A stretch of DNA of 64,000 bases, from the NCBI RefSeq assembly GCF_900103975.1, contig NZ_FNIR01000002.1:124001-188000 (forward strand), written 5' to 3'. Below the pieces are notes generated by a model. It did no database searches and was not told where the DNA came from. It saw nothing but the letters and a program-made list of their open reading frames with translations. Position 1 is the first letter of the stretch, and each line of letters starts with the position of its first letter. Made by a program: the position numbers and the translations under genes. Below are positions 1 through 64,000 of the stretch, in pieces. The DNA is from Klenkia soli. Lineage in GTDB: Bacteria; Actinomycetota; Actinomycetes; Mycobacteriales; Geodermatophilaceae.

Positions 1-1
1 C

Positions 2-586
2 GCGCCGGTCACGCGCACGCCCGGCGCCGTCCGGGTCAACCGCTCGGTGCTCACCGTGCTGGCCCTGCTCCTGCTCGCCGCGGGGGCCTTCACCCTGCTG
101 GTCGGGCTGGGTGTGCTCGGTGCCGACCAGGCCGACCGCGCCGTGGTCGACCCACCGGTCGACGACGTCGCCCGCACGGGCTGGTTCTGGCCCGTGGTCG
201 GGGTGGCCGCGCTGCTGGTCGCCGCGCTCTCGGCGTGGTGGCTGGTGGCGCAGGCCCGCACGGACCGGCTCGCCCGGCTCCGGCTGGACGACGACCCCGC
301 CGGCGGCCGCACGCTGCTCGAGGGGACGGCGCTGACCCGGGCGGTCGAGGACGAGGTGGGCGACCTGGCCGGGGTCACCCGGGCGTCGGCGCACCTGTCG
401 GGCACCTCCTCGGCGCCGCGGCTGCACCTGCGGGTGCGGCTGGACGGCCGGGTCGACCCCGCCCAGGTGCACCGGGCGATCAGCGGCGAGGTGCTGGCCC
501 ATGCCCGGCAGGCGCTCGAGGTCGAGCGGCTGCCCGCGCGGGTGGAGCTGGACCTGCCCCGCAGCACGGCCCGGGCCCTGGGCTGA
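2..586 (+). CDS. amaP: AmaP-like alkaline shock response membrane anchor protein (5' partial)
   Basis: The reading frame is open from the first bases of the window, so the true start probably lies upstream; the first in-window start is GTG at 47. The visible product has two hydrophobic segments (about residues 16-42 and 63-82 of the fragment), then a hydrophilic C-terminal domain of about 110 residues rich in Arg and Asp. Two N-terminal membrane spans plus a small cytoplasmic domain is the layout of AmaP, which anchors Asp23/Gls24-family stress proteins at the membrane. The Asp23 genes that usually accompany it would be upstream. The assignment rests on architecture and general similarity, so another small membrane protein is possible. 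Confidence 0.6.
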   Translation, partial: APVTRTPGAVRVNRSVLTVLALLLLAAGAFTLLVGLGVLGADQADRAVVDPPVDDVARTGWFWPVVGVAALLVAALSAWWLVAQARTDRLARLRLDDDPAGGRTLLEGTALTRAVEDEVGDLAGVTRASAHLSGTSSAPRLHLRVRLDGRVDPAQVHRAISGEVLAHARQALEVERLPARVELDLPRSTARALG

Positions 587-675
587 CGTTGCACGGACGT
601 GACGGCGGTCACCACCGGCGGTCCTGACGGGATAGCCTCGGGGACCGCCGTCCGACCACGGTCTGGAGGTCCGCC

Positions 676-1878
676 ATGACCGCCGTGCTGGGCACGTCCG
701 GGCTGCCGGCCCCGCCGGTGTCGGCCGCCGGCCCGTTCAGCAAGTACCTGGTGCCCGAGGTCGTCTTCGGGTGGGGGGCCCTCTCGGAGGCCGGGCACGC
801 CGCCCGTCGGCTGGGTGCCCGGCGTCCCTTCGTCGTCACCGACGACGGGCTGCTCGCGGCCGGGTGGTGGGGGGAGCTGGAGCAGCACCTGGCCGCCGCC
901 GGCCTGGTGGGCACGGTCTGGCAGGACCTCACGCCCAACCCGAAGGACCACGAGGTGGCGGCCGGTGCCCGGGCCTACGCCGAGAGCGGCTGCGACGTCG
1001 TGGTCGGGCTGGGCGGCGGGTCGGTCATCGACGCGGCGAAGGCCATCGCCGTGGTGGCCAGCAACGGCGGCGCGATCGGCGACTACGAGGGCGTGGACAA
1101 GGTCGGTCTCGCCCTGCCGCCCACCCTCATGTGCCCGACGACCGCGGGCACCGGCGCCGACGTCTCGCAGTTCGCCGTCATCACCGACACCGCCCGGTTG
1201 GTCAAGGCAACGCTGATCGGCCGGGCCCTGGTGCCCGACATCTCCATCACCGACCCCCGGCTGCTCACCACCATGCCGGCCGACCTCGCCGCCGCGACCG
1301 GCCTGGACGCGCTCACCCACGCGGTCGAGGCCTACGTGTCCCGGGCGCACGGCCCGCTCACCGACGTGCACGCGCTGCACGCCGTCGAGCTGATCGCGGC
1401 CAACCTGCGCCGCACCCTGAGCCACCCCGACGACGCGGCCGCCCGCACCGCGATGGCCCAGGCCAGCCTCGAGGCGGGCCTGGCGTTCACCAACGCGATC
1501 CTGGGCGCGACGCACGCGATGAGCCACCAGGTCGGCGGCCTGCTGGACCTGCCGCACGGCGTGGTCAACGGGGTGCTGCTGCCGCACGTCATGCGCTTCA
1601 ACGCCCGTACCGGCCCCGACCGGTTCGGCCCGGTCGCCGCGGCGCTGGGGGTCGACACCGCGGGGCTGTCCCCGGCCGCCGCGGCCGAGGCCGCCGCCGA
1701 CGCGGTGGCGACGCTGGCCGCCGACCTCGGGTGCCCCGGCGGGCTGGCCGAGCTCGGCGTGCGCCCCGCCGACGTGGCCACCCTGTCGGTGACCACGCTG
1801 GCCGATGCGTGCCTGTCGACCAACCCGCGGGAAGCGGACGCCGACGACGTCGCCGAGCTCTTCCGGGCGGCGATGTGA
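676..1878 (+). CDS. Group III iron-containing alcohol dehydrogenase, ErcA-like
   Basis: A 400-residue iron-type alcohol dehydrogenase. It has the nucleotide-binding GGGS motif at residues 113-116, a TTAGTG loop at 155-160, and the metal ligands D211, H215, H280 and H294, so an active metal site is plausible. A good ribosome-binding site (CTGGAGG) precedes the ATG, and a TAGCCT -10-like hexamer lies at 633-638. The gene overlaps the next one, a histidine kinase, by 4 nt. This arrangement resembles Pseudomonas, where ErcA, an iron-ADH homologue next to the kinase ErcS' and the LuxR-type regulator ErbR, is needed for regulated ethanol oxidation. A sensory or regulatory role here is therefore inferred; a plain alcohol dehydrogenase remains possible. 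Confidence 0.85.
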   Translation: MTAVLGTSGLPAPPVSAAGPFSKYLVPEVVFGWGALSEAGHAARRLGARRPFVVTDDGLLAAGWWGELEQHLAAAGLVGTVWQDLTPNPKDHEVAAGARAYAESGCDVVVGLGGGSVIDAAKAIAVVASNGGAIGDYEGVDKVGLALPPTLMCPTTAGTGADVSQFAVITDTARLVKATLIGRALVPDISITDPRLLTTMPADLAAATGLDALTHAVEAYVSRAHGPLTDVHALHAVELIAANLRRTLSHPDDAAARTAMAQASLEAGLAFTNAILGATHAMSHQVGGLLDLPHGVVNGVLLPHVMRFNARTGPDRFGPVAAALGVDTAGLSPAAAAEAAADAVATLAADLGCPGGLAELGVRPADVATLSVTTLADACLSTNPREADADDVAELFRAAM

Positions 1879-3170
1879 CCGCGCCGGGCATCAGCGAGCT
1901 CACCGGGCTGCGCTCGTCCAAGCCCTCCTGGTACGCCGAGTACCGGCACACCGCCGACAAGCTGACCCGCGCGCTGGGGTCGCTGGACCACATCGCCCAG
2001 GTGCTCAGCGCCACCGGCCGCGGCGCCGACGCGCTGTGCCGGGCCGTCGTCGACGCCACCGCCGAGCACCTCGGCGCCGCCTGGGTGGTGCTCGCGCTCG
2101 GCGAGCAGGCGCTGCCGTTGGCCCGACCCCGCCTGGTCGCCCGTGGCCCGTCCGGCGACCCGGTGCACGAGCTGGCCGAGCTGCCCGGCGGGGTGCGCCG
2201 TGCCGTCGCGGGGGCGCTGGCCGCCGGGGTGGTCGAGCCCTGGCAGGACGCCGACGGCGCGGTCGTCGTCCCCCTGGTGGTCGACGACGGGTCGACCGGC
2301 GCACTGGTCGCCTGGGTCGGGCCGCGGTCGCCGGCCTCCCCGGCGGACCTCGCCATCCTGCGGATCGTGGCCAACCAGTCGGCGGTGGCGCTGCTGAGCG
2401 ACCACCTGCTCGCCGGGTCCGAGGCGCTGCGCCGGCAGACCGAGCAGCTCTACGCCGAGGCCGAGCAGCGGGCCCGGGACCTCGCCGAGCGGCACCGGCA
2501 GCTGGCCGAGGCCGAGCGTCGGCTGGACGACGCGGCCCGGCGCGAGGCGGTCGACGTCGAGCGGCACCGCATCGCGCGCGAGCTGCACGACAGCGTGGCC
2601 CAGCACGTGCTGTCGGCCGGCATGACCATCGAGTGGTGCCGGCCCGAGGTCGAGCACCACCGGGAGGTGCACGAGCGCCTGGGGCACGCCAAGGCGCTCA
2701 CCCGGGAAGCGGTCGAGCGGCTGCGCGGGGCCATCCACGCGCTGTCCAGCGACCACGACGACCCCGGCCTGCCCACGCTGCTGGCCCGGCTCCCGGCCGA
2801 GCACCCCGAGCTGGCCGTCGCCGTGCGGGTGGAGGGCCGGCCGGTCGAGCTCACCGCGGCCGTCGTCGAGGCGATGTCGAAGATCGCCGCCGAGTGCCTG
2901 TTCAACGTCTCCCGGCACGCCGGGGCCACCCGGTGCACCGTGCGGTTGGCCCACCGCCCGGGGGAGCTGCGGCTCTCGGTCTCCGACGACGGCCACGGCT
3001 CGCCCGAGACCCTGCGCCGGGCCCTCCGCGAGGACGCCGGCCAGCACCGCGGACTGGTCAACATGGCCTCCCGGGCCCGCGAGGTCGGCGCCGTGCTGAC
3101 CATCGCGCGGGCCCGCATGGGTGGCGTCCGGGTCGAGGTCCGGCTCCCGCTGGAGGTGGGCGGTGGCTGA
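1875..3170 (+). CDS. GAF-domain sensor histidine kinase (NarL/DesK type)
   Basis: A 431-residue cytoplasmic kinase. The GTG start overlaps the dehydrogenase stop (ATGTGA), indicating translational coupling. A GAF-like sensor region covers about residues 25-175, a heptad-rich coiled coil about 180-225, a HisKA_3 phosphoacceptor helix has H238 in RELHDSVAQ, and a HATPase_c domain covers about 325-431 with SDDGHG and GLVNMASRA motifs. No membrane segment is present, so the signal should be cytoplasmic, perhaps a ligand of the GAF domain or the neighbouring dehydrogenase itself. The next gene encodes its likely response regulator and overlaps by 8 nt. Confidence 0.88.
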
Positions 3171-3810
3171 GGCCATCCGGCTGGTCGTGGTCGACGACCA
3201 CGCCATCGTGCGGCAGGGGCTGCGGTCGATCCTCGAGCGCGAGGCCGACATCCGGGTGGTCGGCGAGGCCGCCACCGCCGCCGAGGCGCTGGACCTGGTC
3301 GCCCGCGAGCGACCGCACATCGTGCTGCTGGACCTCAAGCTGTCCGCGGAGTCCGACGTCGCCGGCCTGGCCCTGTGCGGCGAGCTCACGAGCACCGTCC
3401 CGGCCCCCGGGGTGCTGGTGGTGACCACGTTCCTGGACCAGCGGCTGGTGCTGCAGGCCATCCAGGCCGGCGCCCGGGGGTACGTGCTCAAGGACGTCGA
3501 CGCGGTCGCGCTGGTGGCCGCCATCCGGGCGGTCCGCCGCGGGGAGTCGGCCTTCGACAGCCACAGCGCGGCGGTGGTGGTGCGGTCGCTGGCCACGCCG
3601 TCGTCGGGTCCCGACGGGTCCGACCTCACCGGGCGGGAGAGGGAGGTGCTGGCGCTGCTGGCCCGGGGCCTGTCGAACGAGGGGATCGGCCGCGAGCTGT
3701 TCATCTCGGCGACCACGGCCAAGTTCCACGTGGGCAACGTGCTGCGCAAGCTCGCGGTGTCCCGCCGCGCCGAGGCGGTCTACGCGGGCTCCAAGCTGGG
3801 GCTCATCTGA
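3163..3810 (+). CDS. LuxR/NarL-family response regulator
   Basis: A 215-residue response regulator. The start is taken as GTG 3163, which puts VVVDD at residues 8-12 as usual; an upstream GTG (3121) would add a non-conserved extension. The receiver domain (1-120) carries acidic D11/D12 and the phosphoacceptor D57 in IVLLDLKL. The LuxR helix-turn-helix covers about 148-210 ([15 protein letters not shown] and the recognition helix [14 protein letters not shown]). It overlaps the kinase gene by 8 nt, so the two form a cognate pair. Target genes are unknown; the linked alcohol dehydrogenase and mycofactocin genes are candidates. Confidence 0.9.
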
Positions 3811-3885
3811 CGCGGCCTCCGGGCCGGTTGCCCTGTCGTGGGGCATGATCGAGGGGGTTCACCGGACCGGACGACGGGGGAGCAG

Positions 3886-5670
3886 GTGCCGGACCAGACC
3901 GCGACGCTGTTCACCCACGGGATCGACGACGAGATCCGTGAGCTCGTGCTGGCCACCGACTGGGAGCGCACGCCGCTCGGGCCGGTCAGCGGCTGGTCGG
4001 ACTCGCTCCGGGCCGCGGTCGGGATCTGCCTCAACAACCCCTTCCCCATGCTCGTCATGTGGGGGCCCGAGCTGGTCATGGTCTACAACGCCGGCTACGC
4101 CCCGATCCTCGGCGACAAGCACCCGACCGCGATGGGCCGGCCGTGCGCCGAGGTCTGGGCCGAGCTCTGGCCGGTCCTCCGCGACCGACTCGAAGGCGTG
4201 CTGGCCGGCACCGCCACCTACGACGTCGACCTGCCGCTGCTCATGCACCGGCACGGGTTCGACGAGGCCACCTGGTTCACCTTCGCCTACTCGCCGATCG
4301 TCGAACCCGACGGCACGGTGGCCGGGGTGCTGAACACGACCACCGACACCACCGGCCGGGTCCTGGGGGCCCGTCGGATGACGGCGCTGCAGGGGTTCGC
4401 GGGCATCGCGGCGGGCCGGCACGGTGACCGCGACCTCGCGGCCCAGGCCGCGATGGCTTCGCTGGCCGGCGCGACCGAGGACGTCCCCTTCGGCCTGGTC
4501 TACCTGCTCGACCCCGACGGCCGCGCCGCCCACCTCGCGGCCACCACGTGGGGCTCCACACCGCCCCCGGTCCCGCTGGTCGACCGGCTGCCCTCGGGCA
4601 CCGTCGCCGACTGGGCCTGGCGGGCGCTGACCAGCGGGTCACCGACGGTCGAGTCCGGGCTGGCCGAGCGCATGCCCGGGCTGGTGCCCCCCGGCCCCGA
4701 CGCCCTGGGCTCGGCCGGGGTCGACACCGCTGTCGCCCTCCCGCTGACGGTGGCCGGGCAGTCCGCGCCGGTCGGCGTGCTGGTCGCCGGGATCGCCCCG
4801 AACCTGCGGTTGGACGAGCCCTACCTGGCCTTCCTCGAGCTGGTCGCCGGACAGGTGGCCGCGGTCGTCACCGACGCGCAGGCCTATGAGGCCGAGCGCC
4901 GCCGGGCTGCCGAGCGGGCCGAGGCCGAGCGCGAGGTCGCCCGGGCGGCCACCGAGGTGTCGGTGACGCTGCAGCGGTCGATCCTGGGCCGGGTCGAGCT
5001 GCCCGCCGGGTTCGCCGTCCGGTACGAGCCCGCGGCCAGCGCGCTGGAGGTCGGCGGCGACTGGTACGACGTCGTCGAGCTGGCCGACGGCGTCTTCGGC
5101 GTCGTCGTGGGCGACGTCGTCGGCCGTGGGTTGCCGGCCGCCGCCGTGATGGGGCAGCTGCGCAGCGCCGGTCGCGCGCTGCTGCTCGAGGCCAACGGGC
5201 CGGCGCAGGTGCTCTCGGCCCTCGACCGGTTCGCCGCGCTCGTGCCCGGCGCGACCTGCAGCACGGTGTTCTGCGCGATCGTCGACCGCACCGCCGGCAC
5301 GCTCCGCTACAGCAGCGCAGGGCACCTGCCCGCCGTCCTGACCGGGGCCGGTGGCGACGTCGCGATGCTCGACGGCGCGCAGTCGCTGCCGCTGGCCGTG
5401 CTGCCGGGCCGGGTACGGCCCGAGGCGGAGGTCCCGCTGCGGGCCGGCGACAGCCTGCTGCTCTACACCGACGGCCTGGTCGAGCGCCGGGCCGAGGCGT
5501 TGGACGAGGGCATCGGACGGGCCGTGCGGGCGGTGGTCGACGGCCGGGCCCTGGCCCCGGACGTCCTGGCCGCGGTGCTGGTGGACCAGTTGCTGGCCGA
5601 CGACCAGGATGACGACGTCGCCCTTCTGCTGTACCGGCACCCCGCCGAGGTGCCCGCGTCGACCCGGTGA
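3886..5670 (+). CDS. PAS-GAF-PP2C (SpoIIE/RsbU-type) phosphatase
   Basis: A protein of about 594 residues ending in a PP2C/SpoIIE serine phosphatase domain. A PAS-like region occupies about residues 20-140, a GAF domain 165-340, a linker coiled coil 340-375, and the phosphatase about 385-590. The metal-binding motifs GGDWYD, GDVVGRG, YTDGLVE and a final DDDVALLL are intact. Such proteins dephosphorylate anti-anti-sigma factors in partner-switching stress responses or use the fold for other signalling. No anti-sigma or anti-anti-sigma gene lies next to it. GTG 3886 was chosen because of the GGGGGAG just upstream, although the spacing is short; GTG 3838 is an alternative. The stop overlaps the next gene (GTGA). 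Confidence 0.82.
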   Translation: MPDQTATLFTHGIDDEIRELVLATDWERTPLGPVSGWSDSLRAAVGICLNNPFPMLVMWGPELVMVYNAGYAPILGDKHPTAMGRPCAEVWAELWPVLRDRLEGVLAGTATYDVDLPLLMHRHGFDEATWFTFAYSPIVEPDGTVAGVLNTTTDTTGRVLGARRMTALQGFAGIAAGRHGDRDLAAQAAMASLAGATEDVPFGLVYLLDPDGRAAHLAATTWGSTPPPVPLVDRLPSGTVADWAWRALTSGSPTVESGLAERMPGLVPPGPDALGSAGVDTAVALPLTVAGQSAPVGVLVAGIAPNLRLDEPYLAFLELVAGQVAAVVTDAQAYEAERRRAAERAEAEREVARAATEVSVTLQRSILGRVELPAGFAVRYEPAASALEVGGDWYDVVELADGVFGVVVGDVVGRGLPAAAVMGQLRSAGRALLLEANGPAQVLSALDRFAALVPGATCSTVFCAIVDRTAGTLRYSSAGHLPAVLTGAGGDVAMLDGAQSLPLAVLPGRVRPEAEVPLRAGDSLLLYTDGLVERRAEALDEGIGRAVRAVVDGRALAPDVLAAVLVDQLLADDQDDDVALLLYRHPAEVPASTR

Positions 5671-7025
5671 CCGTCGGTCGGGTGGTCGTCGTGGGGGCCG
5701 GGCCCGTCGGCCTCACCGCGGCCCTGCTGCTGGCCCACCGGGGGCACGAGGTGCAGGTGCTGGAGCGGCGGGCCGAGCCCTCGACGCTCCCGCGCGCGGT
5801 GCACCTGGACGCCGAGGCGCAGCGGGTGCTGGCCGACGCCGGCGTGGACTTCGCGCGGATCAGCGCCCCGGGTGCCGGGCTGCGGCTGCTGGACGCCGAC
5901 CACCGGGTGCTGGCCGAGTTCCCCCGCGACCCCGGGGCGGCCGGGATGTTCCACCAGCCCGACCTCGAGGACCTGCTGCGGGCCGCGCTCGAGCGGTCGG
6001 GCGCGGAGCTCGTGACCGGTGTCGAGGTGCGCTCGGTGCGGCGCACCCGCCACGGTGCGCGGGTCGTGACGGACCGGTCCGAGCTGGTCGCCGACGCCGT
6101 GCTCGGGTGCGACGGCGCCCGCAGCACCGTGGCCCGCGCGGTGGGCCCGCGCCCCCGCCGGATCGCCCGCCCGGACCGGTGGCTCGTCGTCGACCTGCTG
6201 GCCGAGCAGCCGCTGCCCGTCTGGCCCGGGGTGCACCAGGTGTGCGGGCCCGGGCGGGCGGCCACCTTCATGCCGGTCGCGGGCCTGCGCTACCGGGCCG
6301 AGTTCCGGCTGGCCGACGGCCCGGTCGACCTGCCCGCCGAGCTGGCCCGGTTCGGGGCGTCGTCGTGCGAGGTCGTCCGGGCGGCGGAGTACACCTACGG
6401 CGCGCAGGTCGCCCGGCGGTGGCGGTCGGGCCGGGTCCTGCTGTGCGGGGACGCCGCCCACCTCACCCCGCCGTTCATCGGCCAGGGCCTGGGGCTGGGG
6501 CTGCGCGACGCGCACCAGCTGGCGTGGAAGGTCGACGCCGTCCTCGCCGGGGCGCCGGACTCCCTGCTGGACACCCACGGTGCCGAGCGCGCGGCGCACG
6601 CCCGGTCGCTGGTCCGGCTGGCCGCGCTGACCGGCTGGCTGATGACCGCCGGTGGCCCCCGGGCCGCCCGGCTGCGGCGGCTGGTGCTGCGGCTGCTGCC
6701 GCGCACGCTGCTGGCCGCCGGGTCCCCACCGCTGCGGCGCGGGCCGTGGGTCCGCCGTCCCCGCCTGGGCCCGGCGCACGGGGTGGGCCGGCTGGTGCCC
6801 GACGTGCCGCTGAAGCGGGGGCGCCGGCTGGACGACGTCCTCGGCCCGGGGTGGGCCTTGCTGGTCTGCTCCACGGAGGTGCCGGTGGTGCCGCCGCTGC
6901 CCGGTGGGGCGCGGCCACGGGTGCTGCACCGCGGCGCGCTCCCCGACCTGGGCCCGGCGCTGCGCGACCGCTGGGTGCTGGTCCGCCCGGACCGCGTCGT
7001 CGCCGCCGTCGGCCCCCGAGCCTGA
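5667..7025 (+). CDS. FAD-dependent monooxygenase (aromatic hydroxylase family)
   Basis: A 452-residue flavoprotein of the UbiH/MhpA-type aromatic hydroxylase family. The dinucleotide-binding GAGPVG is at residues 10-15, the conserved DG pair (CDGARSTVARA) near 149-159, and the FAD-ribityl motif GDAAHLTPPFIGQG at 261-274. Known relatives hydroxylate phenolic substrates with NAD(P)H and O2. The C-terminal part is shorter than in 500-residue MhpA-like enzymes. The substrate cannot be told. The GTG start overlaps the phosphatase stop, so the two genes are probably co-transcribed although no functional link is evident. Confidence 0.82.
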   Translation: MTVGRVVVVGAGPVGLTAALLLAHRGHEVQVLERRAEPSTLPRAVHLDAEAQRVLADAGVDFARISAPGAGLRLLDADHRVLAEFPRDPGAAGMFHQPDLEDLLRAALERSGAELVTGVEVRSVRRTRHGARVVTDRSELVADAVLGCDGARSTVARAVGPRPRRIARPDRWLVVDLLAEQPLPVWPGVHQVCGPGRAATFMPVAGLRYRAEFRLADGPVDLPAELARFGASSCEVVRAAEYTYGAQVARRWRSGRVLLCGDAAHLTPPFIGQGLGLGLRDAHQLAWKVDAVLAGAPDSLLDTHGAERAAHARSLVRLAALTGWLMTAGGPRAARLRRLVLRLLPRTLLAAGSPPLRRGPWVRRPRLGPAHGVGRLVPDVPLKRGRRLDDVLGPGWALLVCSTEVPVVPPLPGGARPRVLHRGALPDLGPALRDRWVLVRPDRVVAAVGPRA

Positions 7026-7046
7026 CCCCACCCTGCCCGTCCAGCG

Positions 7047-7115
7047 ATGATCAGGGCCCCTGGTCCACCTCACGCCTCCGCCACCAGGTCTGGTGGCGGA
7101 GGACGGACTTCGGCG
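7047..7115. repeat. Intergenic palindromic repeat, copy 1
   Basis: This stretch contains a perfect 12-bp inverted repeat, CTCCGCCACCAG (7076-7087) against CTGGTGGCGGAG (7090-7101), preceded by TGATCAGGG and followed by GACGGACTTCG. The same ordered elements occur at 38401-38482, so this is one member of a dispersed intergenic repeat family. It lies between the monooxygenase and the cysteine desulfurase-like gene and may also act as a weak terminator; no T-run follows. Confidence 0.65.
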
Positions 7116-7145
7116 GGGGAGGACGGCGAGCGGGAGGATCGGCGC

Positions 7146-8360
7146 ATGAGCTTCGACGTCGCCGTCCTCCGTGCGCAGTTCCCCGCCCTGCTCGGGGGTG
7201 CGGCGCACTTCGACGGGCCCGGCGGCACGCAGGTGCCCACCGCGGTGGCCGACGCCGTCCACGCCGCGCTGGTCCAGCCCACCGCCAACCGCGGGTCGAC
7301 GACGCAGGCCGAGCGGAACGCCGACGACGTCGTGGTGGCCGCCCGCCGGGCGATCGCCGACCTGGTGGGCGGGGACGCCGGGGGCGTGGTCTTCGGCCGC
7401 AGCGCCACGCAGCTGACCTACGACCTCGCCCGGGTGCTGTCGGCCGGGTGGGGCCCCGGCGACGAGGTCGTGGTCACCCGGTTGGACCACGACGCGAACA
7501 TCCGGCCATGGGTGCAGGCGGCGGAGCGGGTCGGGGCGACCGTGCGGTGGGCGGGGTTCGACCCCGCCACGGGCGAGCTGACCGCCGACGACGTCGCCGC
7601 CGTGGTCACCGACCGCACCCGGCTGGTGGCCGTCACCGGCGCCTCGAACCTGATCGGCACCCGGCCCCCGCTGCAGCGCATCGCCGGGGTGGCGCACGCC
7701 GCCGGGGCGCTGCTGCACGTGGACGGCGTGCACCTGACCGCGCACGCCCCCGTCGACCTGGCCGACCTGGGCTGCGACACCTTCGTCTGCTCGCCGTACA
7801 AGTTCCTGGGCCCGCACTGCGGTGTGCTGGTCGCCGACCCGGAGTTCCTGCGCACGCTGCACCCGGACAAGCTGCTGCCCTCCACCGACGCCGTGCCCGA
7901 GCGGTTCGAGCTGGGCACGCTGCCCTACGAGCTGCTGGCGGGGACGACGGCCGCGGTCGACGTCCTGGCCGGGATCGCCGGGCCGGACGGCACCCGCCGC
8001 GAGCGGCTGCTGGCCGCGATGCAGGCGGTCGAGGAGCACGAGGACGCGTTGCGGGTGTCGCTGGAGGCGGCGCTGCTCGCGCTGCCGGGGGTGACCGTGC
8101 GGTCGCGGGCCGAGCACCGGACGCCGACCCTGCTGGTCACCTTCGACGGTCTGGACTCCTCCGACGCATACCGCTACCTGGCCGCCCGGGGCGTGAACGC
8201 GCCGGCGGGGTCGTTCTACGCGCTGGAGTGCTCCCGCCACCTGGGCCTGGGCGACACCGGCGGTCTGCGGATCGGGCTGGCCCCCTACACCGACCAGGGG
8301 GACGTCGACCGCCTGCTGGACAACCTGCGCGGCTTCCTCAGCGAGCGTTCGCCCGGGTGA
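7146..8360 (+). CDS. Cysteine desulfurase-like PLP enzyme (class V aminotransferase)
   Basis: A 404-residue fold-type I PLP protein of the cysteine-desulfurase-like branch. The Schiff-base lysine is K219 in CSPYKFLGPHCG, and the PLP-contacting HVDGVH is at 191-196. The ATG has a good GGGAGG site. It lacks the neighbouring suf/isc scaffold genes of housekeeping Fe-S assembly, so its sulfur acceptor is unknown; it could be a desulfurase, a selenocysteine lyase-like enzyme or another class V aminotransferase. Its last 23 bases overlap the 3' end of the convergent VWA gene. Confidence 0.82.
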   Translation: MSFDVAVLRAQFPALLGGAAHFDGPGGTQVPTAVADAVHAALVQPTANRGSTTQAERNADDVVVAARRAIADLVGGDAGGVVFGRSATQLTYDLARVLSAGWGPGDEVVVTRLDHDANIRPWVQAAERVGATVRWAGFDPATGELTADDVAAVVTDRTRLVAVTGASNLIGTRPPLQRIAGVAHAAGALLHVDGVHLTAHAPVDLADLGCDTFVCSPYKFLGPHCGVLVADPEFLRTLHPDKLLPSTDAVPERFELGTLPYELLAGTTAAVDVLAGIAGPDGTRRERLLAAMQAVEEHEDALRVSLEAALLALPGVTVRSRAEHRTPTLLVTFDGLDSSDAYRYLAARGVNAPAGSFYALECSRHLGLGDTGGLRIGLAPYTDQGDVDRLLDNLRGFLSERSPG

Positions 8361-9846
8361 CGACGTCGGTGGCGAAGCCCTCCAGGCCGGACATGTCGCG
8401 GATGACCTCGACCCGGTCGCACGAGTCGGCGTAGGCCGGCAGGTCGCAGCCGCCCAGCGCCCACGAGTACCTCGGCTCCGGGGTCAGCCAGATCGTCTCG
8501 CGCACCCGGCGGGCCAGGTCTGCGAAGACGTCGACCCGCGGGGCGTTGCCGTTGCCCCGGCCGTCGCCGAGCACGAGCAGCGTCGTCCGGCGGGTGAAGG
8601 CGCCGCTGTGCTCGCCGGCGAGCTTCGCGAACACGGTGCCGTAGTCGCTGGTGGCGTCCACGTCGATGACGTCGCCGCCGAACACCAGGCCCAGGGCGTG
8701 CTCCAGCGGGTGCTCGTCGAACAGGTCGGTGATCTCGACGACGTCGTCGACGAACGCGAAGGTGCGCACCTGGGCGAAGAGGTCCTGCAGGGCGTGCACG
8801 ACGTGCAGGGTGAACCGGGCCGTCGTGCGCACCGACAGCGAGACGTCGGCGACGACGACCAGCCGCGGCTTGTCCTCGCCCAGCCGGGTGGTGACCGGCC
8901 GGAACGGGACGCCGTCGTAGCGCATGTTCGACCGCATCGTGCGGCTGACGTTGATCCGGCCCCGGCTCGAGCGCTGCTTCTTGTGCGTCAGCCCGCCGTG
9001 CAAGGAGGTGGCCAGCCGGCGCAGCGACTCCTCGATCCTGGCCCGCTCGGCCTCGGTCACCCGCTGCACCGGGGCGGCCCGCAGCTCGCGCTCCTCGATG
9101 GCCAGGTCGGTCATCTCGGCCAGCTTCTGCAGGTGGGCGGCCAGCAGCTCGGGCAGGTCGTCGATGACCCCGGCCAGCTGGCGGCGCAGGGCCTCGGCCA
9201 CCTCGGGGTCCAGGTCGTCGACCGGGTTCGCCAGCCAGTCCCGCAGCGCCTGCTGCTGGGCGACCGACAGCTCGACGTCCAGCTGGGTGCCGCCGGCCCG
9301 CACCAGGTCGCCGGGCAGCCCCGGGTCGTGCAGCCGGCCGACCTCGACCTGCACGTTCTCCTGGCCGTCGGCGCTGCCGACCGGCTCGCTGCTCAGCACG
9401 ATCTGCTGGGTGAGCGAGGCCAGGTCGACCTTGTTGGCCTCCTGGTGCAGGTTGTACTGCTGGGTGAGGTCCTCGGCGTCGAAGTAGTCGCGGATGTCCA
9501 TCGGCTTGCCGTGGCTGTGGCCCTGCTCGGGCTCGGCCCCGGGCTCCTGGGACCAGGTCATGCGGGTCAGCTCGCCCTCGTCGACCAGGTCGTCGTGGGC
9601 GTGGCTGTGGCCCTCGTCGTCCTCGGTCACCTTCCGCAGGGTGAAGAACCTCGCGAAGGTGTCGGCGAAGACCTCGGTGTCCCGGCGGTCCTTGAGCAGC
9701 GCGGCACCCAGCGCGGCCTCCAGCGCCGCCCGGTCGCTGACCTCCACCGCGGCGGCCGCGGCGAACGCGTCGACGGCCTCGGCGGTCGAGATCCGCATGC
9801 CGCGCAGCCGGAGCAGCCGGACGAACCGGTGCAGCGCGCCCTCCAT
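8338..9846 (-). CDS. VWA-domain protein, partner of MoxR ATPase (first pair)
   Basis: A 502-residue protein with a C-terminal von Willebrand A domain. The MIDAS-like motif is DVSLS at residues 334-338 (altered from DxSGS), with later metal-site motifs such as LVLGDGRGN. The N-terminal part is helical and holds two His-rich loops, EGHSHAH (79-84 region) and EQGHSHG (108-113 region). The ATG overlaps the MoxR stop by one base (TGATG). MoxR-VWA pairs act as metal-dependent chaperones; CoxD/CoxE in CO dehydrogenase maturation and MoxR in methanol oxidation are the best-known cases. Here the pair follows the methanol-type dehydrogenase, which suggests that enzyme as its client (inference). Confidence 0.85.
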   Translation of the reverse strand: MEGALHRFVRLLRLRGMRISTAEAVDAFAAAAAVEVSDRAALEAALGAALLKDRRDTEVFADTFARFFTLRKVTEDDEGHSHAHDDLVDEGELTRMTWSQEPGAEPEQGHSHGKPMDIRDYFDAEDLTQQYNLHQEANKVDLASLTQQIVLSSEPVGSADGQENVQVEVGRLHDPGLPGDLVRAGGTQLDVELSVAQQQALRDWLANPVDDLDPEVAEALRRQLAGVIDDLPELLAAHLQKLAEMTDLAIEERELRAAPVQRVTEAERARIEESLRRLATSLHGGLTHKKQRSSRGRINVSRTMRSNMRYDGVPFRPVTTRLGEDKPRLVVVADVSLSVRTTARFTLHVVHALQDLFAQVRTFAFVDDVVEITDLFDEHPLEHALGLVFGGDVIDVDATSDYGTVFAKLAGEHSGAFTRRTTLLVLGDGRGNGNAPRVDVFADLARRVRETIWLTPEPRYSWALGGCDLPAYADSCDRVEVIRDMSGLEGFATDVVTRANAR

Positions 9847-11045
9847 CAGACCGGACGGCGGCGGGCGCTGCCGCGGAAGGACCGGGAACCCTGGGACGAC
9901 GTGACCCCGCGGGTGGTCGGCGGGATCTCCCGGGCACCGCCGGCCTTGTCGTCGCCCGACCCGCTGGCCCGCTGCCCGTAGTACTCGTCGTCGTGCCGGC
10001 CGGGCTGGTCCTTGGCGGCTCGCCGGGCGGGGCCCTCGTCGTCGTCCCCGTGGCTGTGTTCCCCGTGGCTGTGGGAGTGCGCCCCGTGGTCGTGCCGGTG
10101 CTCCGGGACGACCGCGTTGGGGTCCAGCAGCTTCGGCAGCGCGGCGCGGGAGCGCTCGACGTCCCGCTCGTACTTGGCGACGACGGAGACGGTGTCGGCC
10201 AGGACGCCGGCCTCCAGCTCGGTCACCCCGAGGACGGCGAGCGTGCGCGCCCAGTCGATGGTCTCCGAGATGCTCGGCGACTTGCGCAGGTCCAACCCAC
10301 GCAGCCCGCGGACGATGTCGACCAGCGTCGTGGCCGCGGCGTCGTCCAGGCCGGTCTTCTTGGAGCGCAGGATCTCCAGCTCGCGCTCGGCGTCGGGGTA
10401 CTCGAGGAACAGGTGCAGGCAGCGGCGCTTGAGCGCGGCCGACAGGTCGCGGGTGTTGTTGCTGGTCAGGATCACGTAGGGCGCGTGCTCGGCGACGAAG
10501 GTGCCGATCTCGGGCACCGACACCTGGTACTCGGCGAGCATCTCCAGCAGCACCGCCTCCAGCGCCTCGTCGGCCCGGTCCACCTCGTCGATGAGCAGGA
10601 CGACGGGCTCGGGGGAGCGCACCGCCTCCAGCAGCGGGCGGGCGGCGAGGAACCGCTCGGAGAAGAAGGCGCTGTCCTGCTCGGCGACCCGGTCCACGGC
10701 CTCGGCCATCGACGCGGTGTCGACCAGCAGCTCGGCGGCCTTGTCCCGCAGGATCTGGGTGTAGAGCAGCTGCTTGCCGTAGTCCCACTCGTAGAGCGCC
10801 TTGGTCTCGTCCTGGCCCTCGTAGCACTGCAGGCGCAGCAGCTTCCGGCCCGTGGCGCGGGCCAGCGTCTTGGCCAGCTCGGTCTTGCCCACCCCGGCCG
10901 GGCCCTCCAGCAGCAGCGGCTTGCCCAGCCGGCTCATGACGAACGTGGTGGTGGCCAGCCGGCGGTCGGTGACGTAGCCGTGCTCGGCGAAGGCGCGGGC
11001 GACGTCGTCGACGTCGGTGAAGTCGTCGGGGCGGGGGTCGGGCAC
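9846..11045 (-). CDS. MoxR-family AAA+ ATPase (first pair)
   Basis: A 399-residue MoxR-type AAA+ protein. Walker A GPAGVGKT is at residues 48-55 and Walker B LLIDEVD at 150-156; an SNNTRDLS sensor segment follows. The C-terminal tail is low-complexity and His-rich (HRHDHGAHSHSHGEHSHGD), which may bind metal and mirrors the His loops of its VWA partner. GTG 11045 was chosen. The longer ATG at 11105 would place its first 14 codons inside a perfect hairpin, while the conserved region begins only at PDPRPDDF. The gene lies between mno (upstream, same strand) and the VWA gene. Confidence 0.85.
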   Translation of the reverse strand: MPDPRPDDFTDVDDVARAFAEHGYVTDRRLATTTFVMSRLGKPLLLEGPAGVGKTELAKTLARATGRKLLRLQCYEGQDETKALYEWDYGKQLLYTQILRDKAAELLVDTASMAEAVDRVAEQDSAFFSERFLAARPLLEAVRSPEPVVLLIDEVDRADEALEAVLLEMLAEYQVSVPEIGTFVAEHAPYVILTSNNTRDLSAALKRRCLHLFLEYPDAERELEILRSKKTGLDDAAATTLVDIVRGLRGLDLRKSPSISETIDWARTLAVLGVTELEAGVLADTVSVVAKYERDVERSRAALPKLLDPNAVVPEHRHDHGAHSHSHGEHSHGDDDEGPARRAAKDQPGRHDDEYYGQRASGSGDDKAGGAREIPPTTRGVTSSQGSRSFRGSARRRPV

Positions 11046-11064
11046 GGGCGCTCCAAGGGGTTGG

Positions 11065-11104
11065 TGGAGTCCCAGCGCATCGTTCCCCGAGCGCTGGGAC
11101 TCCA
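11065..11104 (-). terminator. Hairpin between mno and moxR
   Basis: A perfect 14-bp inverted repeat, TGGAGTCCCAGCGC (11065-11078) against GCGCTGGGACTCCA (11091-11104), with a 12-base loop. It begins 12 bases after the mno stop on the minus strand. There is no U-tract, so it may be a factor-independent terminator of the actinobacterial type, an attenuator lowering moxR-VWA expression, or an mRNA 3'-end stabiliser. Confidence 0.65.
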
Positions 11105-11115
11105 TCAGGGGTGGG

Positions 11116-12408
11116 TCAGGAGAGGAGGTCGTCCAGGTCGCCGTTCATGCAGTGCTCGACCACCGGGCGCACCGTCTCGAACGTGCACTCCTTGGGGTTG
11201 CCGGGGGTGCAGGCGTCGCCGAGGACGTGGTTGGTGATGCGGTCGACGTCGGCGGCGTCCCCGGCGATGACCCCGGTGTTCTCGTAGAACTTCGTGGGGC
11301 CGGTGCCCAGCCGGTTCTTCGAGTAGCTGTCCTTGGTGACCTCGGTGAACTTCTCGGTGATGCCGACGTCGCGGAGCAGCCGGATGGCCGCGGCCAGGGC
11401 GGCGTCGGCGGCCTGGACGTCGGTCATGCCGTAGGTGTCCACGCCCATCGCGGCGCCCATCTCGGCGAACCGCTTGTACTGGGTGGGCATGTTGAACGCC
11501 CAGACGCGGGGCAGCGCGATGGCGTTGTTCAGGCCGTGGTGGGTGTCGTAGAAGGCGCTCACCGCGTGGCTGATCGAGTGGATGATCCCCAGCCCGCCCG
11601 AGTTGAAGGCCTGGGCGGCGATGTACTGGGCGTGCATCATGCCCTCGCGGCCCTTGAGGTCCTGGCCGTTCCAGACCGCTGCCCGCAGGTTCTCGGCGGT
11701 CAGCTTCACGGCGTACAGCGCGTTGCCCATGGACGGCGGGAAGTTCAGCCGGCTCACGTAGGGCTCCGACGCGTGCGCCAGGACGTCGAACCCGCACTGG
11801 GCCGTGTAGTCGACCGGGCAGTCGTAGTAGAGGACCGGGTCGTCGATGGCCAGCGTGGTCACCGAGGTGTCGTCGAAGGCGACGTACTTGTGCGGGTTGT
11901 CCGGGTCGGTGGTGGTGTCGGTGATGACGTAGGCCCAGGACGTCTCCGAGCCGGTGCCGGCCGTGGTCGAGACGGCGATGTGCGGCGGGTTCTTCGGGTT
12001 CTCGCTCTGGTTGAAGCCCTCGAACTCGTTGACGCTGCGGCCGTCGTGGGCCACCGAGATGCGGGCGCCCTTGCAGGCGTCGTGGCTGGAGCCGCCACCG
12101 ATGGAGACGAAGCTGTCGCAGGAGTTCTCCTGGTAGAGCTTCACGGCGTCCATGACGTTGTAGTCCTTGGGGTTGGACTCCACCTGGTCGTAGACCACGA
12201 CGTCGAGGCCGTGCCACTTCATGGACTCGCTGATCTTCTCCACGATGTTCGTGCCGCGCAGGCCCGAGGTCATGATCAGCGTCTTCTTGAAGCCCAGCTT
12301 GAGGGCCTCGGGGCCGATCAGCTCGTGCGCACCCGGCCCGAGCATGGCCCGGGGGAACGGGTGGAACTCCTTGATCGGGAACGGCTTGAGCAGTTCTTCG
12401 ACCTGCAT
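11116..12408 (-). CDS. mno: NDMA-dependent methanol/alcohol dehydrogenase (Mno/Mdo type)
   Basis: A 430-residue iron-type dehydrogenase that strongly resembles the actinobacterial methanol:NDMA oxidoreductase (Mno/Mdo). It has GGGSSHD at residues 104-110, TTAGTGSE at 148-155 and the metal ligands D208, H212, H277 and H291. Known relatives form decamers with tightly bound NADP(H), oxidise methanol, ethanol or longer alcohols in vitro with the artificial acceptor NDMA, and are thought to use mycofactocin in vivo. That agrees with the mft genes 2.5 kb away. An excellent AGGAGGG site precedes the ATG, and TACGGT (minus strand, 12452-12457) is a likely -10. Which alcohol is oxidised cannot be told. 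Confidence 0.92.
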   Translation of the reverse strand: MQVEELLKPFPIKEFHPFPRAMLGPGAHELIGPEALKLGFKKTLIMTSGLRGTNIVEKISESMKWHGLDVVVYDQVESNPKDYNVMDAVKLYQENSCDSFVSIGGGSSHDACKGARISVAHDGRSVNEFEGFNQSENPKNPPHIAVSTTAGTGSETSWAYVITDTTTDPDNPHKYVAFDDTSVTTLAIDDPVLYYDCPVDYTAQCGFDVLAHASEPYVSRLNFPPSMGNALYAVKLTAENLRAAVWNGQDLKGREGMMHAQYIAAQAFNSGGLGIIHSISHAVSAFYDTHHGLNNAIALPRVWAFNMPTQYKRFAEMGAAMGVDTYGMTDVQAADAALAAAIRLLRDVGITEKFTEVTKDSYSKNRLGTGPTKFYENTGVIAGDAADVDRITNHVLGDACTPGNPKECTFETVRPVVEHCMNGDLDDLLS

Positions 12409-12451
12409 GGGTGGATCCCTCCTCGAACGGCGGCGGTGCCGGGTCGGGCGG

Positions 12452-12457
12452 ACCGTA
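12452..12457 (-). promoter_or_regulatory. Probable -10 element of the mno promoter
   Basis: Read on the minus strand the hexamer is TACGGT, fitting the actinobacterial TANNNT -10 pattern, 43 bases before the mno ATG. A leader with the SD sequence AGGAGGG follows. No convincing -35 is visible. The CCCAGCTCAC just beyond it (12461-12470) also occurs in the mftA leader (14963-14970 region), which might reflect a shared regulator or chance. Confidence 0.4.
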
Positions 12458-12522
12458 TGGCCCAGCTCACACCGCCGGGGAGGGGTCGGAGGTGCCTACC
12501 GGCCGGTCGGAGCCCGAGGTCC

Positions 12523-12556
12523 GCCCGGTCGGGCAGGTGCACCTGCCCGACCGGGC
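12523..12556. promoter_or_regulatory. 34-bp perfect palindrome upstream of the dehydratase gene
   Basis: The half-site GCCCGGTCGGGCAGGTG (12523-12539) is followed directly by its exact reverse complement (12540-12556). The palindrome ends 23 bases before the dehydratase GTG. It could be an operator, or in RNA a strong hairpin acting as an attenuator. It lies in the divergent region between mno and the dehydratase, so it could affect either gene. Confidence 0.6.
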
Positions 12557-12579
12557 AGCTCCCCGGGCATGCTGGGCCG

Positions 12580-13533
12580 GTGCCGATCACCACCGACGAC
12601 GTCGACGCCGCGGCGACCCGGATCGCCGGGGTGGTCCGACCCGTGGCGCTGCTCCCCGCCGACCGGCCCGACCGGTGGTTCGCCGCCGAGCACCTGCAGC
12701 ACACCGGCACGTTCAAGGCCCGGGGCGCGGCCAACCTGGTCGCCGCGCACCTGGCCGCCGGGACCCTGCCCGACGCCGGGGTGGTCATCGCCTCCGGCGG
12801 CAACGCCGGGCTGGCCTGCGCCTGGTCCGCGGCCCGGCACGGCGTCCCGGCCACCGTCTTCGTCCCGGAGACCGCGCCCGCCGTGAAGGTGGACCGGCTG
12901 CGCGGCTACGGGGCCCGCGTCGTGCAGGTCGGCACCGAGTACGCGCACGCCGCCGAGGCGGCCGCCGAGCACGTCGCGGCCAGCGGCGCCCTGGCCTCGC
13001 ACGCCTACGACCACCCCCTGATCGCCGCGGGCGCGGGCACCCTGCTGACCGAGGTGCTCGCGACGACGCCCGGCGGGGTCGACACCGTGGTGGTGGCCGT
13101 CGGCGGCGGGGGTCTGCTCGCCGGGGTCGCCACGGTGGCCGCCGCGGCCGGGGTGCGGGTGGTGGCCGTCGAGCCGGTCGGCTGCCAGGCGTTCGCCGCC
13201 GCGCTGACGGCGGGACGACCGGTGGACGTCCCGGTGCGGTCGGTCGCCGCGGACTCCCTGGGCGCCCGTCGGGTGACCCCGTTGGCGCTGGCCGCCGCGG
13301 CCGCGGCCGACGTCGTCCCGGTGCTGGTCGACGACGACGCGGTCGTGGCCGCCCGCCTGCACCTGTGGGAGGAGCACCGGTTGGCCGTCGAGCACGCGGC
13401 CGCGGCCGCGGTGGCCGCCCTGGCGACCGGTGGCTACCGGCCGGCCCAGGGCGAACGGGTGGTGACGATCCTGTGCGGCGCGAACACCGACCCCGCCACC
13501 CTGGCGCCGAACGCCCCGGGCATGCCCGGCTGA
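12580..13533 (+). CDS. PLP-dependent threonine/serine dehydratase-like enzyme
   Basis: A 317-residue fold-type II PLP enzyme. The Schiff-base lysine is K46 in TGTFKARGAAN, the phosphate-binding loops are SGGNAG and GGGGL, and SPCGANT-like CGANTDP closes the fold. There is no C-terminal ACT regulatory domain, so it resembles catabolic serine/threonine dehydratases, which release ammonia to give a 2-oxo acid; racemase or dehydratase activity on other hydroxy-amino acids is possible. Translation begins at GTG, 23 bases after a 34-bp palindrome. The methyltransferase gene follows after 47 bases. Confidence 0.8.
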   Translation: MPITTDDVDAAATRIAGVVRPVALLPADRPDRWFAAEHLQHTGTFKARGAANLVAAHLAAGTLPDAGVVIASGGNAGLACAWSAARHGVPATVFVPETAPAVKVDRLRGYGARVVQVGTEYAHAAEAAAEHVAASGALASHAYDHPLIAAGAGTLLTEVLATTPGGVDTVVVAVGGGGLLAGVATVAAAAGVRVVAVEPVGCQAFAAALTAGRPVDVPVRSVAADSLGARRVTPLALAAAAAADVVPVLVDDDAVVAARLHLWEEHRLAVEHAAAAAVAALATGGYRPAQGERVVTILCGANTDPATLAPNAPGMPG

Positions 13534-13580
13534 GCGCCGGGGGCCGGGCACCGGAGCCGTCAGCGGCGCGTTGACCGGCC

Positions 13581-14180
13581 ATGGCGCGCTACGACGGGCA
13601 CGCGGACTGGTACGACGCCTGGTGGACCGGCGCCGGCGCCGGGGCCATGGCGGCGGCCGGGGAGGTGCTGGCCGAGCTGCTGCCGGACCGGGTCGGGACG
13701 GCGCTGGACGTCGGCTGCGGCACCGGGCGCCAGGTGGCCGTGCTGGCAGACCGCGCCGAGCGGGTGGTGGGTGTCGACCTGAGCGCCGACCAGCTCCGCC
13801 ACGCCCGCGGACGGTTGCCGGTCGCCCTGGCCGATGCGACGGCGCTGCCGGTCACCGACGGCGGCGTCGACCTGGTCGCCACGGTGCTCACCCACACCGA
13901 CGTCCCCGACCTGCCCGGGCTGGTCCGCGAGGCGGCCCGGGTGCTGCGGCCGGGCGGACGGTTCGTGCTGGTCGGGGTGCACCCCTGCTTCGTGCACCCG
14001 TTCGCCGAGCCGCGCGAGGACGGCGTGCTGGTGCGACCGGGCTACGCGCGCAGCGGGTGGGCCGAGCGGACGGCGCACACCGGGGACGCCGTCCGCGCGC
14101 GGGTGGGCGTGCACCACCGCACCCTGGCCGACCTCCCCGAGTTCCTCGGCCTCGCCCTCGACCGCACACGATCGAGGTGA
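13581..14180 (+). CDS. Class I SAM-dependent methyltransferase
   Basis: A 199-residue protein with the Rossmann methyltransferase motif I LDVGCGTGRQV (residues 43-53), an acidic VVGVDLSADQL strand and a motif III LRPGGRFVLVG. The N-terminal YDGHADWYDAWW is typical of UbiE/type-11 methyltransferases. The protein stops soon after VHHRTLADLPEF, where relatives usually continue with a further beta-hairpin and C-terminal strand, so the end may be truncated. The substrate is unknown. It sits between the dehydratase and the convergent mftR gene. Confidence 0.75.
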   Translation: MARYDGHADWYDAWWTGAGAGAMAAAGEVLAELLPDRVGTALDVGCGTGRQVAVLADRAERVVGVDLSADQLRHARGRLPVALADATALPVTDGGVDLVATVLTHTDVPDLPGLVREAARVLRPGGRFVLVGVHPCFVHPFAEPREDGVLVRPGYARSGWAERTAHTGDAVRARVGVHHRTLADLPEFLGLALDRTRSR

Positions 14181-14303
14181 CCCCTGGGGACTCGCGACGA
14201 CGGGGGGCCGGAGGCTCCCCGGAGGAGCGAGCGGATCGGCTCGGCGTGGTCGGGAACGGCTCCTGGCCGCGGTCGGAGCCCGAAGGGCGACCGTGTGCAC
14301 CGC

Positions 14304-14900
14304 CTACCTCAGCGTCGGGAAGCCACCCGCCAACTGGTCGAAAGCGGCGTGCAGGTCGTCGGCCAGGGAGCCGTCGCCGGCCAGCCAGGTCTCGAAGGCG
14401 GTGGTGGCGGCGGCGCGGGTGGACAGCGCGACCAGGCGGGGGACCAGCGACTCGGGGCGGCACCCGGTGCGGCGGGCGACGTGCTCGGCGACCACCTGGT
14501 CGACGTCGGCGTAGCGCACCTGCGAGTGGGCCTGCAGCGCCGGCTCGGTGAGGATGAGCCGCATGCGCTCGCGCAGCAGCGGGAGGTCGGCGCCGGGGTA
14601 GTCGTTGACCTCGACGTAGGCGGCGCAGATGGAGGCCAGCACGGGCTGGTCGTCCGAGGTCGCGGCCAGCAGCTCCTCGAGCCGGACGACGTGGGCGTGG
14701 AAGTCGCCCCACACGGCGTCGGCCTTGGTGGCGAAGTGCCGGAAGAACGTGCGGCGGCTGATGCCGGCGGCGTCGGCGACCTCGTCGGCGGTGACGGTCT
14801 CGAAGTCCCGGCTGGTGAACAGGTCGAGGGCGGCTGCCTCGATGCGGGCGCGGGTGGCCTCGCGGGCATCGACGGCGGACTCGGTCACGGCGCCGATCAT
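14304..14900 (-). CDS. mftR: MftR, TetR-family repressor of the mycofactocin cluster
   Basis: A 198-residue TetR-family protein divergent from mftA. The N-terminal helix-turn-helix is clear (RIEAAALDLF, VTADEVADAAGISRRTFFRHF) and is followed by an all-helical ligand domain. Known MftR proteins repress the mft genes and respond to long-chain acyl-CoAs. A perfect palindrome in the intergenic region is a likely operator. The start is uncertain: the ATG directly abuts a GGGAGG, which is too close, whereas GTG at 14888 would be 12 bases from it. Confidence 0.85.
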   Translation of the reverse strand: MIGAVTESAVDAREATRARIEAAALDLFTSRDFETVTADEVADAAGISRRTFFRHFATKADAVWGDFHAHVVRLEELLAATSDDQPVLASICAAYVEVNDYPGADLPLLRERMRLILTEPALQAHSQVRYADVDQVVAEHVARRTGCRPESLVPRLVALSTRAAATTAFETWLAGDGSLADDLHAAFDQLAGGFPTLR

Positions 14901-14917
14901 CCTCCCGCCGCCCCCAC

Positions 14918-14947
14918 TTGTGGCGTGGCACTCGGTGCCACTAGCGT
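14918..14947 (+). promoter_or_regulatory. mftA promoter with embedded MftR operator
   Basis: A TTGTGG -35-like hexamer (14918-14923) and a TAGCGT -10 (14942-14947) are 18 bases apart. The spacer is exactly filled by the palindrome GTGGCAC-TCG-GTGCCAC (14925-14941). A repressor bound there would exclude RNA polymerase. Transcription would start near 14954, giving a short leader before the AGGAGG (14974-14979) of mftA. Assignment of the site to MftR is inference from divergence and the TetR-like palindrome size. Confidence 0.65.
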
Positions 14948-14984
14948 CCTGGTGGTCCGTGACCCAGCTCACCAGGAGGCACCC

Positions 14985-15098
14985 GTGCCCGAGCAGACGC
15001 AGGCCGCCGAGACCCCCGCCCCCACCGCCGAGGAGGTCCTCGTCGAGGAGTCCCTGGTGGAGGAGGTCTCCATCGACGGCATGTGCGGCGTGTACTGA
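14985..15098 (+). CDS. mftA: MftA, mycofactocin precursor peptide
   Basis: A 37-residue RiPP precursor. An acidic leader (EEVLVEESLVEEVS) ends in the diagnostic core IDGMCGVY, whose C-terminal Val-Tyr is converted to the redox cofactor. MftC oxidatively decarboxylates the Tyr and cross-links it to the Val; MftE then releases the modified dipeptide. The GTG start has a strong AGGAGG five bases upstream. mftB begins four bases after the stop, so the two are translationally linked. Confidence 0.95.
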   Translation: MPEQTQAAETPAPTAEEVLVEESLVEEVSIDGMCGVY

Positions 15099-15102
15099 GC
15101 CG

Positions 15103-15438
15103 TTGGCCGACACCCTCGTGACCGGGCCCGACACGGGCCCGGTCACGATCCCCGCGGATGAACTCCCCTTCGACCCGTCCCTGCCGTGGCAGAAGTCGCC
15201 GTCGGTGGCGCTGCGCCCGGAGCCGTTCGGCGCGCTGGTCTACCACTTCGGCAACCGCAAGCTGTCGTTCCTGAAGTCCCAGCCGCTGGTGGCGGTGGTG
15301 AAGGCGCTCGGCGAGCACCCCGACGTCCCCAGCACCCTGCGCGCCTGCGACGTCCCCGAGGCCCAGCACCCGGCCTACGTCACCGCGCTGGCCACCTTGT
15401 CCCGCTCGCAGATGATCACCAGGAGGGACCCGTCGTGA
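15103..15438 (+). CDS. mftB: MftB, mycofactocin precursor-binding chaperone
   Basis: A PqqD-like RiPP recognition element of about 111 residues. The conserved core is LRPEPFGALVYHFG followed by KLSFLKS. It binds the MftA leader and presents the peptide to the radical SAM enzyme MftC. The start is uncertain: TTG 15103 lies just after the mftA stop, while GTG 15118 would give 106 residues; neither has a clear SD. The stop overlaps the mftC start (GTGA). Confidence 0.92.
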   Translation: MADTLVTGPDTGPVTIPADELPFDPSLPWQKSPSVALRPEPFGALVYHFGNRKLSFLKSQPLVAVVKALGEHPDVPSTLRACDVPEAQHPAYVTALATLSRSQMITRRDPS

Positions 15439-16667
15439 CCGCTGTCCTGCCCACCCGCGCCCCGACCCAGCGGCCGACCGGCGGCAAGTTGATCGACCAG
15501 TTCGAGTACGGCCTGGACGCCCCGATCTGCCTGACCTGGGAGCTCACCTACGCCTGCAACCTGGCGTGCGCGCACTGCCTGTCCTCCTCGGGGCGCCGTG
15601 ACCCGCGCGAGCTGTCCACCGCCGAGGCCGAGGCGGTCATCGACGAGCTGCAGCGCATGCAGGTCTTCTACGTCAACGTCGGCGGTGGCGAGCCGACCGT
15701 GCGGCCGGACTTCTGGCACCTGCTGGACTACGCCATCGGCCACGACGTCGGGGTCAAGTTCTCCACCAACGGCGTGAAGCTGAACAAGGCCCGCGCCGCC
15801 CAGCTGGCCCGCACCGACTACGTCGACGTGCAGATCTCCCTGGACGGCGCCACCGCAGCGGTCAACGACCGGGTGCGCGGCGTCGGCTCCTACGCCACGG
15901 CGATCACCGCGCTGGAGAACCTGGCCGAGGCCGGGATGAAGGACTTCAAGGTCTCCGTCGTCGTCACCCGCGAGAACGCCGGCCAGCTCGACGCGTTCAA
16001 GGCCCTCACCGACTCCTTCGGCGCCCAGCTGCGCATCACCCGGCTGCGACCCAGTGGCCGCGGGGCCGACGTGTGGGACGAGCTGCACCCCACCATGGCC
16101 CAGCAGAAGGACCTGTACCAGTGGCTGCTGGCCAACGGCGACGGCGTGCTCACCGGGGACTCGTTCTTCCACCTCTCGGCGTTCGGTGAGGCCCTGCCGG
16201 GGCTGAACCTGTGCGGCGCCGGGCGCGTGGTGTGCCTGATCGACCCGGTCGGGGACGTCTACGCCTGCCCGTTCGCCATCCACGAGAACTTCCTGGCCGG
16301 CAACGTGCGCAGCCCCGGCGGCTTCCAGACCGTGTGGCAGCAGAGCGAGCTGTTCGCCGACCTGCGCAACCCGCAGACCGGCGGCGCCTGCACCAAGTGC
16401 CAGCACTTCGACTCCTGCCGGGGTGGCTGCATGGCGGCCAAGTTCTTCACCGGCCTGCCGCTGGACGGGCCCGACCCCGAGTGCGTGCAGGGCTACGGCG
16501 AGAGCGCCCTGGCCGCCCGCGACCTGGAGCTCGTCACCCCCAAGTCGCACATCGACCACTCGCACAAGGGCCCCGTCCGCGGCCAGCCCACGCTGCTCGG
16601 GATGCCGGCGATCCCGCCGGCGAAGATCTGCGACGAGTCGCCGCTGGCCGGGCTGGACCTGCGCTAG
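15435..16667 (+). CDS. mftC: MftC, radical SAM/SPASM mycofactocin maturase
   Basis: A 410-residue radical SAM enzyme. The SAM-binding cluster motif is C41-x3-C45-x2-C48 (YACNLACAHC). The C-terminal SPASM domain carries the auxiliary-cluster cysteines in LCGAGR, YACPF, CTKCQHFDSCRGGC and PEC. MftC decarboxylates the terminal Tyr of MftA and forms the Val-Tyr carbon-carbon bond. It begins with GTG inside the mftB stop and has AGGAGG at 15421-15426. The C-terminal extension with SHIDHSHKGP is typical of MftC. Confidence 0.95.
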   Translation: MTAVLPTRAPTQRPTGGKLIDQFEYGLDAPICLTWELTYACNLACAHCLSSSGRRDPRELSTAEAEAVIDELQRMQVFYVNVGGGEPTVRPDFWHLLDYAIGHDVGVKFSTNGVKLNKARAAQLARTDYVDVQISLDGATAAVNDRVRGVGSYATAITALENLAEAGMKDFKVSVVVTRENAGQLDAFKALTDSFGAQLRITRLRPSGRGADVWDELHPTMAQQKDLYQWLLANGDGVLTGDSFFHLSAFGEALPGLNLCGAGRVVCLIDPVGDVYACPFAIHENFLAGNVRSPGGFQTVWQQSELFADLRNPQTGGACTKCQHFDSCRGGCMAAKFFTGLPLDGPDPECVQGYGESALAARDLELVTPKSHIDHSHKGPVRGQPTLLGMPAIPPAKICDESPLAGLDLR

Positions 16668-16670
16668 CCC

Positions 16671-18524
16671 GTGCGGTTGACCGAACCCCTCCTGCTGGCC
16701 GGCAGGAGTGCGCCCTCCCGGGTGCTGTTCGGTCCGCACGAGACCAACCTCGGCGCCGGCCGGGCGCTGTCCCCGCGGCACGTCGCGTACTACGCGCGCC
16801 GTGCCGCGGGCGGCGCCGGGGTGGTCGTGGTCGAGGGCGCGTCGGTGCACCCCTCCGACCACCCGTACGAACGCGCCCCGCTGGCCGCCGACTGCGGGCC
16901 GGGGTGGGCCGCCGTCGGCGACGCCTGCCGGCCGCACGGCACGCTGGTGCTGGCCGGGCTGACGCACACCGGTGGACAGGGCTCGTCGGCCTGGACCCAG
17001 GCGCCGCCGTGGGGGCCCTCGCGGGTCCCGGACGTCGTCACCCGCGAGGTGCCGGTCCCGCTGGACGGCGGCCGCATCGCCGAGCTGACCGCGGGCTTCG
17101 CCGGGGCCGCGGCCACCGCGGTCGCCGCCGGGCTGGACGGGGTGGAGGTCGACGCCGGCCCGCGTTCGCTGCTGCGCCAGTTCCTGTCGGGGCTGACCAA
17201 CCACCGGGACGACGGCCACGGCACCGACCGCGCCCGGCTGCTGCGGGAGGTGCTGGCCGCCGTGCGCACCGCGCAGGGTCCGGACCGGCTGCTCGCCCTC
17301 CGGCTGAGCGTGGACGAGTCGGCGCCGTGGGCCGGGCTCACCCCCAAGGGCAGCGCCGCGCTGGTCGGCGTACTGGCTCCGCTGGTCGACCTGCTCACCC
17401 TGGTCCGCGGCAGCGCCCTCGACGTGGCCGCGTACCGCCCCACCGCACACCGGACGCCGACGTTCCACGTGGAACTGCTGGCCGCGGCCGGCGGCACCCC
17501 GGTGGTGGCGCAGGGGTCGGTCGTCGAGGCGGCGCACGCGGAGGAGCTGCTGGACGCCGGGTTCGCGGCCGTCGAGATGACCCGCGCGCAGATCGCCGAC
17601 GCCGGGTTCGTGGCCACCGTGCGCGCCGGTCGCCGTCCCCGGCCGTGCCTGCTGTGCAACCAGGCCTGCCAGGTGCTCGACACCCGCAACCCCCCGGTGA
17701 GCTGCGTGGTCGACCCCCGCAGCGGCCACGAGCTGACCGAGCCCGACACCGATGTCCCCGTCCCCGGCGGGGGACGCCGCGTGGTCGTGGCCGGTGCCGG
17801 GCCGGCGGGGCTGGAGGCGGCCCGGGTGCTGGCGCTGCGCGGGCACGACGTCGAGGTGGTCGCCCCGGCGGTCGGCGGCCTGCTGCCGCTCGTCGCGGCC
17901 GCGCCGGGCCGGGAGCGCTTCGGGTCGTTCGCCGACTGGCTGGTCGCCGAGTGCACCCGGCTGGGGGTCGCGTTCACCCCGGGCCGGGTCGAGGACGCCG
18001 ACGTCGTCGCCACCGGGGGGCGGGCGGCGGTGCCCGTCGTCCCCGGGGCGGTGCCGGCGGCCGACGTGCTGGCCGGTCGAGAGCTGCCACCCGGGCCGGT
18101 GCTCGTGCACGACCCGGTGGGTGGGCCGGTCGGGGTGGGGGTTGCCGAGCTGCTCGCCGCGGCCGGCCGCACGGTCACCCTCGCCACCCCGGACGACCTC
18201 GTCGGCGCCCGGCTCGGGCCCACCGGCGACCTGGTCGAGGCCAACCGCCGGCTCGCCGTCGCCGGGGTCCGCCGGGTGACCGCGGTCGTGCTGACCGGCT
18301 GGGCCGGAGGCCGGGCGGTGCTCGAGCACCGGTGGAGCGGGGAGCGCACCGAGGTGACCTGCGCCGTCGTCGTCGACGCGGGGCACCGACTGCCCGGTCG
18401 GGTGCTGCCCGACGAGGGCCGTGAGCGGTTCGCCGGGGACGTCGTCGCGCCGCGGACGGTGCTGGACGCCGTCCTCGAGGGCCGCCGCGCCGCCCTCGCC
18501 GTCGCCGCGGCGGTGCCCGCGTGA
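16671..18524 (+). CDS. Mycofactocin-associated FadH/OYE-family flavoprotein 1
   Basis: A 617-residue protein with the architecture of 2,4-dienoyl-CoA reductase: an old-yellow-enzyme FMN barrel (1-320), a 4Fe-4S motif with C326, C329, C333 and C345 (CLLCNQAC), and a C-terminal FAD/NAD(P) module with GAGPAG at 375-380. It starts 3 bases after mftC. Aligned by eye with E. coli FadH, the catalytic Tyr (SEGYLINEF) is a Ser (PRSLLRQF) and the catalytic His (GWHEAR) is a Leu (RGSALDV), so dienoyl reduction is unlikely. The C-terminal dinucleotide domain also looks reduced. A role in mycofactocin synthesis or electron transfer is inferred from position. Confidence 0.85.
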   Translation: MRLTEPLLLAGRSAPSRVLFGPHETNLGAGRALSPRHVAYYARRAAGGAGVVVVEGASVHPSDHPYERAPLAADCGPGWAAVGDACRPHGTLVLAGLTHTGGQGSSAWTQAPPWGPSRVPDVVTREVPVPLDGGRIAELTAGFAGAAATAVAAGLDGVEVDAGPRSLLRQFLSGLTNHRDDGHGTDRARLLREVLAAVRTAQGPDRLLALRLSVDESAPWAGLTPKGSAALVGVLAPLVDLLTLVRGSALDVAAYRPTAHRTPTFHVELLAAAGGTPVVAQGSVVEAAHAEELLDAGFAAVEMTRAQIADAGFVATVRAGRRPRPCLLCNQACQVLDTRNPPVSCVVDPRSGHELTEPDTDVPVPGGGRRVVVAGAGPAGLEAARVLALRGHDVEVVAPAVGGLLPLVAAAPGRERFGSFADWLVAECTRLGVAFTPGRVEDADVVATGGRAAVPVVPGAVPAADVLAGRELPPGPVLVHDPVGGPVGVGVAELLAAAGRTVTLATPDDLVGARLGPTGDLVEANRRLAVAGVRRVTAVVLTGWAGGRAVLEHRWSGERTEVTCAVVVDAGHRLPGRVLPDEGRERFAGDVVAPRTVLDAVLEGRRAALAVAAAVPA

Positions 18525-18667
18525 CCGCCCGGCTGGCGGTGCGGTGGCGCTCGGTGCGCCCGGCGCTGGCGTCCCTGCTGGTCAGCAAGCCCTGGTACCT
18601 GCGCGGCCCGGCGGCCTGGAGGCCGCGAACCGGGCGGCCGATGGCCGCGGCCCCGCGAGGGCCCTGA
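18521..18667 (+). CDS. Small basic ORF, 48 codons, coupled to flavoprotein 1
   Basis: A GTG start overlaps the stop of the preceding gene (GTGA), the same coupling used between several mft genes. The predicted product has 48 residues, is basic (RLAVRWRSVRP) and includes a Leu/Ser stretch and KPWYLRGP. No family is recognised. It ends one base before a hairpin. It may be a real small protein of the mft operon or a chance frame in GC-rich DNA. Confidence 0.35.
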   Translation: MTARLAVRWRSVRPALASLLVSKPWYLRGPAAWRPRTGRPMAAAPRGP

Positions 18668-18695
18668 CGACCCGACGCACCGATGCGTCGGGTCG
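18668..18695 (+). terminator. Perfect 12-bp hairpin before the SDR genes
   Basis: CGACCCGACGCA (18668-18679) pairs exactly with TGCGTCGGGTCG (18684-18695) across a four-base loop. No U-tract follows. It starts immediately after the 48-codon ORF and 45 bases before the first SDR. It could terminate or attenuate mftABC-OYE transcription, or mark an mRNA processing boundary that lets SDR levels differ from cofactor-biosynthesis levels. Confidence 0.6.
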
Positions 18696-18739
18696 CGCAC
18701 CGCCACCCCAGCGGGGGACTCGACGAGGAGGAACCACAG

Positions 18740-19555
18740 ATGGGCAAGCTCGAGGGCAAGGTCGCCTTCATCACCGGTGCGGCTCGAGGTCAGGGCCGTA
18801 GCCACGCCGTACGGCTGGCGCAGGAGGGCGCGGACATCATCGCGGTCGACCTGTGCGCGCAGATCGACTCGGTCGCCTACCCCATGGCGACCCCGGACGA
18901 CCTGGCGGAGACCGTGCGCCAGGTGGAGGCGTTGGACCGGCGGATCGTGGCCAGCCAGGCCGACGTCCGGAGCCTGGAAGCGCTGCAGGGCGCCGTCCGG
19001 GACGGCGTGGCGCAGCTCGGCCGGGTGGACATCGTGCTGGCCAACGCCGGCATCGCACCGATGGGCGAGGGAAGCGAGACACCGCAGGCCTGGCAGGACG
19101 TGCTCGACATCAACCTGACCGGCGTCTGGAACACCGTGCACGCCGCGGTGCCGACCATGGTCGAGCAGGGCGATGGCGGCGCGATCGTGCTGACCAGCTC
19201 GACGGCCGGGCTCAAGGGCATCGGCGGGGACTCCCCTGGTGGGGAGGGCTACACCGCGGCCAAGCACGGCGTGGTGGGCCTGATGCGCACCTTCGCGAAC
19301 ACGTTGGCCAAGCACCGGATCCGGGTGAACACCGTGCACCCGACGGGGGTCAACACCCCGATGGTGGTCAACGCGGTGATGGAGAAGTTCCTGGCCGAGG
19401 ACCCCTCGATCGCCAACGCGATCTCCAACCTGCTGCCGGTGGACATGATCGAGGCCGTCGACATCTCCAACGCGATCCTGTTCCTCGTCTCCGACGACGG
19501 CAGGTACGTCACCGGGACCACGCTGCCCGTCGACGCAGGGATCCTGGCCAAGTGA
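18740..19555 (+). CDS. Mycofactocin-coupled SDR-family dehydrogenase 1
   Basis: A 271-residue short-chain dehydrogenase. TGAARGQGRSHA is the nucleotide-binding glycine motif, NAG follows strand 4, and the catalytic set lies in LTSSTAG and GYTAAKHG. Between beta-2 (IIAVDLC) and ADVR is the extra segment of about 35 residues (PDDLAETVRQVEALDRR) that marks mycofactocin-associated SDRs, whose NAD is buried and not exchanged. Such enzymes are thought to be reoxidised by mycofactocin. A strong GAGGAGG precedes the ATG. The substrate, probably a secondary alcohol, is unknown. Confidence 0.93.
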   Translation: MGKLEGKVAFITGAARGQGRSHAVRLAQEGADIIAVDLCAQIDSVAYPMATPDDLAETVRQVEALDRRIVASQADVRSLEALQGAVRDGVAQLGRVDIVLANAGIAPMGEGSETPQAWQDVLDINLTGVWNTVHAAVPTMVEQGDGGAIVLTSSTAGLKGIGGDSPGGEGYTAAKHGVVGLMRTFANTLAKHRIRVNTVHPTGVNTPMVVNAVMEKFLAEDPSIANAISNLLPVDMIEAVDISNAILFLVSDDGRYVTGTTLPVDAGILAK

Positions 19556-20388
19556 CCGGCCGGGTCGAGGGCAAGGTCGCGTTCATCACCGGCGCGGCCC
19601 GGTCCCAGGGCCGCAGCCACGCGCTGCGGCTGGCCCAGGAGGGCGCCGACATCATCGCCGTCGACGTCTGCGGGCCGATCGAGAGCATCGGCATGTACCC
19701 GCCGGCCACCGACGAGGACCTCGCCGAGACCGTCCGTCAGGTCGAGGCGCTGGACCGGCGGATCGTGGCGACGAAGGCCGACGTCCGCGACACCGCGGCG
19801 ATGAAGGCCGCTGTCGACGAGGGGGTCGCGCAGCTGGGCCGGCTGGACATCGTGCTGGGCAACGCCGGGGTGTTCGAGATCCAGCCCGCGCTGGAGCTCT
19901 CGGACGAGGCCTGGCGGGAGATGATCGACATCAACCTGACCGGCGTCTGGAACACCTGCAAGGTCGCCCTGCCGCACCTCATCGAGGGCGGTCGGGGCGG
20001 GTCGATCGTGCTGACCAGCTCGACCGCGGGCCTCAAGGGGACGCCGAACACCATCCACTACACGGCGGCCAAGCACGGCGTCGTCGGCGTGATGCGCACC
20101 CTGGCCAACGAGTTCGCCCAGCACTCGATCCGGGTCAACAGCGTGCACCCGACCGGGGTGGACACGGTGATGATCCAGAACCAGAAGACCTGGGGGCTGT
20201 TCGCGCCCGACGACCCGAACCCGTCCCGGGAGAAGGCCGCGCCGATCTTCGAGTCGACCAACGCGCTGCCGATCCCGTGGGTGGAGCCGGTCGACATCTC
20301 CAACGCGATCCTCTTCCTGGTCAGTGACGAGGCGCGGTACATCACCGGCGTGACCCTCCCGGTCGACGCCGGCTACACGGTCAAGTGA
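19552..20388 (+). CDS. Mycofactocin-coupled SDR-family dehydrogenase 2
   Basis: A 278-residue paralogue of the preceding SDR, overlapping it by 4 nt (GTGA). It keeps TGAARSQGRSHA, the mycofactocin-type insertion (ATDEDLAETVRQVEALDRR), LTSSTAG and HYTAAKHG. The C-terminal half has the longer loop FAPDDPNPSREKAAP before NALPIPWVEP, which should reshape the substrate pocket. The two enzymes probably arose by duplication and may act on different alcohols or form a mixed tetramer. Confidence 0.93.
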   Translation: MTGRVEGKVAFITGAARSQGRSHALRLAQEGADIIAVDVCGPIESIGMYPPATDEDLAETVRQVEALDRRIVATKADVRDTAAMKAAVDEGVAQLGRLDIVLGNAGVFEIQPALELSDEAWREMIDINLTGVWNTCKVALPHLIEGGRGGSIVLTSSTAGLKGTPNTIHYTAAKHGVVGVMRTLANEFAQHSIRVNSVHPTGVDTVMIQNQKTWGLFAPDDPNPSREKAAPIFESTNALPIPWVEPVDISNAILFLVSDEARYITGVTLPVDAGYTVK

Positions 20389-20439
20389 TCACCGGGGCGG
20401 CCGGGGACCACCCCGGCCGCCCCCTCACGACGGGACACC

Positions 20440-21402
20440 ATGGACCAGATCCACCGGACGACGGCGTCTGCCGCCGCCGACGTGCGCGCCGTCCGTCAGC
20501 GCGTCGCCACCCACCTGGTCGGCCGCGAGCGCGAGACCGACCTGCTGCTGGCCGCCGTCGCGGCCGGCCGCGACGTGCTCATCGAGGGACCACCCGGGAC
20601 GTCGAAGTCCACCCTGCTGCGGGCGATCACCGCCGAGTGGGGCATCCCGCTGCTGTTCGTCGAGGGCAACGCCGACCTCACGCCGACCCGGCTGGTCGGG
20701 CACCACAACCCGGCCCGGGTGCTGCGCGAGGACTACACGGCCGAGAACTTCGTGGCCGGTCCGCTGGTCGAGGCCATGCGCAGCGGCGGCTTCCTCTACG
20801 TCGAGGAGTTCAACCGGGCCCCCGAGGACACCCTGAACACGCTGCTCACGGCCATGGCCGAGCGGTCGATCACGGTGCCGACCGTGGGCACCGTGCAGGC
20901 CGCCGACACCTTCCGGGTGGTCGCCTCGATGAACCCGTACGACGCGGTCGGCACCACCCGCATGCCCACCTCGGTCGCCGACCGGATGTGCCGGCTGGCC
21001 GTGGGCTACCAGGACGAGGACGCCGAGCGCGGCATCGTGGCCCGCCGCACCGGGCTGACCTCGGCGCGGTTGGTCGCCGACGCCGTCGCGCTGACCCGGG
21101 CGACGCGGGAGCGGGACGACGTCCGGCAGGGCAGCAGCGTGCGCGGCGCGATCGACGTCGCGCTCGTCGCCGCCCAGCTCGCCGCCATGCGCGGCACCGA
21201 GATCCCAGGAGCCGCGGGTTCCGGGATGCCGCCGCGGGACCTGCCGGCGGACTACACGGGCGTGGTGTGGGACGCGATGGTGGTGGCACTGAGCGGCCGG
21301 GTGCACCTGGACGAGATCGCCGAGCAGACCGCCGAGGGCGTGCTGCGCGAGATCTGGGAGGACCACTTCCTGCTCCGGCCCGCCGCGGCCGCCCCCGGTT
21401 GA
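20440..21402 (+). CDS. MoxR-family AAA+ ATPase (second pair)
   Basis: A 320-residue MoxR-type AAA+ protein, 51 bases after SDR 2. Walker A is GPPGTSKST (50-58), with Ser in place of the usual Gly before Lys. Walker B lies in FLYVEEFNRAPEDTLNTLL (a Glu-Glu pair), and VVASMNPYD is the sensor 1 segment. With the following VWA gene it forms a second MoxR-VWA chaperone pair. Placement inside the mycofactocin operon suggests it activates the SDRs or another mycofactocin enzyme (inference). Confidence 0.88.
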   Translation: MDQIHRTTASAAADVRAVRQRVATHLVGRERETDLLLAAVAAGRDVLIEGPPGTSKSTLLRAITAEWGIPLLFVEGNADLTPTRLVGHHNPARVLREDYTAENFVAGPLVEAMRSGGFLYVEEFNRAPEDTLNTLLTAMAERSITVPTVGTVQAADTFRVVASMNPYDAVGTTRMPTSVADRMCRLAVGYQDEDAERGIVARRTGLTSARLVADAVALTRATRERDDVRQGSSVRGAIDVALVAAQLAAMRGTEIPGAAGSGMPPRDLPADYTGVVWDAMVVALSGRVHLDEIAEQTAEGVLREIWEDHFLLRPAAAAPG

Positions 21403-21462
21403 AGAGCCGTCGAGGCCGACTCGCCGGTCACCCGCCGCGACCGGTCGGGGGCGCCGCGGGGG

Positions 21463-22392
21463 ATGCGGCCGCTGCGTCGCCGTCCCAAGCAGCTGACCGA
21501 GCAGCCGAGCACCTACGAGCCGTCGCGGGGTGGTGGCGGTCTCGCGCTGTCCTCGGGTGACCGGCGCCGGCAGCGCGCGAAGGCGCAGGGCGGCGGTTCG
21601 ACCCCCGGGACGACGGACGAGCCGGCCGACCTGATCGCGCTGGCCGACCTGGGCGCCCTGGCCGAGTCCGACGCGGTGACCCGGCAGCGGGCGCGGCAGA
21701 TCGCCCGCCGGCTCGCCGTCCCCCGTCCGCCGCGGGACCGCCGCGCCCGCCGCGGGGTGGGGGAGCTGGCCAGCGTGCGCTGGTCCGGCGGCTCCGACGA
21801 GCTCGACCTGGAGCGCACCGTCGACGCGCTGGCCGGCAAACCCTGGCCCGAGGACGACGACGTCGTGGTGCGCGAGCGGCTGCGCCGGCGGCGGTCGGTG
21901 GTGCTGGTGGTCGACGTCTCGGGCTCGATGAAGGGCGAACGCCTGCGGACGGCGGCCGCCACGGTGGGCGCGCTGGCCAGGGAGCTGGGCCGCGACTACC
22001 TGGCCGTCGTCGCGTTCTGGTCCGACGCCGCGGTGCTGGTGCCGCTGGGCGCACCGGTCGAGCCGCTCGGCGTCGTCGACCTGCTGCTGCGTGTGCCCAC
22101 CCAGGGCCTGACCAACGTCTCGTTCGCGCTCGAGACCGCGGGCCGGCTGCTGGTCGGGGTGCCGCCGCGGGACGCCCGGGTGCTGCTGCTCAGCGACTGC
22201 GTGCACAACGCCGGCCCCGACCCCCGGATCGCGGCGGCCCGGCTGCCCCGGCTGGACGTGCTGCTGGACACCAGCGGCGAGCAGGACGTCGACCTGGGCC
22301 GCGACCTCGCCCAGTTGGGCCGCGGCCGGATCCGCCTGGTCCGCGACCACGCCGACGTCGCCCGCGCCCTCACCGCCGTGTTCGCGGACTGA
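21463..22392 (+). CDS. VWA-domain protein, partner of MoxR ATPase (second pair)
   Basis: A 309-residue protein with a long basic, disordered N-terminus (1-50), a helical linker, and a VWA domain from about residue 145. The MIDAS is intact: DVSGSMKG at 151-158, the Thr in GLTNVSFAL and Asp in LLLSDC. It differs from the other VWA protein in the window, which has a degenerate MIDAS and a much longer N-terminus. The ATG sits directly behind GGGGG without a proper SD, so the exact start is uncertain. Confidence 0.83.
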   Translation: MRPLRRRPKQLTEQPSTYEPSRGGGGLALSSGDRRRQRAKAQGGGSTPGTTDEPADLIALADLGALAESDAVTRQRARQIARRLAVPRPPRDRRARRGVGELASVRWSGGSDELDLERTVDALAGKPWPEDDDVVVRERLRRRRSVVLVVDVSGSMKGERLRTAAATVGALARELGRDYLAVVAFWSDAAVLVPLGAPVEPLGVVDLLLRVPTQGLTNVSFALETAGRLLVGVPPRDARVLLLSDCVHNAGPDPRIAAARLPRLDVLLDTSGEQDVDLGRDLAQLGRGRIRLVRDHADVARALTAVFAD

Positions 22393-22410
22393 GCGCCGCC
22401 GCGCCCCGGG

Positions 22411-22515
22411 TCAGCGGCGGGGGGCGACCAGGCCGGGGGCGCCGGCGGGGGAGTGCGCGAACTCCACCGCGGTGAGCAGCGCGAAGAACGTGGCGAGCAG
22501 CGTGACGGCGATCAT
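22411..22515 (-). CDS. 34-residue membrane mini-protein
   Basis: A short ORF with a near-ideal SD (AGGAGGTG, five bases before ATG). The product has one hydrophobic helix (IAVTLLATFFALLTAV) and a short Pro/Gly tail. The SD lies in the loop of an 8-bp inverted repeat, GGGGCACC (22517-22524) against GGTGCCCC (22534-22541). It converges with the VWA gene. No family is recognised; the good SD and clean transmembrane helix favour a real gene. Confidence 0.5.
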   Translation of the reverse strand: MIAVTLLATFFALLTAVEFAHSPAGAPGLVAPRR

Positions 22516-22589
22516 CGGGGCACCTCCTGGTGTGGTGCCCCCACGATCACCCCCGTCCCTGCACGTCGGCAGTGCTCTCCCTGTGCGAC

Positions 22590-23072
22590 TCAGGTGAGCG
22601 TGACCTTCTCGTTCTCGCCGCCGCTGTAGGGCTCACCGGTCACCTTGGCCTTGGCGAAGCTCAGCACCGTGGAGATCCGCCCGCCCGGGGTGTCCCAGTA
22701 CTCGGCGGAGTCGCCCTCGACCTTGATCAGCACGATCTCGTCGTCGTCGGGGCCGTCGGGGAACCAGGCGGCGACGCCGGAGTTCCACAGCTCCTTCTTC
22801 TTGGCCTCGTCGGTGACGACGGCGGCCCGCCCGGTGAGCGAGATCCAGGTGCCACCGGACCCGGCCACCACGTTGACCTGCGGGTCGGCGGTGAGGTGGG
22901 TGACCTTGCGGGAGTCGCGCGCGGCGAAGAACCAGAGGTCGCCGTCGAACTCGACCTCCTGCAGCGCCATCGGCCGGCTGGTCAGCGTGCCGTCGGCGGC
23001 GTGGGTGGTGAACATGCCGAGGCGCTGGTCGGACAGCAGCTCGGCGACCTTGCGGGTCGGGTCGTCGGTCAT
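22590..23072 (-). CDS. Pyridoxamine 5'-phosphate oxidase-like general stress protein
   Basis: A 160-residue split-barrel flavin-binding protein of the general-stress-protein-26 type. Recognisable segments are FTTHAADGTLTSRPMALQ, LWFFAARDSRKV, and GTWISLTGRAAVV. Family members bind FMN or F420 and protect against stress, but most have no proven reaction. ATG 23072 places the conserved helix VAELLSDQRLGMF at the N-terminus. It is divergent from the small gene at 23180 and not obviously tied to the mft operon. Confidence 0.82.
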   Translation of the reverse strand: MTDDPTRKVAELLSDQRLGMFTTHAADGTLTSRPMALQEVEFDGDLWFFAARDSRKVTHLTADPQVNVVAGSGGTWISLTGRAAVVTDEAKKKELWNSGVAAWFPDGPDDDEIVLIKVEGDSAEYWDTPGGRISTVLSFAKAKVTGEPYSGGENEKVTLT

Positions 23073-23179
23073 GGGCCCTGGGTGCCCGCTGGCCCGGGGT
23101 ACGAACCACGCGGCGTACGGCTGGAGGTCGTCGTTCGGGTGTCGATGATCGTGGGGCAGACCCCCGACCGAGGAGCCCC

Positions 23180-23404
23180 GTGTCCACCGACATCGCGGCG
23201 TTGCAGAAGTCCGTGACCGCGGCCGAGGCCGCACTGCGCCGGCTGGAGCGGGACGGCGCCGACGCCCAGGCCCTGCAGGGTGCCCGGCAGCAGGTCACGG
23301 TGGCCTCGGTCGCCCTGGCCGACGCCCTGGCCGCGCGGGCCCAGCGGGCCCAGGACGCCGCCGCCGCGGCTGCTGCGACGGGAGCGGTCGACCTCTACGT
23401 CTGA
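23180..23404 (+). CDS. Small alanine-rich coiled-coil protein
   Basis: A 74-residue hypothetical protein with a GTG start behind GAGGAG. It is nearly all helical, with heptad-like spacing of Leu, Ala and Val (ALQKSVTAAEAALRRLERDG, then VASVALADALAARAQ), so it may form a small coiled coil. No family or catalytic motif is recognised. It precedes the hydrolase gene by 44 bases on the same strand. Confidence 0.6.
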   Translation: MSTDIAALQKSVTAAEAALRRLERDGADAQALQGARQQVTVASVALADALAARAQRAQDAAAAAAATGAVDLYV

Positions 23405-23448
23405 CGGTGCGCTGGCTGCGTGCCGGACCGCCCGGGCAGGATGCCGGC

Positions 23449-24315
23449 ATGCCGACGACCTTCCCGTCCCCCGCCGACGGTCTGCCGATCGCCACGTACA
23501 CCTGGGACGACGTCCCGGGCGAGCCCGTCGGGGTGGTGCAGCTCGTGCACGGGCTGGCCGAGCACGGCCCGCGCTACGACCGCTTCGCCCGCGCGCTGGT
23601 CGCCGCCGGGTTCGTGGTGTCCGCCGCCGACAACCGGGGCCACGGCGCCTCGGTGTCCGACGAGGTACCGCTGGGCAGCTTCGGGGCGGCGGGCACCGCG
23701 GGCTTCCTGGCCGACGTCGCGCAGCACTCCCGAGAGCTGGTGCAGACGCACCCCGACCTGCCGCTGTTCGCCTTCGCCCACTCGCTGGGCTCGATGGGCA
23801 TGCAGAGCGTGCTGCTGGACGAACCGGTCCGCTACGCCGGCGTGGTGCTCAGCGGCTCGACGACCCTCGACGGCCTCGGCGGGGTGCTCGCCGGGCTGCC
23901 CGCCGACCAGCCCGGTCTCGCGGCGTTCAACGCCGGCTTCGAGCCGCGCACCGGGTTCGAGTGGCTCAGCCGCGACCCCGCCGAGGTCGACGCGTACATG
24001 GCCGACCCGCTGTGCGGCTTCCTCACCGAGGACGCGATCATCGGCGGGGTGCTGGCCACCGCCGAGCGCACCGCCGACCCGTCCGGTGTCCGGGCCGACC
24101 TGCCGCTGCTGCTCGTCTCGGGCGACCGCGACCCGGTCGGTGGGCCGGGTGGTGCGAACGTGACCGCGCTGGCCGACCGGTACCGGGCCGCGGGCGTCGC
24201 CGACGTGACGCTCTCGCTGTACCCGGACGCCCGGCACGAGCTGGTCAACGAGACCAACCGCGACGAGGTCACCGCCGACGTCGTGGCCTGGCTGACCGCC
24301 CACCTGCCGGGCTAG
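23449..24315 (+). CDS. Alpha/beta hydrolase, monoacylglycerol-lipase-like
   Basis: A 288-residue alpha/beta hydrolase. The nucleophile elbow is AHSLGS with S112, the oxyanion-side motif is VHGLAEHG (33-40), a conserved ADNRGHG follows (60-66), the acid is probably in VSGDRDPVG and the catalytic His in DARHELVNE. This set matches the serine aminopeptidase/monoacylglycerol lipase family (hydrolase_4). The substrate is not deducible. Its stop codon overlaps the stop of the convergent lipoprotein gene. Confidence 0.82.
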   Translation: MPTTFPSPADGLPIATYTWDDVPGEPVGVVQLVHGLAEHGPRYDRFARALVAAGFVVSAADNRGHGASVSDEVPLGSFGAAGTAGFLADVAQHSRELVQTHPDLPLFAFAHSLGSMGMQSVLLDEPVRYAGVVLSGSTTLDGLGGVLAGLPADQPGLAAFNAGFEPRTGFEWLSRDPAEVDAYMADPLCGFLTEDAIIGGVLATAERTADPSGVRADLPLLLVSGDRDPVGGPGGANVTALADRYRAAGVADVTLSLYPDARHELVNETNRDEVTADVVAWLTAHLPG

Positions 24316-25286
24316 CCGGCGGCCAGCTGGTCCAGCACCACCCGGGCGGCGGCGGGGCCGGCGTTGAGGAACCACGCCTCGTCGTCCACCTGCACGGCGG
24401 TGCCGTCGGCCACGGCGGGCAACCCGGTCCACAGCGGGCTGGACAGCGCCGTGGCCTGCTCGGCCCCGGCCTGCACGCCGTAGAACAGCCGGTCGCCGCC
24501 GGCCCGCTGCAGCTCCTCGTCGGAGAGGTCCTGCGAGGTCCCGGTGAACTGCTGGTCGGCCGGCCGGGCGACGTCCGCGGCGGCGAGCAGGCTGCCCACG
24601 AAGGAGCCGACGCCCCAGATCCGGGTGCGGTCCGAGCCGATCCGCACGACGCTCACCGTGGCGCCGGCGAACTGCGCACCCACCTGGGCCGCGTCGCCGA
24701 GCAGGCCGCCGAGCAGCTGCTCGGCGTCGGCGGTGCGGCCCAGCGCCGCGGCGACCAGCAGCAGGTCCTGCTGCCAGTTCACGCCGGTGCCCTCGGTGAC
24801 GACCGTCGGGGCGATGCCGGCGAGGGCGGCGCCCACGGTCTCCGCGCCCACCGAGTTGACCAGCACGAGGTCGGGGCGCAGCGCGGCGATCGCCTCGAGG
24901 TCCGGTTCCAGCCGCAGCCCGACCGAGGTCAGGCCGGACAGGTCGGCGTCGGGGAAGGCCGCGGTCAGGTAGTCGGGCACGAGCCCGGCGCCGCTGGCCT
25001 GGGTGGCGCCGACCGGGACGACGCCCAGGGAGAGCACGTCGTCGAGCTGGCCGGTGCTGATCACCACCACGCGCTCGGGCGCCGCGGGGATCGTCGTCGT
25101 CCCGCCGAAGTGGACGACGTCCCGGGGGAAGACGCCGTCGGCCGCGGTGGACCCGAAGCCGTCGGGCAGCGCGTCGGGGGCGACACCGGACGCGGGTGCT
25201 GCGGAGGCCGCGGCGTCCTCCGTGGTCGGGGCGGCGCAGCCGGCCAGGACGAGGAGGCCGAGGACGGCGGAGACGGCACGGATCAC
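24312..25286 (-). CDS. Iron-siderophore ABC transporter substrate-binding lipoprotein
   Basis: A 324-residue FecB/FepB-type binding protein. The signal peptide ends in a lipobox, VLAGC with the lipidated C17, followed by an Ala/Ser linker. The periplasmic-binding fold shows PERVVVISTGQLDDVLSLGV and LRPDLVLVNS. An iron-box-like palindrome overlaps the promoter region, which fits control by a DtxR/IdeR-type repressor. No permease or ATPase genes are adjacent, so it would serve a transporter encoded elsewhere. Confidence 0.85.
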   Translation of the reverse strand: MIRAVSAVLGLLVLAGCAAPTTEDAAASAAPASGVAPDALPDGFGSTAADGVFPRDVVHFGGTTTIPAAPERVVVISTGQLDDVLSLGVVPVGATQASGAGLVPDYLTAAFPDADLSGLTSVGLRLEPDLEAIAALRPDLVLVNSVGAETVGAALAGIAPTVVTEGTGVNWQQDLLLVAAALGRTADAEQLLGGLLGDAAQVGAQFAGATVSVVRIGSDRTRIWGVGSFVGSLLAAADVARPADQQFTGTSQDLSDEELQRAGGDRLFYGVQAGAEQATALSSPLWTGLPAVADGTAVQVDDEAWFLNAGPAAARVVLDQLAAG

Positions 25287-25294
25287 CCGAGCAG

Positions 25295-25312
25295 GGTAAG
25301 GGTGCCCTAACC
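25295..25312 (-). promoter_or_regulatory. DtxR/IdeR-like iron box
   Basis: GGTAAGGGTGCCCTAACC is an 18-base near-perfect palindrome (one mismatched pair) matching the style of DtxR/IdeR sites (TTAGG...CCTAA). It starts 9 bases before the lipoprotein ATG on the minus strand and 28 bases before flavoprotein 2 on the plus strand. Iron-dependent repression of the siderophore-binding protein is the simplest reading; an effect on the divergent mft gene is possible. Confidence 0.7.
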
Positions 25313-25339
25313 CAGCAGTGCGGGTGGGACAGTGCGGGC

Positions 25340-27226
25340 GTGCAGATCCTGGAGCCGCTGGTGGTCCGGGGCCGCACGCTGCCCAGCCGGGTCGTCTCGT
25401 GCGCGCACCTCACCAACCTGGCCGTGGACCGGCTGCCCTCGCCCGCGCAGACCAGCTACTACGCGGCCCGGGCCGCCGGGGGTGCCGGGCTGGTCATCAC
25501 CGAGGAGCAGGCGGTGGACCCGGCCGACCAGCCCTACGAGAAGGTCGTCGACGGCACCGACCCGGCCGTCGCCCCCCGGTACCGCGAGATCGCGGACGCC
25601 GTGCACGGGCACGGCGGGCTGGTGGTCGCCCAGCTCAACCACAACGGCGGCCAGGGCAGCTCGCTGCACCCGCGGGTGCCGCTGGTCGCGCCCTCGCCGC
25701 TGGCCGACCCGCTGTTCGGCGAGGTGCCCCGGCAGGCGACCGCCGCCGACCTGGCCGGGGTCGTCGCCGGGTTCGCCCTCGTCGCCGGGCACGTGCGCGC
25801 CGGCGGTCTGGACGGCGTCGAGCTGCAGGCCTCGCAGTCCTCGCTGCTGCGGGCGTTCCTCTCCCGGCGGGCCAACCGCCGCGCCGACGGGTACGGGCGC
25901 GACCGGGACCGGCTGCTGCTGGAGGTGGTGGCCGCCGTCCGCGCGGCGCTGGGCCCGGACCTGCTGCTCGGCGTCCGGCTCGCCGTCCACGAACCGGACG
26001 GGACGACGACCGAGGACGCCGTCGCCACCGCCCACCGGCTGGCCGTGACCGGCGCGGTGGACTGGCTGTCGACGACGGTCGGGGTGGCCACCGAGTCGCT
26101 GTTCCTGGTCGAGCCCTCGATGGCGACGGCGCACGGCTACGCGCTGCCGCTGGCCGCGCGGCTCCGGGAGGCGGGGCTGCCGGTGATCGGGGTCGGCCGG
26201 GTGACCACCCCCGAGCAGGCCGAGGCGGCGTTGGCCCACTGCGACCTGGTCGGGGTGGTGCGCGGCCAGGTCGCCGACCCCGACTTCGTGGCGAAGGCCC
26301 GGCGGGGCGAACCGGTGCGGGCCTGCACGGGCTGCAACGAGTGCGCCGCGGGCATCGGCGCCGGGCGGCCGATGCGCTGCGTGCAGACCCTGGGCCCGGT
26401 GCCCGTGCCCCTGCGGGGTCCGGGGCGCCGCGTGGTGGTCGTGGGCGGTGGGCCGGCGGGGCTGCGGACGGCTGCGCTGGCCGCCGCGCACGGGCACCGG
26501 GTGACCCTGGTGGAGGCCGCCGACCGGCTCGGCGGGCAGCTGCTCCTGGCCGCGGCCGCCCCCGGTCGCGGCGAGCTGGCGGGGGTGGTCGACGCCGACA
26601 CCCGGGAGTGCGCCCGGTCGGGCGTCGAGGTGCGCACCGGCACCCGGGCCACCCCGGAGCTGCTCGCCGACCTGCGGCCCGACGTCGTCGTGCTGGCCAT
26701 CGGCGCGGTGCCGGCCCGCCCCGCCTGGGCCGGCGACGACCCGCGGGTGGTCCCCGCGGCCGACGTGCTGGCGGGGCGGGCGCACCCGGCCGGTGCGGTG
26801 CTGGTGGTCGACGAGCTGGGCGGACCGCACGCGTCGTCCACCGCGGAGCTGTTGGCCGCTCGCGGGTGCGCCGTCGAGGTGGTCACCGGCGCCCTCGTGG
26901 CCGCGCAGGCGCTGGGCCCGACGCTGGACCGCGAGCTGTGGCACCGCCGCGCCGCCGCGGCCGGGATCGCGCAGACCGTCGAGCGGGTGCCGCTGTCGGC
27001 CACGACGGGGGACGACGGACGGCGGACGGTCACGCTGCTCCACCACCTCACCGGCGCCGTCGAGACCCGGGTGGTGGACTGGGTCGTGACCGCCGCCCAC
27101 CCGACCCCGGTCGAGGCCCCCGCGGCGCCGCCCGGCATCCCGGTGCACCGGGTCGGCGACTGCCTCGCCCCGGCCGGCGTCCCCGGCGCGGTGGCCTCGG
27201 CGCACCGGGTCGTCACGACGTGGTGA
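25340..27226 (+). CDS. Mycofactocin-associated FadH/OYE-family flavoprotein 2
   Basis: A 628-residue paralogue of the OYE-like protein after mftC. The FMN barrel (1-325) includes VVAQLNHNGGQGSS; the Fe-S cysteines are C329, C332, C335 and C347 (spacing CxxCxxC, one residue shorter than usual); GGGPAG at 369-374 opens the FAD/NAD(P) module. As in paralogue 1, the FadH catalytic Tyr is replaced (SQSSLLRAF) and the His-bearing loop is different (TTVGVATES). Start is GTG 25340. Its stop overlaps the mftE start, so it is coupled to cofactor biosynthesis. Confidence 0.85.
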   Translation: MQILEPLVVRGRTLPSRVVSCAHLTNLAVDRLPSPAQTSYYAARAAGGAGLVITEEQAVDPADQPYEKVVDGTDPAVAPRYREIADAVHGHGGLVVAQLNHNGGQGSSLHPRVPLVAPSPLADPLFGEVPRQATAADLAGVVAGFALVAGHVRAGGLDGVELQASQSSLLRAFLSRRANRRADGYGRDRDRLLLEVVAAVRAALGPDLLLGVRLAVHEPDGTTTEDAVATAHRLAVTGAVDWLSTTVGVATESLFLVEPSMATAHGYALPLAARLREAGLPVIGVGRVTTPEQAEAALAHCDLVGVVRGQVADPDFVAKARRGEPVRACTGCNECAAGIGAGRPMRCVQTLGPVPVPLRGPGRRVVVVGGGPAGLRTAALAAAHGHRVTLVEAADRLGGQLLLAAAAPGRGELAGVVDADTRECARSGVEVRTGTRATPELLADLRPDVVVLAIGAVPARPAWAGDDPRVVPAADVLAGRAHPAGAVLVVDELGGPHASSTAELLAARGCAVEVVTGALVAAQALGPTLDRELWHRRAAAAGIAQTVERVPLSATTGDDGRRTVTLLHHLTGAVETRVVDWVVTAAHPTPVEAPAAPPGIPVHRVGDCLAPAGVPGAVASAHRVVTTW

Positions 27227-27933
27227 GCCTGGCGGGGGTGCGGTCGCCGGAGCTGGGCGGCCGGCCCACGGTCGTCGTCCCCCTCGGGTCGGTCGAGCAG
27301 CACGGGGCGCACCTGCCGCTGGGCACCGACACGACCGTCGCGGCCGCCGTCGCGGCCGGGTTGGTGGCCCGGCGGCCCGGGCTGCTGCTGGCCCCCGCCG
27401 TGCCCTACGGGGCCAGCGGCGAGCACGAGGGCTTCCCGGGCACGGTGTCGATCGGCACACCGGCGCTGACCACGCTGCTGGTGGAGCTGGGCCGGTCGGC
27501 CGGGCTGTGGGCCGGGCGGCTGCTGGTGGTCAACGGGCACGGCGGCAACCTCGAGGCGCTGCGGGCCGCCGTCCCGCTGCTGCGGCACGAGGGTCGGGAC
27601 GTCGCCTGGTTCCCCTGCGGTGTGCCCGGCGGCGACGCGCACGCCGGCCGCACCGAGACCTCCCTGCTGCTCCACGTGGAACCGGAGGCCGTGCGGGCCG
27701 AGCTGGCCGAGGCGGGGGAGACCGCACCGATCGCCGAGCTGCTGCCCCGCCTGCGGGCCGGGGGTGTGGCCGCGGTCAGCCCGAACGGCGTCCTCGGCGA
27801 TCCGACGGGTGCCACCGCGGACGAGGGGGCGCGGTTCCTCGCCGGCATGCTCGACCGGGCCGTCGCAGCGGTCGACCGCTGGCAGGTCGACCCGTCCGGC
27901 CGGCTGCTCCCCGCGGCGCCGGTGCCCGGGTGA
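27223..27933 (+). CDS. mftE: MftE, mycofactocin precursor peptidase (creatininase family)
   Basis: A 236-residue creatininase-like metallopeptidase. The metal ligands are visible as E25, H27 and D36 (SVEQHGAHLPLGTD), H106 (NGHGGN) and E145 (RTETS). MftE cuts the modified MftA to release the cross-linked Val-Tyr-derived AHDP. It starts with GTG inside the stop of flavoprotein 2 and ends inside the mftF start, so the three genes are one translational unit. It is 9 kb from mftC rather than adjacent to it. Confidence 0.92.
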   Translation: MSLAGVRSPELGGRPTVVVPLGSVEQHGAHLPLGTDTTVAAAVAAGLVARRPGLLLAPAVPYGASGEHEGFPGTVSIGTPALTTLLVELGRSAGLWAGRLLVVNGHGGNLEALRAAVPLLRHEGRDVAWFPCGVPGGDAHAGRTETSLLLHVEPEAVRAELAEAGETAPIAELLPRLRAGGVAAVSPNGVLGDPTGATADEGARFLAGMLDRAVAAVDRWQVDPSGRLLPAAPVPG

Positions 27934-29330
27934 CGCCGCCGGGCGGGCGGTTGCCCGACGGGTTCCGGGTGGTCCTGGACCCCCGCACCGGGCGGCGGGA
28001 CGGCGGGGCCGCGCTGCTGGGCGGGTCGCCGCTGCGGCTGCTCCGGCTGGCCCCACGCGCCCGCGCGTTGCTGACCGGCGACGAGCTGGTCGTCGCCGAC
28101 CCGACCACGGCGGTGCTGGCCGCCCGGCTGCTGGACACCGGCCTGGCCCACCCGCGGCTGGACCCCGTCGTCCCCGGTGACGTCACGGTCGTCGTCCCGG
28201 TCAAGGACCGCACCGCCGAGCTGAACCGGCTGCTGGCCGCCGTCCGGGCCGACCTGCCCGACGTCCCGGTGCTGGTCGTGGACGACGGCTCGGCCGACCC
28301 CGCGGTGACGGCCGCGGTCTGCGTCCGGCACGACGCCCGGGTGCTGCGGCACGACACCGCGCGCGGGCCGTCGGCCGCCCGCAACGCCGGCCTGCGCGCG
28401 GCCACCACCGGTGCCGTCGCGTTCGTGGACTCCGACTGCGTCCCGCGCCCGGGCTGGCTGGGGGTGCTGGCCGCGCACCTCGCCGACCCCCGGCTGGCGG
28501 TGGTCGCGCCGCGGATCGTCGCGCTGCCCGCGGGCCGCCCGGGCTGGGTGAGCGGCTACGAGGACGCCGTCAGCGCGCTGGACATGGGTGCGCACCCCGC
28601 GCCGGTGGCCCCGCTGACCGGGGTCTCCTACGTGCCCAGCGCCGCCCTGCTGGTCCGTCGGGCCGCGCTCGCCGCGGGCTTCGACGAGACCATGCAGGTC
28701 GCCGAGGACGTCGACCTGGTCTGGCGGCTGGCCGCCGCGGGTTGGCGGGTGCGCTACGAGCCCGGCGCCCAGGTCGCCCACGAGCACCCCGTGCGGACGA
28801 CGGACTGGCTGCGCCGCCGCGCCTTCTACGGCACCGGCGCGGCGCTGCTGGCCCGCCGGCACGGCCCGGCGGTCGCCCCGGTGGTGATGTCCCCGTGGTC
28901 GGCGGCGGCCTGGGCCCTGCTGCTCCTGGGTGGCCGCCCCGGTGGCCTGGCCGCCGCGGGTGTGCTGACCGTGGCCACGCAGAAGCTGGCCGCCCGGCTG
29001 GGCGACCCGCCGCCGACCGGGCTGGCCGCCACGCTCGTCGTCCGCGGGTCGTGGTCGGCCGGCCGCACGCTGGCCCGGTCGGTCACCCGGCACCACTGGC
29101 CGCTGGTCGTCCCGCTGCTGGGCGTGCAGCGGGTGCGCCGGCTGGTCGCGCTGGTCGCCGTCGCCGACGCCGCGGTGGCCTGGTGGCCGCACCGGCACGA
29201 GGTCGGCCCGCTGCGGTTCGCCGCCGGCCGCCGGCTCGAGGACCTCGCCTACGGCGCGGGCCTCTGGCGCGGCGCGCTGCGGGCCCGCGACCCCCGCGCG
29301 CTGCTGCCGGCGCGGCCGCCCCGTACGTGA
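27930..29330 (+). CDS. mftF: MftF, mycofactocin glycosyltransferase
   Basis: A 466-residue GT2-family glycosyltransferase. The GT-A domain covers about residues 85-290, with VVVPVKDR at the start, the metal/nucleotide motif DSD at 167-169 and a conserved EDVDLVWRL. Hydrophobic segments follow from about 320. MftF attaches a glucose oligomer to (pre)mycofactocin. The N-terminal 80 residues (LPDGFRVVLDP, LTGDELVVADPTTAVLARRLLD-like) are typical of MftF. It overlaps mftE by 4 nt. Confidence 0.92.
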   Translation: MTPPGGRLPDGFRVVLDPRTGRRDGGAALLGGSPLRLLRLAPRARALLTGDELVVADPTTAVLAARLLDTGLAHPRLDPVVPGDVTVVVPVKDRTAELNRLLAAVRADLPDVPVLVVDDGSADPAVTAAVCVRHDARVLRHDTARGPSAARNAGLRAATTGAVAFVDSDCVPRPGWLGVLAAHLADPRLAVVAPRIVALPAGRPGWVSGYEDAVSALDMGAHPAPVAPLTGVSYVPSAALLVRRAALAAGFDETMQVAEDVDLVWRLAAAGWRVRYEPGAQVAHEHPVRTTDWLRRRAFYGTGAALLARRHGPAVAPVVMSPWSAAAWALLLLGGRPGGLAAAGVLTVATQKLAARLGDPPPTGLAATLVVRGSWSAGRTLARSVTRHHWPLVVPLLGVQRVRRLVALVAVADAAVAWWPHRHEVGPLRFAAGRRLEDLAYGAGLWRGALRARDPRALLPARPPRT

Positions 29331-29442
29331 ACAGCGGGTGACACCACGCCGGTCGGGGAACACCTCCGGCCGGCCGCGCCTTGGCCCCACCTGTGCAGCT
29401 CCTGCGGGAGCCACCCGCACGACGACGCCGAGGAGCTCCGCC

Positions 29443-30693
29443 ATCAGCACCACCACCGTCAAGCCCACCACCGCGACCGCGACCGCGACCCCGGCGCCCG
29501 GCCGGGCCAAGCTCGCCCTGACCCTCGGCGCCTTCGTGGCGCTGGGTCCGCTGACCATCGACATGTACCTGCCGGCGCTGCCCACCATCGCCGATGACCT
29601 CATGACCACGTCGGCCACCGTGCAGCTCACCCTCACCGGCACCCTGCTGGGGCTGGCCGTCGGTCAGCTGGTGCTCGGCCCGCTCTCGGACCGGTTCGGC
29701 CGCAAGCGCCCGCTGATCGCCGGCACCGCGCTGCACGTGGTGGCCTCGCTGCTGGTGCTCGTCGCCCCGAACATCGCCGTCCTCGGCGCGCTGCGCGTGC
29801 TGCAGGGCGTGGGGACGGCGGCCGGCGCGGTCATCGCCCTCGCCGTGGTGCGGGACCTCTACACCGGGCGGGCCGCCGCGACCCTGCTCTCCCGGCTGTT
29901 CCTGGTGCTCGGTGCCGCGCCCGTGCTCGCGCCGACCCTGGGCGGCGAGCTGCTGCGCTACACCTCCTGGCGCGGGGTGTTCGTGGCGCTGGCGGTCTAC
30001 GGGCTGCTGCTCGTGCTCGTCGTCGGCTCCGCCCTGCCCGAGACGCTGCCGCCCGAGCGTCGGGCCAGCAGCGGGCTGCGCGGCACCGCGCGGGCCTACG
30101 CCGGGTTGTTCCGCGACCGGGTGTTCGTCGGCCTGGTGGTCGTCGCCGGGCTGACCATGGCCGGGCTGTTCAGCTACGTCTCGGGCGCCACCTTCGTCTA
30201 CCAGGACGAGTTCGGCCTCGACGAGCAGCAGTTCGGCCTGCTCTTCGGCGCCGGTGCGGTCTGGCTGATCGCGGCCACCCAGCTCAACCCGGTGCTGCTG
30301 CGCCGGTTCCAGCCGCAGGCGATCCTGGTCGGCGGCCTGTCGCTGGCCGGGGCGGCGGGGGTCGTGCTGCTCCTGCTGGCCTCCACGGGCACCGGCGGGC
30401 TGTTCGGCGTCGCCGTCCCGATCTGGGTCGTGCTCGCCGGCAGCGGGCTCGCGCTGCCCAACGCCCCGGCCATCGCGCTGTCCCGGCACGGCGAGTCCGC
30501 CGGCACCGCGGCCGCGATGCTGGGCGCCGTCCAGTTCGGCGTGGGTGCGGTCGTGGCCCCGGTGGTCGGTGTGCTCGGCAACGACGGTGCAGCCATCGGC
30601 ACGGTCGTGGTGATCGCGTTCGCCCTGGCCGGGGTCGTGCTGGCCGCCGTCGTCCGGCCCTGGCAGCTGCCCCGGTGGGAAGCCGAGGACTGA
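29443..30693 (+). CDS. Bcr/CflA-type MFS exporter with apparent ATC start
   Basis: A multidrug-type MFS transporter of about 416 residues with 12 membrane segments. TIDMYLPALP in TM1 and the loop motif GPLSDRFGRKRP are typical of Bcr/CflA. No ATG or GTG lies at the expected start. Instead an in-frame ATC (29443) follows the SD AGGAG by seven bases and is followed by STTTVKPTT. The only upstream start, GTG 29338, would add 35 poorly structured residues without an SD. Position after mftF suggests, but does not prove, a link to mycofactocin or an alcohol-related product. Confidence 0.82.
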   Translation: MSTTTVKPTTATATATPAPGRAKLALTLGAFVALGPLTIDMYLPALPTIADDLMTTSATVQLTLTGTLLGLAVGQLVLGPLSDRFGRKRPLIAGTALHVVASLLVLVAPNIAVLGALRVLQGVGTAAGAVIALAVVRDLYTGRAAATLLSRLFLVLGAAPVLAPTLGGELLRYTSWRGVFVALAVYGLLLVLVVGSALPETLPPERRASSGLRGTARAYAGLFRDRVFVGLVVVAGLTMAGLFSYVSGATFVYQDEFGLDEQQFGLLFGAGAVWLIAATQLNPVLLRRFQPQAILVGGLSLAGAAGVVLLLLASTGTGGLFGVAVPIWVVLAGSGLALPNAPAIALSRHGESAGTAAAMLGAVQFGVGAVVAPVVGVLGNDGAAIGTVVVIAFALAGVVLAAVVRPWQLPRWEAED

Positions 30694-30730
30694 TCCGACG
30701 CCGGAGTGGTGGCGCATTCGGGCCGCACCG

Positions 30731-30747
30731 GTCACCATGGCGGTGAC
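30731..30747. promoter_or_regulatory. Inverted repeat upstream of the GAF regulator
   Basis: GTCACC (30731-30736) and GGTGAC (30742-30747) form a perfect repeat around ATGGC. It ends at a 12-codon ORF (ATG 30748, stop overlapping the regulator's GTG), which may couple translation. An autoregulatory operator is possible. Confidence 0.35.
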
Positions 30748-30782
30748 ATGAGCCACTGGGCAGCGGAGCCACGGGTGAGCGC

Positions 30783-32102
30783 GTGACCACGGTGAACCCC
30801 TGGCTCGCGCTGCCCGACGGCGCGCCCACCCCGATCGTGACCCGCCGGCTGCGCGCTGCGCACGAGGCGCTGGTGACCCGCGGCGGGCGGCCGGTGGTGG
30901 GTCACCACGTCCGCCCCGTGGTCTGGGACTCCTGGCGGCGCAGCCTGGGCAACGGCGTGGACCCCGACGGCGTCCCGGCCCCGGTCGACCTGCTCGACGA
31001 CGACCTGGTCGCCTACCGCGAGGCGCACCCGCTGGCCGCCGTGATGCCGGTGATCCGCCGGCTGCTGGTCGCCGACGCCGAGGCCGACAAGATGATCGTG
31101 GCGGTCACCGACGCCGCCGGCCGCATGCTCTGGGTCGAGGGCGACCGGCAGCTGCGCAGCCAGGCCGAGCGCATGCACTTCGTCGCCGGCTCCCGCTGGG
31201 GCGAGGACGTCGTCGGCACCAACGCCCCGGGCACCGCCCTGGCCCTGGACACCCCGGTGCAGATCTACGGCAGCGAGCACTACAGCCGCACGGTGCAGCC
31301 GTGGAGCTGCTCGGCCGCCCCGGTGCACGACCCGGTCACCGGGGTGCTGCTCGGGGCCATCGACGTCACCGGCGGCGACCACGTGGCCAGCCCGCACGTG
31401 CTCACCCTGGTCCGCGCGACGGTCGCGGCCGCCGAGTCCGAGCTGCGCTGGCTGCACCGCGAGCAGCTGTCCGGCGTGCCCGCGCTGCCACCCCGCCGCC
31501 GGCCGGCCACCCCGCTGCTCGAGGTGCTCGGGCGCGAGCGCGCCCGGCTGACCACGCCCACCGGCCGCACCGAGCTCTCGCTGCGGCACTCCGAGCTCGT
31601 GCTGCTGCTCGCCGAGGCCGCCGTCACCGGCGAGGGCCGCAGCGCCGAGCAGCTGGCCGCCGAGGTGCACGTCGGCGACGCGGCCGCCGTGACGGTGCGG
31701 GCCGAGCTGTCCCGCCTGCGCAAGCTGCTGGGCGAGGACCTCGTCGGGTCCCGGCCCTACCGGCTGACCGCACCGCTGGACACCGACCTGGACCAGGTCC
31801 GGCGGCTGCTGGCCCGCGGCGCGGTGGCCACCGCGCTCGAGCGGTACCCGGGCCCGGTGCTGCCGCGCTCCGAGGCGCCCGGGGTGCGGGCCGCCCGCGC
31901 CCGGCTGACCGGTTCGCTGCGCGCCGCCGTCCTGCGTGCACCCCGCCCCGACCTGCTGCTGCGCTGGAGCCGGCTCCCCGAGGCCGCCGACGACGCCGCG
32001 GTCTGGCAGGCCCTGCTCGACGTGCTGCCGCTCAGCTCGCCCCGCCGGGCCGCCGCGGCCAACCAGCTGCTGCGGCTGCGCCGCACCCCGCGCCCGCGCT
32101 GA
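30783..32102 (+). CDS. GAF-domain transcriptional regulator (AcoR-like sensor, no sigma-54 domain)
   Basis: A 439-residue regulator. The N-terminal WDSWRRSLGNGVDPD, a GAF domain (about 75-220: VTDAAGRMLWVEGD, GSRWGEDVVGTNAPGTAL) and the HYSRTVQPWSCSAAPVHDP segment match the sensor part of AcoR-type activators of alcohol/acetoin metabolism. The AAA+ sigma-54 interaction domain is absent. The C-terminal half instead has a winged-helix-like segment (ELSRLRKLLGEDLVGSRPYRL). In actinobacteria such proteins often sit by alcohol or aldehyde dehydrogenase genes. Targets may be the mft island or the molybdoenzyme downstream. Confidence 0.75.
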   Translation: MTTVNPWLALPDGAPTPIVTRRLRAAHEALVTRGGRPVVGHHVRPVVWDSWRRSLGNGVDPDGVPAPVDLLDDDLVAYREAHPLAAVMPVIRRLLVADAEADKMIVAVTDAAGRMLWVEGDRQLRSQAERMHFVAGSRWGEDVVGTNAPGTALALDTPVQIYGSEHYSRTVQPWSCSAAPVHDPVTGVLLGAIDVTGGDHVASPHVLTLVRATVAAAESELRWLHREQLSGVPALPPRRRPATPLLEVLGRERARLTTPTGRTELSLRHSELVLLLAEAAVTGEGRSAEQLAAEVHVGDAAAVTVRAELSRLRKLLGEDLVGSRPYRLTAPLDTDLDQVRRLLARGAVATALERYPGPVLPRSEAPGVRAARARLTGSLRAAVLRAPRPDLLLRWSRLPEAADDAAVWQALLDVLPLSSPRRAAAANQLLRLRRTPRPR

Positions 32103-32145
32103 ACCCGCCGGGGCGCCGGCTGGGGCGCTGGCATGCTTGTGCCAC

Positions 32146-33348
32146 GTGACCGTCACCGCCCCGCCCGTCGTCGTCCCCGACACCCGGCGGGCGGTGCTGG
32201 CGATCGTCGCCCTGGGCCTGGGTGCGTTCGGCATCGGGGTCAGCGAGTTCGTCACGATGGGCCTGCTGCCCGAGATCGCCCGCGGCGTCGGCGTCTCCAT
32301 CCCCAGCGCGGGGCACCTGGTCAGCGCCTACGCGCTCGGCGTCGTCGTCGGGGCGCCGGTCATCGCCGCCACTGCCGCCCGGCTGCCCCGCAAGGGCCTG
32401 CTGCTGGGCCTGCTCGGTGCGTTCCTCGCCGGCACCGTGCTCACCGTCGCCGCCCCGGGCCAGGGCACGCTGCTGCTGGCGCGCTTCGTCGCCGGCCTGC
32501 CGCACGGGGCCTACTTCGGGGTCGCCTCGCTGGTCGCCGCCTCCCTGGTGCGCACCGAGCTGAAGGGCCGCGCCGTCAGCTCGGTGATGCTGGGGCTGGC
32601 CGCGGCGAACCTGGTCGGGGTGCCGGCGGCCACCTGGCTGGGGCAGCACCTGGGCTGGCGCAGCGCGTTCGTCTCGGTGGTCGTCGTCGCGCTGCTGACC
32701 GCGGTCGCCGTCCTGGTGCTGGTGCCGCGCACCCCGGGGAACCCGACGGCGACCATCAGCTCCGAGCTCGGCGCCCTGCGCCGGCCGCAGGTCTGGCTCA
32801 CCCTCGGGGTCGCGGTGGTCGGCTTCGGCGGCGTCTTCGCGCTCTACGCCTACATCGCGCCCATCACCACCGAGGTGACCGGCATGCCGGCGGGCTTCGT
32901 GCCGGTGGTGCTGCTGGCCTTCGGCATCGGCGGCGTGGTCGGCACGGTGCTCGGCGGCAAGCTGGCCGACGTCGCGCTGTTCCGCTCGCTGGTCGGTGCC
33001 ATGGTGGGCACCGGCGTGCTGCTCGGGTCGGTGCTGGTCGCCGCCCGGCACCCGGTCTCGCTGCTGGTCGTCGCCTTCCTGGTCTCGGTCGTGACGTCGG
33101 TGCTGGTCGTCACGCTGCAGCTGCGCCTCATGGAGGTGGCCGGCGACGCCGAGCTGCTCGGCGCGGCGGCCAACCACTCCGCGCTGAACGCGGCCAACGG
33201 CCTGGGCGCGTACCTGGGCGGCGTGGTCATCGCGGCCGGCTGGGGCTACCCGGCGACGTCGGTGGTCGGCGTCGGGTTGGCGGTGCTGGGCCTGGTGGTC
33301 CTGGCCTGCTCGGCGGTGCTGCGCCGTCGGGAGCTCCGCACGGCCTGA
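32146..33348 (+). CDS. MFS transporter, DHA1/AraJ-like
   Basis: A 400-residue MFS protein with 12 predicted membrane spans. TM1 carries FGIGVSEFVTMGLLPEIA, typical of the DHA1 arabinose-efflux/chloramphenicol-resistance group. The inter-domain loop follows VPRTPGNPTATISSEL. Substrates of such exporters are sugars or drugs; none can be specified. It follows the GAF regulator by 43 bases, starting at GTG. Confidence 0.82.
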   Translation: MTVTAPPVVVPDTRRAVLAIVALGLGAFGIGVSEFVTMGLLPEIARGVGVSIPSAGHLVSAYALGVVVGAPVIAATAARLPRKGLLLGLLGAFLAGTVLTVAAPGQGTLLLARFVAGLPHGAYFGVASLVAASLVRTELKGRAVSSVMLGLAAANLVGVPAATWLGQHLGWRSAFVSVVVVALLTAVAVLVLVPRTPGNPTATISSELGALRRPQVWLTLGVAVVGFGGVFALYAYIAPITTEVTGMPAGFVPVVLLAFGIGGVVGTVLGGKLADVALFRSLVGAMVGTGVLLGSVLVAARHPVSLLVVAFLVSVVTSVLVVTLQLRLMEVAGDAELLGAAANHSALNAANGLGAYLGGVVIAAGWGYPATSVVGVGLAVLGLVVLACSAVLRRRELRTA

Positions 33349-33475
33349 GCTGCAACGCCGCTGCAACGTTGCCGACCGCCCGCGGTGCGTGACCACAGGT
33401 CCCCGGTCCCGGCTTCTGCGGAGCCCACCGGCACGAGGTTCCGCATCCGCGGAGGGGGCTCCCCGGCGCGCGGCA

Positions 33476-33514
33476 GGTAAGCGTGGCCTAAGGAGTGTGT
33501 CCGTCGGCACACTC
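33476..33514 (+). promoter_or_regulatory. Regulatory sites upstream of the molybdoenzyme operon
   Basis: Two elements are seen. AGGTAAGCGTGGCCTAAGG (from 33476) resembles the iron box at 25295-25312 and other DtxR/IdeR-like sites, but its dyad is imperfect. GAGTGTG (33493-33499) and CACACTC (33508-33514) form a perfect 7-bp inverted repeat with an 8-base spacer. The rest of the 219-base region holds several CTGCAACG repeats (33353, 33363, 33551 areas) and nothing else recognised. Confidence 0.4.
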
Positions 33515-33567
33515 GGGTCCGGTGGCGGGAGACCGCTGTCACACGACCCTGCAACGAGGCGGAGGAC

Positions 33568-34053
33568 ATGACGCAGATCAACGTGCGGGTCGACGGGGCG
33601 TCCTACTCGGACGACGTCGAGCCCAGAACACTCCTGGTCCACTACCTGCGGGAGCAGCTCGGCAAGGTCGGCACCGTGGTCGGCTGCGACACCAGCAACT
33701 GCGGTGCCTGCACCGTCCACCTGGACGGCGAGAGCGTGAAGAGCTGCACCGTGCTGGCCGTGCAGGCCGACGGCAGCGAGGTCACCACGATCGAGGGCAT
33801 CGCCGACGGCAAGACCCTGCACCCGATGCAGAAGGCCTTCCACGAGCAGCACGGGTTGCAGTGCGGCTACTGCACCCCGGGGATGATCATGGCCTCGATC
33901 GACCTGCTGAAGAACAACCCGAACCCCAGCGAGCACGAGATCCGTGAGGGCATCGAGGGCAACCTCTGCCGCTGCACGGGCTACGTCAACATCGTCCGCG
34001 CGGTGCAGCAGGCCGCCGGCGAGATGAGCAGCACCGCGGGAGCGCAGGCATGA
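33568..34053 (+). CDS. Molybdenum hydroxylase small (2Fe-2S) subunit, CoxS-like
   Basis: A 161-residue two-cluster ferredoxin subunit. C40, C45, C48 and C60 bind the plant-type cluster, and C99, C102, C134 and C136 the second cluster. It passes electrons from the Mo site to the FAD subunit. A GGAGG site precedes the ATG and the gene overlaps the large-subunit gene (ATGA). The order small-large-medium differs from the medium-small-large order common in cox operons. Confidence 0.92.
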
Positions 34054-36521
34054 CCCTCACCGACGAACCCACCACCGCCGAGACCCCCGTCAAGGAGGTC
34101 GGCAACGCCCGCCTCCGCAAGGAGGACGCCCGGCTGATCACCGGCAAGACCAGCTGGACCGACAACATGGTCCTGCCCGGGATGCTGCACATGGCGTTCC
34201 TGCGCTCCCCGGTCGCGCACGGCACGATCAGCCACCTCGACGTCAGCGCCGCGAAGGACCGCCCGAACGTGGTCGCGGTCTTCACCGGGCAGGACTTCAA
34301 GGACGAGCAGGGCAGCATCCCCTGCGCGTGGCCGGTCACCCCGGACATGGTCAACCCCGGTCACCCCTCGATCGCCGTCGACACCGTGAACCACGTGGGC
34401 GAGGCCGTCGCGATCGTGGTGGCCCGCACGCGCACCGCCGCCGTGGACGCCGTCGAGGCCATCGACGTCGACTACGAGACCCTCCCGGTCGTGCTCGACA
34501 TGGAGCAGGCGGTCGAGGACGGCGCCGACCTGGTGCACGCCTCGACCAGCTCCAACACCAGCTACCACTTCGTGTTCGACGCCGGCGAGGCCGGCACGGG
34601 CACCGACACCGACGCCGCGTTCGCCGACGCCGAGGTCACCGTCTCCCGCCGCTTCGTGCAGCAGCGCCTCATCCCGGCGTTCATGGAGCCCCGCTCGGCC
34701 GTGGTCGGCGTGCAGGGCGACAACTACACGCTGTGGTCGGCCACCCAGATCCCGCACATCCTGCGGGTCATGGGCGCCCTGACCACCGGCATCCCCGAGC
34801 ACAAGCTGCGCGTGGTGGCCCCCGACGTCGGGGGTGGCTTCGGCGGCAAGCTGCAGGTCTGCCCCGAGGAGATCCTGGCGCTGCTCGTGGCCCGCCGCCT
34901 CGGCAAGCCGGTGAAGTGGACCGAGACCCGCTCGGAGTCCCTGATGACCGCCCACCACGGGCGCGACCAGGTCCAGTTCATCGACGTCGCGGCGAAGAAG
35001 GACGGCACCGTCACCGGCCTGCGGGTGCGCCTGCTGGCCGACATGGGTGCCTACCTGCGGCTGATCACCCCGGGCGTGCCGGCGCTGGGCGCCTTCATGT
35101 TCCCGGGCATCTACAAGTTCCCGGCCTACCGCTTCGAGTGCGACGGCGTGTTCACGAACAAGGTGCCCACCGACGCCTACCGCGGCGCCGGTCGGCCGGA
35201 GGCCACGTTCGCGATCGAGCGGATCATGGACGAGCTGGCCGTCGAGCTGGCCATGGACCCGATGGAGCTGCGCCGCAAGAACTGGATCAACGCCGAGGAG
35301 TTCCCGTTCACCACGGTGGCGGGCCTGCAGTACGACTCCGGCGACTACGAGCAGGCCACCCAGGCCGCGCTCGAGCTGCTCGGCTACGACGAGCTGCGCG
35401 CGGAGCAGAAGCAGCGCCGGGAGTCGAACGACCCGGTGCAGCTGGGCATCGGCATCTCGACGTTCACCGAGATGTGCGGGCTGGCCCCCTCCCGGGTGCT
35501 CGGCTCGCTCTCGTTCGGCGCCGGCGGCTGGGAGCAGGCGTCCATCCGGATGCTGCCCACCGGCAAGGTCGAGGTCGTCACCGGCTCCACGCCGCACGGC
35601 CAGGGCCACGAGACGGCCTGGAGCCAGATCGTCGCCGACGAGCTGGGCGTGCCCTTCGACGACGTCGAGGTGCTGCACGGCGACACCGCCATCAGCAGCC
35701 GCGGCCTGGACACCTACGGCTCGCGCTCGCTGGTCGTCGGTGGCACCGCGGTGGTCAAGGCCGCCGAGAAGGTGGTCGCCAAGGCCCGCAAGATCGCCGC
35801 GCACCTGCTCGAGGCCAGCGAGGACGACCTGGAGTTCTCCGGCGGCAAGTTCTCCGTCAAGGGGACGCCGGGCGCGGGCCTGGGCATCCAGGAGATCGCC
35901 CTGGCGATCTTCGCCGCGCACGACTACCCGGAGGGCATCGAGCCCTCGATCGACGCCGAGGCGGCGTTCGACCCGGTGAACTTCTCCTTCCCGCACGGCA
36001 CGCACCTGTGCGCGATGGAGGTAGACACCGAGACCGGGTTCGTGAAGATCCGCAAGTACGCCTGCGTCGACGACATCGGGAACATCGTCAACCCGATCAT
36101 CGTCGAGGGCCAGATGCACGGCGGGCTCGCCCAGGGCATCAGCCAGGCCCTGTACGAGGAGGCGATCTACGACGCCGACGGCAACCTGACCACCGGCACC
36201 TTCGTCGACTACCTGGTGCCCTCGGCCGCCGACCTGCCGACGTTCCACACCGGCAACACCACGCACGCGGCGACCAGCAACCCGCTGGGCGCCAAGGGCG
36301 TCGGCGAGGCCGGCTGCATCGCCAGCACCCCGGCCGTGGTCAACGCCGCGCTGGACGCCGTCCGGCACCTGGGTGTCTCCGACATCCTCATGCCGCTCAC
36401 GCCCGAGCGGGTCTGGCGGGCCATCCACCAGGGCGGCGACGGCGGCGCCCGGGTCGCCGAGGGCAGCAACGCCTACGGCGGCGCGACCACCACCGAGACC
36501 GGTTACGAGGAGGCGAAGTGA
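34050..36521 (+). CDS. Molybdenum hydroxylase large subunit, form II CoxL-like
   Basis: An 823-residue molybdopterin-cytosine-dinucleotide-type catalytic subunit of the xanthine dehydrogenase family. The active-site loop reads AYRGAGR (376-382), the form II signature; genuine form I CO dehydrogenases have AYRCSFR with the copper-binding Cys. GGGFGGK (261-267) and the catalytic-Glu segment KGVGEAG are present. Form II enzymes oxidise various aldehydes, heterocycles or unknown compounds, so CO oxidation should not be assumed. In this context an aldehyde made by the alcohol dehydrogenases is one possible substrate. Confidence 0.9.
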
Positions 36522-37378
36522 TCCCCGCAGCGTTCGCGTACGCCCGGCCCACCACCGTCGACGAGGCCCTGCAGGCCATCGCCGCCGGCGGCGAGGACGT
36601 CAAGATCATGGCCGGTGGGCAGTCGCTCATCCCGGTCATGCGGTTGCGGCTGGCCGCACCCGAGACCGTGGTGGACCTGACGAAGGTGGCCGAGCTGCGC
36701 GGCGTCCGCGAGGACGGCGACAGCCTGGTCATCGGGGCCATGACCACCCACTCCGACATCCTCCGCGACCCGCTGATCGCCCAGTACGGGAAGCTGATCG
36801 CCGAGGCCACCGAGACGGTGGCCGACCCCGCCGTCCGGCACCGCGGCACCTTCGGCGGCGCCCTGGCGCACGCCGACCCGGCCGGTGACCTGCCGGCGGT
36901 GGCCCTGGCGCTGGACGCCGAGTTCGTCATCGCCGGTCCCGGCGGTGCGCGGCGCTCGGTCCCGGCCGCGGCGTTCTTCGTCGACTACCTGACGACGGCG
37001 CTGGAGGACGGCGAGCTCCTCGTGGAGATCCGGGTGCCCAAGCTCGGCGAGGGCTGGGGGGTGCGCTACGAGAAGTTCAACCGGGTGGCCCAGGCCTGGT
37101 CGATCGTGGCCGTGGCCGCCACCGTCCGCCGCGAGGGCTCGACGATCGCCGAGGCCCGCATCGGGCTGACCAACATGGGGTCCACCCCGCTGCGGGCGAC
37201 CGCCGTGGAGCAGGCCCTGGTCGGCGCCGACGTCAGCCTGGAGACGGTCACCGCGGCGGCCGCCCAGGCCGCCGAGGGCACCGAGCCCAGCAGCGACCTC
37301 AACGCCCAGGCCGACTACCGGCAGCACCTGGCCCGGGTGCTCACCGGACGAGCGGTGCGGGCGGCCGCTGGGCTGTAG
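36518..37378 (+). CDS. Molybdenum hydroxylase medium (FAD) subunit, CoxM-like
   Basis: A 286-residue FAD-binding subunit. The FAD motifs are AGGQSLIPVMRLRLA near residue 31 and TFGGALAHADPAGD near 112. It accepts electrons from the 2Fe-2S subunit. The GTG start overlaps the large-subunit stop. No maturation genes (MoCo sulfurase, CoxD, CoxF) directly follow; the nearest MoxR-VWA pair is 11 kb upstream in the mft island. Confidence 0.92.
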   Translation: MIPAAFAYARPTTVDEALQAIAAGGEDVKIMAGGQSLIPVMRLRLAAPETVVDLTKVAELRGVREDGDSLVIGAMTTHSDILRDPLIAQYGKLIAEATETVADPAVRHRGTFGGALAHADPAGDLPAVALALDAEFVIAGPGGARRSVPAAAFFVDYLTTALEDGELLVEIRVPKLGEGWGVRYEKFNRVAQAWSIVAVAATVRREGSTIAEARIGLTNMGSTPLRATAVEQALVGADVSLETVTAAAAQAAEGTEPSSDLNAQADYRQHLARVLTGRAVRAAAGL

Positions 37379-37413
37379 CGTCGCCAGCAGGCTCCAGCAG
37401 TTCCCCCGGACCC

Positions 37414-37445
37414 GGCCGGCCCACCCTGCAACGGGTGGGCCGGCC
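37414..37445 (+). terminator. Hairpin between the medium subunit and CoxG-like genes
   Basis: GGCCGGCCCACCC (37414-37426) pairs exactly with GGGTGGGCCGGCC (37433-37445), loop TGCAAC, without a U-tract. It starts 36 bases after the medium-subunit stop and ends 31 bases before the CoxG start. Partial termination or a processing site would lower CoxG levels relative to the enzyme. Confidence 0.6.
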
Positions 37446-37476
37446 GTCGTCCGCACCCACCATCTTGGAGGTCCCC

Positions 37477-38385
37477 GTGCAGTTGGAGAACTCGTTCCTC
37501 GTCCCCGTGCCGATCGACGACGCGTGGAAGGTGCTGCTCGACATCGAGCGCATCGCCCCGTGCATGCCGGGCGCGGCGCTCGACTCGGTCGACGGCGACG
37601 ACTTCACCGGCCGGGTGAAGGTCAAGCTCGGCCCGATCAACCTCACCTACGCCGGCAAGGCCTCCTTCGTCGAGAAGGACGAGGCCGCCCACAAGGCCGT
37701 CATCGACGCCCGCGGCAAGGACCAGCGCGGCAACGGCACCGCCGCCGCCGTGGTCACCGCGCAGCTCAAGAGCGAGGGCGACTCCACCCGGGTCGACGTC
37801 CTCACCGACCTCAACATCACCGGCCGCCCGGCCCAGTTCGGCCGCGGCGTCATGACCGACGTCGGCAACAAGCTGCTGGGCCAGTTCGCCGACAAGCTGG
37901 CCGCGCAGCTGGGCACCAGCGACGAGCAGCACGCCCTGGACGTCGAGGCCGCCGCGCAGCAGCAGGAGCCCACGGTGAAGGGCACGGTCGCCGAGGCGGC
38001 CGCGACGGTGGCCGGGGCCGTCGGCGAGGTCGCGGAGTCCGTGGCCAGCACCGACGCCGACACCCCCATCGCCGAGGCCGCCCGCAAGGCCGGCGCGGCC
38101 ACCGCGGCCGCCGCCGACCAGGCTGCCGACGCCGCGCAGGAGGCGGCCAAGCCCGCCAAGAAGGCACCCTCCAAGCCGCCGACCGGCACCACCGGCCCCG
38201 CCAACAAGCCGGGGTCCTCGGGTCCGGCGGCGTCCCGCCCCCGCGCGGTCCAGGCCGAGCCCGAGCCGATCGACCTGCTCGAGGTCGCCGGCGGCGCGGC
38301 GTTCACCCAGTTCGCCAAGCCCGCCGCGATCGGCGTCGGCGTCCTGGTCCTGGTCGCCCTGGTGGTCCGCCGCCGCCGCAGGTAG
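37477..38385 (+). CDS. CoxG-like SRPBCC protein with C-terminal membrane anchor
   Basis: A 302-residue protein. The SRPBCC/CoxG domain (1-150; FLVPVPIDDAWKVLLDIERI, PCMPGA) is followed by a low-complexity Ala/Lys/Pro linker (160-265) and a C-terminal hydrophobic helix (AIGVGVLVLVALVV) ending in RRRRR. CoxG anchors CO dehydrogenase to the membrane and has been linked to quinone/electron transfer, so it may recruit the preceding molybdoenzyme. Start GTG 37477 has TTGGAGG upstream. Confidence 0.85.
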   Translation: MQLENSFLVPVPIDDAWKVLLDIERIAPCMPGAALDSVDGDDFTGRVKVKLGPINLTYAGKASFVEKDEAAHKAVIDARGKDQRGNGTAAAVVTAQLKSEGDSTRVDVLTDLNITGRPAQFGRGVMTDVGNKLLGQFADKLAAQLGTSDEQHALDVEAAAQQQEPTVKGTVAEAAATVAGAVGEVAESVASTDADTPIAEAARKAGAATAAAADQAADAAQEAAKPAKKAPSKPPTGTTGPANKPGSSGPAASRPRAVQAEPEPIDLLEVAGGAAFTQFAKPAAIGVGVLVLVALVVRRRRR

Positions 38386-38400
38386 CCCGCCCCGCAGCGT

Positions 38401-38482
38401 TGATCAGGGGGGTGCACGGTTGTCCGTCCTCCTCCGCCAGATCTGGTGGAGGAGGACAGAACTTCGTGCACCCCCCTGATCG
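38401..38482. repeat. Nested intergenic palindrome, copy 2
   Basis: The outer arms GATCAGGGGGGTGCACG (38402-38418) and CGTGCACCCCCCTGATC (38465-38481) pair perfectly over 17 bp. Between them lies a second palindrome centred on CCAGATCTGG and flanked by CCTCCTCC/GGAGGAGG with one mismatch. The central part and the flanking TGATCAGG and GACAGAACTTCG match the element at 7047-7115. It sits between the convergent CoxG-like and hydrolase genes, where it could serve as a bidirectional terminator. Confidence 0.75.
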
Positions 38483-38497
38483 TTGCTGGCCGGGGGG

Positions 38498-39112
38498 TCA
38501 GGCGAACGCGGCGAGCCAGGTGTCGACGGCGGTGCGGACGGCGGGCGGGTCGGCCTTGAGCGCGTGGTCGCCGCGCACCGCCACGACCTGCGCCGGGTGA
38601 TCGCCCAGCGCGACCTGCACCTCCGTGGGTCCGCCGAACGCGTCGCTGTCGCCCTGCACCACCAGCACCGGGACGTCGACCCCGGTCACCTCCGCCGCCC
38701 GGCTCTTCTCCGGCTTGCCCGGCGGGTGCAGCGGGAAGGCCAGGCACAGCACGCCGACGGCGCCCAGCGGGCCGGCCGTGCGGCAGGCGACCCGGGCACC
38801 GGCACTGCGCCCGCCGAACACCACGGGGCCGGTGAGCAGGTCGGTGACCCCGGCGTGGATCGCCGTCCAGCCCTCGTCCAACCGCGGGGGAGCGGCGGCG
38901 ACCCGCTTGCCGGCCACCCGCCAGGGCTGCTCGACCCGCAGCACCCGCCAACCGCGGCCGACGGCGGCGTCGGTCGCGGCCAGCAGGTCGGGTGCCTCGA
39001 TGCCGCCGCCGGCGCCGTGGCCCAGCAGCAGCGTGCCCACGGGCGGACCGGCCGGGTCGTCGACGGTGACCCGGGCCGGCCCCAGCGGGGTGTCGACGTC
39101 GCGGGGGGTCAC
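38498..39112 (-). CDS. Alpha/beta hydrolase (KANL3/Tex30-like family)
   Basis: A 204-residue compact alpha/beta hydrolase. LLLGHGAGGG provides the oxyanion region, FGGRSAGAR contains the nucleophile Ser, VQGDSDAFG the acid and GDHALK the probable His. This motif set matches the bacterial KANL3/Tex30-like hydrolases, whose substrates are unknown. The GTG start overlaps the stop of the ParA/MinD-like gene by 4 nt, so the two are co-translated. Confidence 0.78.
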   Translation of the reverse strand: MTPRDVDTPLGPARVTVDDPAGPPVGTLLLGHGAGGGIEAPDLLAATDAAVGRGWRVLRVEQPWRVAGKRVAAAPPRLDEGWTAIHAGVTDLLTGPVVFGGRSAGARVACRTAGPLGAVGVLCLAFPLHPPGKPEKSRAAEVTGVDVPVLVVQGDSDAFGGPTEVQVALGDHPAQVVAVRGDHALKADPPAVRTAVDTWLAAFA

Positions 39113-40782
39113 GCCGTGGCGGGCCGGCGGGTGAGCGGCGGGAGGGCGAAGCCGTCGGCCACGTGCGCGGCCAGCTCCAGGTAGGCCTGCCGGGCCGGCG
39201 CCCCGACCCGCTCGAGGTCGATCAGCCCACCGGTGACCAGGTGCGCGTCGTAGGGGATCTCGACCACGGCGCGGCAGCGGGCCTCGAAGTGGGCGCGCAC
39301 CATGCCCATGTCGACGTCGCCGGTGTTGGGCCGCACGCTGGAGATCACTGCCACGGAGCGCTGCACCAGCTCCTCGTGCCCGTGCGCGATCAGCCAGTCG
39401 AGGGTCTTGCTGGCCCGGCTGGCACCGTCGACCGAGGGCGCCCCGACGACGACGAGGGAGTCGGCGATCGCCAGCGTGCCCGACATCGCCGAGTGCAGCA
39501 GGCCGGTGCCCGAGTCGGTGAGGATGATGTTGAAGTACCGCGCCAGGATGTCGGCGACGGTCGTGTACTCCTCCTCGCTGAACGCCTCCGACAGCGCGGG
39601 GTCCTGGTCGCTGGCCAGCACCTGCAGCCGCCCGGCCAGCGAGGTGAACGCCGAGACGTCGGTGAAGGACCGGATGCGGTCGACGGCGGCGAGCAGGTCG
39701 CGCACGGTCACGTCGGTGACGTTGGTCAGCCGCTCGGCCAGCGTGCCGGCGTCGGGGTTGGCGTCGACGGCCACCACCCGGTCGCCGCGGTGGTGGGCCA
39801 GGGTCAGGCCCAGGCAGCAGGTGGTGGTGGTCTTGCCGATGCCGCCCTTGAGCGACACCACGGCGATGCGGTTGCTGCCGCGCACCGGGGTGGTGACCCG
39901 CTGCACCAGCGCGCGGTGGGTGATCTCGGCCTGGGAGAGGCCGGGGTTCACCGTGCCGCCGCTGGCCTTGTGCAGGAACCGCCGCCAGCCCCGGGTGGGG
40001 GTGTCGGCGGTCTGCCGCAGCAGGGACTGCGAGGTCAGCGACGGGGGCTGGCCGGGCTGCTGCTCGGGGCTCCAGGTGGCGCTGCCCTGGCTGCCCCACC
40101 CGCCGGGGGCGACCGGCTGCCCCCACGACTGCTGGGGCGGTGCGTTCTCCGGGGCGGGGGCCTGCTGCGCCTGCGGGGCCTGCGGGGCCTGGTGCGCCGG
40201 CGGCTGCTCGGGCCGCGGGGTCTCCTCCCACGGGCGGGCGCCGGGCGGGGGCTCCCAGGTGCGCGGCTGCTCGGTCTGCGGCGCCTGCGGGGCGGGCTGC
40301 TCCCACGACCTCGGCTGCTGCCACGCGGGCTGCTGCTCCCAGGACGCCTGCTGGCCGACGGGCTGGTCGGCCGGGCGCCAGGTGGGCTCGGCCACCGGTG
40401 CGTCGGGTGCGGCCTCGGCGCGGGGGCGCTCGGCGTCGGCGGCCTGCTGCCAGGACGGCGGCTGCTGCCAGGCGGCGATCTGCTCCTGCGACTGCTGCTC
40501 CCACGAGCGTTCGTCCGGCGGCGTGCTGGGCTGCTGGGCGGTCTGCTCCCACGAGTCGGCCACGGCCGGGGCGCCCCCGGCGGGCGGGGTCAGCCGGATC
40601 TCCTGCGTGCCGCGGGGCTCGTCACCGGCGGTGCCCGTGCCCGACCCCGTGCCGACGGTGGACCAGCTGTCCAGCGACGCCTGCCAACGGTCGCCGTCGG
40701 TCCGGCGCTGGGCCTCCTCCGACGGCGTGCCCGCGTCGTGCGCGGCGTCGTCGGGCGTCGGGTCGGCTGGGCGGTCGGACAC
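39109..40782 (-). CDS. ParA/MinD-family ATPase with long Trp/Gln/Pro-rich N-terminus
   Basis: A protein of about 557 residues. The C-terminal 270 residues are a ParA/MinD ATPase: deviant Walker A KGGIGKTTTT, DANPDAGTLAERL, and ILTDSGTGLLHS. The N-terminal ~270 residues are disordered and carry recurring Trp motifs (SWEQ, AWQQ, TWEP, SWGQ). This layout resembles EspI-like/MinD proteins near type VII secretion or polar-positioning proteins, but no ESX genes are in the window. The GTG at 40782 gives VSDRPADPTPDD as the N-terminus; GTG 40833 is an alternative. Confidence 0.8.
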   Translation of the reverse strand: MSDRPADPTPDDAAHDAGTPSEEAQRRTDGDRWQASLDSWSTVGTGSGTGTAGDEPRGTQEIRLTPPAGGAPAVADSWEQTAQQPSTPPDERSWEQQSQEQIAAWQQPPSWQQAADAERPRAEAAPDAPVAEPTWRPADQPVGQQASWEQQPAWQQPRSWEQPAPQAPQTEQPRTWEPPPGARPWEETPRPEQPPAHQAPQAPQAQQAPAPENAPPQQSWGQPVAPGGWGSQGSATWSPEQQPGQPPSLTSQSLLRQTADTPTRGWRRFLHKASGGTVNPGLSQAEITHRALVQRVTTPVRGSNRIAVVSLKGGIGKTTTTCCLGLTLAHHRGDRVVAVDANPDAGTLAERLTNVTDVTVRDLLAAVDRIRSFTDVSAFTSLAGRLQVLASDQDPALSEAFSEEEYTTVADILARYFNIILTDSGTGLLHSAMSGTLAIADSLVVVGAPSVDGASRASKTLDWLIAHGHEELVQRSVAVISSVRPNTGDVDMGMVRAHFEARCRAVVEIPYDAHLVTGGLIDLERVGAPARQAYLELAAHVADGFALPPLTRRPATA

Positions 40783-40866
40783 GGATGGGCCCCCGTCGGG
40801 AGTCGTCGTCGGGCGTGCGCAGGTCGGGCCCAAGGTAGTGCAGGGCGGCGACCCCGGCTCGTCCGA

Positions 40867-41541
40867 TCACCCGTCCGTGGGCAGGTCGAGCAGACCCCGG
40901 ACCACCTCCACCAGGTCGGCGCCGGACACGTGCGGTGGGTCCAGGACCGCCGCGTACCGGTGCTCGGCGCGGGCCGACCACCCACCGGTCAGCCCGGCCC
41001 GCTGGGCACCGTGCACGTCCCAGCCGTGGACGGCGACGAGGGCCAGGTCCGCGGGGACGACGTCGCACACCCCGGCGGCCCACAGGTAGACCTCCCGGGC
41101 GGGCTTCCAGGCCCGGATCGCCTCGGAGGACAGCGAGCGCTCGACCAGGTGGGCCACCCCGCCGCGGTCGAGCCCGGCCTCGGCGACACCGGGGGCGCCG
41201 TGGGTGAGCGTGATCGCCCGCACCCCGGCGTCGGCCAGCAGCTGCAGCGCGGGGGCGACGTCCGGGTACGGCGAGGTCTGCGCGAACTTGTCGGCGACCG
41301 CGGACCGGTCGGCCGCGGAGAGGTCGGTGAGCTGCACCAGCGCGGTGTCGAAGGCGTCGCGGAAGCGGCACCAGCTCCCCGTCACGGTCCCGGCGAAGCC
41401 GGTGCCCAGCGTGCGGGAGAAGACCGCCGGGAACAGCTCGGCGGACACCCCGCGGTCGACGAGCGACTCCCGGACCGGCGAGAGGTCCAGCAACGTCTCG
41501 TTGACGTCGAAGGCGACGACGGCCGGTCGGGTGCGGGTCAC
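40867..41541 (-). CDS. Haloacid dehalogenase, type II-like
   Basis: A 224-residue HAD-superfamily hydrolase. Motif I is AFDVNETLLDL with the nucleophilic Asp, motif II is TLTHGA (Thr/Ser region), the Lys is in AWKPAREVY, and VHGWDVHGAQRAG carries the acidic motif. FDVNETLLD is typical of L-2-haloacid dehalogenases and close relatives. The physiological substrate may be a phosphate ester instead. It overlaps the DedA gene by 4 nt. Confidence 0.82.
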   Translation of the reverse strand: MTRTRPAVVAFDVNETLLDLSPVRESLVDRGVSAELFPAVFSRTLGTGFAGTVTGSWCRFRDAFDTALVQLTDLSAADRSAVADKFAQTSPYPDVAPALQLLADAGVRAITLTHGAPGVAEAGLDRGGVAHLVERSLSSEAIRAWKPAREVYLWAAGVCDVVPADLALVAVHGWDVHGAQRAGLTGGWSARAEHRYAAVLDPPHVSGADLVEVVRGLLDLPTDG

Positions 41542-42251
41542 CGCTCCTCGTCCTCCCGGCGGCGGTCGGCCTCGAGCAGCCGGTCGGCCGCGCTGCGGTC
41601 GGGCTCGGCGTCCCCCTGGTGGATCCGCTCGCGGACCCCGCGGACGACGAACCAGACCACGGCGGCGACCACCGCGACGTAGATGACGTAGTCGAAGTAC
41701 TGCAGGTAGTCGTTCACCACGTCGCCCAGGGCGACCCCGAGGCCGATGAGCAACGAGTTCCAGATCAGCGAGCCCAGGGTCGTGTAGGCCAGGAACTGGG
41801 CCCAGGGCATCTTCACGACGCCGGCGGGCACCGAGACGAAGCTGCGCACGATCGGCACCATGCGGCCGAAGAAGACGGCGGGGCGGTCGTGCCGCTCGAA
41901 CCACTCGAAGGTGCGGTCGACGTCCGCCGTCTTCACCAGGGGCAACCGGTCGAGGAACGCGTGCGACCGGCGGGGGCCCAGGGAGCGGCCCACCTGGTAG
42001 AGCACCGCAGCGCCGAGCACCGACCCCAGCGTGGCGAACAGGATGGTCGGGACCAGCGCCATGCGGCCGTCGTTGATCAGCACGCCGGCGGCGCTGAGCA
42101 CCACCTCGCTGGGGATCGGCGGGACGACGGTCTCGATGAAGATGGTCAGCCCGACCCCGACCGGGCCCAGGGTCTCGATCAGGTCGAGCAGGAAACCGGT
42201 GATGCCACCCTGGTCGGACGTGGTCGCGGCGAGAGCAGACATGGTGTCCAC
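41538..42251 (-). CDS. DedA-family membrane protein
   Basis: A 237-residue DedA/SNARE-associated protein with about five hydrophobic segments. The conserved ETVVPPIPSEVVLSAAG and FFGRMVPIVRSFVSVPAG motifs are present; the latter holds the essential acidic/Arg region. DedA proteins act as lipid flippases or affect proton-motive force. A charged cytoplasmic tail closes the protein. ATG 42251 or 42242 may be the start. Confidence 0.88.
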   Translation of the reverse strand: MDTMSALAATTSDQGGITGFLLDLIETLGPVGVGLTIFIETVVPPIPSEVVLSAAGVLINDGRMALVPTILFATLGSVLGAAVLYQVGRSLGPRRSHAFLDRLPLVKTADVDRTFEWFERHDRPAVFFGRMVPIVRSFVSVPAGVVKMPWAQFLAYTTLGSLIWNSLLIGLGVALGDVVNDYLQYFDYVIYVAVVAAVVWFVVRGVRERIHQGDAEPDRSAADRLLEADRRREDEER

Positions 42252-42277
42252 GGTATCGGCGGCTAGCGTCCGGGGGC

Positions 42278-43576
42278 ATGACGCAGCGTTTCACCGCCCG
42301 GGCCGTCGTCGTCGGGGACCGGGCCGGCACCGTCGTCCCCGATGCCGTGCTGGACGTCGAGGACGGGCTGATCAGCTGGGTCGGCCCCGCGGCCGACGCG
42401 CCGGCCTCGGACGCCGAGGTCACCCGGCTGCCCGGTGTGCTGACCCCCGGCATGGTCAACACGCACTCGCACGCGCCGATGGTGCTCTTCCGCGGCCAGG
42501 GCGAGGGGCTGCCGCTGGACCGGTGGCTGCGCGAGGTCATGTGGCCCCGGGAGGCGCGGTTGACGCCCGAGGACATCGAGGTGGCGATGACCGCCGCGTC
42601 GGCGGAGATGCTGCGCCACGGGGTCACCACCAGCGTCGAGATGTACTTCCAGCCCGAGCGGATCGCCGCCGCGGTGCGGGCGACCGGGGCGCGCAGCATC
42701 GTGGCCAACCCGCTGATCGGGCTGCCTGGGTACGGCACCTTCGACGAGCAGCTGCAGACGGCGGTCGGGCTGGCGTCGTCCTCCGACGCGCAGGTCGAGT
42801 TCGGCATCGGCCCGCACTCGGCCTACACCGTGCCGCTGCCGGTGCTGCGCGACGCCGGCCTCGCCGCCCGTGAGCACGGCCTGCTGCTGACCGTGCACGT
42901 CGCCGAGACCGCGTCGGAGGGTGCCGACCTGCTCGCCGAGCACGGGCTGAGCGTGCCCTCGCTGCTGGCCGCGCACGACGTCCTGGGCGGGCGGGTGCTG
43001 GGCAACCACTGCGTGCACATGGACGACGCCGACCTCGAGCTGTGGCGGGAGTACGACGTGGCCGTGGCGCACTGCCCCGGGTCCAACGCCAAGCTGGCCA
43101 GCGGCACGGCGCGGCTGCGCGACATGCTCGACCTCGGCATCCGGGTGGGCATGGGCACCGACGGCCCGGCGTCCAACGACAACCTGGACCTCTTCGAGGA
43201 CCTCCGGCTGGCCGCCCAGCTGGCCCGGCTGCGCGAGCGCGACGCCCTCGCGCTGACCGCCCCGGAGGCGTTCTGGCTGGCCACCGGTGCCGCCGCCGAC
43301 GCGGTCGACCGCCCCGACCTCGGCCAGCTCGTGGCCGGCCGGCGGGCCGACCTGGTGCACGTGGACACCGAGGACATCGCGTTCACCCCGGTCGGCGACC
43401 TGACCGACCTGGTCACCCACCTGGTGTGGTCGGTCGGCTCCCGGCACGTGCGGGACACCTGGGTCGCCGGCCGCCGGGTGGTGCAGGACGGCGTCTCCAC
43501 CACCGTCGACGAGGCCGCGCTGCGGGCCCAGGTGCAGGAGCGCGCCCTCCGGTTGGCGGCCGAGGCGCGCGGGTGA
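42278..43576 (+). CDS. Amidohydrolase, MTA/SAH deaminase-like
   Basis: A 432-residue amidohydrolase of the TrzN/MtaD group. Zinc ligands are visible in NTHSHAP (HxH), TVHVAE, NHCVHMDD and GTDGPASNDNLD. Relatives deaminate 5'-methylthioadenosine, S-adenosylhomocysteine, guanine-like bases or triazines. A TAGCGT -10 at 42264-42269 lies eight bases before the ATG and no SD is present, so the mRNA is probably leaderless. The stop overlaps the next gene. Confidence 0.85.
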   Translation: MTQRFTARAVVVGDRAGTVVPDAVLDVEDGLISWVGPAADAPASDAEVTRLPGVLTPGMVNTHSHAPMVLFRGQGEGLPLDRWLREVMWPREARLTPEDIEVAMTAASAEMLRHGVTTSVEMYFQPERIAAAVRATGARSIVANPLIGLPGYGTFDEQLQTAVGLASSSDAQVEFGIGPHSAYTVPLPVLRDAGLAAREHGLLLTVHVAETASEGADLLAEHGLSVPSLLAAHDVLGGRVLGNHCVHMDDADLELWREYDVAVAHCPGSNAKLASGTARLRDMLDLGIRVGMGTDGPASNDNLDLFEDLRLAAQLARLRERDALALTAPEAFWLATGAAADAVDRPDLGQLVAGRRADLVHVDTEDIAFTPVGDLTDLVTHLVWSVGSRHVRDTWVAGRRVVQDGVSTTVDEAALRAQVQERALRLAAEARG

Positions 43577-43947
43577 GGGCCGCGCTGGTGCTGACCGGGG
43601 TCCTCCTGCTGGCCGCGTGCGGGGAGACCGTCGACGGCTTCGCGTCCCCGGTCCCGGCGTGCCCGGACGGCAGCGACCCGGGGGAGCTGGTGGACGGCGC
43701 CACCCTCGAGGTGGGCGGGTGCGTGCTCCTCGAGGGCTACGACGTGCCCACGAACAGGCTGGGCGGGACCGAGTCGTCGGACGAGTCGGTGCTGGCACGC
43801 GACGGCGCCGACCGGCGGCTGTTCACCGGGCAGGCACCCGGCGACGCCGTCGTCACGGTGTCCAGCTACTCCGCCGACTGCAGCGGGGGCCAGTCGTGCG
43901 CGATGCCCAACGACGACGTCGAGCTGTCGGTGACCGTCACCGGCTGA
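43573..43947 (+). CDS. Small secreted lipoprotein
   Basis: A 124-residue protein with a lipoprotein signal (VLTGVLLLAAC) and a small domain containing six further Cys, probably paired as disulfides outside the membrane. No family is recognised. It is translationally coupled to the amidohydrolase (GTGA), which may be positional only. Confidence 0.65.
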   Translation: MRAALVLTGVLLLAACGETVDGFASPVPACPDGSDPGELVDGATLEVGGCVLLEGYDVPTNRLGGTESSDESVLARDGADRRLFTGQAPGDAVVTVSSYSADCSGGQSCAMPNDDVELSVTVTG

Positions 43948-43953
43948 CCGCCC

Positions 43954-44466
43954 TCAGCGCTCCCGCACGAGGTCCGGCAGCCGGGCGACCAGCCCGGCGC
44001 AGGCCGCCTCCACCTGGGCGTACACGGTGGCGAAGCCCTCGGGACCACCGCCGTAGGGGTCCGGTACGGACCGGTCCGGGTCGCCGTCGGGGTCTGTGTC
44101 CGTGTCCGTGTCGAAGTCGCGCAGCAGCACGACCCGGGGACGACGGCGGTCGCCCACCATCTCCTCCAGGTCGGCCAGGTTCGACCGGTCCATGGCCACC
44201 AGCAGGTCGAACTCCTCGACCCGGTCGGCGGTCATCTGCTGCGCGACGTGCCGCGTGGGGTCCAGGCCGTGCTCGGCCAGGACGGCCGCCGAGCCCGGGT
44301 CCATCGGCCCGCCGACGTGCCAGGAGCTGGTGCCGGCCGAGGTGACGACGACGTCCAGACCCTCCTGCTCGACCATCTCCCGCAGCACGACCTCCGCGAT
44401 GGGGGAGCGGCAGATGTTGCCCAGGCAGACCATCGAGACGCGGTACGGGTCCTCAGCAGTGCTCAC
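43954..44466 (-). CDS. Low-molecular-weight protein-tyrosine phosphatase
   Basis: A 170-residue LMW phosphatase. The P-loop VCLGNICRS has the nucleophile C14 and R20; the general acid lies in VPDPYGGG. The insertion DTDTDTDPDGDPDRS before it is a low-complexity acidic run encoded by a short tandem repeat (about 44092-44115) and is not usual for the family. In actinobacteria such enzymes dephosphorylate tyrosine kinases of polysaccharide synthesis or are secreted. Confidence 0.88.
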   Translation of the reverse strand: MSTAEDPYRVSMVCLGNICRSPIAEVVLREMVEQEGLDVVVTSAGTSSWHVGGPMDPGSAAVLAEHGLDPTRHVAQQMTADRVEEFDLLVAMDRSNLADLEEMVGDRRRPRVVLLRDFDTDTDTDPDGDPDRSVPDPYGGGPEGFATVYAQVEAACAGLVARLPDLVRER

Positions 44467-44510
44467 GAACTCCAGTGTTCCTGTCGGCGCTGGCTGGTAG
44501 ACAGGGACCC

Positions 44511-46025
44511 GTGGCAGAACCCCGTTCCGTCGATGCGTCCTTCCTGGCCCTCCCGCTGTCCGCCCTCACCGACGCCGCCCTCACCCGGGCGCTCGACCTG
44601 GGCTGCGAGCACGCCGACATCCGGGTCGAGCGCATCCGCACCCAGACCATCCGGCTGCGCGACGCCCGGGTCGAGGCCGCCGCCGACGGCGAGGACCTCG
44701 GCCTGGCCGTGCGGGTGGTGCACGAGGGCACCTGGGGGTTCGCCGCCGGTGTCGTGCTCACCGCGGCCGAGGCGGTCCGGCTGGCCGAGGAGGCCGTCGC
44801 GGTCGCGCAGGTCTCCGCCGCGCTGAACACCGACCGGGTCGAGCTCGCCCCCGAGCCGGTGTACCCCGACCACGAGTGGGTGTCGGCCTACGAGGTCGAC
44901 CCGTTCGCCGTCCCCGAGGCGGAGAAGACCGGGCTGATGGTCGAGCTGTCCGAGCAGCTGCTGGCCGCCGACGGCGTCGAGCACGTGCAGTCCGACGTGA
45001 TGCACGTGAAGGAGCAGAAGTACTACGCCGACACCGCCGGCACCCGCACCCGCCAGCAGCGGGTCCGCATCCACCCCACCTTCACCGCGCTCACCGTCGA
45101 CCGGTCCACCGGCGCCTTCGAGTCCATGCGCACGCTGGCCCCGCCGGCCGGCCGCGGGTGGGAGTACCTGACGGGTTCCACGTGGAACTGGGCGGCCGAG
45201 CTGGCCGAGATCCCCGAGCACCTCCGCGAGAAGACCAAGGCCCCGAGCGTCGAGCCCGGCCGCTACGACCTTGTGGTCGACCCCTCGAACCTGTTCCTCA
45301 CCATCCACGAGTCGATCGGGCACGCCACCGAGCTCGACCGGGCGCTGGGCTACGAGGCCGCCTACGCCGGCACGTCGTTCGCGACCGTCGACAAGCTCGG
45401 CAGCCTGCAGTACGGCTCGGCGCTGATGAACGTCACCGGCGACCGCACCGCCGAGCACGGCCTGTCGACCATCGGCTGGGACGACGAGGGCGTCGCCGGT
45501 CAGCAGTGGGACATCGTGAAGGACGGCGTGCTGGTCGGCTACCAGGTCGACCGCAACATGGCCCGGCTGCGCGGCATGGACCGCAGCAACGGGTGCGCGT
45601 TCGCCGACTCCGCCGGGCACGTGCCGGTGCAGCGCATGGCGAACGTCTCGCTGCAGCCGGCGCCCGAGGGCCCCAGCACCGAGGAGATCATCGCCGGCGT
45701 CGACCGCGGCATCTACGTCGTCGGCGACAAGAGCTGGTCGATCGACATGCAGCGCTACAACTTCCAGTTCACCGGCCAGCGGTTCTACAAGATCGAGGGC
45801 GGGCAGCTGGCCGGCCAGCTCAAGGACGTCGCCTACCAGGCCACCACCACCGACTTCTGGGGCTCCATGACCCGGGTCGGCGGGCCGCAGACCTACGTCC
45901 TGGGCGGGGCCTTCAACTGCGGCAAGGCCCAACCCGGGCAGGTCGCACCGGTCAGCCACGGCTGCCCCAGCGCGCTCTTCGAGGGCACGACCATCCTCAA
46001 CACGGTGCAGGAGGGCGGCCAGTGA
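44511..46025 (+). CDS. tldD: TldD-like metalloprotease subunit
   Basis: A 504-residue TldD protein. The zinc site HEXXXH is H266-E267-SIG-H271 (HESIGHATE), with the third ligand Cys expected near the C-terminus. TldD/TldE heterodimers cut small unfolded peptides and in some bacteria mature RiPPs. The C-terminal region [25 protein letters not shown] is conserved. GTG 44511 gives the N-terminus; the upstream frame has no support. It overlaps the TldE gene (GTGA). Confidence 0.9.
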
Positions 46026-47422
46026 CTGCCATGACCGGTCAGCAGATCGTCGAGGCCGCGCTGGCGGCGGGCACCGTCGACGGCCAGATCACCTACGTCG
46101 TCGACAGCTCCGAGGCCAACCTCCGCTGGGCGAGCAACAGCCTGACCACCAACGGGGCCATGCGGTCCCGTCAGGTGGTCGTCATCTCCCTGGTCGACGG
46201 CGGCGCGGGCATGGCCGCGGGCACGGTGGCCCGCACCGGCACCCCGGACATCGCCGAGCTGGTCGCCGCCAGCGAGCAGGCCGCCCGCGACGCCGGTCCG
46301 GCCGAGGACGCGATGCCGCTCATCAGCCCTGGCGACCCGATGGCCCCGGCGACCTCCGGCGACTGGGACGCCGAGCCGGCCACCACCTCGATCGAGGTGT
46401 TCCGCGACGTCGCGCCCGCGCTGGGCCAGGCCTTCGGCGAGGCCGGCGGGCGCGACGAGCTGCTGTTCGGGTTCGCCGAGCACCAGATGAGCACCACCTA
46501 CCTGGGCACGTCGACCGGGTTGCGGCTGCGGCACGACCAGCCCACCGGTCGGGTCGAGCTCAACGGCAAGAGCCGCGACTTCGGCCGGTCGGTGTGGGCC
46601 GGAGTCGGCACCCGCGACTTCGCCGACGTCTCGATCGAGGCCCTGGCCGCCGACGTCCAGCGCAAGATGGCCTGGTCGCAGCGTCGGGTCGACCTGCCCG
46701 CCGGCCGGTACGAGACGCTGCTGCCCCCGAGCGCGGTCAGCGACCTGATGATCTACGCCTACTGGACGATGGAGGCCCGCGACGCCGACGAGGGCCGCAA
46801 CGTCTACGCCAAGGCCGGGGGCGGCAACCGGATCGGCGAGCGGATCTGCGGGCTGCCGCTGACCCTGCGCAGCGACCCGGCCGAGCCGGGCCTGGAGTGC
46901 GCACCGTTCCAGGTGGTCGGCGGGTCCTCCGGTGCGTCGTCGGTGTTCGACAACGGCATGACCACCCCGGCGATCGACTGGATCTCCGGCGGCACGCTGA
47001 CCAACCTGATCCGGCCGCGGGCCTGGGCGCTGCAGCAGACCGCACCGCCCACCGCGGCGCTGGACAACCTGGTGCTCGAGGACCCGCAGGCCACCGCGAC
47101 CACCGAGGAGATGATCGCGAGCACCGAGCGCGGGCTGCTGCTCACCACGCTCTGGTACATCCGCGAGGTCGACCCGCAGAGCCTGCTGCTCACCGGCCTC
47201 ACCCGCGACGGCGTCTTCCTGGTGGAGAACGGCGAGGTGACCGGTGCGGTGAACAACTTCCGGTTCAACGAGTCCCCGGTGTCGCTGCTGGGCCGGGCCA
47301 CCCAGGCCTCGCGCACCGAGCGCACGCTGCCCCGCGAGTGGAACGACTGGTTCACCCGCGCCGCCATGCCCATGCTCCGGGTCCCGGACTTCAACATGAG
47401 CTCGGTCTCCCCGGCCAGCTGA
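46022..47422 (+). CDS. tldE: TldE/PmbA-like protease subunit
   Basis: A 466-residue TldE (PmbA) homologue, the non-metal partner of TldD. It lacks the HEXXXH motif, as expected. Conserved features include [19 protein letters not shown] and [13 protein letters not shown]. The GTG start lies in the TldD stop, so the subunits are made together. A ZTP riboswitch and glyA follow. Confidence 0.9.
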
Positions 47423-47449
47423 GCCCGCACGGCCCGGTACCCTCGTGCC

Positions 47450-47520
47450 GGGCCGTGACTGGCGCACAGGTGGGCCACCACCGGGGAGCGGTCCCGACGG
47501 ACCGCCGCGCGCCTGGGCAC
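47450..47520 (+). promoter_or_regulatory. ZTP riboswitch (pfl motif) upstream of glyA
   Basis: The RNA GGGCCGUGACUGGCG...GGGGAGCGGUCC...CGCCUGGGCA matches the pfl consensus closely. P1 is GGGCCG (47450-47455) with CGGUCC (47489-47494); a GGUGG/CCACC hairpin lies inside, and the 3' CCGCGCGCCUGGGCA forms the pseudoknot part. It senses ZTP/ZMP, a sign of 10-formyl-THF shortage, and turns on one-carbon genes such as glyA. A TACCCT -10 at 47438-47443 would start the transcript near 47450. Control may be at the SD (CCGGAGGAG, 47531 on). Confidence 0.9.
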
Positions 47521-47544
47521 CCAGCGATCCCCGGAGGAGCCCCG

Positions 47545-48972
47545 ATGACCAGCACACCGTCGCCCGAGAGCACCGCCTTCCGCAGCGCCCTCGAGGTGAT
47601 CGGCGCGGTGGAACCCGCCGTCGCCGCCGCGATCGGCCAGGAGCTCGCCGACCAGCGCGACAGCCTCAAGCTGATCGCCAGCGAGAACTACGCCTCCCCG
47701 GCCACCCTGCTGGCGATGGGCAACTGGTTCAGCGACAAGTACGCCGAGGGCACCCCCGGGCGCCGCTTCTACGCCGCCTGCCAGAACGTCGACACCGTCG
47801 AGCGGCTGGCCGCCGAGCACGCCCGCGAGCTGTTCGGCGCCGAGTACGCCTACCCGCAGCCGCACTCGGGCATCGACGCCAACCTCGTGGCCTTCTGGTC
47901 GATCCTGGCCCACCGGGTCGAGACGCCGGCGCTGGCCGAGGCCGGGGTCAAGAACGTCGACGCCCTCTCCGACGCCGACTGGGCGAACCTGCGCCGGGCA
48001 CTGGGCGACCAGCGCATGCTCGGCATGAGCCTCGATGCCGGCGGCCACCTCACCCACGGCTTCCGCCCCAACATCAGCGGCAAGATGTTCGAGCAGGCCA
48101 GCTACGGCACCGACCCCGAGACCGGCCTCATCGACTACGCGGCGCTGCGCAAGCAGGCCAACGAGTTCCGGCCGCTGATCCTGGTCGCCGGCTACTCCGC
48201 CTACCCCCGCCGCGTCGACTTCGCCGCCATGCGCGAGATCGCCGACGAGGTGGGCGCGACGCTGATGGTCGACATGGCCCACTTCGCCGGGCTGGTCGCG
48301 GGCAAGGTGTTCACCGGCGACGAGGACCCGATCCCGCACGCGCACGTCGTCACCACGACCACCCACAAGTCCCTGCGCGGTCCGCGCGGCGGCATGGTGC
48401 TGGCCACCAGCGAGTACGCACCGTCCATCGACCGCGGCTGCCCGCTGGTGCTCGGCGGCCCGCTGGGCAACGTGATGGCCGCCAAGGCCGTCGCGCTGGC
48501 CGAGGCCCGTCGTCCCGACTTCGCCGACTACGCGCAGCGCATCGTGGCCAACTCCCGGGCGCTGGCCGAGAGCCTGCTGCGTCGGGGCATCACCCTGGTC
48601 ACCGGCGGCACCGACAACCACCTGGTGCTGGCCGACGTCTCGTCGACCGGGCTGACCGGTCGGCAGGCCGAGGCCGCGCTGCTGGACTCCGGGCTGGTCA
48701 CCAACCGCAACGCCGTCCCGGGCGACCCGAACGGGCCCTGGTACACCTCGGGCATCCGGCTGGGCACCCCGGCGCTGACCACCCGCGGTCTGGGCGAGGC
48801 CGAGCTGGCCGAGGTCGGCGACCTGATGGCCGACGTCCTGGCCGCCACCTCGGCGGTGGGCGACTCGAAGGTCAAGTACACGATCGAGGACGGCGTCGCC
48901 GAGCGCGTGCACGCCCGGGCCAGCGAGATCGTCGGCGCCCACCCGCTGTACCCCGGCGTCGACCTGAGCTGA
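47545..48972 (+). CDS. glyA: Serine hydroxymethyltransferase
   Basis: A 475-residue PLP enzyme that interconverts serine and glycine with tetrahydrofolate. The Schiff-base lysine is K275 in [27 protein letters not shown] and GGTDNHLVL are diagnostic. It is about 50 residues longer than the common 420-residue form because of an insertion near 125-165 ([19 protein letters not shown] and after). The SD GGAGGAG precedes the ATG, and expression is expected to be switched on by ZTP through the upstream riboswitch. Confidence 0.95.
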
Positions 48973-48977
48973 CCCCG

Positions 48978-49029
48978 CACGCACGACGGCCCGTCCCCCG
49001 CAGCAGCGGGGGACGGGCCGTCGTGCGTG
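48978..49029 (+). terminator. 24-bp perfect hairpin terminator between convergent genes
   Basis: The arms 48978-49001 and 49006-49029 pair perfectly over 24 bp (inner stem GTCCCCCGC/GCGGGGGAC) around the loop AGCA. It starts 5 bases after the glyA stop and lies between glyA and the convergent surface-protein gene, so it probably ends transcription from both sides. Confidence 0.85.
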
Positions 49030-49078
49030 GTGCTCCGGTCCGCCGTCCGGGATCAGGGGACGGCGGACCGGGGACCGG

Positions 49079-50926
49079 TCAGGCGGCGGTGCGCCGACGA
49101 CCGGCCAGGGCCAGACCGAGACCACCGGCGAGGGCCACCAGGCCCAGGCCGAGGGCGTCGGACACGTCGGCACCGGTGTAGGCCAGCGTCGCCGGCGAGG
49201 AGTGCGAGGCACTCACCGTGGTGGCGTGGCTGCCCGAGCCCGTGGCGACCGGGGCGATGTGCTGCACCGGGGCGGTGGCGACGGGCTCGGTGGCGGGGGC
49301 GGTGGGCTGCTCGTGGCCGCCCTGGCCCTCGTGGCCGCCCTGCGCCGGCTGCTCGGCCGGGCATCCGCCCGAGGTGGTCCCGCCGCCGGCGGAGCCGCCG
49401 ACCGCGGAGGTGCAGCCGGTGACGGTGGTGTCGCCCACGATGTTGCCGGCGTTGCCGCCGGTGTTCACGACGGTGGCGTCACCGCTGTGGGTCACCGGGT
49501 TGCAGTTGTCGTCGCTCTTGAAGTTGAAGCAGTAGACGACGACCTGGTTGCCCGAGTTGGCCCAGCCGTAGTTGCCGCCGGAGTACGCCATCTGCCACGG
49601 CGCCACGACGACGTAGTGACCGGCAGCGCCGGCCGAACCGCCGGTGGCGCTGTTGTCCACGACCGTGCTGGCCCCGCCGGAACCCGACCCGATGCTGGCC
49701 TGGTCCGAGCTGCCGCTGGTGGAGCCGGTCTGCGCGTTGCCGCCGGCCGCCGAGGTGTTGCCGCCGACCGTGGTGTTCCCGACCGAGTTGCCGGCGTTGC
49801 CGCCCGTGTTGCTGACCGAGGCGTTGCCGCTGTGGGTCACCGGGTTGCAGTTGTTGTCGGACTTGAAGTTGAAGCAGTAGACCTGGACGACGTTGCCGCT
49901 GTTGGCGTAGCCCTCGTTGCCGCCGCTGACCGCGTACTGCCAGGGCGCCACGTAGACCTCGTGGCCGTAGGCGATCCCGCTGCCCCCGGTGCTGGTCGAG
50001 GAGACGTCGGTGGAGGCGTACCCGCCACCGGTGCCCTGCATCAGGCTCGCGAGCCAGGCCAGCCACACGTCGAAGCTGTCCGCCGTGCCGTCGGTGTCAC
50101 CGGTGGCGGCGTTGCCCCCGGTGGCCGAGGTGTTGCCGCTGACCGTGGTGTTCCCGACCGAGTTGCCGGCGTTGCCCCCGGTGTTGCTGACCGAGGCGTT
50201 GCCGCTGGAGGTCACCGGGCTGCAGTTCGACGAGCTCTTGAAGTTGAAGCAGACGACCGTGACGACGTTGCCGGAGTTGGCCTCGCCGTAGTTGCCGTAG
50301 CTGGCGGCGACCTGGGTCGGCTCGACGACGACGATGTGACCCTCGGCGTCGGCGTTCCCACCCGTGGCGGTCGACGTGGCCGTCGTGCTGGCCCCGCTGC
50401 CCGAGCTGGAGTTGGAGCTCGCGGTGGACTCGCCGCCGGAGCTGGAGCTGCCGCCCCCGCCGACGGACGCCGAGTCGGCGGAGCCGCTGGTGTTGCCCGT
50501 GCTGGCGTTGCCGCCGGTGGCGGTGGTGTTGCCGCTCACCGAGGTGTCGCCCACCTCGTTGCCGGCGTTGCCGCCGTCGTTGGTCACGCTCGCGTTCCCG
50601 CTGCTGGTCTGCGGGTTGCCGTTGGAGCCGCTGCCCGAGCCGCCCGAGGCCGACTCGACGCCGACCTCGTTGCCGCTGTTCGCGACGCCGACGTTGCCGC
50701 CGCTCTCCGCGGACTGCTGGGGGGCGACGACCACCTCGTGCCCGTAGGCGGTGGCGTCACCGCCGGTGGCCGTGGAGCTGACGGTGGTGTCGCTGGTGCT
50801 GCTGGAGCCGCTGCTGGCGGAGTCCGAGCTGCCGGTGGTGTCGGCGGAGGCGACCGCCTGGCCGAGGAGGAAGATCCCCCCGGCCATGGTGGCAACGGCG
50901 AGGCCGTTGCGCACGGTTCGGTTCAT
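49079..50926 (-). CDS. Repetitive secreted wall-anchored protein with LAYTG sorting signal
   Basis: A 615-residue protein with a signal peptide (cut near ASA, residue 28), four imperfect repeats of about 90 residues (near 52-140, 185-275, 310-400, 425-515), a linker, and a C-terminal sorting signal: LAYTG (581-585), hydrophobic helix, RRR. LAxTG is the class E sortase motif. Each repeat has GHxVVVAPxQxAxSGGNxG, ANSGNxV, SGNASVxNTGGNAG and GNTSAxGGNA; repeats 2-4 add VxCFNFKSxxNC with two Cys. The Gly/Asn/Ser/Thr content suggests a beta-solenoid or adhesive surface protein. The SD GAAGGA precedes the ATG. Function is unknown. Confidence 0.8.
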   Translation of the reverse strand: MNRTVRNGLAVATMAGGIFLLGQAVASADTTGSSDSASSGSSSTSDTTVSSTATGGDATAYGHEVVVAPQQSAESGGNVGVANSGNEVGVESASGGSGSGSNGNPQTSSGNASVTNDGGNAGNEVGDTSVSGNTTATGGNASTGNTSGSADSASVGGGGSSSSGGESTASSNSSSGSGASTTATSTATGGNADAEGHIVVVEPTQVAASYGNYGEANSGNVVTVVCFNFKSSSNCSPVTSSGNASVSNTGGNAGNSVGNTTVSGNTSATGGNAATGDTDGTADSFDVWLAWLASLMQGTGGGYASTDVSSTSTGGSGIAYGHEVYVAPWQYAVSGGNEGYANSGNVVQVYCFNFKSDNNCNPVTHSGNASVSNTGGNAGNSVGNTTVGGNTSAAGGNAQTGSTSGSSDQASIGSGSGGASTVVDNSATGGSAGAAGHYVVVAPWQMAYSGGNYGWANSGNQVVVYCFNFKSDDNCNPVTHSGDATVVNTGGNAGNIVGDTTVTGCTSAVGGSAGGGTTSGGCPAEQPAQGGHEGQGGHEQPTAPATEPVATAPVQHIAPVATGSGSHATTVSASHSSPATLAYTGADVSDALGLGLVALAGGLGLALAGRRRTAA

Positions 50927-51176
50927 GTCTGGGTTCCTTCGTGCTGGTGTGCGTCGTTGCGCACGAGCGGGTGGTGCTGGATGGGTGGAGCGAGGTGGTG
51001 CGGTCGAGCCCCCGTGGTGGCTGCGAACCCGTGGTGCCGGGCGGACCGAGCTGTGCTCGGGTCGTGCTGGGGCTGCTGCGCGGTGGACCAGGCTGGCCAG
51101 GCCGGGAAGGGTCGCCCGTCGTGATGTGCCCCCCGTGGGCACACCGGGGACGGGACCGAGCGCGCGGAGCGGCGCG

Positions 51177-52244
51177 TCAGTCGGGGCGGGAGCCCGGGTC
51201 GCCGTCGGGGTCGACGACGGCTGCCACGGCGGCGAGGGTGCGCGCGGTGGCGGTCCCGGCCGCGAGGGCGGGGACGTCGGTGGTGAGCACCGCGGAGGCG
51301 GTGCCGGGGCCGGTCACGGCCTGCCCGTGGCTCGCGCCGCCGGACGGGGCGCAGGGAGCCGGGACGGCGACCGGGGCGTCCGGGGTGCCGGGGGCCGGCA
51401 GCGGGTCCGGGGCCGGGGCGGTCGGGGTCGCCGGCGTCGAGGCGTCCGTCGCCGCGGGTGCCGGGGCGGTGGTCTCGGCCGGCGCGATCACCGAGCGCTG
51501 GGTCAGCGCGGTCGGCCGGACGCCGCCGGGTCGGTGGGCCGCGGCGGGGGTGCCGATCGCGTCCACGGCGGGCGCCGAGCAGATCGGCGCGGCGGCGGAC
51601 GACCCGGCCTGCGGGTCGGCGGCCGGTGCGGCGGTGGCGGTCGCCGAGGGCGTGGGCGCACCGGCCGTCGCCGCCGGAGCCGCGCCGTCGGCCGGCTCGG
51701 CGGAGGTCGCGGCCGGGTCGGTGGTGGTGCCCGACGTCGTGGTCGTTGTCGTTGTCGTGGTCGAGCTCGTCGTCGTCGACGTGCCGCTGGTGGTGCTCGT
51801 GGTCGTCGTGCTGGTCGCCTCACCCAAGGCGGCGGTCGTGCTGCCCTGCTCCTGCGTCCCGGACGTGTCGGCGGTGGCGCCGTCGGACGGAGGTGGCTCC
51901 TCGGCCGCGGGCGGCGGTGGCTCCTCCGGGGGTGGCGTGGTGTCGGGATCCGCGGGCGGCGGATCGGCCACCGTGTAGGTCGAGGCCGAGGTGTGCGTGC
52001 TCGCCGGGTCGGCGGTGTCGGTGGTGACCGGTTCCGGGTTCGTGGTCCCGGTCGCGGTGGTCTCCGGACCGCTCACCGCGGCCGGCTCGCCGGCAGGTGC
52101 CTCGTCGGCCGAGGCGGGTCCGGCGAGGGCGACCCAGGCCGCCGCTGAACCGAGTCCGAGTGCGGCCCCGACGAGCAGCCGTCGCGTCCACGGCCGACCA
52201 CCGGACGGCGGTCGGCCGTCGGCGGTGCGCGCGGCCTGGGACAT
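51177..52244 (-). CDS. Secreted Thr/Pro/Ala-rich low-complexity protein
   Basis: A 355-residue exported protein. The signal sequence has a basic N-region, a hydrophobic core (LLVGAALGLGSAAAWVALAG) and ASA cleavage. The rest is low complexity: a PPP/EEPPPP stretch, then a run of mostly Thr and Ser (about 140-180), then Ala/Pro repeats. Two Cys (APICSAP and APCAPSGG) may form a disulfide. No sorting signal or domain is seen. A Thr-rich region of this kind is a likely O-mannosylation target. It lies 250 bases upstream of the wall-anchored protein on the same strand; that gap holds only promoter-like sequence. Confidence 0.65.
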   Translation of the reverse strand: MSQAARTADGRPPSGGRPWTRRLLVGAALGLGSAAAWVALAGPASADEAPAGEPAAVSGPETTATGTTNPEPVTTDTADPASTHTSASTYTVADPPPADPDTTPPPEEPPPPAAEEPPPSDGATADTSGTQEQGSTTAALGEATSTTTTSTTSGTSTTTSSTTTTTTTTTSGTTTDPAATSAEPADGAAPAATAGAPTPSATATAAPAADPQAGSSAAAPICSAPAVDAIGTPAAAHRPGGVRPTALTQRSVIAPAETTAPAPAATDASTPATPTAPAPDPLPAPGTPDAPVAVPAPCAPSGGASHGQAVTGPGTASAVLTTDVPALAAGTATARTLAAVAAVVDPDGDPGSRPD

Positions 52245-52377
52245 GGCCCGAAAGCTAGGGACGAGGTCAAGCGCCCGACCAGGTATCGAGTCCCGGAGAT
52301 GCAGAACTTCGGCGTGTCGGTCCAGATGATCGACGGACCGTTCCGTCCCGATCACGCAGCGTCGGTCAGTTGGCCAC

Positions 52378-52410
52378 TGGTGTGATGCGTGACACCATGC
52401 GTGGTATCAC
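52378..52410. promoter_or_regulatory. Overlapping inverted repeats upstream of the RHH/Fic-like pair
   Basis: TGGTGT (52378-52383) pairs with ACACCA (52392-52397), and GTGACACC (52389-52396) with GGTATCAC (52403-52410) with one mismatch. Such overlapping dyads just upstream of a ribbon-helix-helix gene are typical antitoxin autoregulation sites. Confidence 0.5.
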
Positions 52411-52450
52411 CTGCCGGGGGGCGGTGCGGCGCCCTGGGGGGCAGGTCGCG

Positions 52451-52663
52451 ATGGCGATGACACTGCGGTTGACACCGGTGCAGACCGAGGGCCTGCGGGT
52501 CCAGGCGAGGGTCGAGCGCACCTCCATGCAGGAGGTCGCGAAGCGGGCGATCGAGGAGTACCTCGTCACCCACGCCCGGTTCGCCCCGCTGGACCTGGTG
52601 CTCGACGTCGAGCTGGAGCGCTACGCCGGCGCGCTGGAGGTGCTGTCGCGGTGGACGGACTGA
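52451..52663 (+). CDS. Ribbon-helix-helix antitoxin-like protein
   Basis: A 70-residue protein with a CopG/Arc-like pattern: a short strand (MTLRLTPVQ), helix (TEGLRVQARVERTSMQEVAKRAIEEYLVTHAR) and a C-terminal tail that could bind a toxin. ATG 52451 was chosen since the strand begins there; an ATG two codons later is equally possible. It overlaps the following gene by 13 nt, the normal order for a toxin-antitoxin pair. Confidence 0.7.
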   Translation: MAMTLRLTPVQTEGLRVQARVERTSMQEVAKRAIEEYLVTHARFAPLDLVLDVELERYAGALEVLSRWTD

Positions 52664-53040
52664 CGCTGGACGACCTGCTCCAGGTGGCGGCCCGCGTGGT
52701 GGGTCCCGACGTCGTCGTCCGCGACCCGGGGCTCATGGTGGCCGCGCTGGCCCGGGTGTCCGCGGTGGCCGACGGTGCGGAGGTCTACCCGACCGCGGCC
52801 GAGAAGGGTGCGGCGCTGCTGCACTCCCTGGTCCTCAACGGTGCGCTGGCCAGCGGCAACCGGCCGTTCGCCCTCGCCGCCTGCCTGGCGTTGATGGGTC
52901 TGCTGGACCAGCCCGCAGGCATCGCACCGGACGCCGCCGCCGGGCTGGTCACCGCGATCGTGACCGGCCGGGTCGAGGGCGTCCCGGAGATCGCTGCGGC
53001 GCTGCGCGGGCCAGGGGTGGACGACCCGCACCGCAGCTGA
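52651..53040 (+). CDS. Doc/Fic-family toxin homologue with degenerate active site
   Basis: A 129-residue Doc-like protein. LTLDDLLQVAARVVG, VYPTAAEKGAALLHSLVLN and the closing IVTGRVEGVPEIAAAL match the actinobacterial Fic/Doc toxins of this size. The Fic motif, normally HALVDGNKR, reads GALASGNRP: the catalytic His, the Asp and the Lys-Arg pair are all changed. The protein is probably unable to transfer AMP or phosphate. It may be a decaying toxin or a repurposed binding partner of the upstream RHH protein. Confidence 0.7.
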   Translation: MDGLTLDDLLQVAARVVGPDVVVRDPGLMVAALARVSAVADGAEVYPTAAEKGAALLHSLVLNGALASGNRPFALAACLALMGLLDQPAGIAPDAAAGLVTAIVTGRVEGVPEIAAALRGPGVDDPHRS

Positions 53041-53187
53041 CCACCCGGTGGTGCGTGTGGGGCGGGTGGGACAGACACGCCCTCGCACGTCCGGACGACG
53101 AGCACCGGTCTCGTTACGTTGCGTGTCGACTCGCTCGGCGACGGCACCCCTCCCCGGGTGCCCGGGCGCGACCGAAGAGGACATCCC

Positions 53188-54219
53188 ATGACACCCCGAT
53201 CGACCGCTCGTCGCTGGTCCAGGGTGGCCGTCCCGGCGGTGGTCACCGGCGTCCTGCTGACGCTGGCCACCGGCCCCGCGGTGGCCGCACCGGCCACCGC
53301 GGCCGACGCCGCCGCCGCGGTCACGCAGACCGCGCAGCAGGTCGAGGCGCTCAGCGAGCAGGTGAACGACGCCGAGCTCGCCGTCGCCGACCAGCAGGCC
53401 CTCGTGGACACCGCCGACGCCGCCGCGGACGCCGCCGACGCGGCCCTGGCGCAGCTGCAGCCCCAGGTCGACGCGATCGTGCGCAGCGGCTTCGTCGACG
53501 GCATGCCCTCGGGCATCGAGACCGTGCTGACCAGTGGTTCGGCCGACGAGATGCTCGACCGGGTCTCGACCATCGGCCAGCTCACCACCCACACCGACGC
53601 CGTGCTGGCCCAGGTCGCGGCCGCGCGCCAGGTGGCGGTGCAGGCCCGGTCGGACGCGGATGCGGCGAAGGCCGCCGCCGACGCGTCCCTGGCCGACCTG
53701 CAGGCTCAGCAGGACCAGCTGCAGGACCAGCTGGCCGGGTACCGCGCCGACTACGCCCGGCTGGCCGGCCCGCAGCAGGCCGCCGTCGACACCGCCGTGG
53801 CCGGGCCCGAGCTGTCCGCCGCGTCGATGGCGGACGCCGCCGCGGCTGCCCCGGCGGCCGCGCCCACCGAGGCGGCCGCGGCCGCCGTCGCGACCGCGCT
53901 GGAGCAGGTGGGCAAGCCCTACGTGGTCGGCGCAGCCGGTCCCGACGGGTTCGACTGCTCCGGGCTGACCCAGTTCGCCTACGCGGCGGCCGGAGTCTCG
54001 CTGCCGCACTCCAGCCGGGCGCAGTCCGGGCTCGGCGTCCCCGTGTCCCGGGCCGACCTGCAGCCCGGTGACCTGGTCTTCTTCTACTCGCCGGTGAGCC
54101 ACGTGGGCATGTACATCGGCAACGGCCAGATGGTGCACGCCAGCGTCAGCGGCCGCCCGGTCGCCGTCACCAGCGTCGACCAGCGGGGGTACGTCGGCGC
54201 CCGCCGCGTCACCGGCTGA
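53188..54219 (+). CDS. Secreted NlpC/P60 peptidoglycan endopeptidase
   Basis: A 343-residue exported enzyme. A signal peptide (cut near AVAAPA, 35) leads to a long coiled coil (45-200, RipA/CwlO type), an Ala/Pro linker, and an NlpC/P60 domain with C257 (GFDCSGLTQFAY), H305 (SHVGMYIG) and H317. It should cut stem peptides during cell separation, with the coiled coil serving regulation by partner proteins. ATG 53188 has GAAGAGG upstream. The 147-base leader was checked for a c-di-AMP riboswitch and none was recognised. Confidence 0.88.
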   Translation: MTPRSTARRWSRVAVPAVVTGVLLTLATGPAVAAPATAADAAAAVTQTAQQVEALSEQVNDAELAVADQQALVDTADAAADAADAALAQLQPQVDAIVRSGFVDGMPSGIETVLTSGSADEMLDRVSTIGQLTTHTDAVLAQVAAARQVAVQARSDADAAKAAADASLADLQAQQDQLQDQLAGYRADYARLAGPQQAAVDTAVAGPELSAASMADAAAAAPAAAPTEAAAAAVATALEQVGKPYVVGAAGPDGFDCSGLTQFAYAAAGVSLPHSSRAQSGLGVPVSRADLQPGDLVFFYSPVSHVGMYIGNGQMVHASVSGRPVAVTSVDQRGYVGARRVTG

Positions 54220-54226
54220 GCCCGGG

Positions 54227-54781
54227 TCAGGCGGCGGCCGGGGTCGACCGGCGCCGGCGGACCCGCCACACCACGAGGACGACGACGACCACGGCGGCGG
54301 CGACGACCGCGCCGGTCGTGCCCACGGTGCTCGCGACGCTCTCCCAGGAGGCACCGGCCAGGTAGCCGATCAGCACCGCACCCACGCCCCACAGCAGGCC
54401 GCCGACGGCGTTCCAGGTGAGGAAGGTCCGGTAGCGCATGCCGGCGACCCCGGCCAGCGCCGGGGTGACCGCGCGCAGGAACGCGGTCAGCCGGGCCAGC
54501 AGGACGGCGGGGCCGCCGCGCCGGGCGAGGGTGTCCGAGGCCCGGTCGATGCCGTCCTGGTGCTGGCGCGCGATGCGGCTGGCCAGCAGCCGGGGCCCGG
54601 CGTGCCGGCCGACCTCGTAGCCCACGGTGTCGCCGAGGACCGCCGCGACCACCACCAGGACGCCCAGCAGCCAGACCGAGACGCGGCCCTGCTCGGCGGC
54701 CACCCCGCCGAGCACGACGGCGGTCTCGGCAGGCACGACGAACCCGACGAACAGGGCCAGAAGGACCCGGTCGCCCCCCAC
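54227..54781 (-). CDS. DedA-family membrane protein, short form
   Basis: A 184-residue DedA protein with four to five membrane segments. Recognisable parts are FVGFVVPAETAVVLGG, GDTVGYEVGRHAGPRLL, and LARLTAFLRAVTPALAGVAGM. It is shorter than the other DedA protein in this window. The start GTG 54781 leaves a very short N-terminus before TM1. Its stop lies close to the convergent NlpC/P60 gene. Confidence 0.82.
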   Translation of the reverse strand: MGGDRVLLALFVGFVVPAETAVVLGGVAAEQGRVSVWLLGVLVVVAAVLGDTVGYEVGRHAGPRLLASRIARQHQDGIDRASDTLARRGGPAVLLARLTAFLRAVTPALAGVAGMRYRTFLTWNAVGGLLWGVGAVLIGYLAGASWESVASTVGTTGAVVAAAVVVVVLVVWRVRRRRSTPAAA

Positions 54782-54898
54782 GACGCGCTCCGCACGCCGC
54801 GGGCCCCTACGACCGGGCCTCCGGGAGGGCGGTCACCTGCGCACCGTTCCCACCCGGCTTGCACGTCCGCTGTCAGCGGCCCCGGAACGGGCTGGGGG

Positions 54899-56110
54899 TC
54901 AGCCGCCCTCGCGCATGCCCCACGGGGAGCCGTAGGCGGTGAGGAGGTCGAGGAACGGCTGGCTGTCGAAGGCCTCGGGCCCGAGCACGCCCGCGCCGCG
55001 CCACGTGCCGGCGGCCACCAGCTCGAGGGCCACCACGGGGTTCACCGCGGTCTGCCAGACCACCGCCTGGTGGCCGTACTCGCGCATGGACCACTCGTTG
55101 TCCACCACGTGGTACAGGTAGACCTGCCGCGGTTCGCCGTCCTTGCCCGTACCGCTGACCCACAGCCCGGCGCAGGTCTTGCCCGACATCCGGTCGCCGA
55201 GCCGGGCCGGGTCGGGCAGGCACGCCGCGACGACGTCGCGCGGGCTGACCTGCACACCCTTCACCGTGACCGGGTCGGTGCGGTCGAGGCCGAGCTTGTG
55301 CAGAGTCTTGAGGACGTCGATGAACTCCTCGCCCAGCCCGTACTTGAAGGTGACCCGCTTCGCGTCGACCCAGCGCGGAATGAGGAGCACCTCCTCGTGC
55401 TCGACGTTCACGCACTCGACCGGGCCGATGCCCTCGGGGAACTCGAACACCTCGGGCTCGCTGAACGGCGGGGTGGTGAAGAACCCGCGCCCCTCCTCGT
55501 AGACCACCGGCGGGTTCAGGCACTCCTCGATGGTCGTCCAGATGCTGAACGAGGGCGCGAACTCGTAGCCGGCGACCTCCAGGTTCGCCCCGTCGCGCAC
55601 GCCGAGCTCGTCGATCGTCGAGAACAGGTGGTCGGCGGCGTACCGGGCGAACACGTCGGAGAGGCCGGGCTCCACGCCCATGCCGACCAGGGCCAGCTGC
55701 CCGGCGGCCTCCCACTCACCGGCCAACGCGAACTGCTCGTCGCCCAGCTTCACGCCGGTCTCGGCGTACGGGTTCTCGGGGTGCGGGTGGGACAGCGACA
55801 TCGCCATGTCCAGGTAGGTCGCCCCACCGGCCAGCGCGGCCCGGAACAGCGGCATCACGAACCGCGGGTCGACGGCGTTCATCAGCACGTCGCAGCGGTG
55901 CTCGGCCAGCAGGGCGGCGACGGCGTCGGCGTCCCCGGCGTCGACCGACCCGGCGCTGCTGAACCGCTCGTCGCCCACGGCGGACGCGGTGGCCTCGGCC
56001 CGGGCGCCGTCGTAGTCGGTGACGACCAGGGCCTCGAAGAACGACCGGCGGGCGGCGATCGCGGCGAACGCGCTGCCGACGCCGCCGGCGCCGACCAGGA
56101 GGATGCGCAT
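54899..56110 (-). CDS. Saccharopine dehydrogenase-like NAD(P)-dependent oxidoreductase
   Basis: A 403-residue protein. The N-terminal Rossmann motif is LLVGAGGVGSAFAAIAARR; MNAVDPRFVMPLF and GMGVEPGLSDVFARYAAD are typical of the Lys1/saccharopine dehydrogenase family, including carboxynorspermidine-type enzymes. It is divergent from an APC permease and shares a promoter motif (minus-strand TACGCT, 56142-56147) with the class III aminotransferase 3.6 kb away. A role in lysine or diamine breakdown is likely but not certain. The SD AAGGA precedes the ATG. Confidence 0.82.
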   Translation of the reverse strand: MRILLVGAGGVGSAFAAIAARRSFFEALVVTDYDGARAEATASAVGDERFSSAGSVDAGDADAVAALLAEHRCDVLMNAVDPRFVMPLFRAALAGGATYLDMAMSLSHPHPENPYAETGVKLGDEQFALAGEWEAAGQLALVGMGVEPGLSDVFARYAADHLFSTIDELGVRDGANLEVAGYEFAPSFSIWTTIEECLNPPVVYEEGRGFFTTPPFSEPEVFEFPEGIGPVECVNVEHEEVLLIPRWVDAKRVTFKYGLGEEFIDVLKTLHKLGLDRTDPVTVKGVQVSPRDVVAACLPDPARLGDRMSGKTCAGLWVSGTGKDGEPRQVYLYHVVDNEWSMREYGHQAVVWQTAVNPVVALELVAAGTWRGAGVLGPEAFDSQPFLDLLTAYGSPWGMREGG

Positions 56111-56191
56111 GCTGTCCTTCTCTTCTCGTGGAGGGAGGCCGAGCGTAGCGACGACATCCGTCGCCGTGCCAACTCGTAACACGCGAAACCC

Positions 56192-56253
56192 TTGTGGAGC
56201 CGTCATCCACCTGCGATAACCGTGGCATGACGGAACCAGTGAGCCGGCCATGA
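56192..56253 (+). promoter_or_regulatory. Leaderless promoter and 8-codon leader ORF of the APC permease
   Basis: TTGTGG (56192-56197), a 17-base spacer and GATAAC (56215-56220) form a good promoter; the start point would fall at about 56227, which is an ATG. That ATG opens an 8-codon ORF (MTEPVSRP) whose TGA overlaps the permease ATG as ATGA. The permease itself has no SD, so ribosomes probably load on the leaderless leader ORF and re-initiate. Confidence 0.55.
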
Positions 56254-57767
56254 GCGAGCCCGCCGCGCAGCCGCAGCTGAAGCAGGGCGCGATCGGCTTC
56301 GTCGACGCCCTGGTCATCGGGCTCGCCTCGACCTCTCCGGCGTACTCGCTGGCCGCCGTGGTCGGCGCGGTGGTCGCCCTGGTGGGGGTCTACGCGCCGG
56401 GCGTCTTCCTGGCGTCGTTCATCCCCATGCTGCTGATCGCCTCGGCCTTCTACTACCTCAACCGCGCCGACCAGGACTGCGGGACGACGTTCTCCTGGGT
56501 CACCCGCGCGATGGGGCCCTGGGTGGGGTGGCTGGGCGGCTGGGCCATCGCGATGACCGGTGTGCTGGTCATCGGCTCGCTGGCCGACGTCGGCGTCCGG
56601 TTCGGGTTGCTGGCCCTGCAGCTGGACGGGCTGGCCGACAACACGTTCGTCGTCCGCACGCTGACCGTGCTGCTGATCATCGCGATGACCGCGGTGTGCG
56701 TGATCGGCACCGAGTTCAGCGCCAAGCTGCAGAACGGCCTGATCATCGCCCAGGTCGGCGCGCTGCTGGTCTTCGCGGGCATCGCCCTGGTCAAGGGCCT
56801 GGCCGGGGACGGCGTCGAGGGCGGTGGCCTGACGCCCTCGCTGTCGTGGCTGAACCCCTTCGGCGCGGGTGGGGGCGCGCTCACCGGCGGGCTGCTGCTG
56901 GGTGTCTTCATCTACTGGGGCTGGGAGTCCGCGGTCAACCTGACCGAGGAGACGCAGGACTCGGAGTCCACCCCCGGCAAGGCGGCGATCGTCTCGACGG
57001 TGGTCCTGCTGGTCACCTACCTGGGCGTCACGATCGCGATCCTCAGCTACTTCGGGACGGCGTTCCTCGCCGACCGCTCGGGCGAGGAGGAGACGATCTT
57101 CGCCACCCTGGCCACCGAGGTCATGGGGCCCTGGGACTGGGTGCTGCTGCTCGCGGTGTCCACCTCGGCCATCGCCTCCACCCAGACGACGATCCTGCCG
57201 GCCTCCCGCACCGGGCTGTCGATGGCCCGCCGGCACGCGATGCCCGCGTCGCTGGCCCGGATCAGCCCGCGGTTCCGCACCCCGGACGTCTCCACCTGGG
57301 TCGTCGCCGCGATCGCGATCGCCTGGTACCTGGTGGTCAACCTGATCAGCGAGAACGCGCTGTTCGACTCGCTGACCGCGCTGTCGCTGCTGATCGCCTT
57401 CTACTACTCCCTCACCGGCATCGCCTGCGCGGTGTTCCACCGCCGGCAGCTGACCCGCAGCGTGAAGGACTTCTTCCTCATCGGCGTCGGCCCGGTCATC
57501 GGGTCGTTGCTGCTGATCTGGCTGCTCGTCGAGTCGATCGGTGACCTGGCCGACCCCGCGAACTCCTACAGCGGCGTCTCCTGGTTCGGGGTCGGCCCGC
57601 CGCTGGTGATCGGGATCGGCATCTTCCTGGTCGGCGTCGTGTTCATGGTCGTCTGGCGGTTCACCGACGCCCGCTTCTGGGCCGAGAAGACCACCACCGT
57701 CGAGCGCCTGCAGGCCGACATCGCCGCCGGTCGCACCGGCGCCGCCGTCGAGGACCCCGCCCCGTGA
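56250..57767 (+). CDS. APC-superfamily amino acid/amine permease
   Basis: A 505-residue transporter with about 12 membrane helices. The N-terminal GFVDALVIGLASTSPAYSLAAV is the APC-family motif, and FIYWGWESAVNLTEET is typical for TM6 and after. It is divergent from the saccharopine dehydrogenase-like gene and close to the class III aminotransferase, so it likely imports the amino acid or polyamine that these enzymes degrade. Translation seems coupled to an upstream 8-codon ORF. Confidence 0.88.
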   Translation: MSEPAAQPQLKQGAIGFVDALVIGLASTSPAYSLAAVVGAVVALVGVYAPGVFLASFIPMLLIASAFYYLNRADQDCGTTFSWVTRAMGPWVGWLGGWAIAMTGVLVIGSLADVGVRFGLLALQLDGLADNTFVVRTLTVLLIIAMTAVCVIGTEFSAKLQNGLIIAQVGALLVFAGIALVKGLAGDGVEGGGLTPSLSWLNPFGAGGGALTGGLLLGVFIYWGWESAVNLTEETQDSESTPGKAAIVSTVVLLVTYLGVTIAILSYFGTAFLADRSGEEETIFATLATEVMGPWDWVLLLAVSTSAIASTQTTILPASRTGLSMARRHAMPASLARISPRFRTPDVSTWVVAAIAIAWYLVVNLISENALFDSLTALSLLIAFYYSLTGIACAVFHRRQLTRSVKDFFLIGVGPVIGSLLLIWLLVESIGDLADPANSYSGVSWFGVGPPLVIGIGIFLVGVVFMVVWRFTDARFWAEKTTTVERLQADIAAGRTGAAVEDPAP

Positions 57768-57795
57768 CCGCCCCGACCGCTGGAGAGACCCACCG

Positions 57796-58215
57796 ATGAG
57801 CATCGTGCTCGGCTACGACGAGTCCCCGGGCGCCCGCCGCGCCCTCGGGCTGGCCATCGACCTGGCCGGCCGGCTGGACGAACCGCTGGTGCTCGTCTTC
57901 GGGGCCGCGCCCCCCGGGGTGGTGGGGGAGGAGGCCGGGTCGCACACCCAGGCGCTGGTCGAGCTGGGCCAGACCGTCCTCGCCCACGCGGTGGCCGACG
58001 CCGAGGCAGCCGGGGTGCGCACCGTGCTCGAGCTGGTCGACGAGAAGCCGGTCACCGCGCTGCTGCAGGCCGCCGAGAAGCACGACGCCCGGGTCATCGT
58101 GGTGGGCACCTACGGCGAGACCCCGCTCCGCGGCGCCATCCTCGGGTCGGTGCCGCACAAGCTGCTGCACCTCTCGGACCGCCCCGTCCTCTGCGTCCCG
58201 GCCGACCGCGGGTGA
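57796..58215 (+). CDS. Universal stress protein (UspA family)
   Basis: A 139-residue single-domain USP. The ATP-binding signature is at the C-terminus: GTYGETPLRGAILGSVPHKLL, followed by CVPAD. IVLGYDES at the start supplies the adenine-binding Asp. It lies 28 bases behind the permease in the same operon; small USPs often accompany amino-acid permeases and may regulate them. Confidence 0.88.
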   Translation: MSIVLGYDESPGARRALGLAIDLAGRLDEPLVLVFGAAPPGVVGEEAGSHTQALVELGQTVLAHAVADAEAAGVRTVLELVDEKPVTALLQAAEKHDARVIVVGTYGETPLRGAILGSVPHKLLHLSDRPVLCVPADRG

Positions 58216-58217
58216 GT

Positions 58218-58308
58218 CCCGTGGATCAGGTGACCTGATCCACGGGGTTCCGGCCGCACCAACGGTGGTGAGGGTGGCGACCCGGCGATCAGGTCACCTG
58301 ATCACCGG
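58218..58308. repeat. Pair of GATCAGG palindromes between convergent genes
   Basis: CCCGTGGATCAGG (58218-58230) and CCTGATCCACGGG (58234-58246) form a perfect 13-bp dyad with a 3-base loop. A second dyad, GATCAGGT (58287-58294) and ACCTGATC (58296-58303), follows with CCGG on both sides. Both share the GATCAGG core with the palindrome at 38401-38482. They separate the convergent USP and aminotransferase genes and may stop transcription from either side. Confidence 0.65.
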
Positions 58309-58318
58309 CACGCGGACC

Positions 58319-59707
58319 TCACAGCCGGGACCAGGCCTCCGTCAGGACGCTGCGCAGGGTCTGCTCGATGAGGTCGAACTCCGCCTGCCCGGCGATCAGC
58401 GGCGGGGCGAGCTGGATGACCGGGTCGCCGCGGTCGTCGGCGCGGCAGTACAGCCCCGCGTCGAAGAGCGCCCCGGACAGGAAGCCGCGCAGCAGCCGCT
58501 CGCTCTCGGCGTCGTCGAAGGTCTCCTTGGTCGCCTTGTCCTTGACCAGCTCGATCCCGTAGAAGAACCCGTCGCCGCGGACGTCGCCCACGATCGGCAG
58601 GTCGGACAGCTTCTCCAGCGTGCGGCGGAAGTCGTGCTCGGTGTCCAGCACGTGCTGGTTGAGGCCCTCGCGCTCGAAGACGTCGAGGTTGGCCAGCGCG
58701 ACGGCCGAGCTCACCGGGTGCCCGCCGAAGGTGTAGCCGTGCGGGAAGGAGACGCCCGGCCGCAGGAAGGGCTCCACCACCCGGTCGCTGGCGATCATCG
58801 CGCCGATGGGGGAGTAGCCCGACGTCATCCCCTTGGCGCAGGTGATCATGTCGGGCACGTAGCCGAACTTCTCGCAGGCGAACGTGGTGCCCAGCCGGCC
58901 GAAGGCGCAGATGACCTCGTCGGAGACCAGCAGCACGTCGTGCCGGTCGCAGATCTCGCGCACCCGGTCGAAGTACCCGGGCGGGGGCGGGAAGCAGCCG
59001 CCGGCGTTCTGCACCGGCTCCAGGAACACCGCGGCCACGGTGTCCGGGCCCTCGAACACGATGGCCTGCTCGATCTGGTCGGCGGCCCACTGCCCGAAGG
59101 CCTTCGGGTCGTCGCCGAAGTAGGGCGCCCGGTAGATGTTGGTGTTGGCCGCCCGGAAAGCCCCCGGCACCAGCGGCTCGAAGTCCTGCTTGAGGGCCGG
59201 CAGCCCGGTGATGGACAGCGCCCCCTGGGTGGTGCCGTGGTAGGCGATGGCCCGGCTGATCACCTTGTGCTTGGCCGGCTTGCCGACCAGCTTGAAGTAC
59301 TGCTTGGCGGCCTTCCACGCGGTCTCGACGGCCTCGCCGCCACCGGTGGTGAAGAAGACCCGGTTGAGGTCGCCCGGTGCCGCCGCCGCCAGCCGCTTCG
59401 ACAGCTCGATGGCCGAGGGGTGCGCGTAGGACCAGATCGGGAAGAAGGCCAGCTCCTCGGCCTGCTTCGCCGCCGCCTGGGCCAGCTCGCGCCGGCCGTG
59501 GCCGGCCTGGACGACGAACAGGCCGGCCAGCCCGTCGAGGTACTTCCGGCCGCGGTCGTCCCAGATGTAGGCGCCCTCGCCCTTGACGATCACCGGCGGC
59601 GCCTGCTCGGTGTAGCTGCCCATGCGGGAGAAGTGCAGCCAGAGGTTGTCCACGTCGTGAGGGCCGTACCGGCCGGGCTCGGTGACGGGCTGTTCCGTGA
59701 TGGTCAT
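58319..59707 (-). CDS. Class III PLP aminotransferase (omega-amino acid/diamine type)
   Basis: A 462-residue aminotransferase. The catalytic Lys is in MITCAKGMTSGYSPIG, the PLP-binding Asp in LLVSDEVICAFGRLG, and YHGTTQGALS is conserved. It resembles omega-amino-acid:pyruvate and putrescine/cadaverine aminotransferases. Clustering with an APC permease and a saccharopine dehydrogenase-like enzyme supports polyamine, GABA or lysine catabolism. A minus-strand TACGCT -10-like element lies at 59764-59769, followed by an SD GGGAG. Confidence 0.87.
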   Translation of the reverse strand: MTITEQPVTEPGRYGPHDVDNLWLHFSRMGSYTEQAPPVIVKGEGAYIWDDRGRKYLDGLAGLFVVQAGHGRRELAQAAAKQAEELAFFPIWSYAHPSAIELSKRLAAAAPGDLNRVFFTTGGGEAVETAWKAAKQYFKLVGKPAKHKVISRAIAYHGTTQGALSITGLPALKQDFEPLVPGAFRAANTNIYRAPYFGDDPKAFGQWAADQIEQAIVFEGPDTVAAVFLEPVQNAGGCFPPPPGYFDRVREICDRHDVLLVSDEVICAFGRLGTTFACEKFGYVPDMITCAKGMTSGYSPIGAMIASDRVVEPFLRPGVSFPHGYTFGGHPVSSAVALANLDVFEREGLNQHVLDTEHDFRRTLEKLSDLPIVGDVRGDGFFYGIELVKDKATKETFDDAESERLLRGFLSGALFDAGLYCRADDRGDPVIQLAPPLIAGQAEFDLIEQTLRSVLTEAWSRL

Positions 59708-59798
59708 GGCTGTGCTCCCGGCTGCTGCGGATTCCGTCGTCCGACGACGGCTCGACGCTCCGGAGCGTAGCGAGGGAACCCCCCGCCTGACGAGACCG

Positions 59799-60368
59799 TC
59801 AGTGCAGCGTCTTCCCGTCGGCGAGCATGCCCACCAGCTTCGCGATCTGCGCGGCCCGCGTGCGGGGGTTGGCGGCGGTGTGCACCCGGTGCAGGACGGC
59901 GTACCGGTTGGTGCCGTCGAGGGCGTCGAACGCCGTGCGGGCCGCGGGGACGGCATCCAGGGCCGCGGCCAGGTCGTCGGGCACGGTGATGGTGGCCGGG
60001 CCCGCGTACGCCCGCGCCCAGCGGCCGTCGGCCTGCGCCGCCTCGACCTGGGCCCGCCCGGCCGGGCGCATGCGACCCGCGGCGACCAGCTCGGCGACGG
60101 TGGCCACGTTCTTGGCCGACCAGATGCTGCGCGGCCGGCGCGGGGTGGTGCGGATCGTCCAGGAGGTCTCGTCGACGGTGTTGGCGCGACCGTCGATCCA
60201 GCCGTGGCACAGCAGCACCTCGACCAGCTGGGCCCAGGTCAGCGAGGGGAAGGCCTTCTTCTTGGCCAGCAGCACGGACAGGCCCGGGGTGTCCGCGCCG
60301 TGCGCGTCGAACCAGGCGTGCGCCTCGTCCGCGGTGGCGAAGGACCGGACCTCGAACTCGTGCTCCAC
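59799..60368 (-). CDS. YdeI/OmpD-associated family protein
   Basis: A 189-residue protein of the YdeI family. Characteristic parts are LSVLLAKKKAFPSLTW, EVLLCHGWIDGR, RTTPRRPRSIWSAKNVATVAEL and the C-terminal RTAFDALDGTNRYAVL helix pair. Members are implicated in stress or antimicrobial-peptide tolerance, without a proven biochemical activity. The start is taken as GTG 60368. It has its own transcription unit. Confidence 0.82.
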   Translation of the reverse strand: MEHEFEVRSFATADEAHAWFDAHGADTPGLSVLLAKKKAFPSLTWAQLVEVLLCHGWIDGRANTVDETSWTIRTTPRRPRSIWSAKNVATVAELVAAGRMRPAGRAQVEAAQADGRWARAYAGPATITVPDDLAAALDAVPAARTAFDALDGTNRYAVLHRVHTAANPRTRAAQIAKLVGMLADGKTLH

Positions 60369-60503
60369 CCGCTCATCGTGGCGCCTCGGCCCGGCGCGGC
60401 GCACCCGGGCTCCGGGGTTCGCGCCCCCTGGGCCACGGGGGAGAGGGCCAGAACCCCGTACCCGGTGGGCGGCCACAGCCCTTGCTCTGGCGGTACAGGC
60501 TTG

Positions 60504-60521
60504 CATAAGCTCCGACTTATG
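60504..60521 (+). promoter_or_regulatory. Probable ArsR-type operator over the SRPBCC gene start
   Basis: CATAAG (60504-60509) and CTTATG (60516-60521) form a perfect dyad around CTCCGA. The right half contains the ATG itself. A TTGCTC hexamer lies about 17 bases upstream and TAAGCT overlaps the left half, so the dyad covers the likely -10 and start region. The AT-rich dyad is conspicuous in this DNA. The ArsR-family protein two genes on is the obvious ligand (inference). Confidence 0.55.
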
Positions 60522-61157
60522 ATTGCTGACCCCGTCGCCACCGCCGGTCTCGTCGTCCGGGAGGTGCGCACCGGCTCCCGGGACGGCGCCACCACCCGCC
60601 TGGTGGTGGCCCGGCGTCGCTACCGCACCGACCGGGCCGATCTCTGGCAGGCCGTCACCGACCCCGAGCGCATCCCGCGCTGGTTCCTGCCGGTCGCCGG
60701 CGAGCTGCACGAGGGGGGCCGCTACCAGCTGCAGGGCAACGCCGGCGGCGTCGTCGAGCGGTGCACCGCCCCCGAGTCGTTCGCGGTCACCTGGGAGATG
60801 GGCCCGATGGTCTCCTGGCTCACCGTCTCCCTCGCCGAGGCCGACGACGGCACCGACCTCGAGCTGGTGCACGAGGCGCCGGTCGACCCGCAGATGTGGA
60901 ACACCTTCGGCCCCGGCGCGGTCGGCGTCGGCTGGGACCTCGGCCTGATGGCGTTGGGGCTGCACCTGGAGTCCGCGGCCCCGGTGGACCCCGAGGCCGG
61001 GCTGGCCTTCCCGACGACCGCCGAGGGCCGCGCGTTCGTGGGTGCGGCCGCCGGCGGGTGGGCCGACGCGGCGGCCGCGGACGGCGACGATCCGGTCGCG
61101 GCCCGGTCCGCGGCGGCGCAGACCACGGCGTTCTACACCGGCACCAGCGCCGACTGA
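60519..61157 (+). CDS. SRPBCC (AHSA1-like) domain protein
   Basis: A 212-residue START/AHSA1-type protein: VARRRYRTDRADLWQAVTDPERIPRWFLPV, GGRYQLQGNAGG and the C-terminal helix (GVGWDLGLMALGLHLE) outline the hydrophobic-pocket fold. Such proteins are very often paired with an ArsR regulator, as here, where the stop is directly adjacent to the next start. The ligand is unknown. The mRNA is probably short-leadered or leaderless. Confidence 0.82.
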   Translation: MIADPVATAGLVVREVRTGSRDGATTRLVVARRRYRTDRADLWQAVTDPERIPRWFLPVAGELHEGGRYQLQGNAGGVVERCTAPESFAVTWEMGPMVSWLTVSLAEADDGTDLELVHEAPVDPQMWNTFGPGAVGVGWDLGLMALGLHLESAAPVDPEAGLAFPTTAEGRAFVGAAAGGWADAAAADGDDPVAARSAAAQTTAFYTGTSAD

Positions 61158-61520
61158 GTGGCCGTCGACCCCTTCGACGCGCTCGGCGACCCCACGCGCC
61201 GGCGGATCCTGGAGCTGCTGGCCGGTACCGAGCGCACGGTCGGCGAGCTGGTGACCGCCCTCGGACGGATCACCCAACCAGCGGTCTCCCAGCACCTGGC
61301 CGTTCTGCGGGACGCCGGGCTGGTGCACGTGCGCGCCGAGGGCACCCGCCGGTTCCACGCCGTCGACGACGCGGCCGTGGCTGCCGCCCGGGCGTGGCTG
61401 GCAGGGCTGATCGACCCCTTCGACCAGCCGCTGGACGCGCTGGCCACGGAGATCGCGCGCGGGCAGCGGGCCCGGCGGGTCCGGCCGGCCGATCAGCCCG
61501 CGGCGCGGCGGGCGCGGTAG
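61158..61520 (+). CDS. ArsR-family transcriptional regulator
   Basis: A 120-residue winged-helix repressor: FDALGDPTRRRILELL, ERTVGELVTAL, QPAVSQHLAVLRDAGLVHVRAEGTRRFHAV. It lacks the ELCVCDL metal-binding Cys motif of ArsR/SmtB sensors, so it probably responds to a non-metal signal, as in SRPBCC-linked relatives. GTG starts right after the SRPBCC stop. Its last 28 bases overlap the convergent CGNR gene. Confidence 0.87.
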   Translation: MAVDPFDALGDPTRRRILELLAGTERTVGELVTALGRITQPAVSQHLAVLRDAGLVHVRAEGTRRFHAVDDAAVAAARAWLAGLIDPFDQPLDALATEIARGQRARRVRPADQPAARRAR

Positions 61521-62041
61521 GCCGCCGCGTGCGTGCGGTTGGCACACGAGGTGTCGCAGAACCGGCGAGAGCGGTTCTTGGTCAGGTCGACCAGCGCCGC
61601 GCCGCAGCCCTCGGCCTCGCACCGGCCGAGCCGGTCGTGCTGCTCGGCGCGCACCAGGTCGGCGACGGCCATCGCGGCCTCGACCGCCATGCGGTGCGCG
61701 AGCGGTGCGTGCTGCTCGGTGGCGTGCACGTGCCACCCCCAGTCGCCGTGCCGCACCAGCTGCGGCTGGGCGTCGCCGTCGCGCAGCAGGGCGTTCACCA
61801 CGGCCACGACGCCGTCGGTGTCGTCGTCCCACATCTCGCCCAGCCGGGTCCGCAGCCGGTGGACCGCCGCCAGCTCGGCGGTGTCGCCGGCCCGGTCGCC
61901 GGTGAAGCCCCAGGTGTCCAGGAACGCGGCCAGCGCCGCGGGGTCGGGGAGGAGCTCGGTGCCGGTGCCGGAGCCGCTGGCCGTGTTCACCAGCGCTGCG
62001 GCCGCGTTCAGGCCGACCTCGGTGTCATGGGCGAACAGCAT
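61493..62041 (-). CDS. CGNR zinc-finger transcriptional regulator
   Basis: A 182-residue protein with an ABATE-like N-terminal ligand domain and a C-terminal zinc finger: RCEAEGCGAALVD...RRFCDTSCANRTHAAAYRARR. The eponymous CGNR reads CANR here. It is divergent from the EamA transporter, with a 9-bp inverted repeat between them, suggesting that it regulates itself and the transporter. The SD AGGAG is close to the ATG. Confidence 0.87.
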   Translation of the reverse strand: MLFAHDTEVGLNAAAALVNTASGSGTGTELLPDPAALAAFLDTWGFTGDRAGDTAELAAVHRLRTRLGEMWDDDTDGVVAVVNALLRDGDAQPQLVRHGDWGWHVHATEQHAPLAHRMAVEAAMAVADLVRAEQHDRLGRCEAEGCGAALVDLTKNRSRRFCDTSCANRTHAAAYRARRAAG

Positions 62042-62045
62042 GTAG

Positions 62046-62080
62046 CTCCTGACGTCTGCTAGGGTCCAGCTCGTCAGGAG
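62046..62080. promoter_or_regulatory. Inverted repeat between CGNR regulator and EamA transporter
   Basis: CTCCTGACG (62046-62054) and CGTCAGGAG (62072-62080) form a perfect 9-bp dyad with a 17-base spacer. A further CCTGACG half-site occurs at about 62097-62103. The left arm overlaps the SD of the CGNR gene. This is a good candidate operator for the CGNR protein. Confidence 0.5.
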
Positions 62081-62123
62081 TGTACCCAACCTTGGTCCTG
62101 ACGCGGGTCGCGAGGAGATCGTC

Positions 62124-63083
62124 GTGCTGGACCGTCGTGCCGGGTTGACCGGACTGCTGCTCGCCCTGGCCTCGGCCGCCGCCTTCGGCACCTCCGGGGT
62201 GTTCGCCAGCTCGCTGCTGGCCTCGGGCTGGAGCGCGGCCGCCGCCGTCACCGTCCGGGTCGGGGTGGCCGCGGCCGTGCTCACCGTCCCGGCGCTGCTG
62301 CAGCTGCGTGGCCGGTGGTCGCTGCTGCGGGCCAACGCCGGGTCGGTGCTGGCGTTCGGCCTCCTCGCCGTCGCCGGGTGCCAGCTGGCCTACTTCCTGG
62401 CCATCGGGCGGCTGTCGGTCGGCGTGGCCCTGCTCCTGGAGTACTCCGGCGTCGTCCTGGTCGTGCTCTGGACCTGGCTGCGGCACGGGCAGCTCCCGAG
62501 CCCGACGACCGCCGCGGGGGTCGTGGTCGCCGTCGTGGGGCTGGTGCTCGTGCTCGACGTGGTCGGGGGTGCACGGATCGACCTGCTCGGGGTGTTCTGG
62601 GGCCTGCTCGCCGCGGTCGGCCTGGCCGTCTACTTCGTGGTCTCCAGCCGCACCGACGGCGCCCTGCCCCCGTTGGTCAGCGCCTGGGCCGGGTTGGGCA
62701 TCGGCGCCGTCGTGCTCGCCGCGGCCGCCGTGGTCGGGGTCGTGCCCTGGCGCACCACCGCGGTCGACGTCGACCTGGCCGGTGCGCGGGTGAGCTGGCT
62801 GGTGCCCGTGCTGGGGCTGTCCGTGGTCGCCGCGGCCTTCGCCTACGCCACCGGGGTGGCCGCCATCCGTCGGCTGGGGTCGCGCACCAGCTCCTTCGTC
62901 GGGCTCACCGAGGTGCTGTTCGCCGTCCTGTTCGCCTGGTTCGCCCTCGCCGAGCAGCCGGGCCCGGTGCAGCTGGTCGGCGGGGCCGTCGTCCTGGCCG
63001 GGATCGTGCTGGTCCGGGCGGGCGAGCAGCGCGCCGTCCCGGTCGAGCCGCTGCCCGAACCGGCCCCCCTCGCCCAGGCCTAG
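62124..63083 (+). CDS. EamA-family (DMT) transporter
   Basis: A 319-residue protein with ten hydrophobic segments in two EamA repeats (about 10-140 and 155-295). LALASAAAFGTSGVFASSLL opens repeat 1, and SRTSSFVGLTEVLFAVLFAWFALAEQP is the typical end of repeat 2. Members export amino acids, nucleosides or drugs. It starts with GTG and is divergent from the CGNR regulator. Confidence 0.87.
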   Translation: MLDRRAGLTGLLLALASAAAFGTSGVFASSLLASGWSAAAAVTVRVGVAAAVLTVPALLQLRGRWSLLRANAGSVLAFGLLAVAGCQLAYFLAIGRLSVGVALLLEYSGVVLVVLWTWLRHGQLPSPTTAAGVVVAVVGLVLVLDVVGGARIDLLGVFWGLLAAVGLAVYFVVSSRTDGALPPLVSAWAGLGIGAVVLAAAAVVGVVPWRTTAVDVDLAGARVSWLVPVLGLSVVAAAFAYATGVAAIRRLGSRTSSFVGLTEVLFAVLFAWFALAEQPGPVQLVGGAVVLAGIVLVRAGEQRAVPVEPLPEPAPLAQA

Positions 63084-63151
63084 TCACCCCTGCGTGGGGC
63101 ATCCGGCCTGGTCATCGGGGGTTCGTGACCGCCGGGACGGGTGCGAGGGCC

Positions 63152-63157
63152 TACCCT
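63152..63157 (+). promoter_or_regulatory. -10 element of a leaderless transcript
   Basis: TACCCT lies seven bases before the ATG of the next gene, and no SD is present, so transcription probably begins at the A of the ATG. Confidence 0.5.
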
Positions 63158-63164
63158 GGGGTGC

Positions 63165-63446
63165 ATGACCGGCACCCCTGACACGACGATCGATGCTGCC
63201 GTGCGCGCGATCCGGGTCGCCGATGCCGAGCGGCAGACCGCCCAGGCCGCCGCCCGCGAGGCCCAGCGCCGCTGGGAGGCGGCCCTGGTCGCCGCGGTCG
63301 AGGCCGGCCACGCACCCTCCGCCGTGGCCCGCGAGGCCGGGGTGACCCGCAACCGCGTCTCGCAGCTGGTGTCCGCCCGACGGGCGGCCACCCAGGACGA
63401 CCAGGCTCCCCGCACCCCCCGGATCGTGCCCAGCCCGCTGAGCTGA
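63165..63446 (+). CDS. Small helix-turn-helix protein
   Basis: A 93-residue protein. An N-terminal helix rich in Ala, Arg and Gln (VADAERQTAQAAAREAQRRW) leads to a helix-turn-helix resembling sigma-70 region 4 or a simple HTH: AGHAPSAVAREAGVTRNRVSQLV. The tail is Pro-rich. It may be a DNA-binding protein or a phage-derived small regulator; no family name can be given. It is probably translated from a leaderless mRNA. Confidence 0.65.
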   Translation: MTGTPDTTIDAAVRAIRVADAERQTAQAAAREAQRRWEAALVAAVEAGHAPSAVAREAGVTRNRVSQLVSARRAATQDDQAPRTPRIVPSPLS

Positions 63447-63533
63447 CACCCTGTGGTGCGTAAACAGCGTTTCAGCCCGGCCGGGAACGGCTAGGTAGAG
63501 GCGGATCGAAGCACCCGACGAGGAGGCCCCACC

Positions 63534-63923
63534 GTGCCCGACAACCTGCGGGGATCCCGGATGGGCACGACGAGCCTGGAGAGCGTCCGCGGCGCCGTGC
63601 TCGCCGAGGCCGCCACCCACACCTACATCTGCGAGACCGACCACGAGGTCCAGGTCACCTTCGCCGCCGACGCGATCCCCCCGGCCACCTGGACGTGCCC
63701 CCGGCACGGTCGCCCGGCCGCCCTCGTCGTCACCGCCGACACCCCGGTGGCCGAGCCCGCCGACGAGGACGAGGCCCCGCGTGGGCGCGCCCGCAAGACG
63801 GGGCCGCCCCGGGTGAGCAAGACGCCGTGGGAGATGCTGCTCGAGCGCCGAGAGATCACCGACCTCGACGAGCTGCTCGCCGAGCGCCTCGAGGTGCTGA
63901 AGGCCCGCCGCACGCGCGCCTGA
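63534..63923 (+). CDS. rbpA: RbpA, RNA polymerase-binding protein
   Basis: A 129-residue actinobacterial transcription factor. The N-terminal LRGSRMGTTSLES, the core YICETDHEVQVTFAADA...WTCPRHG, and the C-terminal sigma-interaction part TPWEMLLERREITDLDELL all match RbpA. It binds the primary sigma factor and stabilises the open promoter complex. An acidic linker (VAEPADEDEAPRG) is longer than in many homologues. GTG 63534 has GAGGAGG upstream. Confidence 0.9.
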   Translation: MPDNLRGSRMGTTSLESVRGAVLAEAATHTYICETDHEVQVTFAADAIPPATWTCPRHGRPAALVVTADTPVAEPADEDEAPRGRARKTGPPRVSKTPWEMLLERREITDLDELLAERLEVLKARRTRA

Positions 63924-63946
63924 CCCGCGTGCGGTAGGCAGGGCAG

Positions 63947-64000
63947 GTGACCGAACCGCTGATCGCCGCCCTGGGGGACCGCGTCCCCACGATCGACCCC
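63947..64000 (+). CDS. Probable gamma-class carbonic anhydrase (3' truncated by window)
   Basis: Only 18 codons are visible. The N-terminus (MTEPLIAALGDRVPTIDP) resembles that of actinobacterial gamma carbonic anhydrase/left-handed beta-helix acyltransferase-like proteins. The GTG has only a weak purine stretch before it. The assignment is tentative. Confidence 0.4.
   Translation, partial: MTEPLIAALGDRVPTIDP

What the first reader, a model, noticed from the sequence alone, without database searches (positions are those of the whole stretch)
14985..29330. Mycofactocin island without mftD but with two catalytically altered FadH/OYE flavoproteins
mftA, B, C, E, F and R are all present, but no FMN-dependent alpha-hydroxy-acid-oxidase-type MftD (the enzyme that oxidatively deaminates AHDP to premycofactocin) is in the window. 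Two FadH-like flavoproteins instead sit where it would be expected, one just after mftC and one coupled to mftE. In both, the FadH catalytic Tyr (SEGYLINEF) is replaced (PRSLLRQF, SQSSLLRAF) and the catalytic His loop is lost, while the FMN barrel and Fe-S cysteines remain. They could carry out the AHDP oxidation, feed or drain electrons of mycofactocin, or do an unknown step. mftD elsewhere in the genome is the main alternative.
Basis: partly seen in the sequence, partly recalled or inferred. Interest (0 to 1): 0.8.

Follow-up and report, generated by a model that had tools for sequence, protein, structure and literature searches.

The report
Stand-in module for mycofactocin enzyme MftD
The two odd flavoproteins in this mycofactocin gene island do not replace a missing enzyme in this bacterium, which carries that enzyme (MftD) elsewhere in its genome, but in related genomes that lack MftD the same pair usually sits in a larger electron-transfer module that probably does its job.

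Summary
The island is real and its genes are as described, but its title is wrong for this organism: two bona fide MftD genes (703 and 702 bits, cut-off 471) lie elsewhere in the genome, one 58 kb from mftC. The two flavoproteins are catalogued families, mycofactocin OYE1 (TIGR03996) and OYE2 (TIGR03997), of unknown function. Among 31 mftC+ genomes outside the order, OYE2 passes its cut-off in 8 of 8 without mftD and 0 of 23 with it. In the order, OYE1+OYE2 occur in 8 of 9 mftD-less and 33 of 172 mftD-bearing genomes. In mftD-less genomes the pair is accompanied by ETF-alpha, FixC, FixX and ETF-beta (22 of 24 show at least part), but in only 5 of 32 examined genomes with both mftD and OYE2. 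OYE2 evolves as slowly as MftC where ETF is present and 2-5 times faster where it is not, as here. I infer an ETF-linked module that replaces MftD in many lineages; the window carries its orphaned flavoproteins. Which step it catalyses (AHDP deamination or mycofactocinol oxidation) is unproved.

The parts
14304..14876 (-). mftR (TetR regulator); the open frame runs 14304-15146, the domain ends near 14876
   Evidence: TIGR03968 228.2 bits, cut-off 224.9; MftR C-terminal domain
14985..15101 (+). mftA precursor, ends IDGMCGVY
   Evidence: TIGR03969 45.6 bits, cut-off 25; motif and sequence around the start
15118..15438 (+). mftB (start uncertain; domain from 15175)
   Evidence: TIGR03967 107.2 bits, cut-off 33
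15435..16667 (+). mftC radical SAM maturase, the only copy over the cut-off in the genome
   Evidence: TIGR03962 640.5 bits; single copy over the cut-off
16671..18524 (+). OYE1: mycofactocin FadH/OYE family oxidoreductase 1
   Evidence: TIGR03996 725.6 bits, cut-off 627.9; fold of histamine dehydrogenase, NCR and FadH
18683..19555 (+). mycofactocin-coupled SDR dehydrogenase
   Evidence: TIGR03971 396.4 bits, cut-off 300
19558..20388 (+). second mycofactocin-coupled SDR dehydrogenase
   Evidence: TIGR03971 417.3 bits (C-terminal half of open frame 18853-20388)
20440..21402 (+). MoxR-type AAA ATPase
   Evidence: AAA_5 84.3 bits; recurs near mft clusters
21463..22392 (+). VWA/CoxE-like protein
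   Evidence: VWA_2 40.8 bits; recurs near mft clusters
25340..27226 (+). OYE2: mycofactocin FadH/OYE family oxidoreductase 2, divergent copy
   Evidence: TIGR03997 691.3 bits, under the cut-off of 793.15; departs at 34 of 140 positions invariant in mftD-less OYE2
27223..27933 (+). mftE peptidase, 4-nt overlap with OYE2
   Evidence: TIGR03964 330.9 bits, cut-off 172; start
27930..29330 (+). mftF glycosyltransferase
   Evidence: TIGR03965 476.1 bits, cut-off 280

Best explanation
In this organism (close to Klenkia and Modestobacter) pre-mycofactocin is made by a normal MftD encoded outside the island. OYE1 and OYE2 belong to a module that, in its complete form (OYE1-OYE2-EtfA-FixC-FixX-EtfB, typically between mftC and mftE/mftF), replaces MftD in lineages that lack it. 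Proposed mechanism: OYE1 and OYE2 form a heterodimer of the FadH / trimethylamine dehydrogenase / histamine dehydrogenase type. Its FMN takes a hydride from C3 of the lactam (AHDP amine to imine, which hydrolyses to premycofactocin). Electrons pass through the [4Fe-4S] cluster to the dedicated ETF, then through FixCX to the quinone pool, so no O2-reducing oxidase is needed. Here the ETF chain is absent from the locus and OYE2 is under relaxed constraint: the pair looks orphaned and is probably accessory or decaying. Shown: MftD presence here, complementarity elsewhere, gene order, ETF linkage, rate shift. Inferred: heterodimer, substrate, electron path.
For: MftD x2 in the genome. Phylum sample outside the order: OYE2 over the cut-off in 8 of 8 mftD-less and 0 of 23 mftD+ genomes, Fisher p 1.3e-7. 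Order sample: both OYEs in 8 of 9 mftD-less vs 33 of 172 mftD+, p 3e-5. MftC tree: mftD needs at least 9 changes on the best tree; in 6 independent pairs on well-supported branches OYE goes the opposite way in 4-5 and the same way in none. Plasmids: of 12 with mftC, 4 have mftD and 6 others have OYE2, none both. ETF module beside OYE2: complete or partial in 22 of 24 mftD-less (18 complete) vs complete in 5 of 32 examined mftD+ OYE2+ genomes. OYE2:MftC distance ratio 0.9-1.1 with ETF, 2.2-4.7 without, while MftF:MftC moves only from 2.75-2.97 to 3.32-3.42. OYE1-OYE2 single-frame fusions in 3 Frankia and 1 Pseudonocardia locus. Fold neighbours are histamine, trimethylamine and 6-HPON amine dehydrogenases/oxidases as well as FadH and NCR. 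MftA keeps IDGMCGVY in 19 mftD-less loci. In M. smegmatis, deleting mftD abolishes MFT and AHDP-n accumulates (PMC7491314, passages), so mftD-less genomes need another route.
Against: No biochemistry. OYE2 constraint tracks ETF rather than mftD: the mftD+ ETF+ group is also slow (ratio 0.89, 6 pairs), which also fits a role in mycofactocinol re-oxidation. MftE, meant as a control, also rises without ETF (1.9-2.1 to 2.6-3.1), so part of the shift may be general to the cluster. mftG is rare in mftD-less or ETF+ genomes (1 of 26) and commoner in the other OYE1+ mftD+ genomes (13 of 30). The covalent-FMN Cys of TMADH/HADH and the FadH Tyr/His are absent, so catalysis cannot be read off a homologue. 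Exceptions: G117 (81% complete) has neither mftD nor OYE; G450 and G538 have no ETF near OYE2; G536 has OYE2 without OYE1; the Desulfovibrio locus has only weak EtfA/EtfB matches and no MftA found by the motif. The sign test on independent pairs gives a median p of 0.0625 (range 0.0625-0.125).
Confidence: 0.55

Rival explanations
1. The OYE1/OYE2-ETF-FixCX module is only an electron outlet: it re-oxidises mycofactocinol and passes electrons to quinones, like MftG. mftD-less genomes make the cofactor by another unrecognised oxidase, or make a different (for example amine) cofactor.
For: An ETF plus FixCX chain suits bulk electron flow. OYE2 constraint follows ETF, not mftD. mftG is over the cut-off in 1 of 26 mftD-less or ETF+ genomes (1 of 23 if only those with ETF seen are kept), against 13 of 30 other OYE1+ mftD+ genomes, 12 of which were not examined for ETF. 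MftD is of the alpha-hydroxyacid oxidase kind and could itself oxidise the hydroxy-lactam (inference).
Against: It does not explain why the module appears where mftD is missing (8 of 8 vs 0 of 23). mftG is over the cut-off in 0 of 23 mftD+ OYE- genomes of the phylum sample, so the module does not simply complement mftG.
Confidence: 0.25
2. OYE1/OYE2 reduce or oxidise enoyl or other substrates unrelated to mycofactocin chemistry and are merely mycofactocin-associated. In mftD-less genomes an LldD-like paralogue does the MftD step.
For: Most mftD-less genomes hold alpha-hydroxyacid oxidase paralogues (best scores about 110-350 bits where any passed the threshold). FadH and naphthoyl-CoA reductase are close folds.
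Against: Paralogues above 300 bits also occur in genomes with a true mftD (for example G358 308 bits, G571 316 bits), so they are not specific to mftD-less ones, and three mftD-less genomes show no match at E 1e-20 (G348, G351, G352). FadH catalytic residues are gone. OYE genes are operonic with mftC and track mftD loss.
Confidence: 0.12
3. One reading: in this very organism OYE1/OYE2 do the AHDP oxidation because there is no mftD.
For: Position between mftC and mftE; catalytic changes.
Against: Two MftD genes without internal stops in the genome. ETF partners absent from the locus. OYE2 departs at 34 of 140 conserved positions. In Klenkia terrae only the part of OYE2 behind residue 382 is found, without the FMN barrel, and 2 of 8 genus members show no OYE2 at E 1e-160.
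Confidence: 0.04

Closest known systems
Mycofactocin system FadH/OYE family oxidoreductases 1 and 2 (NCBIfam TIGR03996, TIGR03997)
   Same: OYE1 is over its cut-off and OYE2 is a best hit in the syntenic place
   Different: The window OYE2 scores under its curated cut-off and is divergent; no function is given in the NCBIfam names or in the paper passages seen
mft_etfA (NF038209) and mft_etfB (TIGR04503), mycofactocin-associated electron transfer flavoproteins
   Same: They form part of the complete module in mftD-less operons
   Different: Absent from the window locus; their link to mftD loss was found in none of the papers seen
MftD, pre-mycofactocin synthase (TIGR03966)
   Same: Occupies the position after mftC in other operons; proposed to do the same chemical step
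   Different: Different family (alpha-hydroxyacid oxidase / lactate dehydrogenase kin); the window OYEs give no TIGR03966 match
Histamine / trimethylamine dehydrogenases and 6-HPON amine oxidase (3k30, 6de6, 2tmd, 6l6j)
   Same: Fold match over the whole length, TM-score 0.82-0.89 on the models; amine oxidation and genetic pairing with ETF in the nicotine pathway (PMC5500553, passages)
   Different: The flavin-linking Cys and the Tyr are absent; the OYEs carry an invariant Arg instead
Saccharopolyspora mycofactocin-like clusters in BGCFlow (PMC11162802)
   Same: mft clusters with TIGR03997 and no mftD in the cluster (17 BGCs; section 28 read)
   Different: The section and passages seen report no whole-genome mftD search, ETF module, complementarity test or replacement mechanism

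Membership tests
Mycofactocin biosynthetic cluster | mftA, mftB, mftC, mftF together | tested here: met
   All over curated cut-offs
Mycofactocin biosynthetic cluster | MftD in the genome | tested here: met
   Two copies, 703 and 702 bits, outside the window
TIGR03996 OYE1 | curated cut-off | tested here: met
   725.6 vs 627.9
TIGR03997 OYE2 | curated cut-off | tested here: not met
   691.3 vs 793.15; best hit, syntenic, divergent
FadH (2,4-dienoyl-CoA reductase) | catalytic Tyr166 and His252 (roles recalled; positions) | tested here: not met
   Ser/Ala and mostly Ala or variable; 110 sequences aligned
TMADH/HADH amine dehydrogenases | fold with FMN barrel, 4Fe-4S, dinucleotide domain | tested here: met
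   TM 0.82-0.89; Cys motif
TMADH/HADH amine dehydrogenases | 6-S-cysteinyl FMN Cys (role recalled; title in the reference list of PMC5500553) | tested here: not met
   Glu/Val/Leu in 54 of 58 OYE1, Leu in 50 of 52 OYE2 at that column
ETF-linked OYE module (proposed) | EtfA-FixC-FixX-EtfB beside OYE2 | tested here: not met
   None in the window or the 54 kb left of it; the rest of the genome was not searched for ETF
ETF-linked OYE module (proposed) | AHDP or mycofactocinol oxidation by the purified pair | not testable with these tools
   needs biochemistry
MftD | TIGR03966 match by OYE1 or OYE2 | tested here: not met
   Genome-wide search: 7 matches, none in the window; not among the 14 families of OYE1 or the 25 shown of 39 for OYE2

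The most novel reading that the evidence does not exclude
Mycofactocin has two interchangeable, non-homologous ways to make (and perhaps recycle) its redox centre: the MftD oxidase, and a six-gene flavoprotein-ETF-quinone module (OYE1-OYE2-EtfA-FixC-FixX-EtfB) that needs no O2. Lineages have switched repeatedly. The window shows a late stage, in which unlinked MftD has taken over, ETF is gone from the locus and the OYE pair is being released from constraint or turned to another use.
Probability: 0.5. Interest if true: 0.8.

Novelty: new variant of a known kind. Interest (0 to 1): 0.6.

Why it matters
If true, it fills the missing step in mycofactocin pathways that lack MftD, among them a Desulfovibrio genome and perhaps haloarchaea (no mftD on the plasmid; chromosome not searched), and gives a function to four uncharacterised NCBIfam families. 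It explains how mycofactocin could be made without O2, and it would mean that cluster rules which require mftD (antiSMASH 6.1.1, as described in PMC11162802) miss real mycofactocin clusters.

Tried and rejected
Strong form of the finding (no MftD here): rejected. OYE as a simple MftG substitute: not supported by the phylum sample, where mftG is over the cut-off in 0 of 31 whichever type, but not excluded inside the order. G005 and G033 first counted as mftD-less; a relaxed search showed fragmentary MftD, so they were moved to mftD+. mftD neighbours in this genome (flavodoxin-like protein, sulfotransferase, DUF3097, LacI regulator) gave no clue to function. The region around the genome's mftG match (L131) held none of the query genes. 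OYE2 in the order was counted at E 1e-160, laxer than the curated cut-off (35 genomes over it, 53 at E 1e-160), because the genus's own syntenic OYE2 scores 682-784. Ten genomes at 564-657 bits were dropped as paralogues: eight have no mftC, two (G160, G222) have mftC and mftD; none has OYE1. OYE1 was counted at E 1e-130 (44 genomes, 42 over the cut-off). Among the 23 mftD+ phylum genomes 4 had sub-cut-off OYE2 hits (493-562 bits) and 3 of these sub-cut-off OYE1 hits (284-306), none beside mftC. Three mftD-less OYE1 loci (L032, L043, L044) were left out of the ETF count because the contig ends near the OYE genes. Of 34 mftD+ OYE2+ order genomes, 24 loci were fetched for the ETF count (plus 8 named ones); 10 were not. 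A test of mftD against ETF on the MftC tree (opposite way in 3-5 of 6 pairs, same in none) is not used as evidence, because ETF was set to absent, unexamined, in most mftD-only rows. Ayikpoe 2019 review and Ellerhorst 2022 are not held, so a prior statement of replacement there cannot be excluded; searches of the held library showed none in listings or in the passages read.
Full report
WHAT IS THERE. The window is contig C18:124001-188000 of a 4.76-Mb, 25-contig genome. The nearest named relatives of its OYE1 are Modestobacter sp. Leaf380 and Klenkia species at 77-84% identity. The island reads mftR(-), mftA, mftB, mftC, OYE1, two mycofactocin SDRs, a MoxR-type AAA ATPase, a VWA protein, three genes not seen as part of the system (pyridoxamine-oxidase-like, hydrolase, periplasmic binding protein), OYE2, mftE, mftF. 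OYE1 is a curated match to TIGR03996. OYE2's best match is TIGR03997 at 691 bits, under the cut-off of 793. Both names already exist in NCBIfam. The terms OYE, FadH and 'old yellow' do not occur in the main text of Haft 2011 (PMC3023750; find and section 9), and BGCFlow calls the function unknown (PMC11162802, section 28).

MFTD IS NOT MISSING FROM THE ORGANISM. A genome-wide search finds two MftD genes over the curated cut-off: C18:79941-81086, 58 kb from mftC and 43 kb left of the window, and C8:161758-162906, 93% identical to the first. NCBIfam calls both pre-mycofactocin synthase MftD. All 8 sampled genomes of the genus have mftD. In 7 of 8 it lies on the same contig, about 31-58 kb from mftC (or from OYE1, for three genomes whose mftC coordinates were not listed); in the eighth (G229, 260 contigs, two matches of which one is listed) the listed one is on another contig. 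All 60 mftC+ genomes of the family in the sample have mftD.

CO-OCCURRENCE, ORDER. 348 genomes were searched with each of four profiles. mftC is over the cut-off in 181. After a relaxed search of the negatives, 172 of these have mftD (two of them as fragments) and 9 do not. OYE1 and OYE2 are both present in 8 of 9 mftD-less genomes and 33 of 172 mftD+ genomes (Fisher p 3e-5; thresholds and dropped rows are told under Tried and rejected). The one exception, G117, is an 81%-complete assembly. One further genome (G173, 75% complete) has both OYEs, no mftD and only a piece of mftC at a contig end.

CO-OCCURRENCE, PHYLUM. 276 genomes, asked for at 90% completeness or more, were searched for mftC; 42 have it, 31 of them outside the order. 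All 31 were searched for the other families. mftD is over the cut-off in 23, and none of these has OYE1 or OYE2 over the cut-off (4 have weaker hits away from mftC). The other 8 all have OYE2 over the cut-off (G393 only with its neighbours in frame). In seven OYE1 is also present (in G624 as a 556-bit piece at a contig end; in G393 with its neighbours in frame). G536 has OYE2 alone. Fisher p is 1.3e-7. Both states occur within families f43 and f58, so this is not one clade. On an 82-row MftC tree (quick search, SH-aLRT support only) mftD needs at least 9 changes on the best tree. Six independent pairs on well-supported branches show OYE going the opposite way in 4-5 and the same way in none (sign test median p 0.0625, range 0.0625-0.125, limited by the number of pairs). 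Two very long branches (L055, L073) make their own places unsure.

NAMED CASES. 18 of the 42 named OYE1 loci were followed to their genomes: 8 have MftD over the cut-off (Pseudonocardia, Frankia, Antrihabitans) and 10 do not. The ten include isolates Nocardiopsis potens and Marinactinospora thermotolerans and a Desulfovibrio MAG, in which no TIGR03966 match at all was found at E 1e-20. Among 12 plasmids with mftC, 4 carry mftD and 6 (all Streptomyces) carry OYE2; none has both. The remaining two are haloarchaeal. The one read, Haloterrigena pHTUR01, has no mftD on the plasmid but a 625-bit OYE2-like protein. Host chromosomes of the plasmids were not searched.

THE MODULE. Three annotated Streptomyces plasmid operons show mftA-mftB-mftC-OYE1-OYE2-EtfA-FixC-FixX-EtfB, with mftE and mftF behind it (in one of them only mftE; its MftF-like gene lies upstream). 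A fourth lacks OYE annotations but has matching stretches by tblastn, OYE2 in two pieces. EtfA and EtfB are NCBIfam NF038209 and TIGR04503, 'mycofactocin-associated' electron transfer flavoproteins. With these proteins as tblastn queries, 22 of 24 mftD-less genomes with readable flanks have the chain near OYE2. It is complete in 18. In four it is partial: two cut by contig ends, one without EtfB, and the Desulfovibrio with only weak EtfA/EtfB matches on the other strand. G450 and G538 have none near OYE2. Of 32 examined mftD+ genomes with OYE2 (24 of the 34 in the order sample plus 8 named ones), 5 have the complete chain (G125, G231, G302, G318, G314). Four others (L140, L141, L142, L149) keep only a short EtfA piece; in the two inspected in detail (L140, L142) it is the C-terminal part. 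The window has none, nor do the 54 kb to its left; the rest of this genome was not searched for ETF.

CONSTRAINT. Kimura distances relative to MftC give, for OYE2, 1.01 (mftD-less, ETF+, 91 pairs), 1.12 (Streptomyces plasmids, 3), 0.89 (mftD+ ETF+, 6), 2.20 (mftD+ without ETF, other genera, 169) and 4.67 (Geodermatophilaceae, no ETF at the locus, 89). OYE1 gives 1.71, 2.02, 1.65, 2.56 and 4.09. MftF, as control, gives 2.75, 2.97, 2.85, 3.32 and 3.42; MftE, the other control, gives 2.06, 2.08, 1.88, 2.59 and 3.06, so it rises too, though less than the OYEs. In the Geodermatophilaceae group of 15 rows mftD was verified only for the window, L068 and L150; for the named relatives it rests on the family pattern. 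Pairs share branches and are not independent. The ordering holds for pairs matched for MftC distance, although only 1 pair remains for the mftD+ ETF+ group. Window OYE2 departs at 34 of 140 positions invariant in 25 mftD-less OYE2 (leave-one-out values for mftD-less rows are mostly 0-5, largest 21); window OYE1 departs at 2 of 84. In Klenkia terrae only the part of OYE2 behind residue 382 is found.

ACTIVE SITE AND STRUCTURE. AlphaFold2 models of the window proteins (mean pLDDT 88.2 and 87.0) match FadH, naphthoyl-CoA reductase, histamine dehydrogenase, trimethylamine dehydrogenase and the 6-HPON amine oxidase over their length (TM 0.82-0.89 on the query). In 110 aligned OYE1/OYE2 sequences FadH Tyr166 is Ser or Ala and Asn169 is always Arg; the Cys at the HADH flavin-linking position is absent from the residues listed; a Gln two residues after the HxG motif is invariant. 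OYE1 and OYE2 are one open frame in three Frankia loci and in Pseudonocardia sp. N23, which argues that they act together.

MECHANISM AND ITS LIMITS. MftD oxidises the 3-amino group of AHDP (PMC8728441, passages), and an M. smegmatis mftD deletion abolishes mycofactocin while AHDP-n accumulates (PMC7491314, passages). mftD-less genomes therefore need another enzyme or make another product. Their MftA is intact: IDGMCGVY in 19 mftD-less loci, VDGICGVY in G536, none found by the pattern in the Desulfovibrio locus. Apart from MftC, a FadH/HADH-type pair with its own ETF and FixCX is the only set of redox genes shared by the three annotated operons. A relative in nicotine breakdown (Pno) is an FMN/[4Fe-4S] amine oxidase of this family in a cluster with etfAB and ETF:ubiquinone oxidoreductase (PMC5500553, passages). 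That the module does the AHDP step is an inference from complementarity. An outlet role for mycofactocinol remains possible, because OYE2 constraint follows ETF and because mftG is over the cut-off in 1 of 26 mftD-less or ETF+ genomes, against 13 of 30 other OYE1+ mftD+ genomes (12 of these 30 not examined for ETF). Both could be true of one enzyme acting at C3 of the lactam.

VERDICT. As a claim about this genome the finding is mostly refuted: MftD is present, and the OYE pair here is likely a relic or accessory. As a pointer to biology it is good: it leads to a recurrent, testable alternative to MftD. Parts are catalogued and the missing mftD with OYE2 was remarked in Saccharopolyspora (PMC11162802). 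I found no statement of the whole-genome complementarity or the ETF link in the library searches made (listings, and the passages and sections of the papers named above).

Noticed in passing
window 20440-22392; L036, L070, L080, L083, L087: A MoxR-type AAA ATPase and VWA protein pair sits by the mycofactocin SDRs and recurs near mft clusters with and without mftD; a VWA and AAA pair is also annotated by the haloarchaeal plasmid cluster. Possibly a chaperone for mycofactocin-dependent enzymes.
   Followed up: partly
window 15116-15148: Perfect 15-nt inverted repeat with a 3-nt loop between the mftA stop and the mftB domain; may set the mftA:mftB expression ratio.
   Followed up: no
L002 / L011 (G000:C8:161758-162906): A second mftD, 93% identical to the first, beside a LacI-type regulator and a periplasmic binding protein gene; of 8 genus members only this genome and G229 show two matches.
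   Followed up: partly
L029:9983-14164, L033:9986-14086, L035:2766-6893, L052:9989-13984: OYE1 and OYE2 run as one open frame (natural fusion) in three Frankia loci and Pseudonocardia sp. N23.
   Followed up: partly
L017:15903-16577: Klenkia terrae shows only a C-terminal dinucleotide-domain stretch of OYE2; the FMN barrel part is not found at the locus.
   Followed up: yes
L140, L141, L142, L149: Short EtfA-like pieces between OYE2 and mftE in mftD-bearing genomes of family f13 (C-terminal in the two inspected): apparent relics of the ETF chain.
   Followed up: partly
L044 genome (G353:C80:5244-6401): A 349-bit TIGR03966 match with one internal TAG in an Acidimicrobiaceae MAG that carries OYE1: decayed mftD or paralogue, unresolved.
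   Followed up: no
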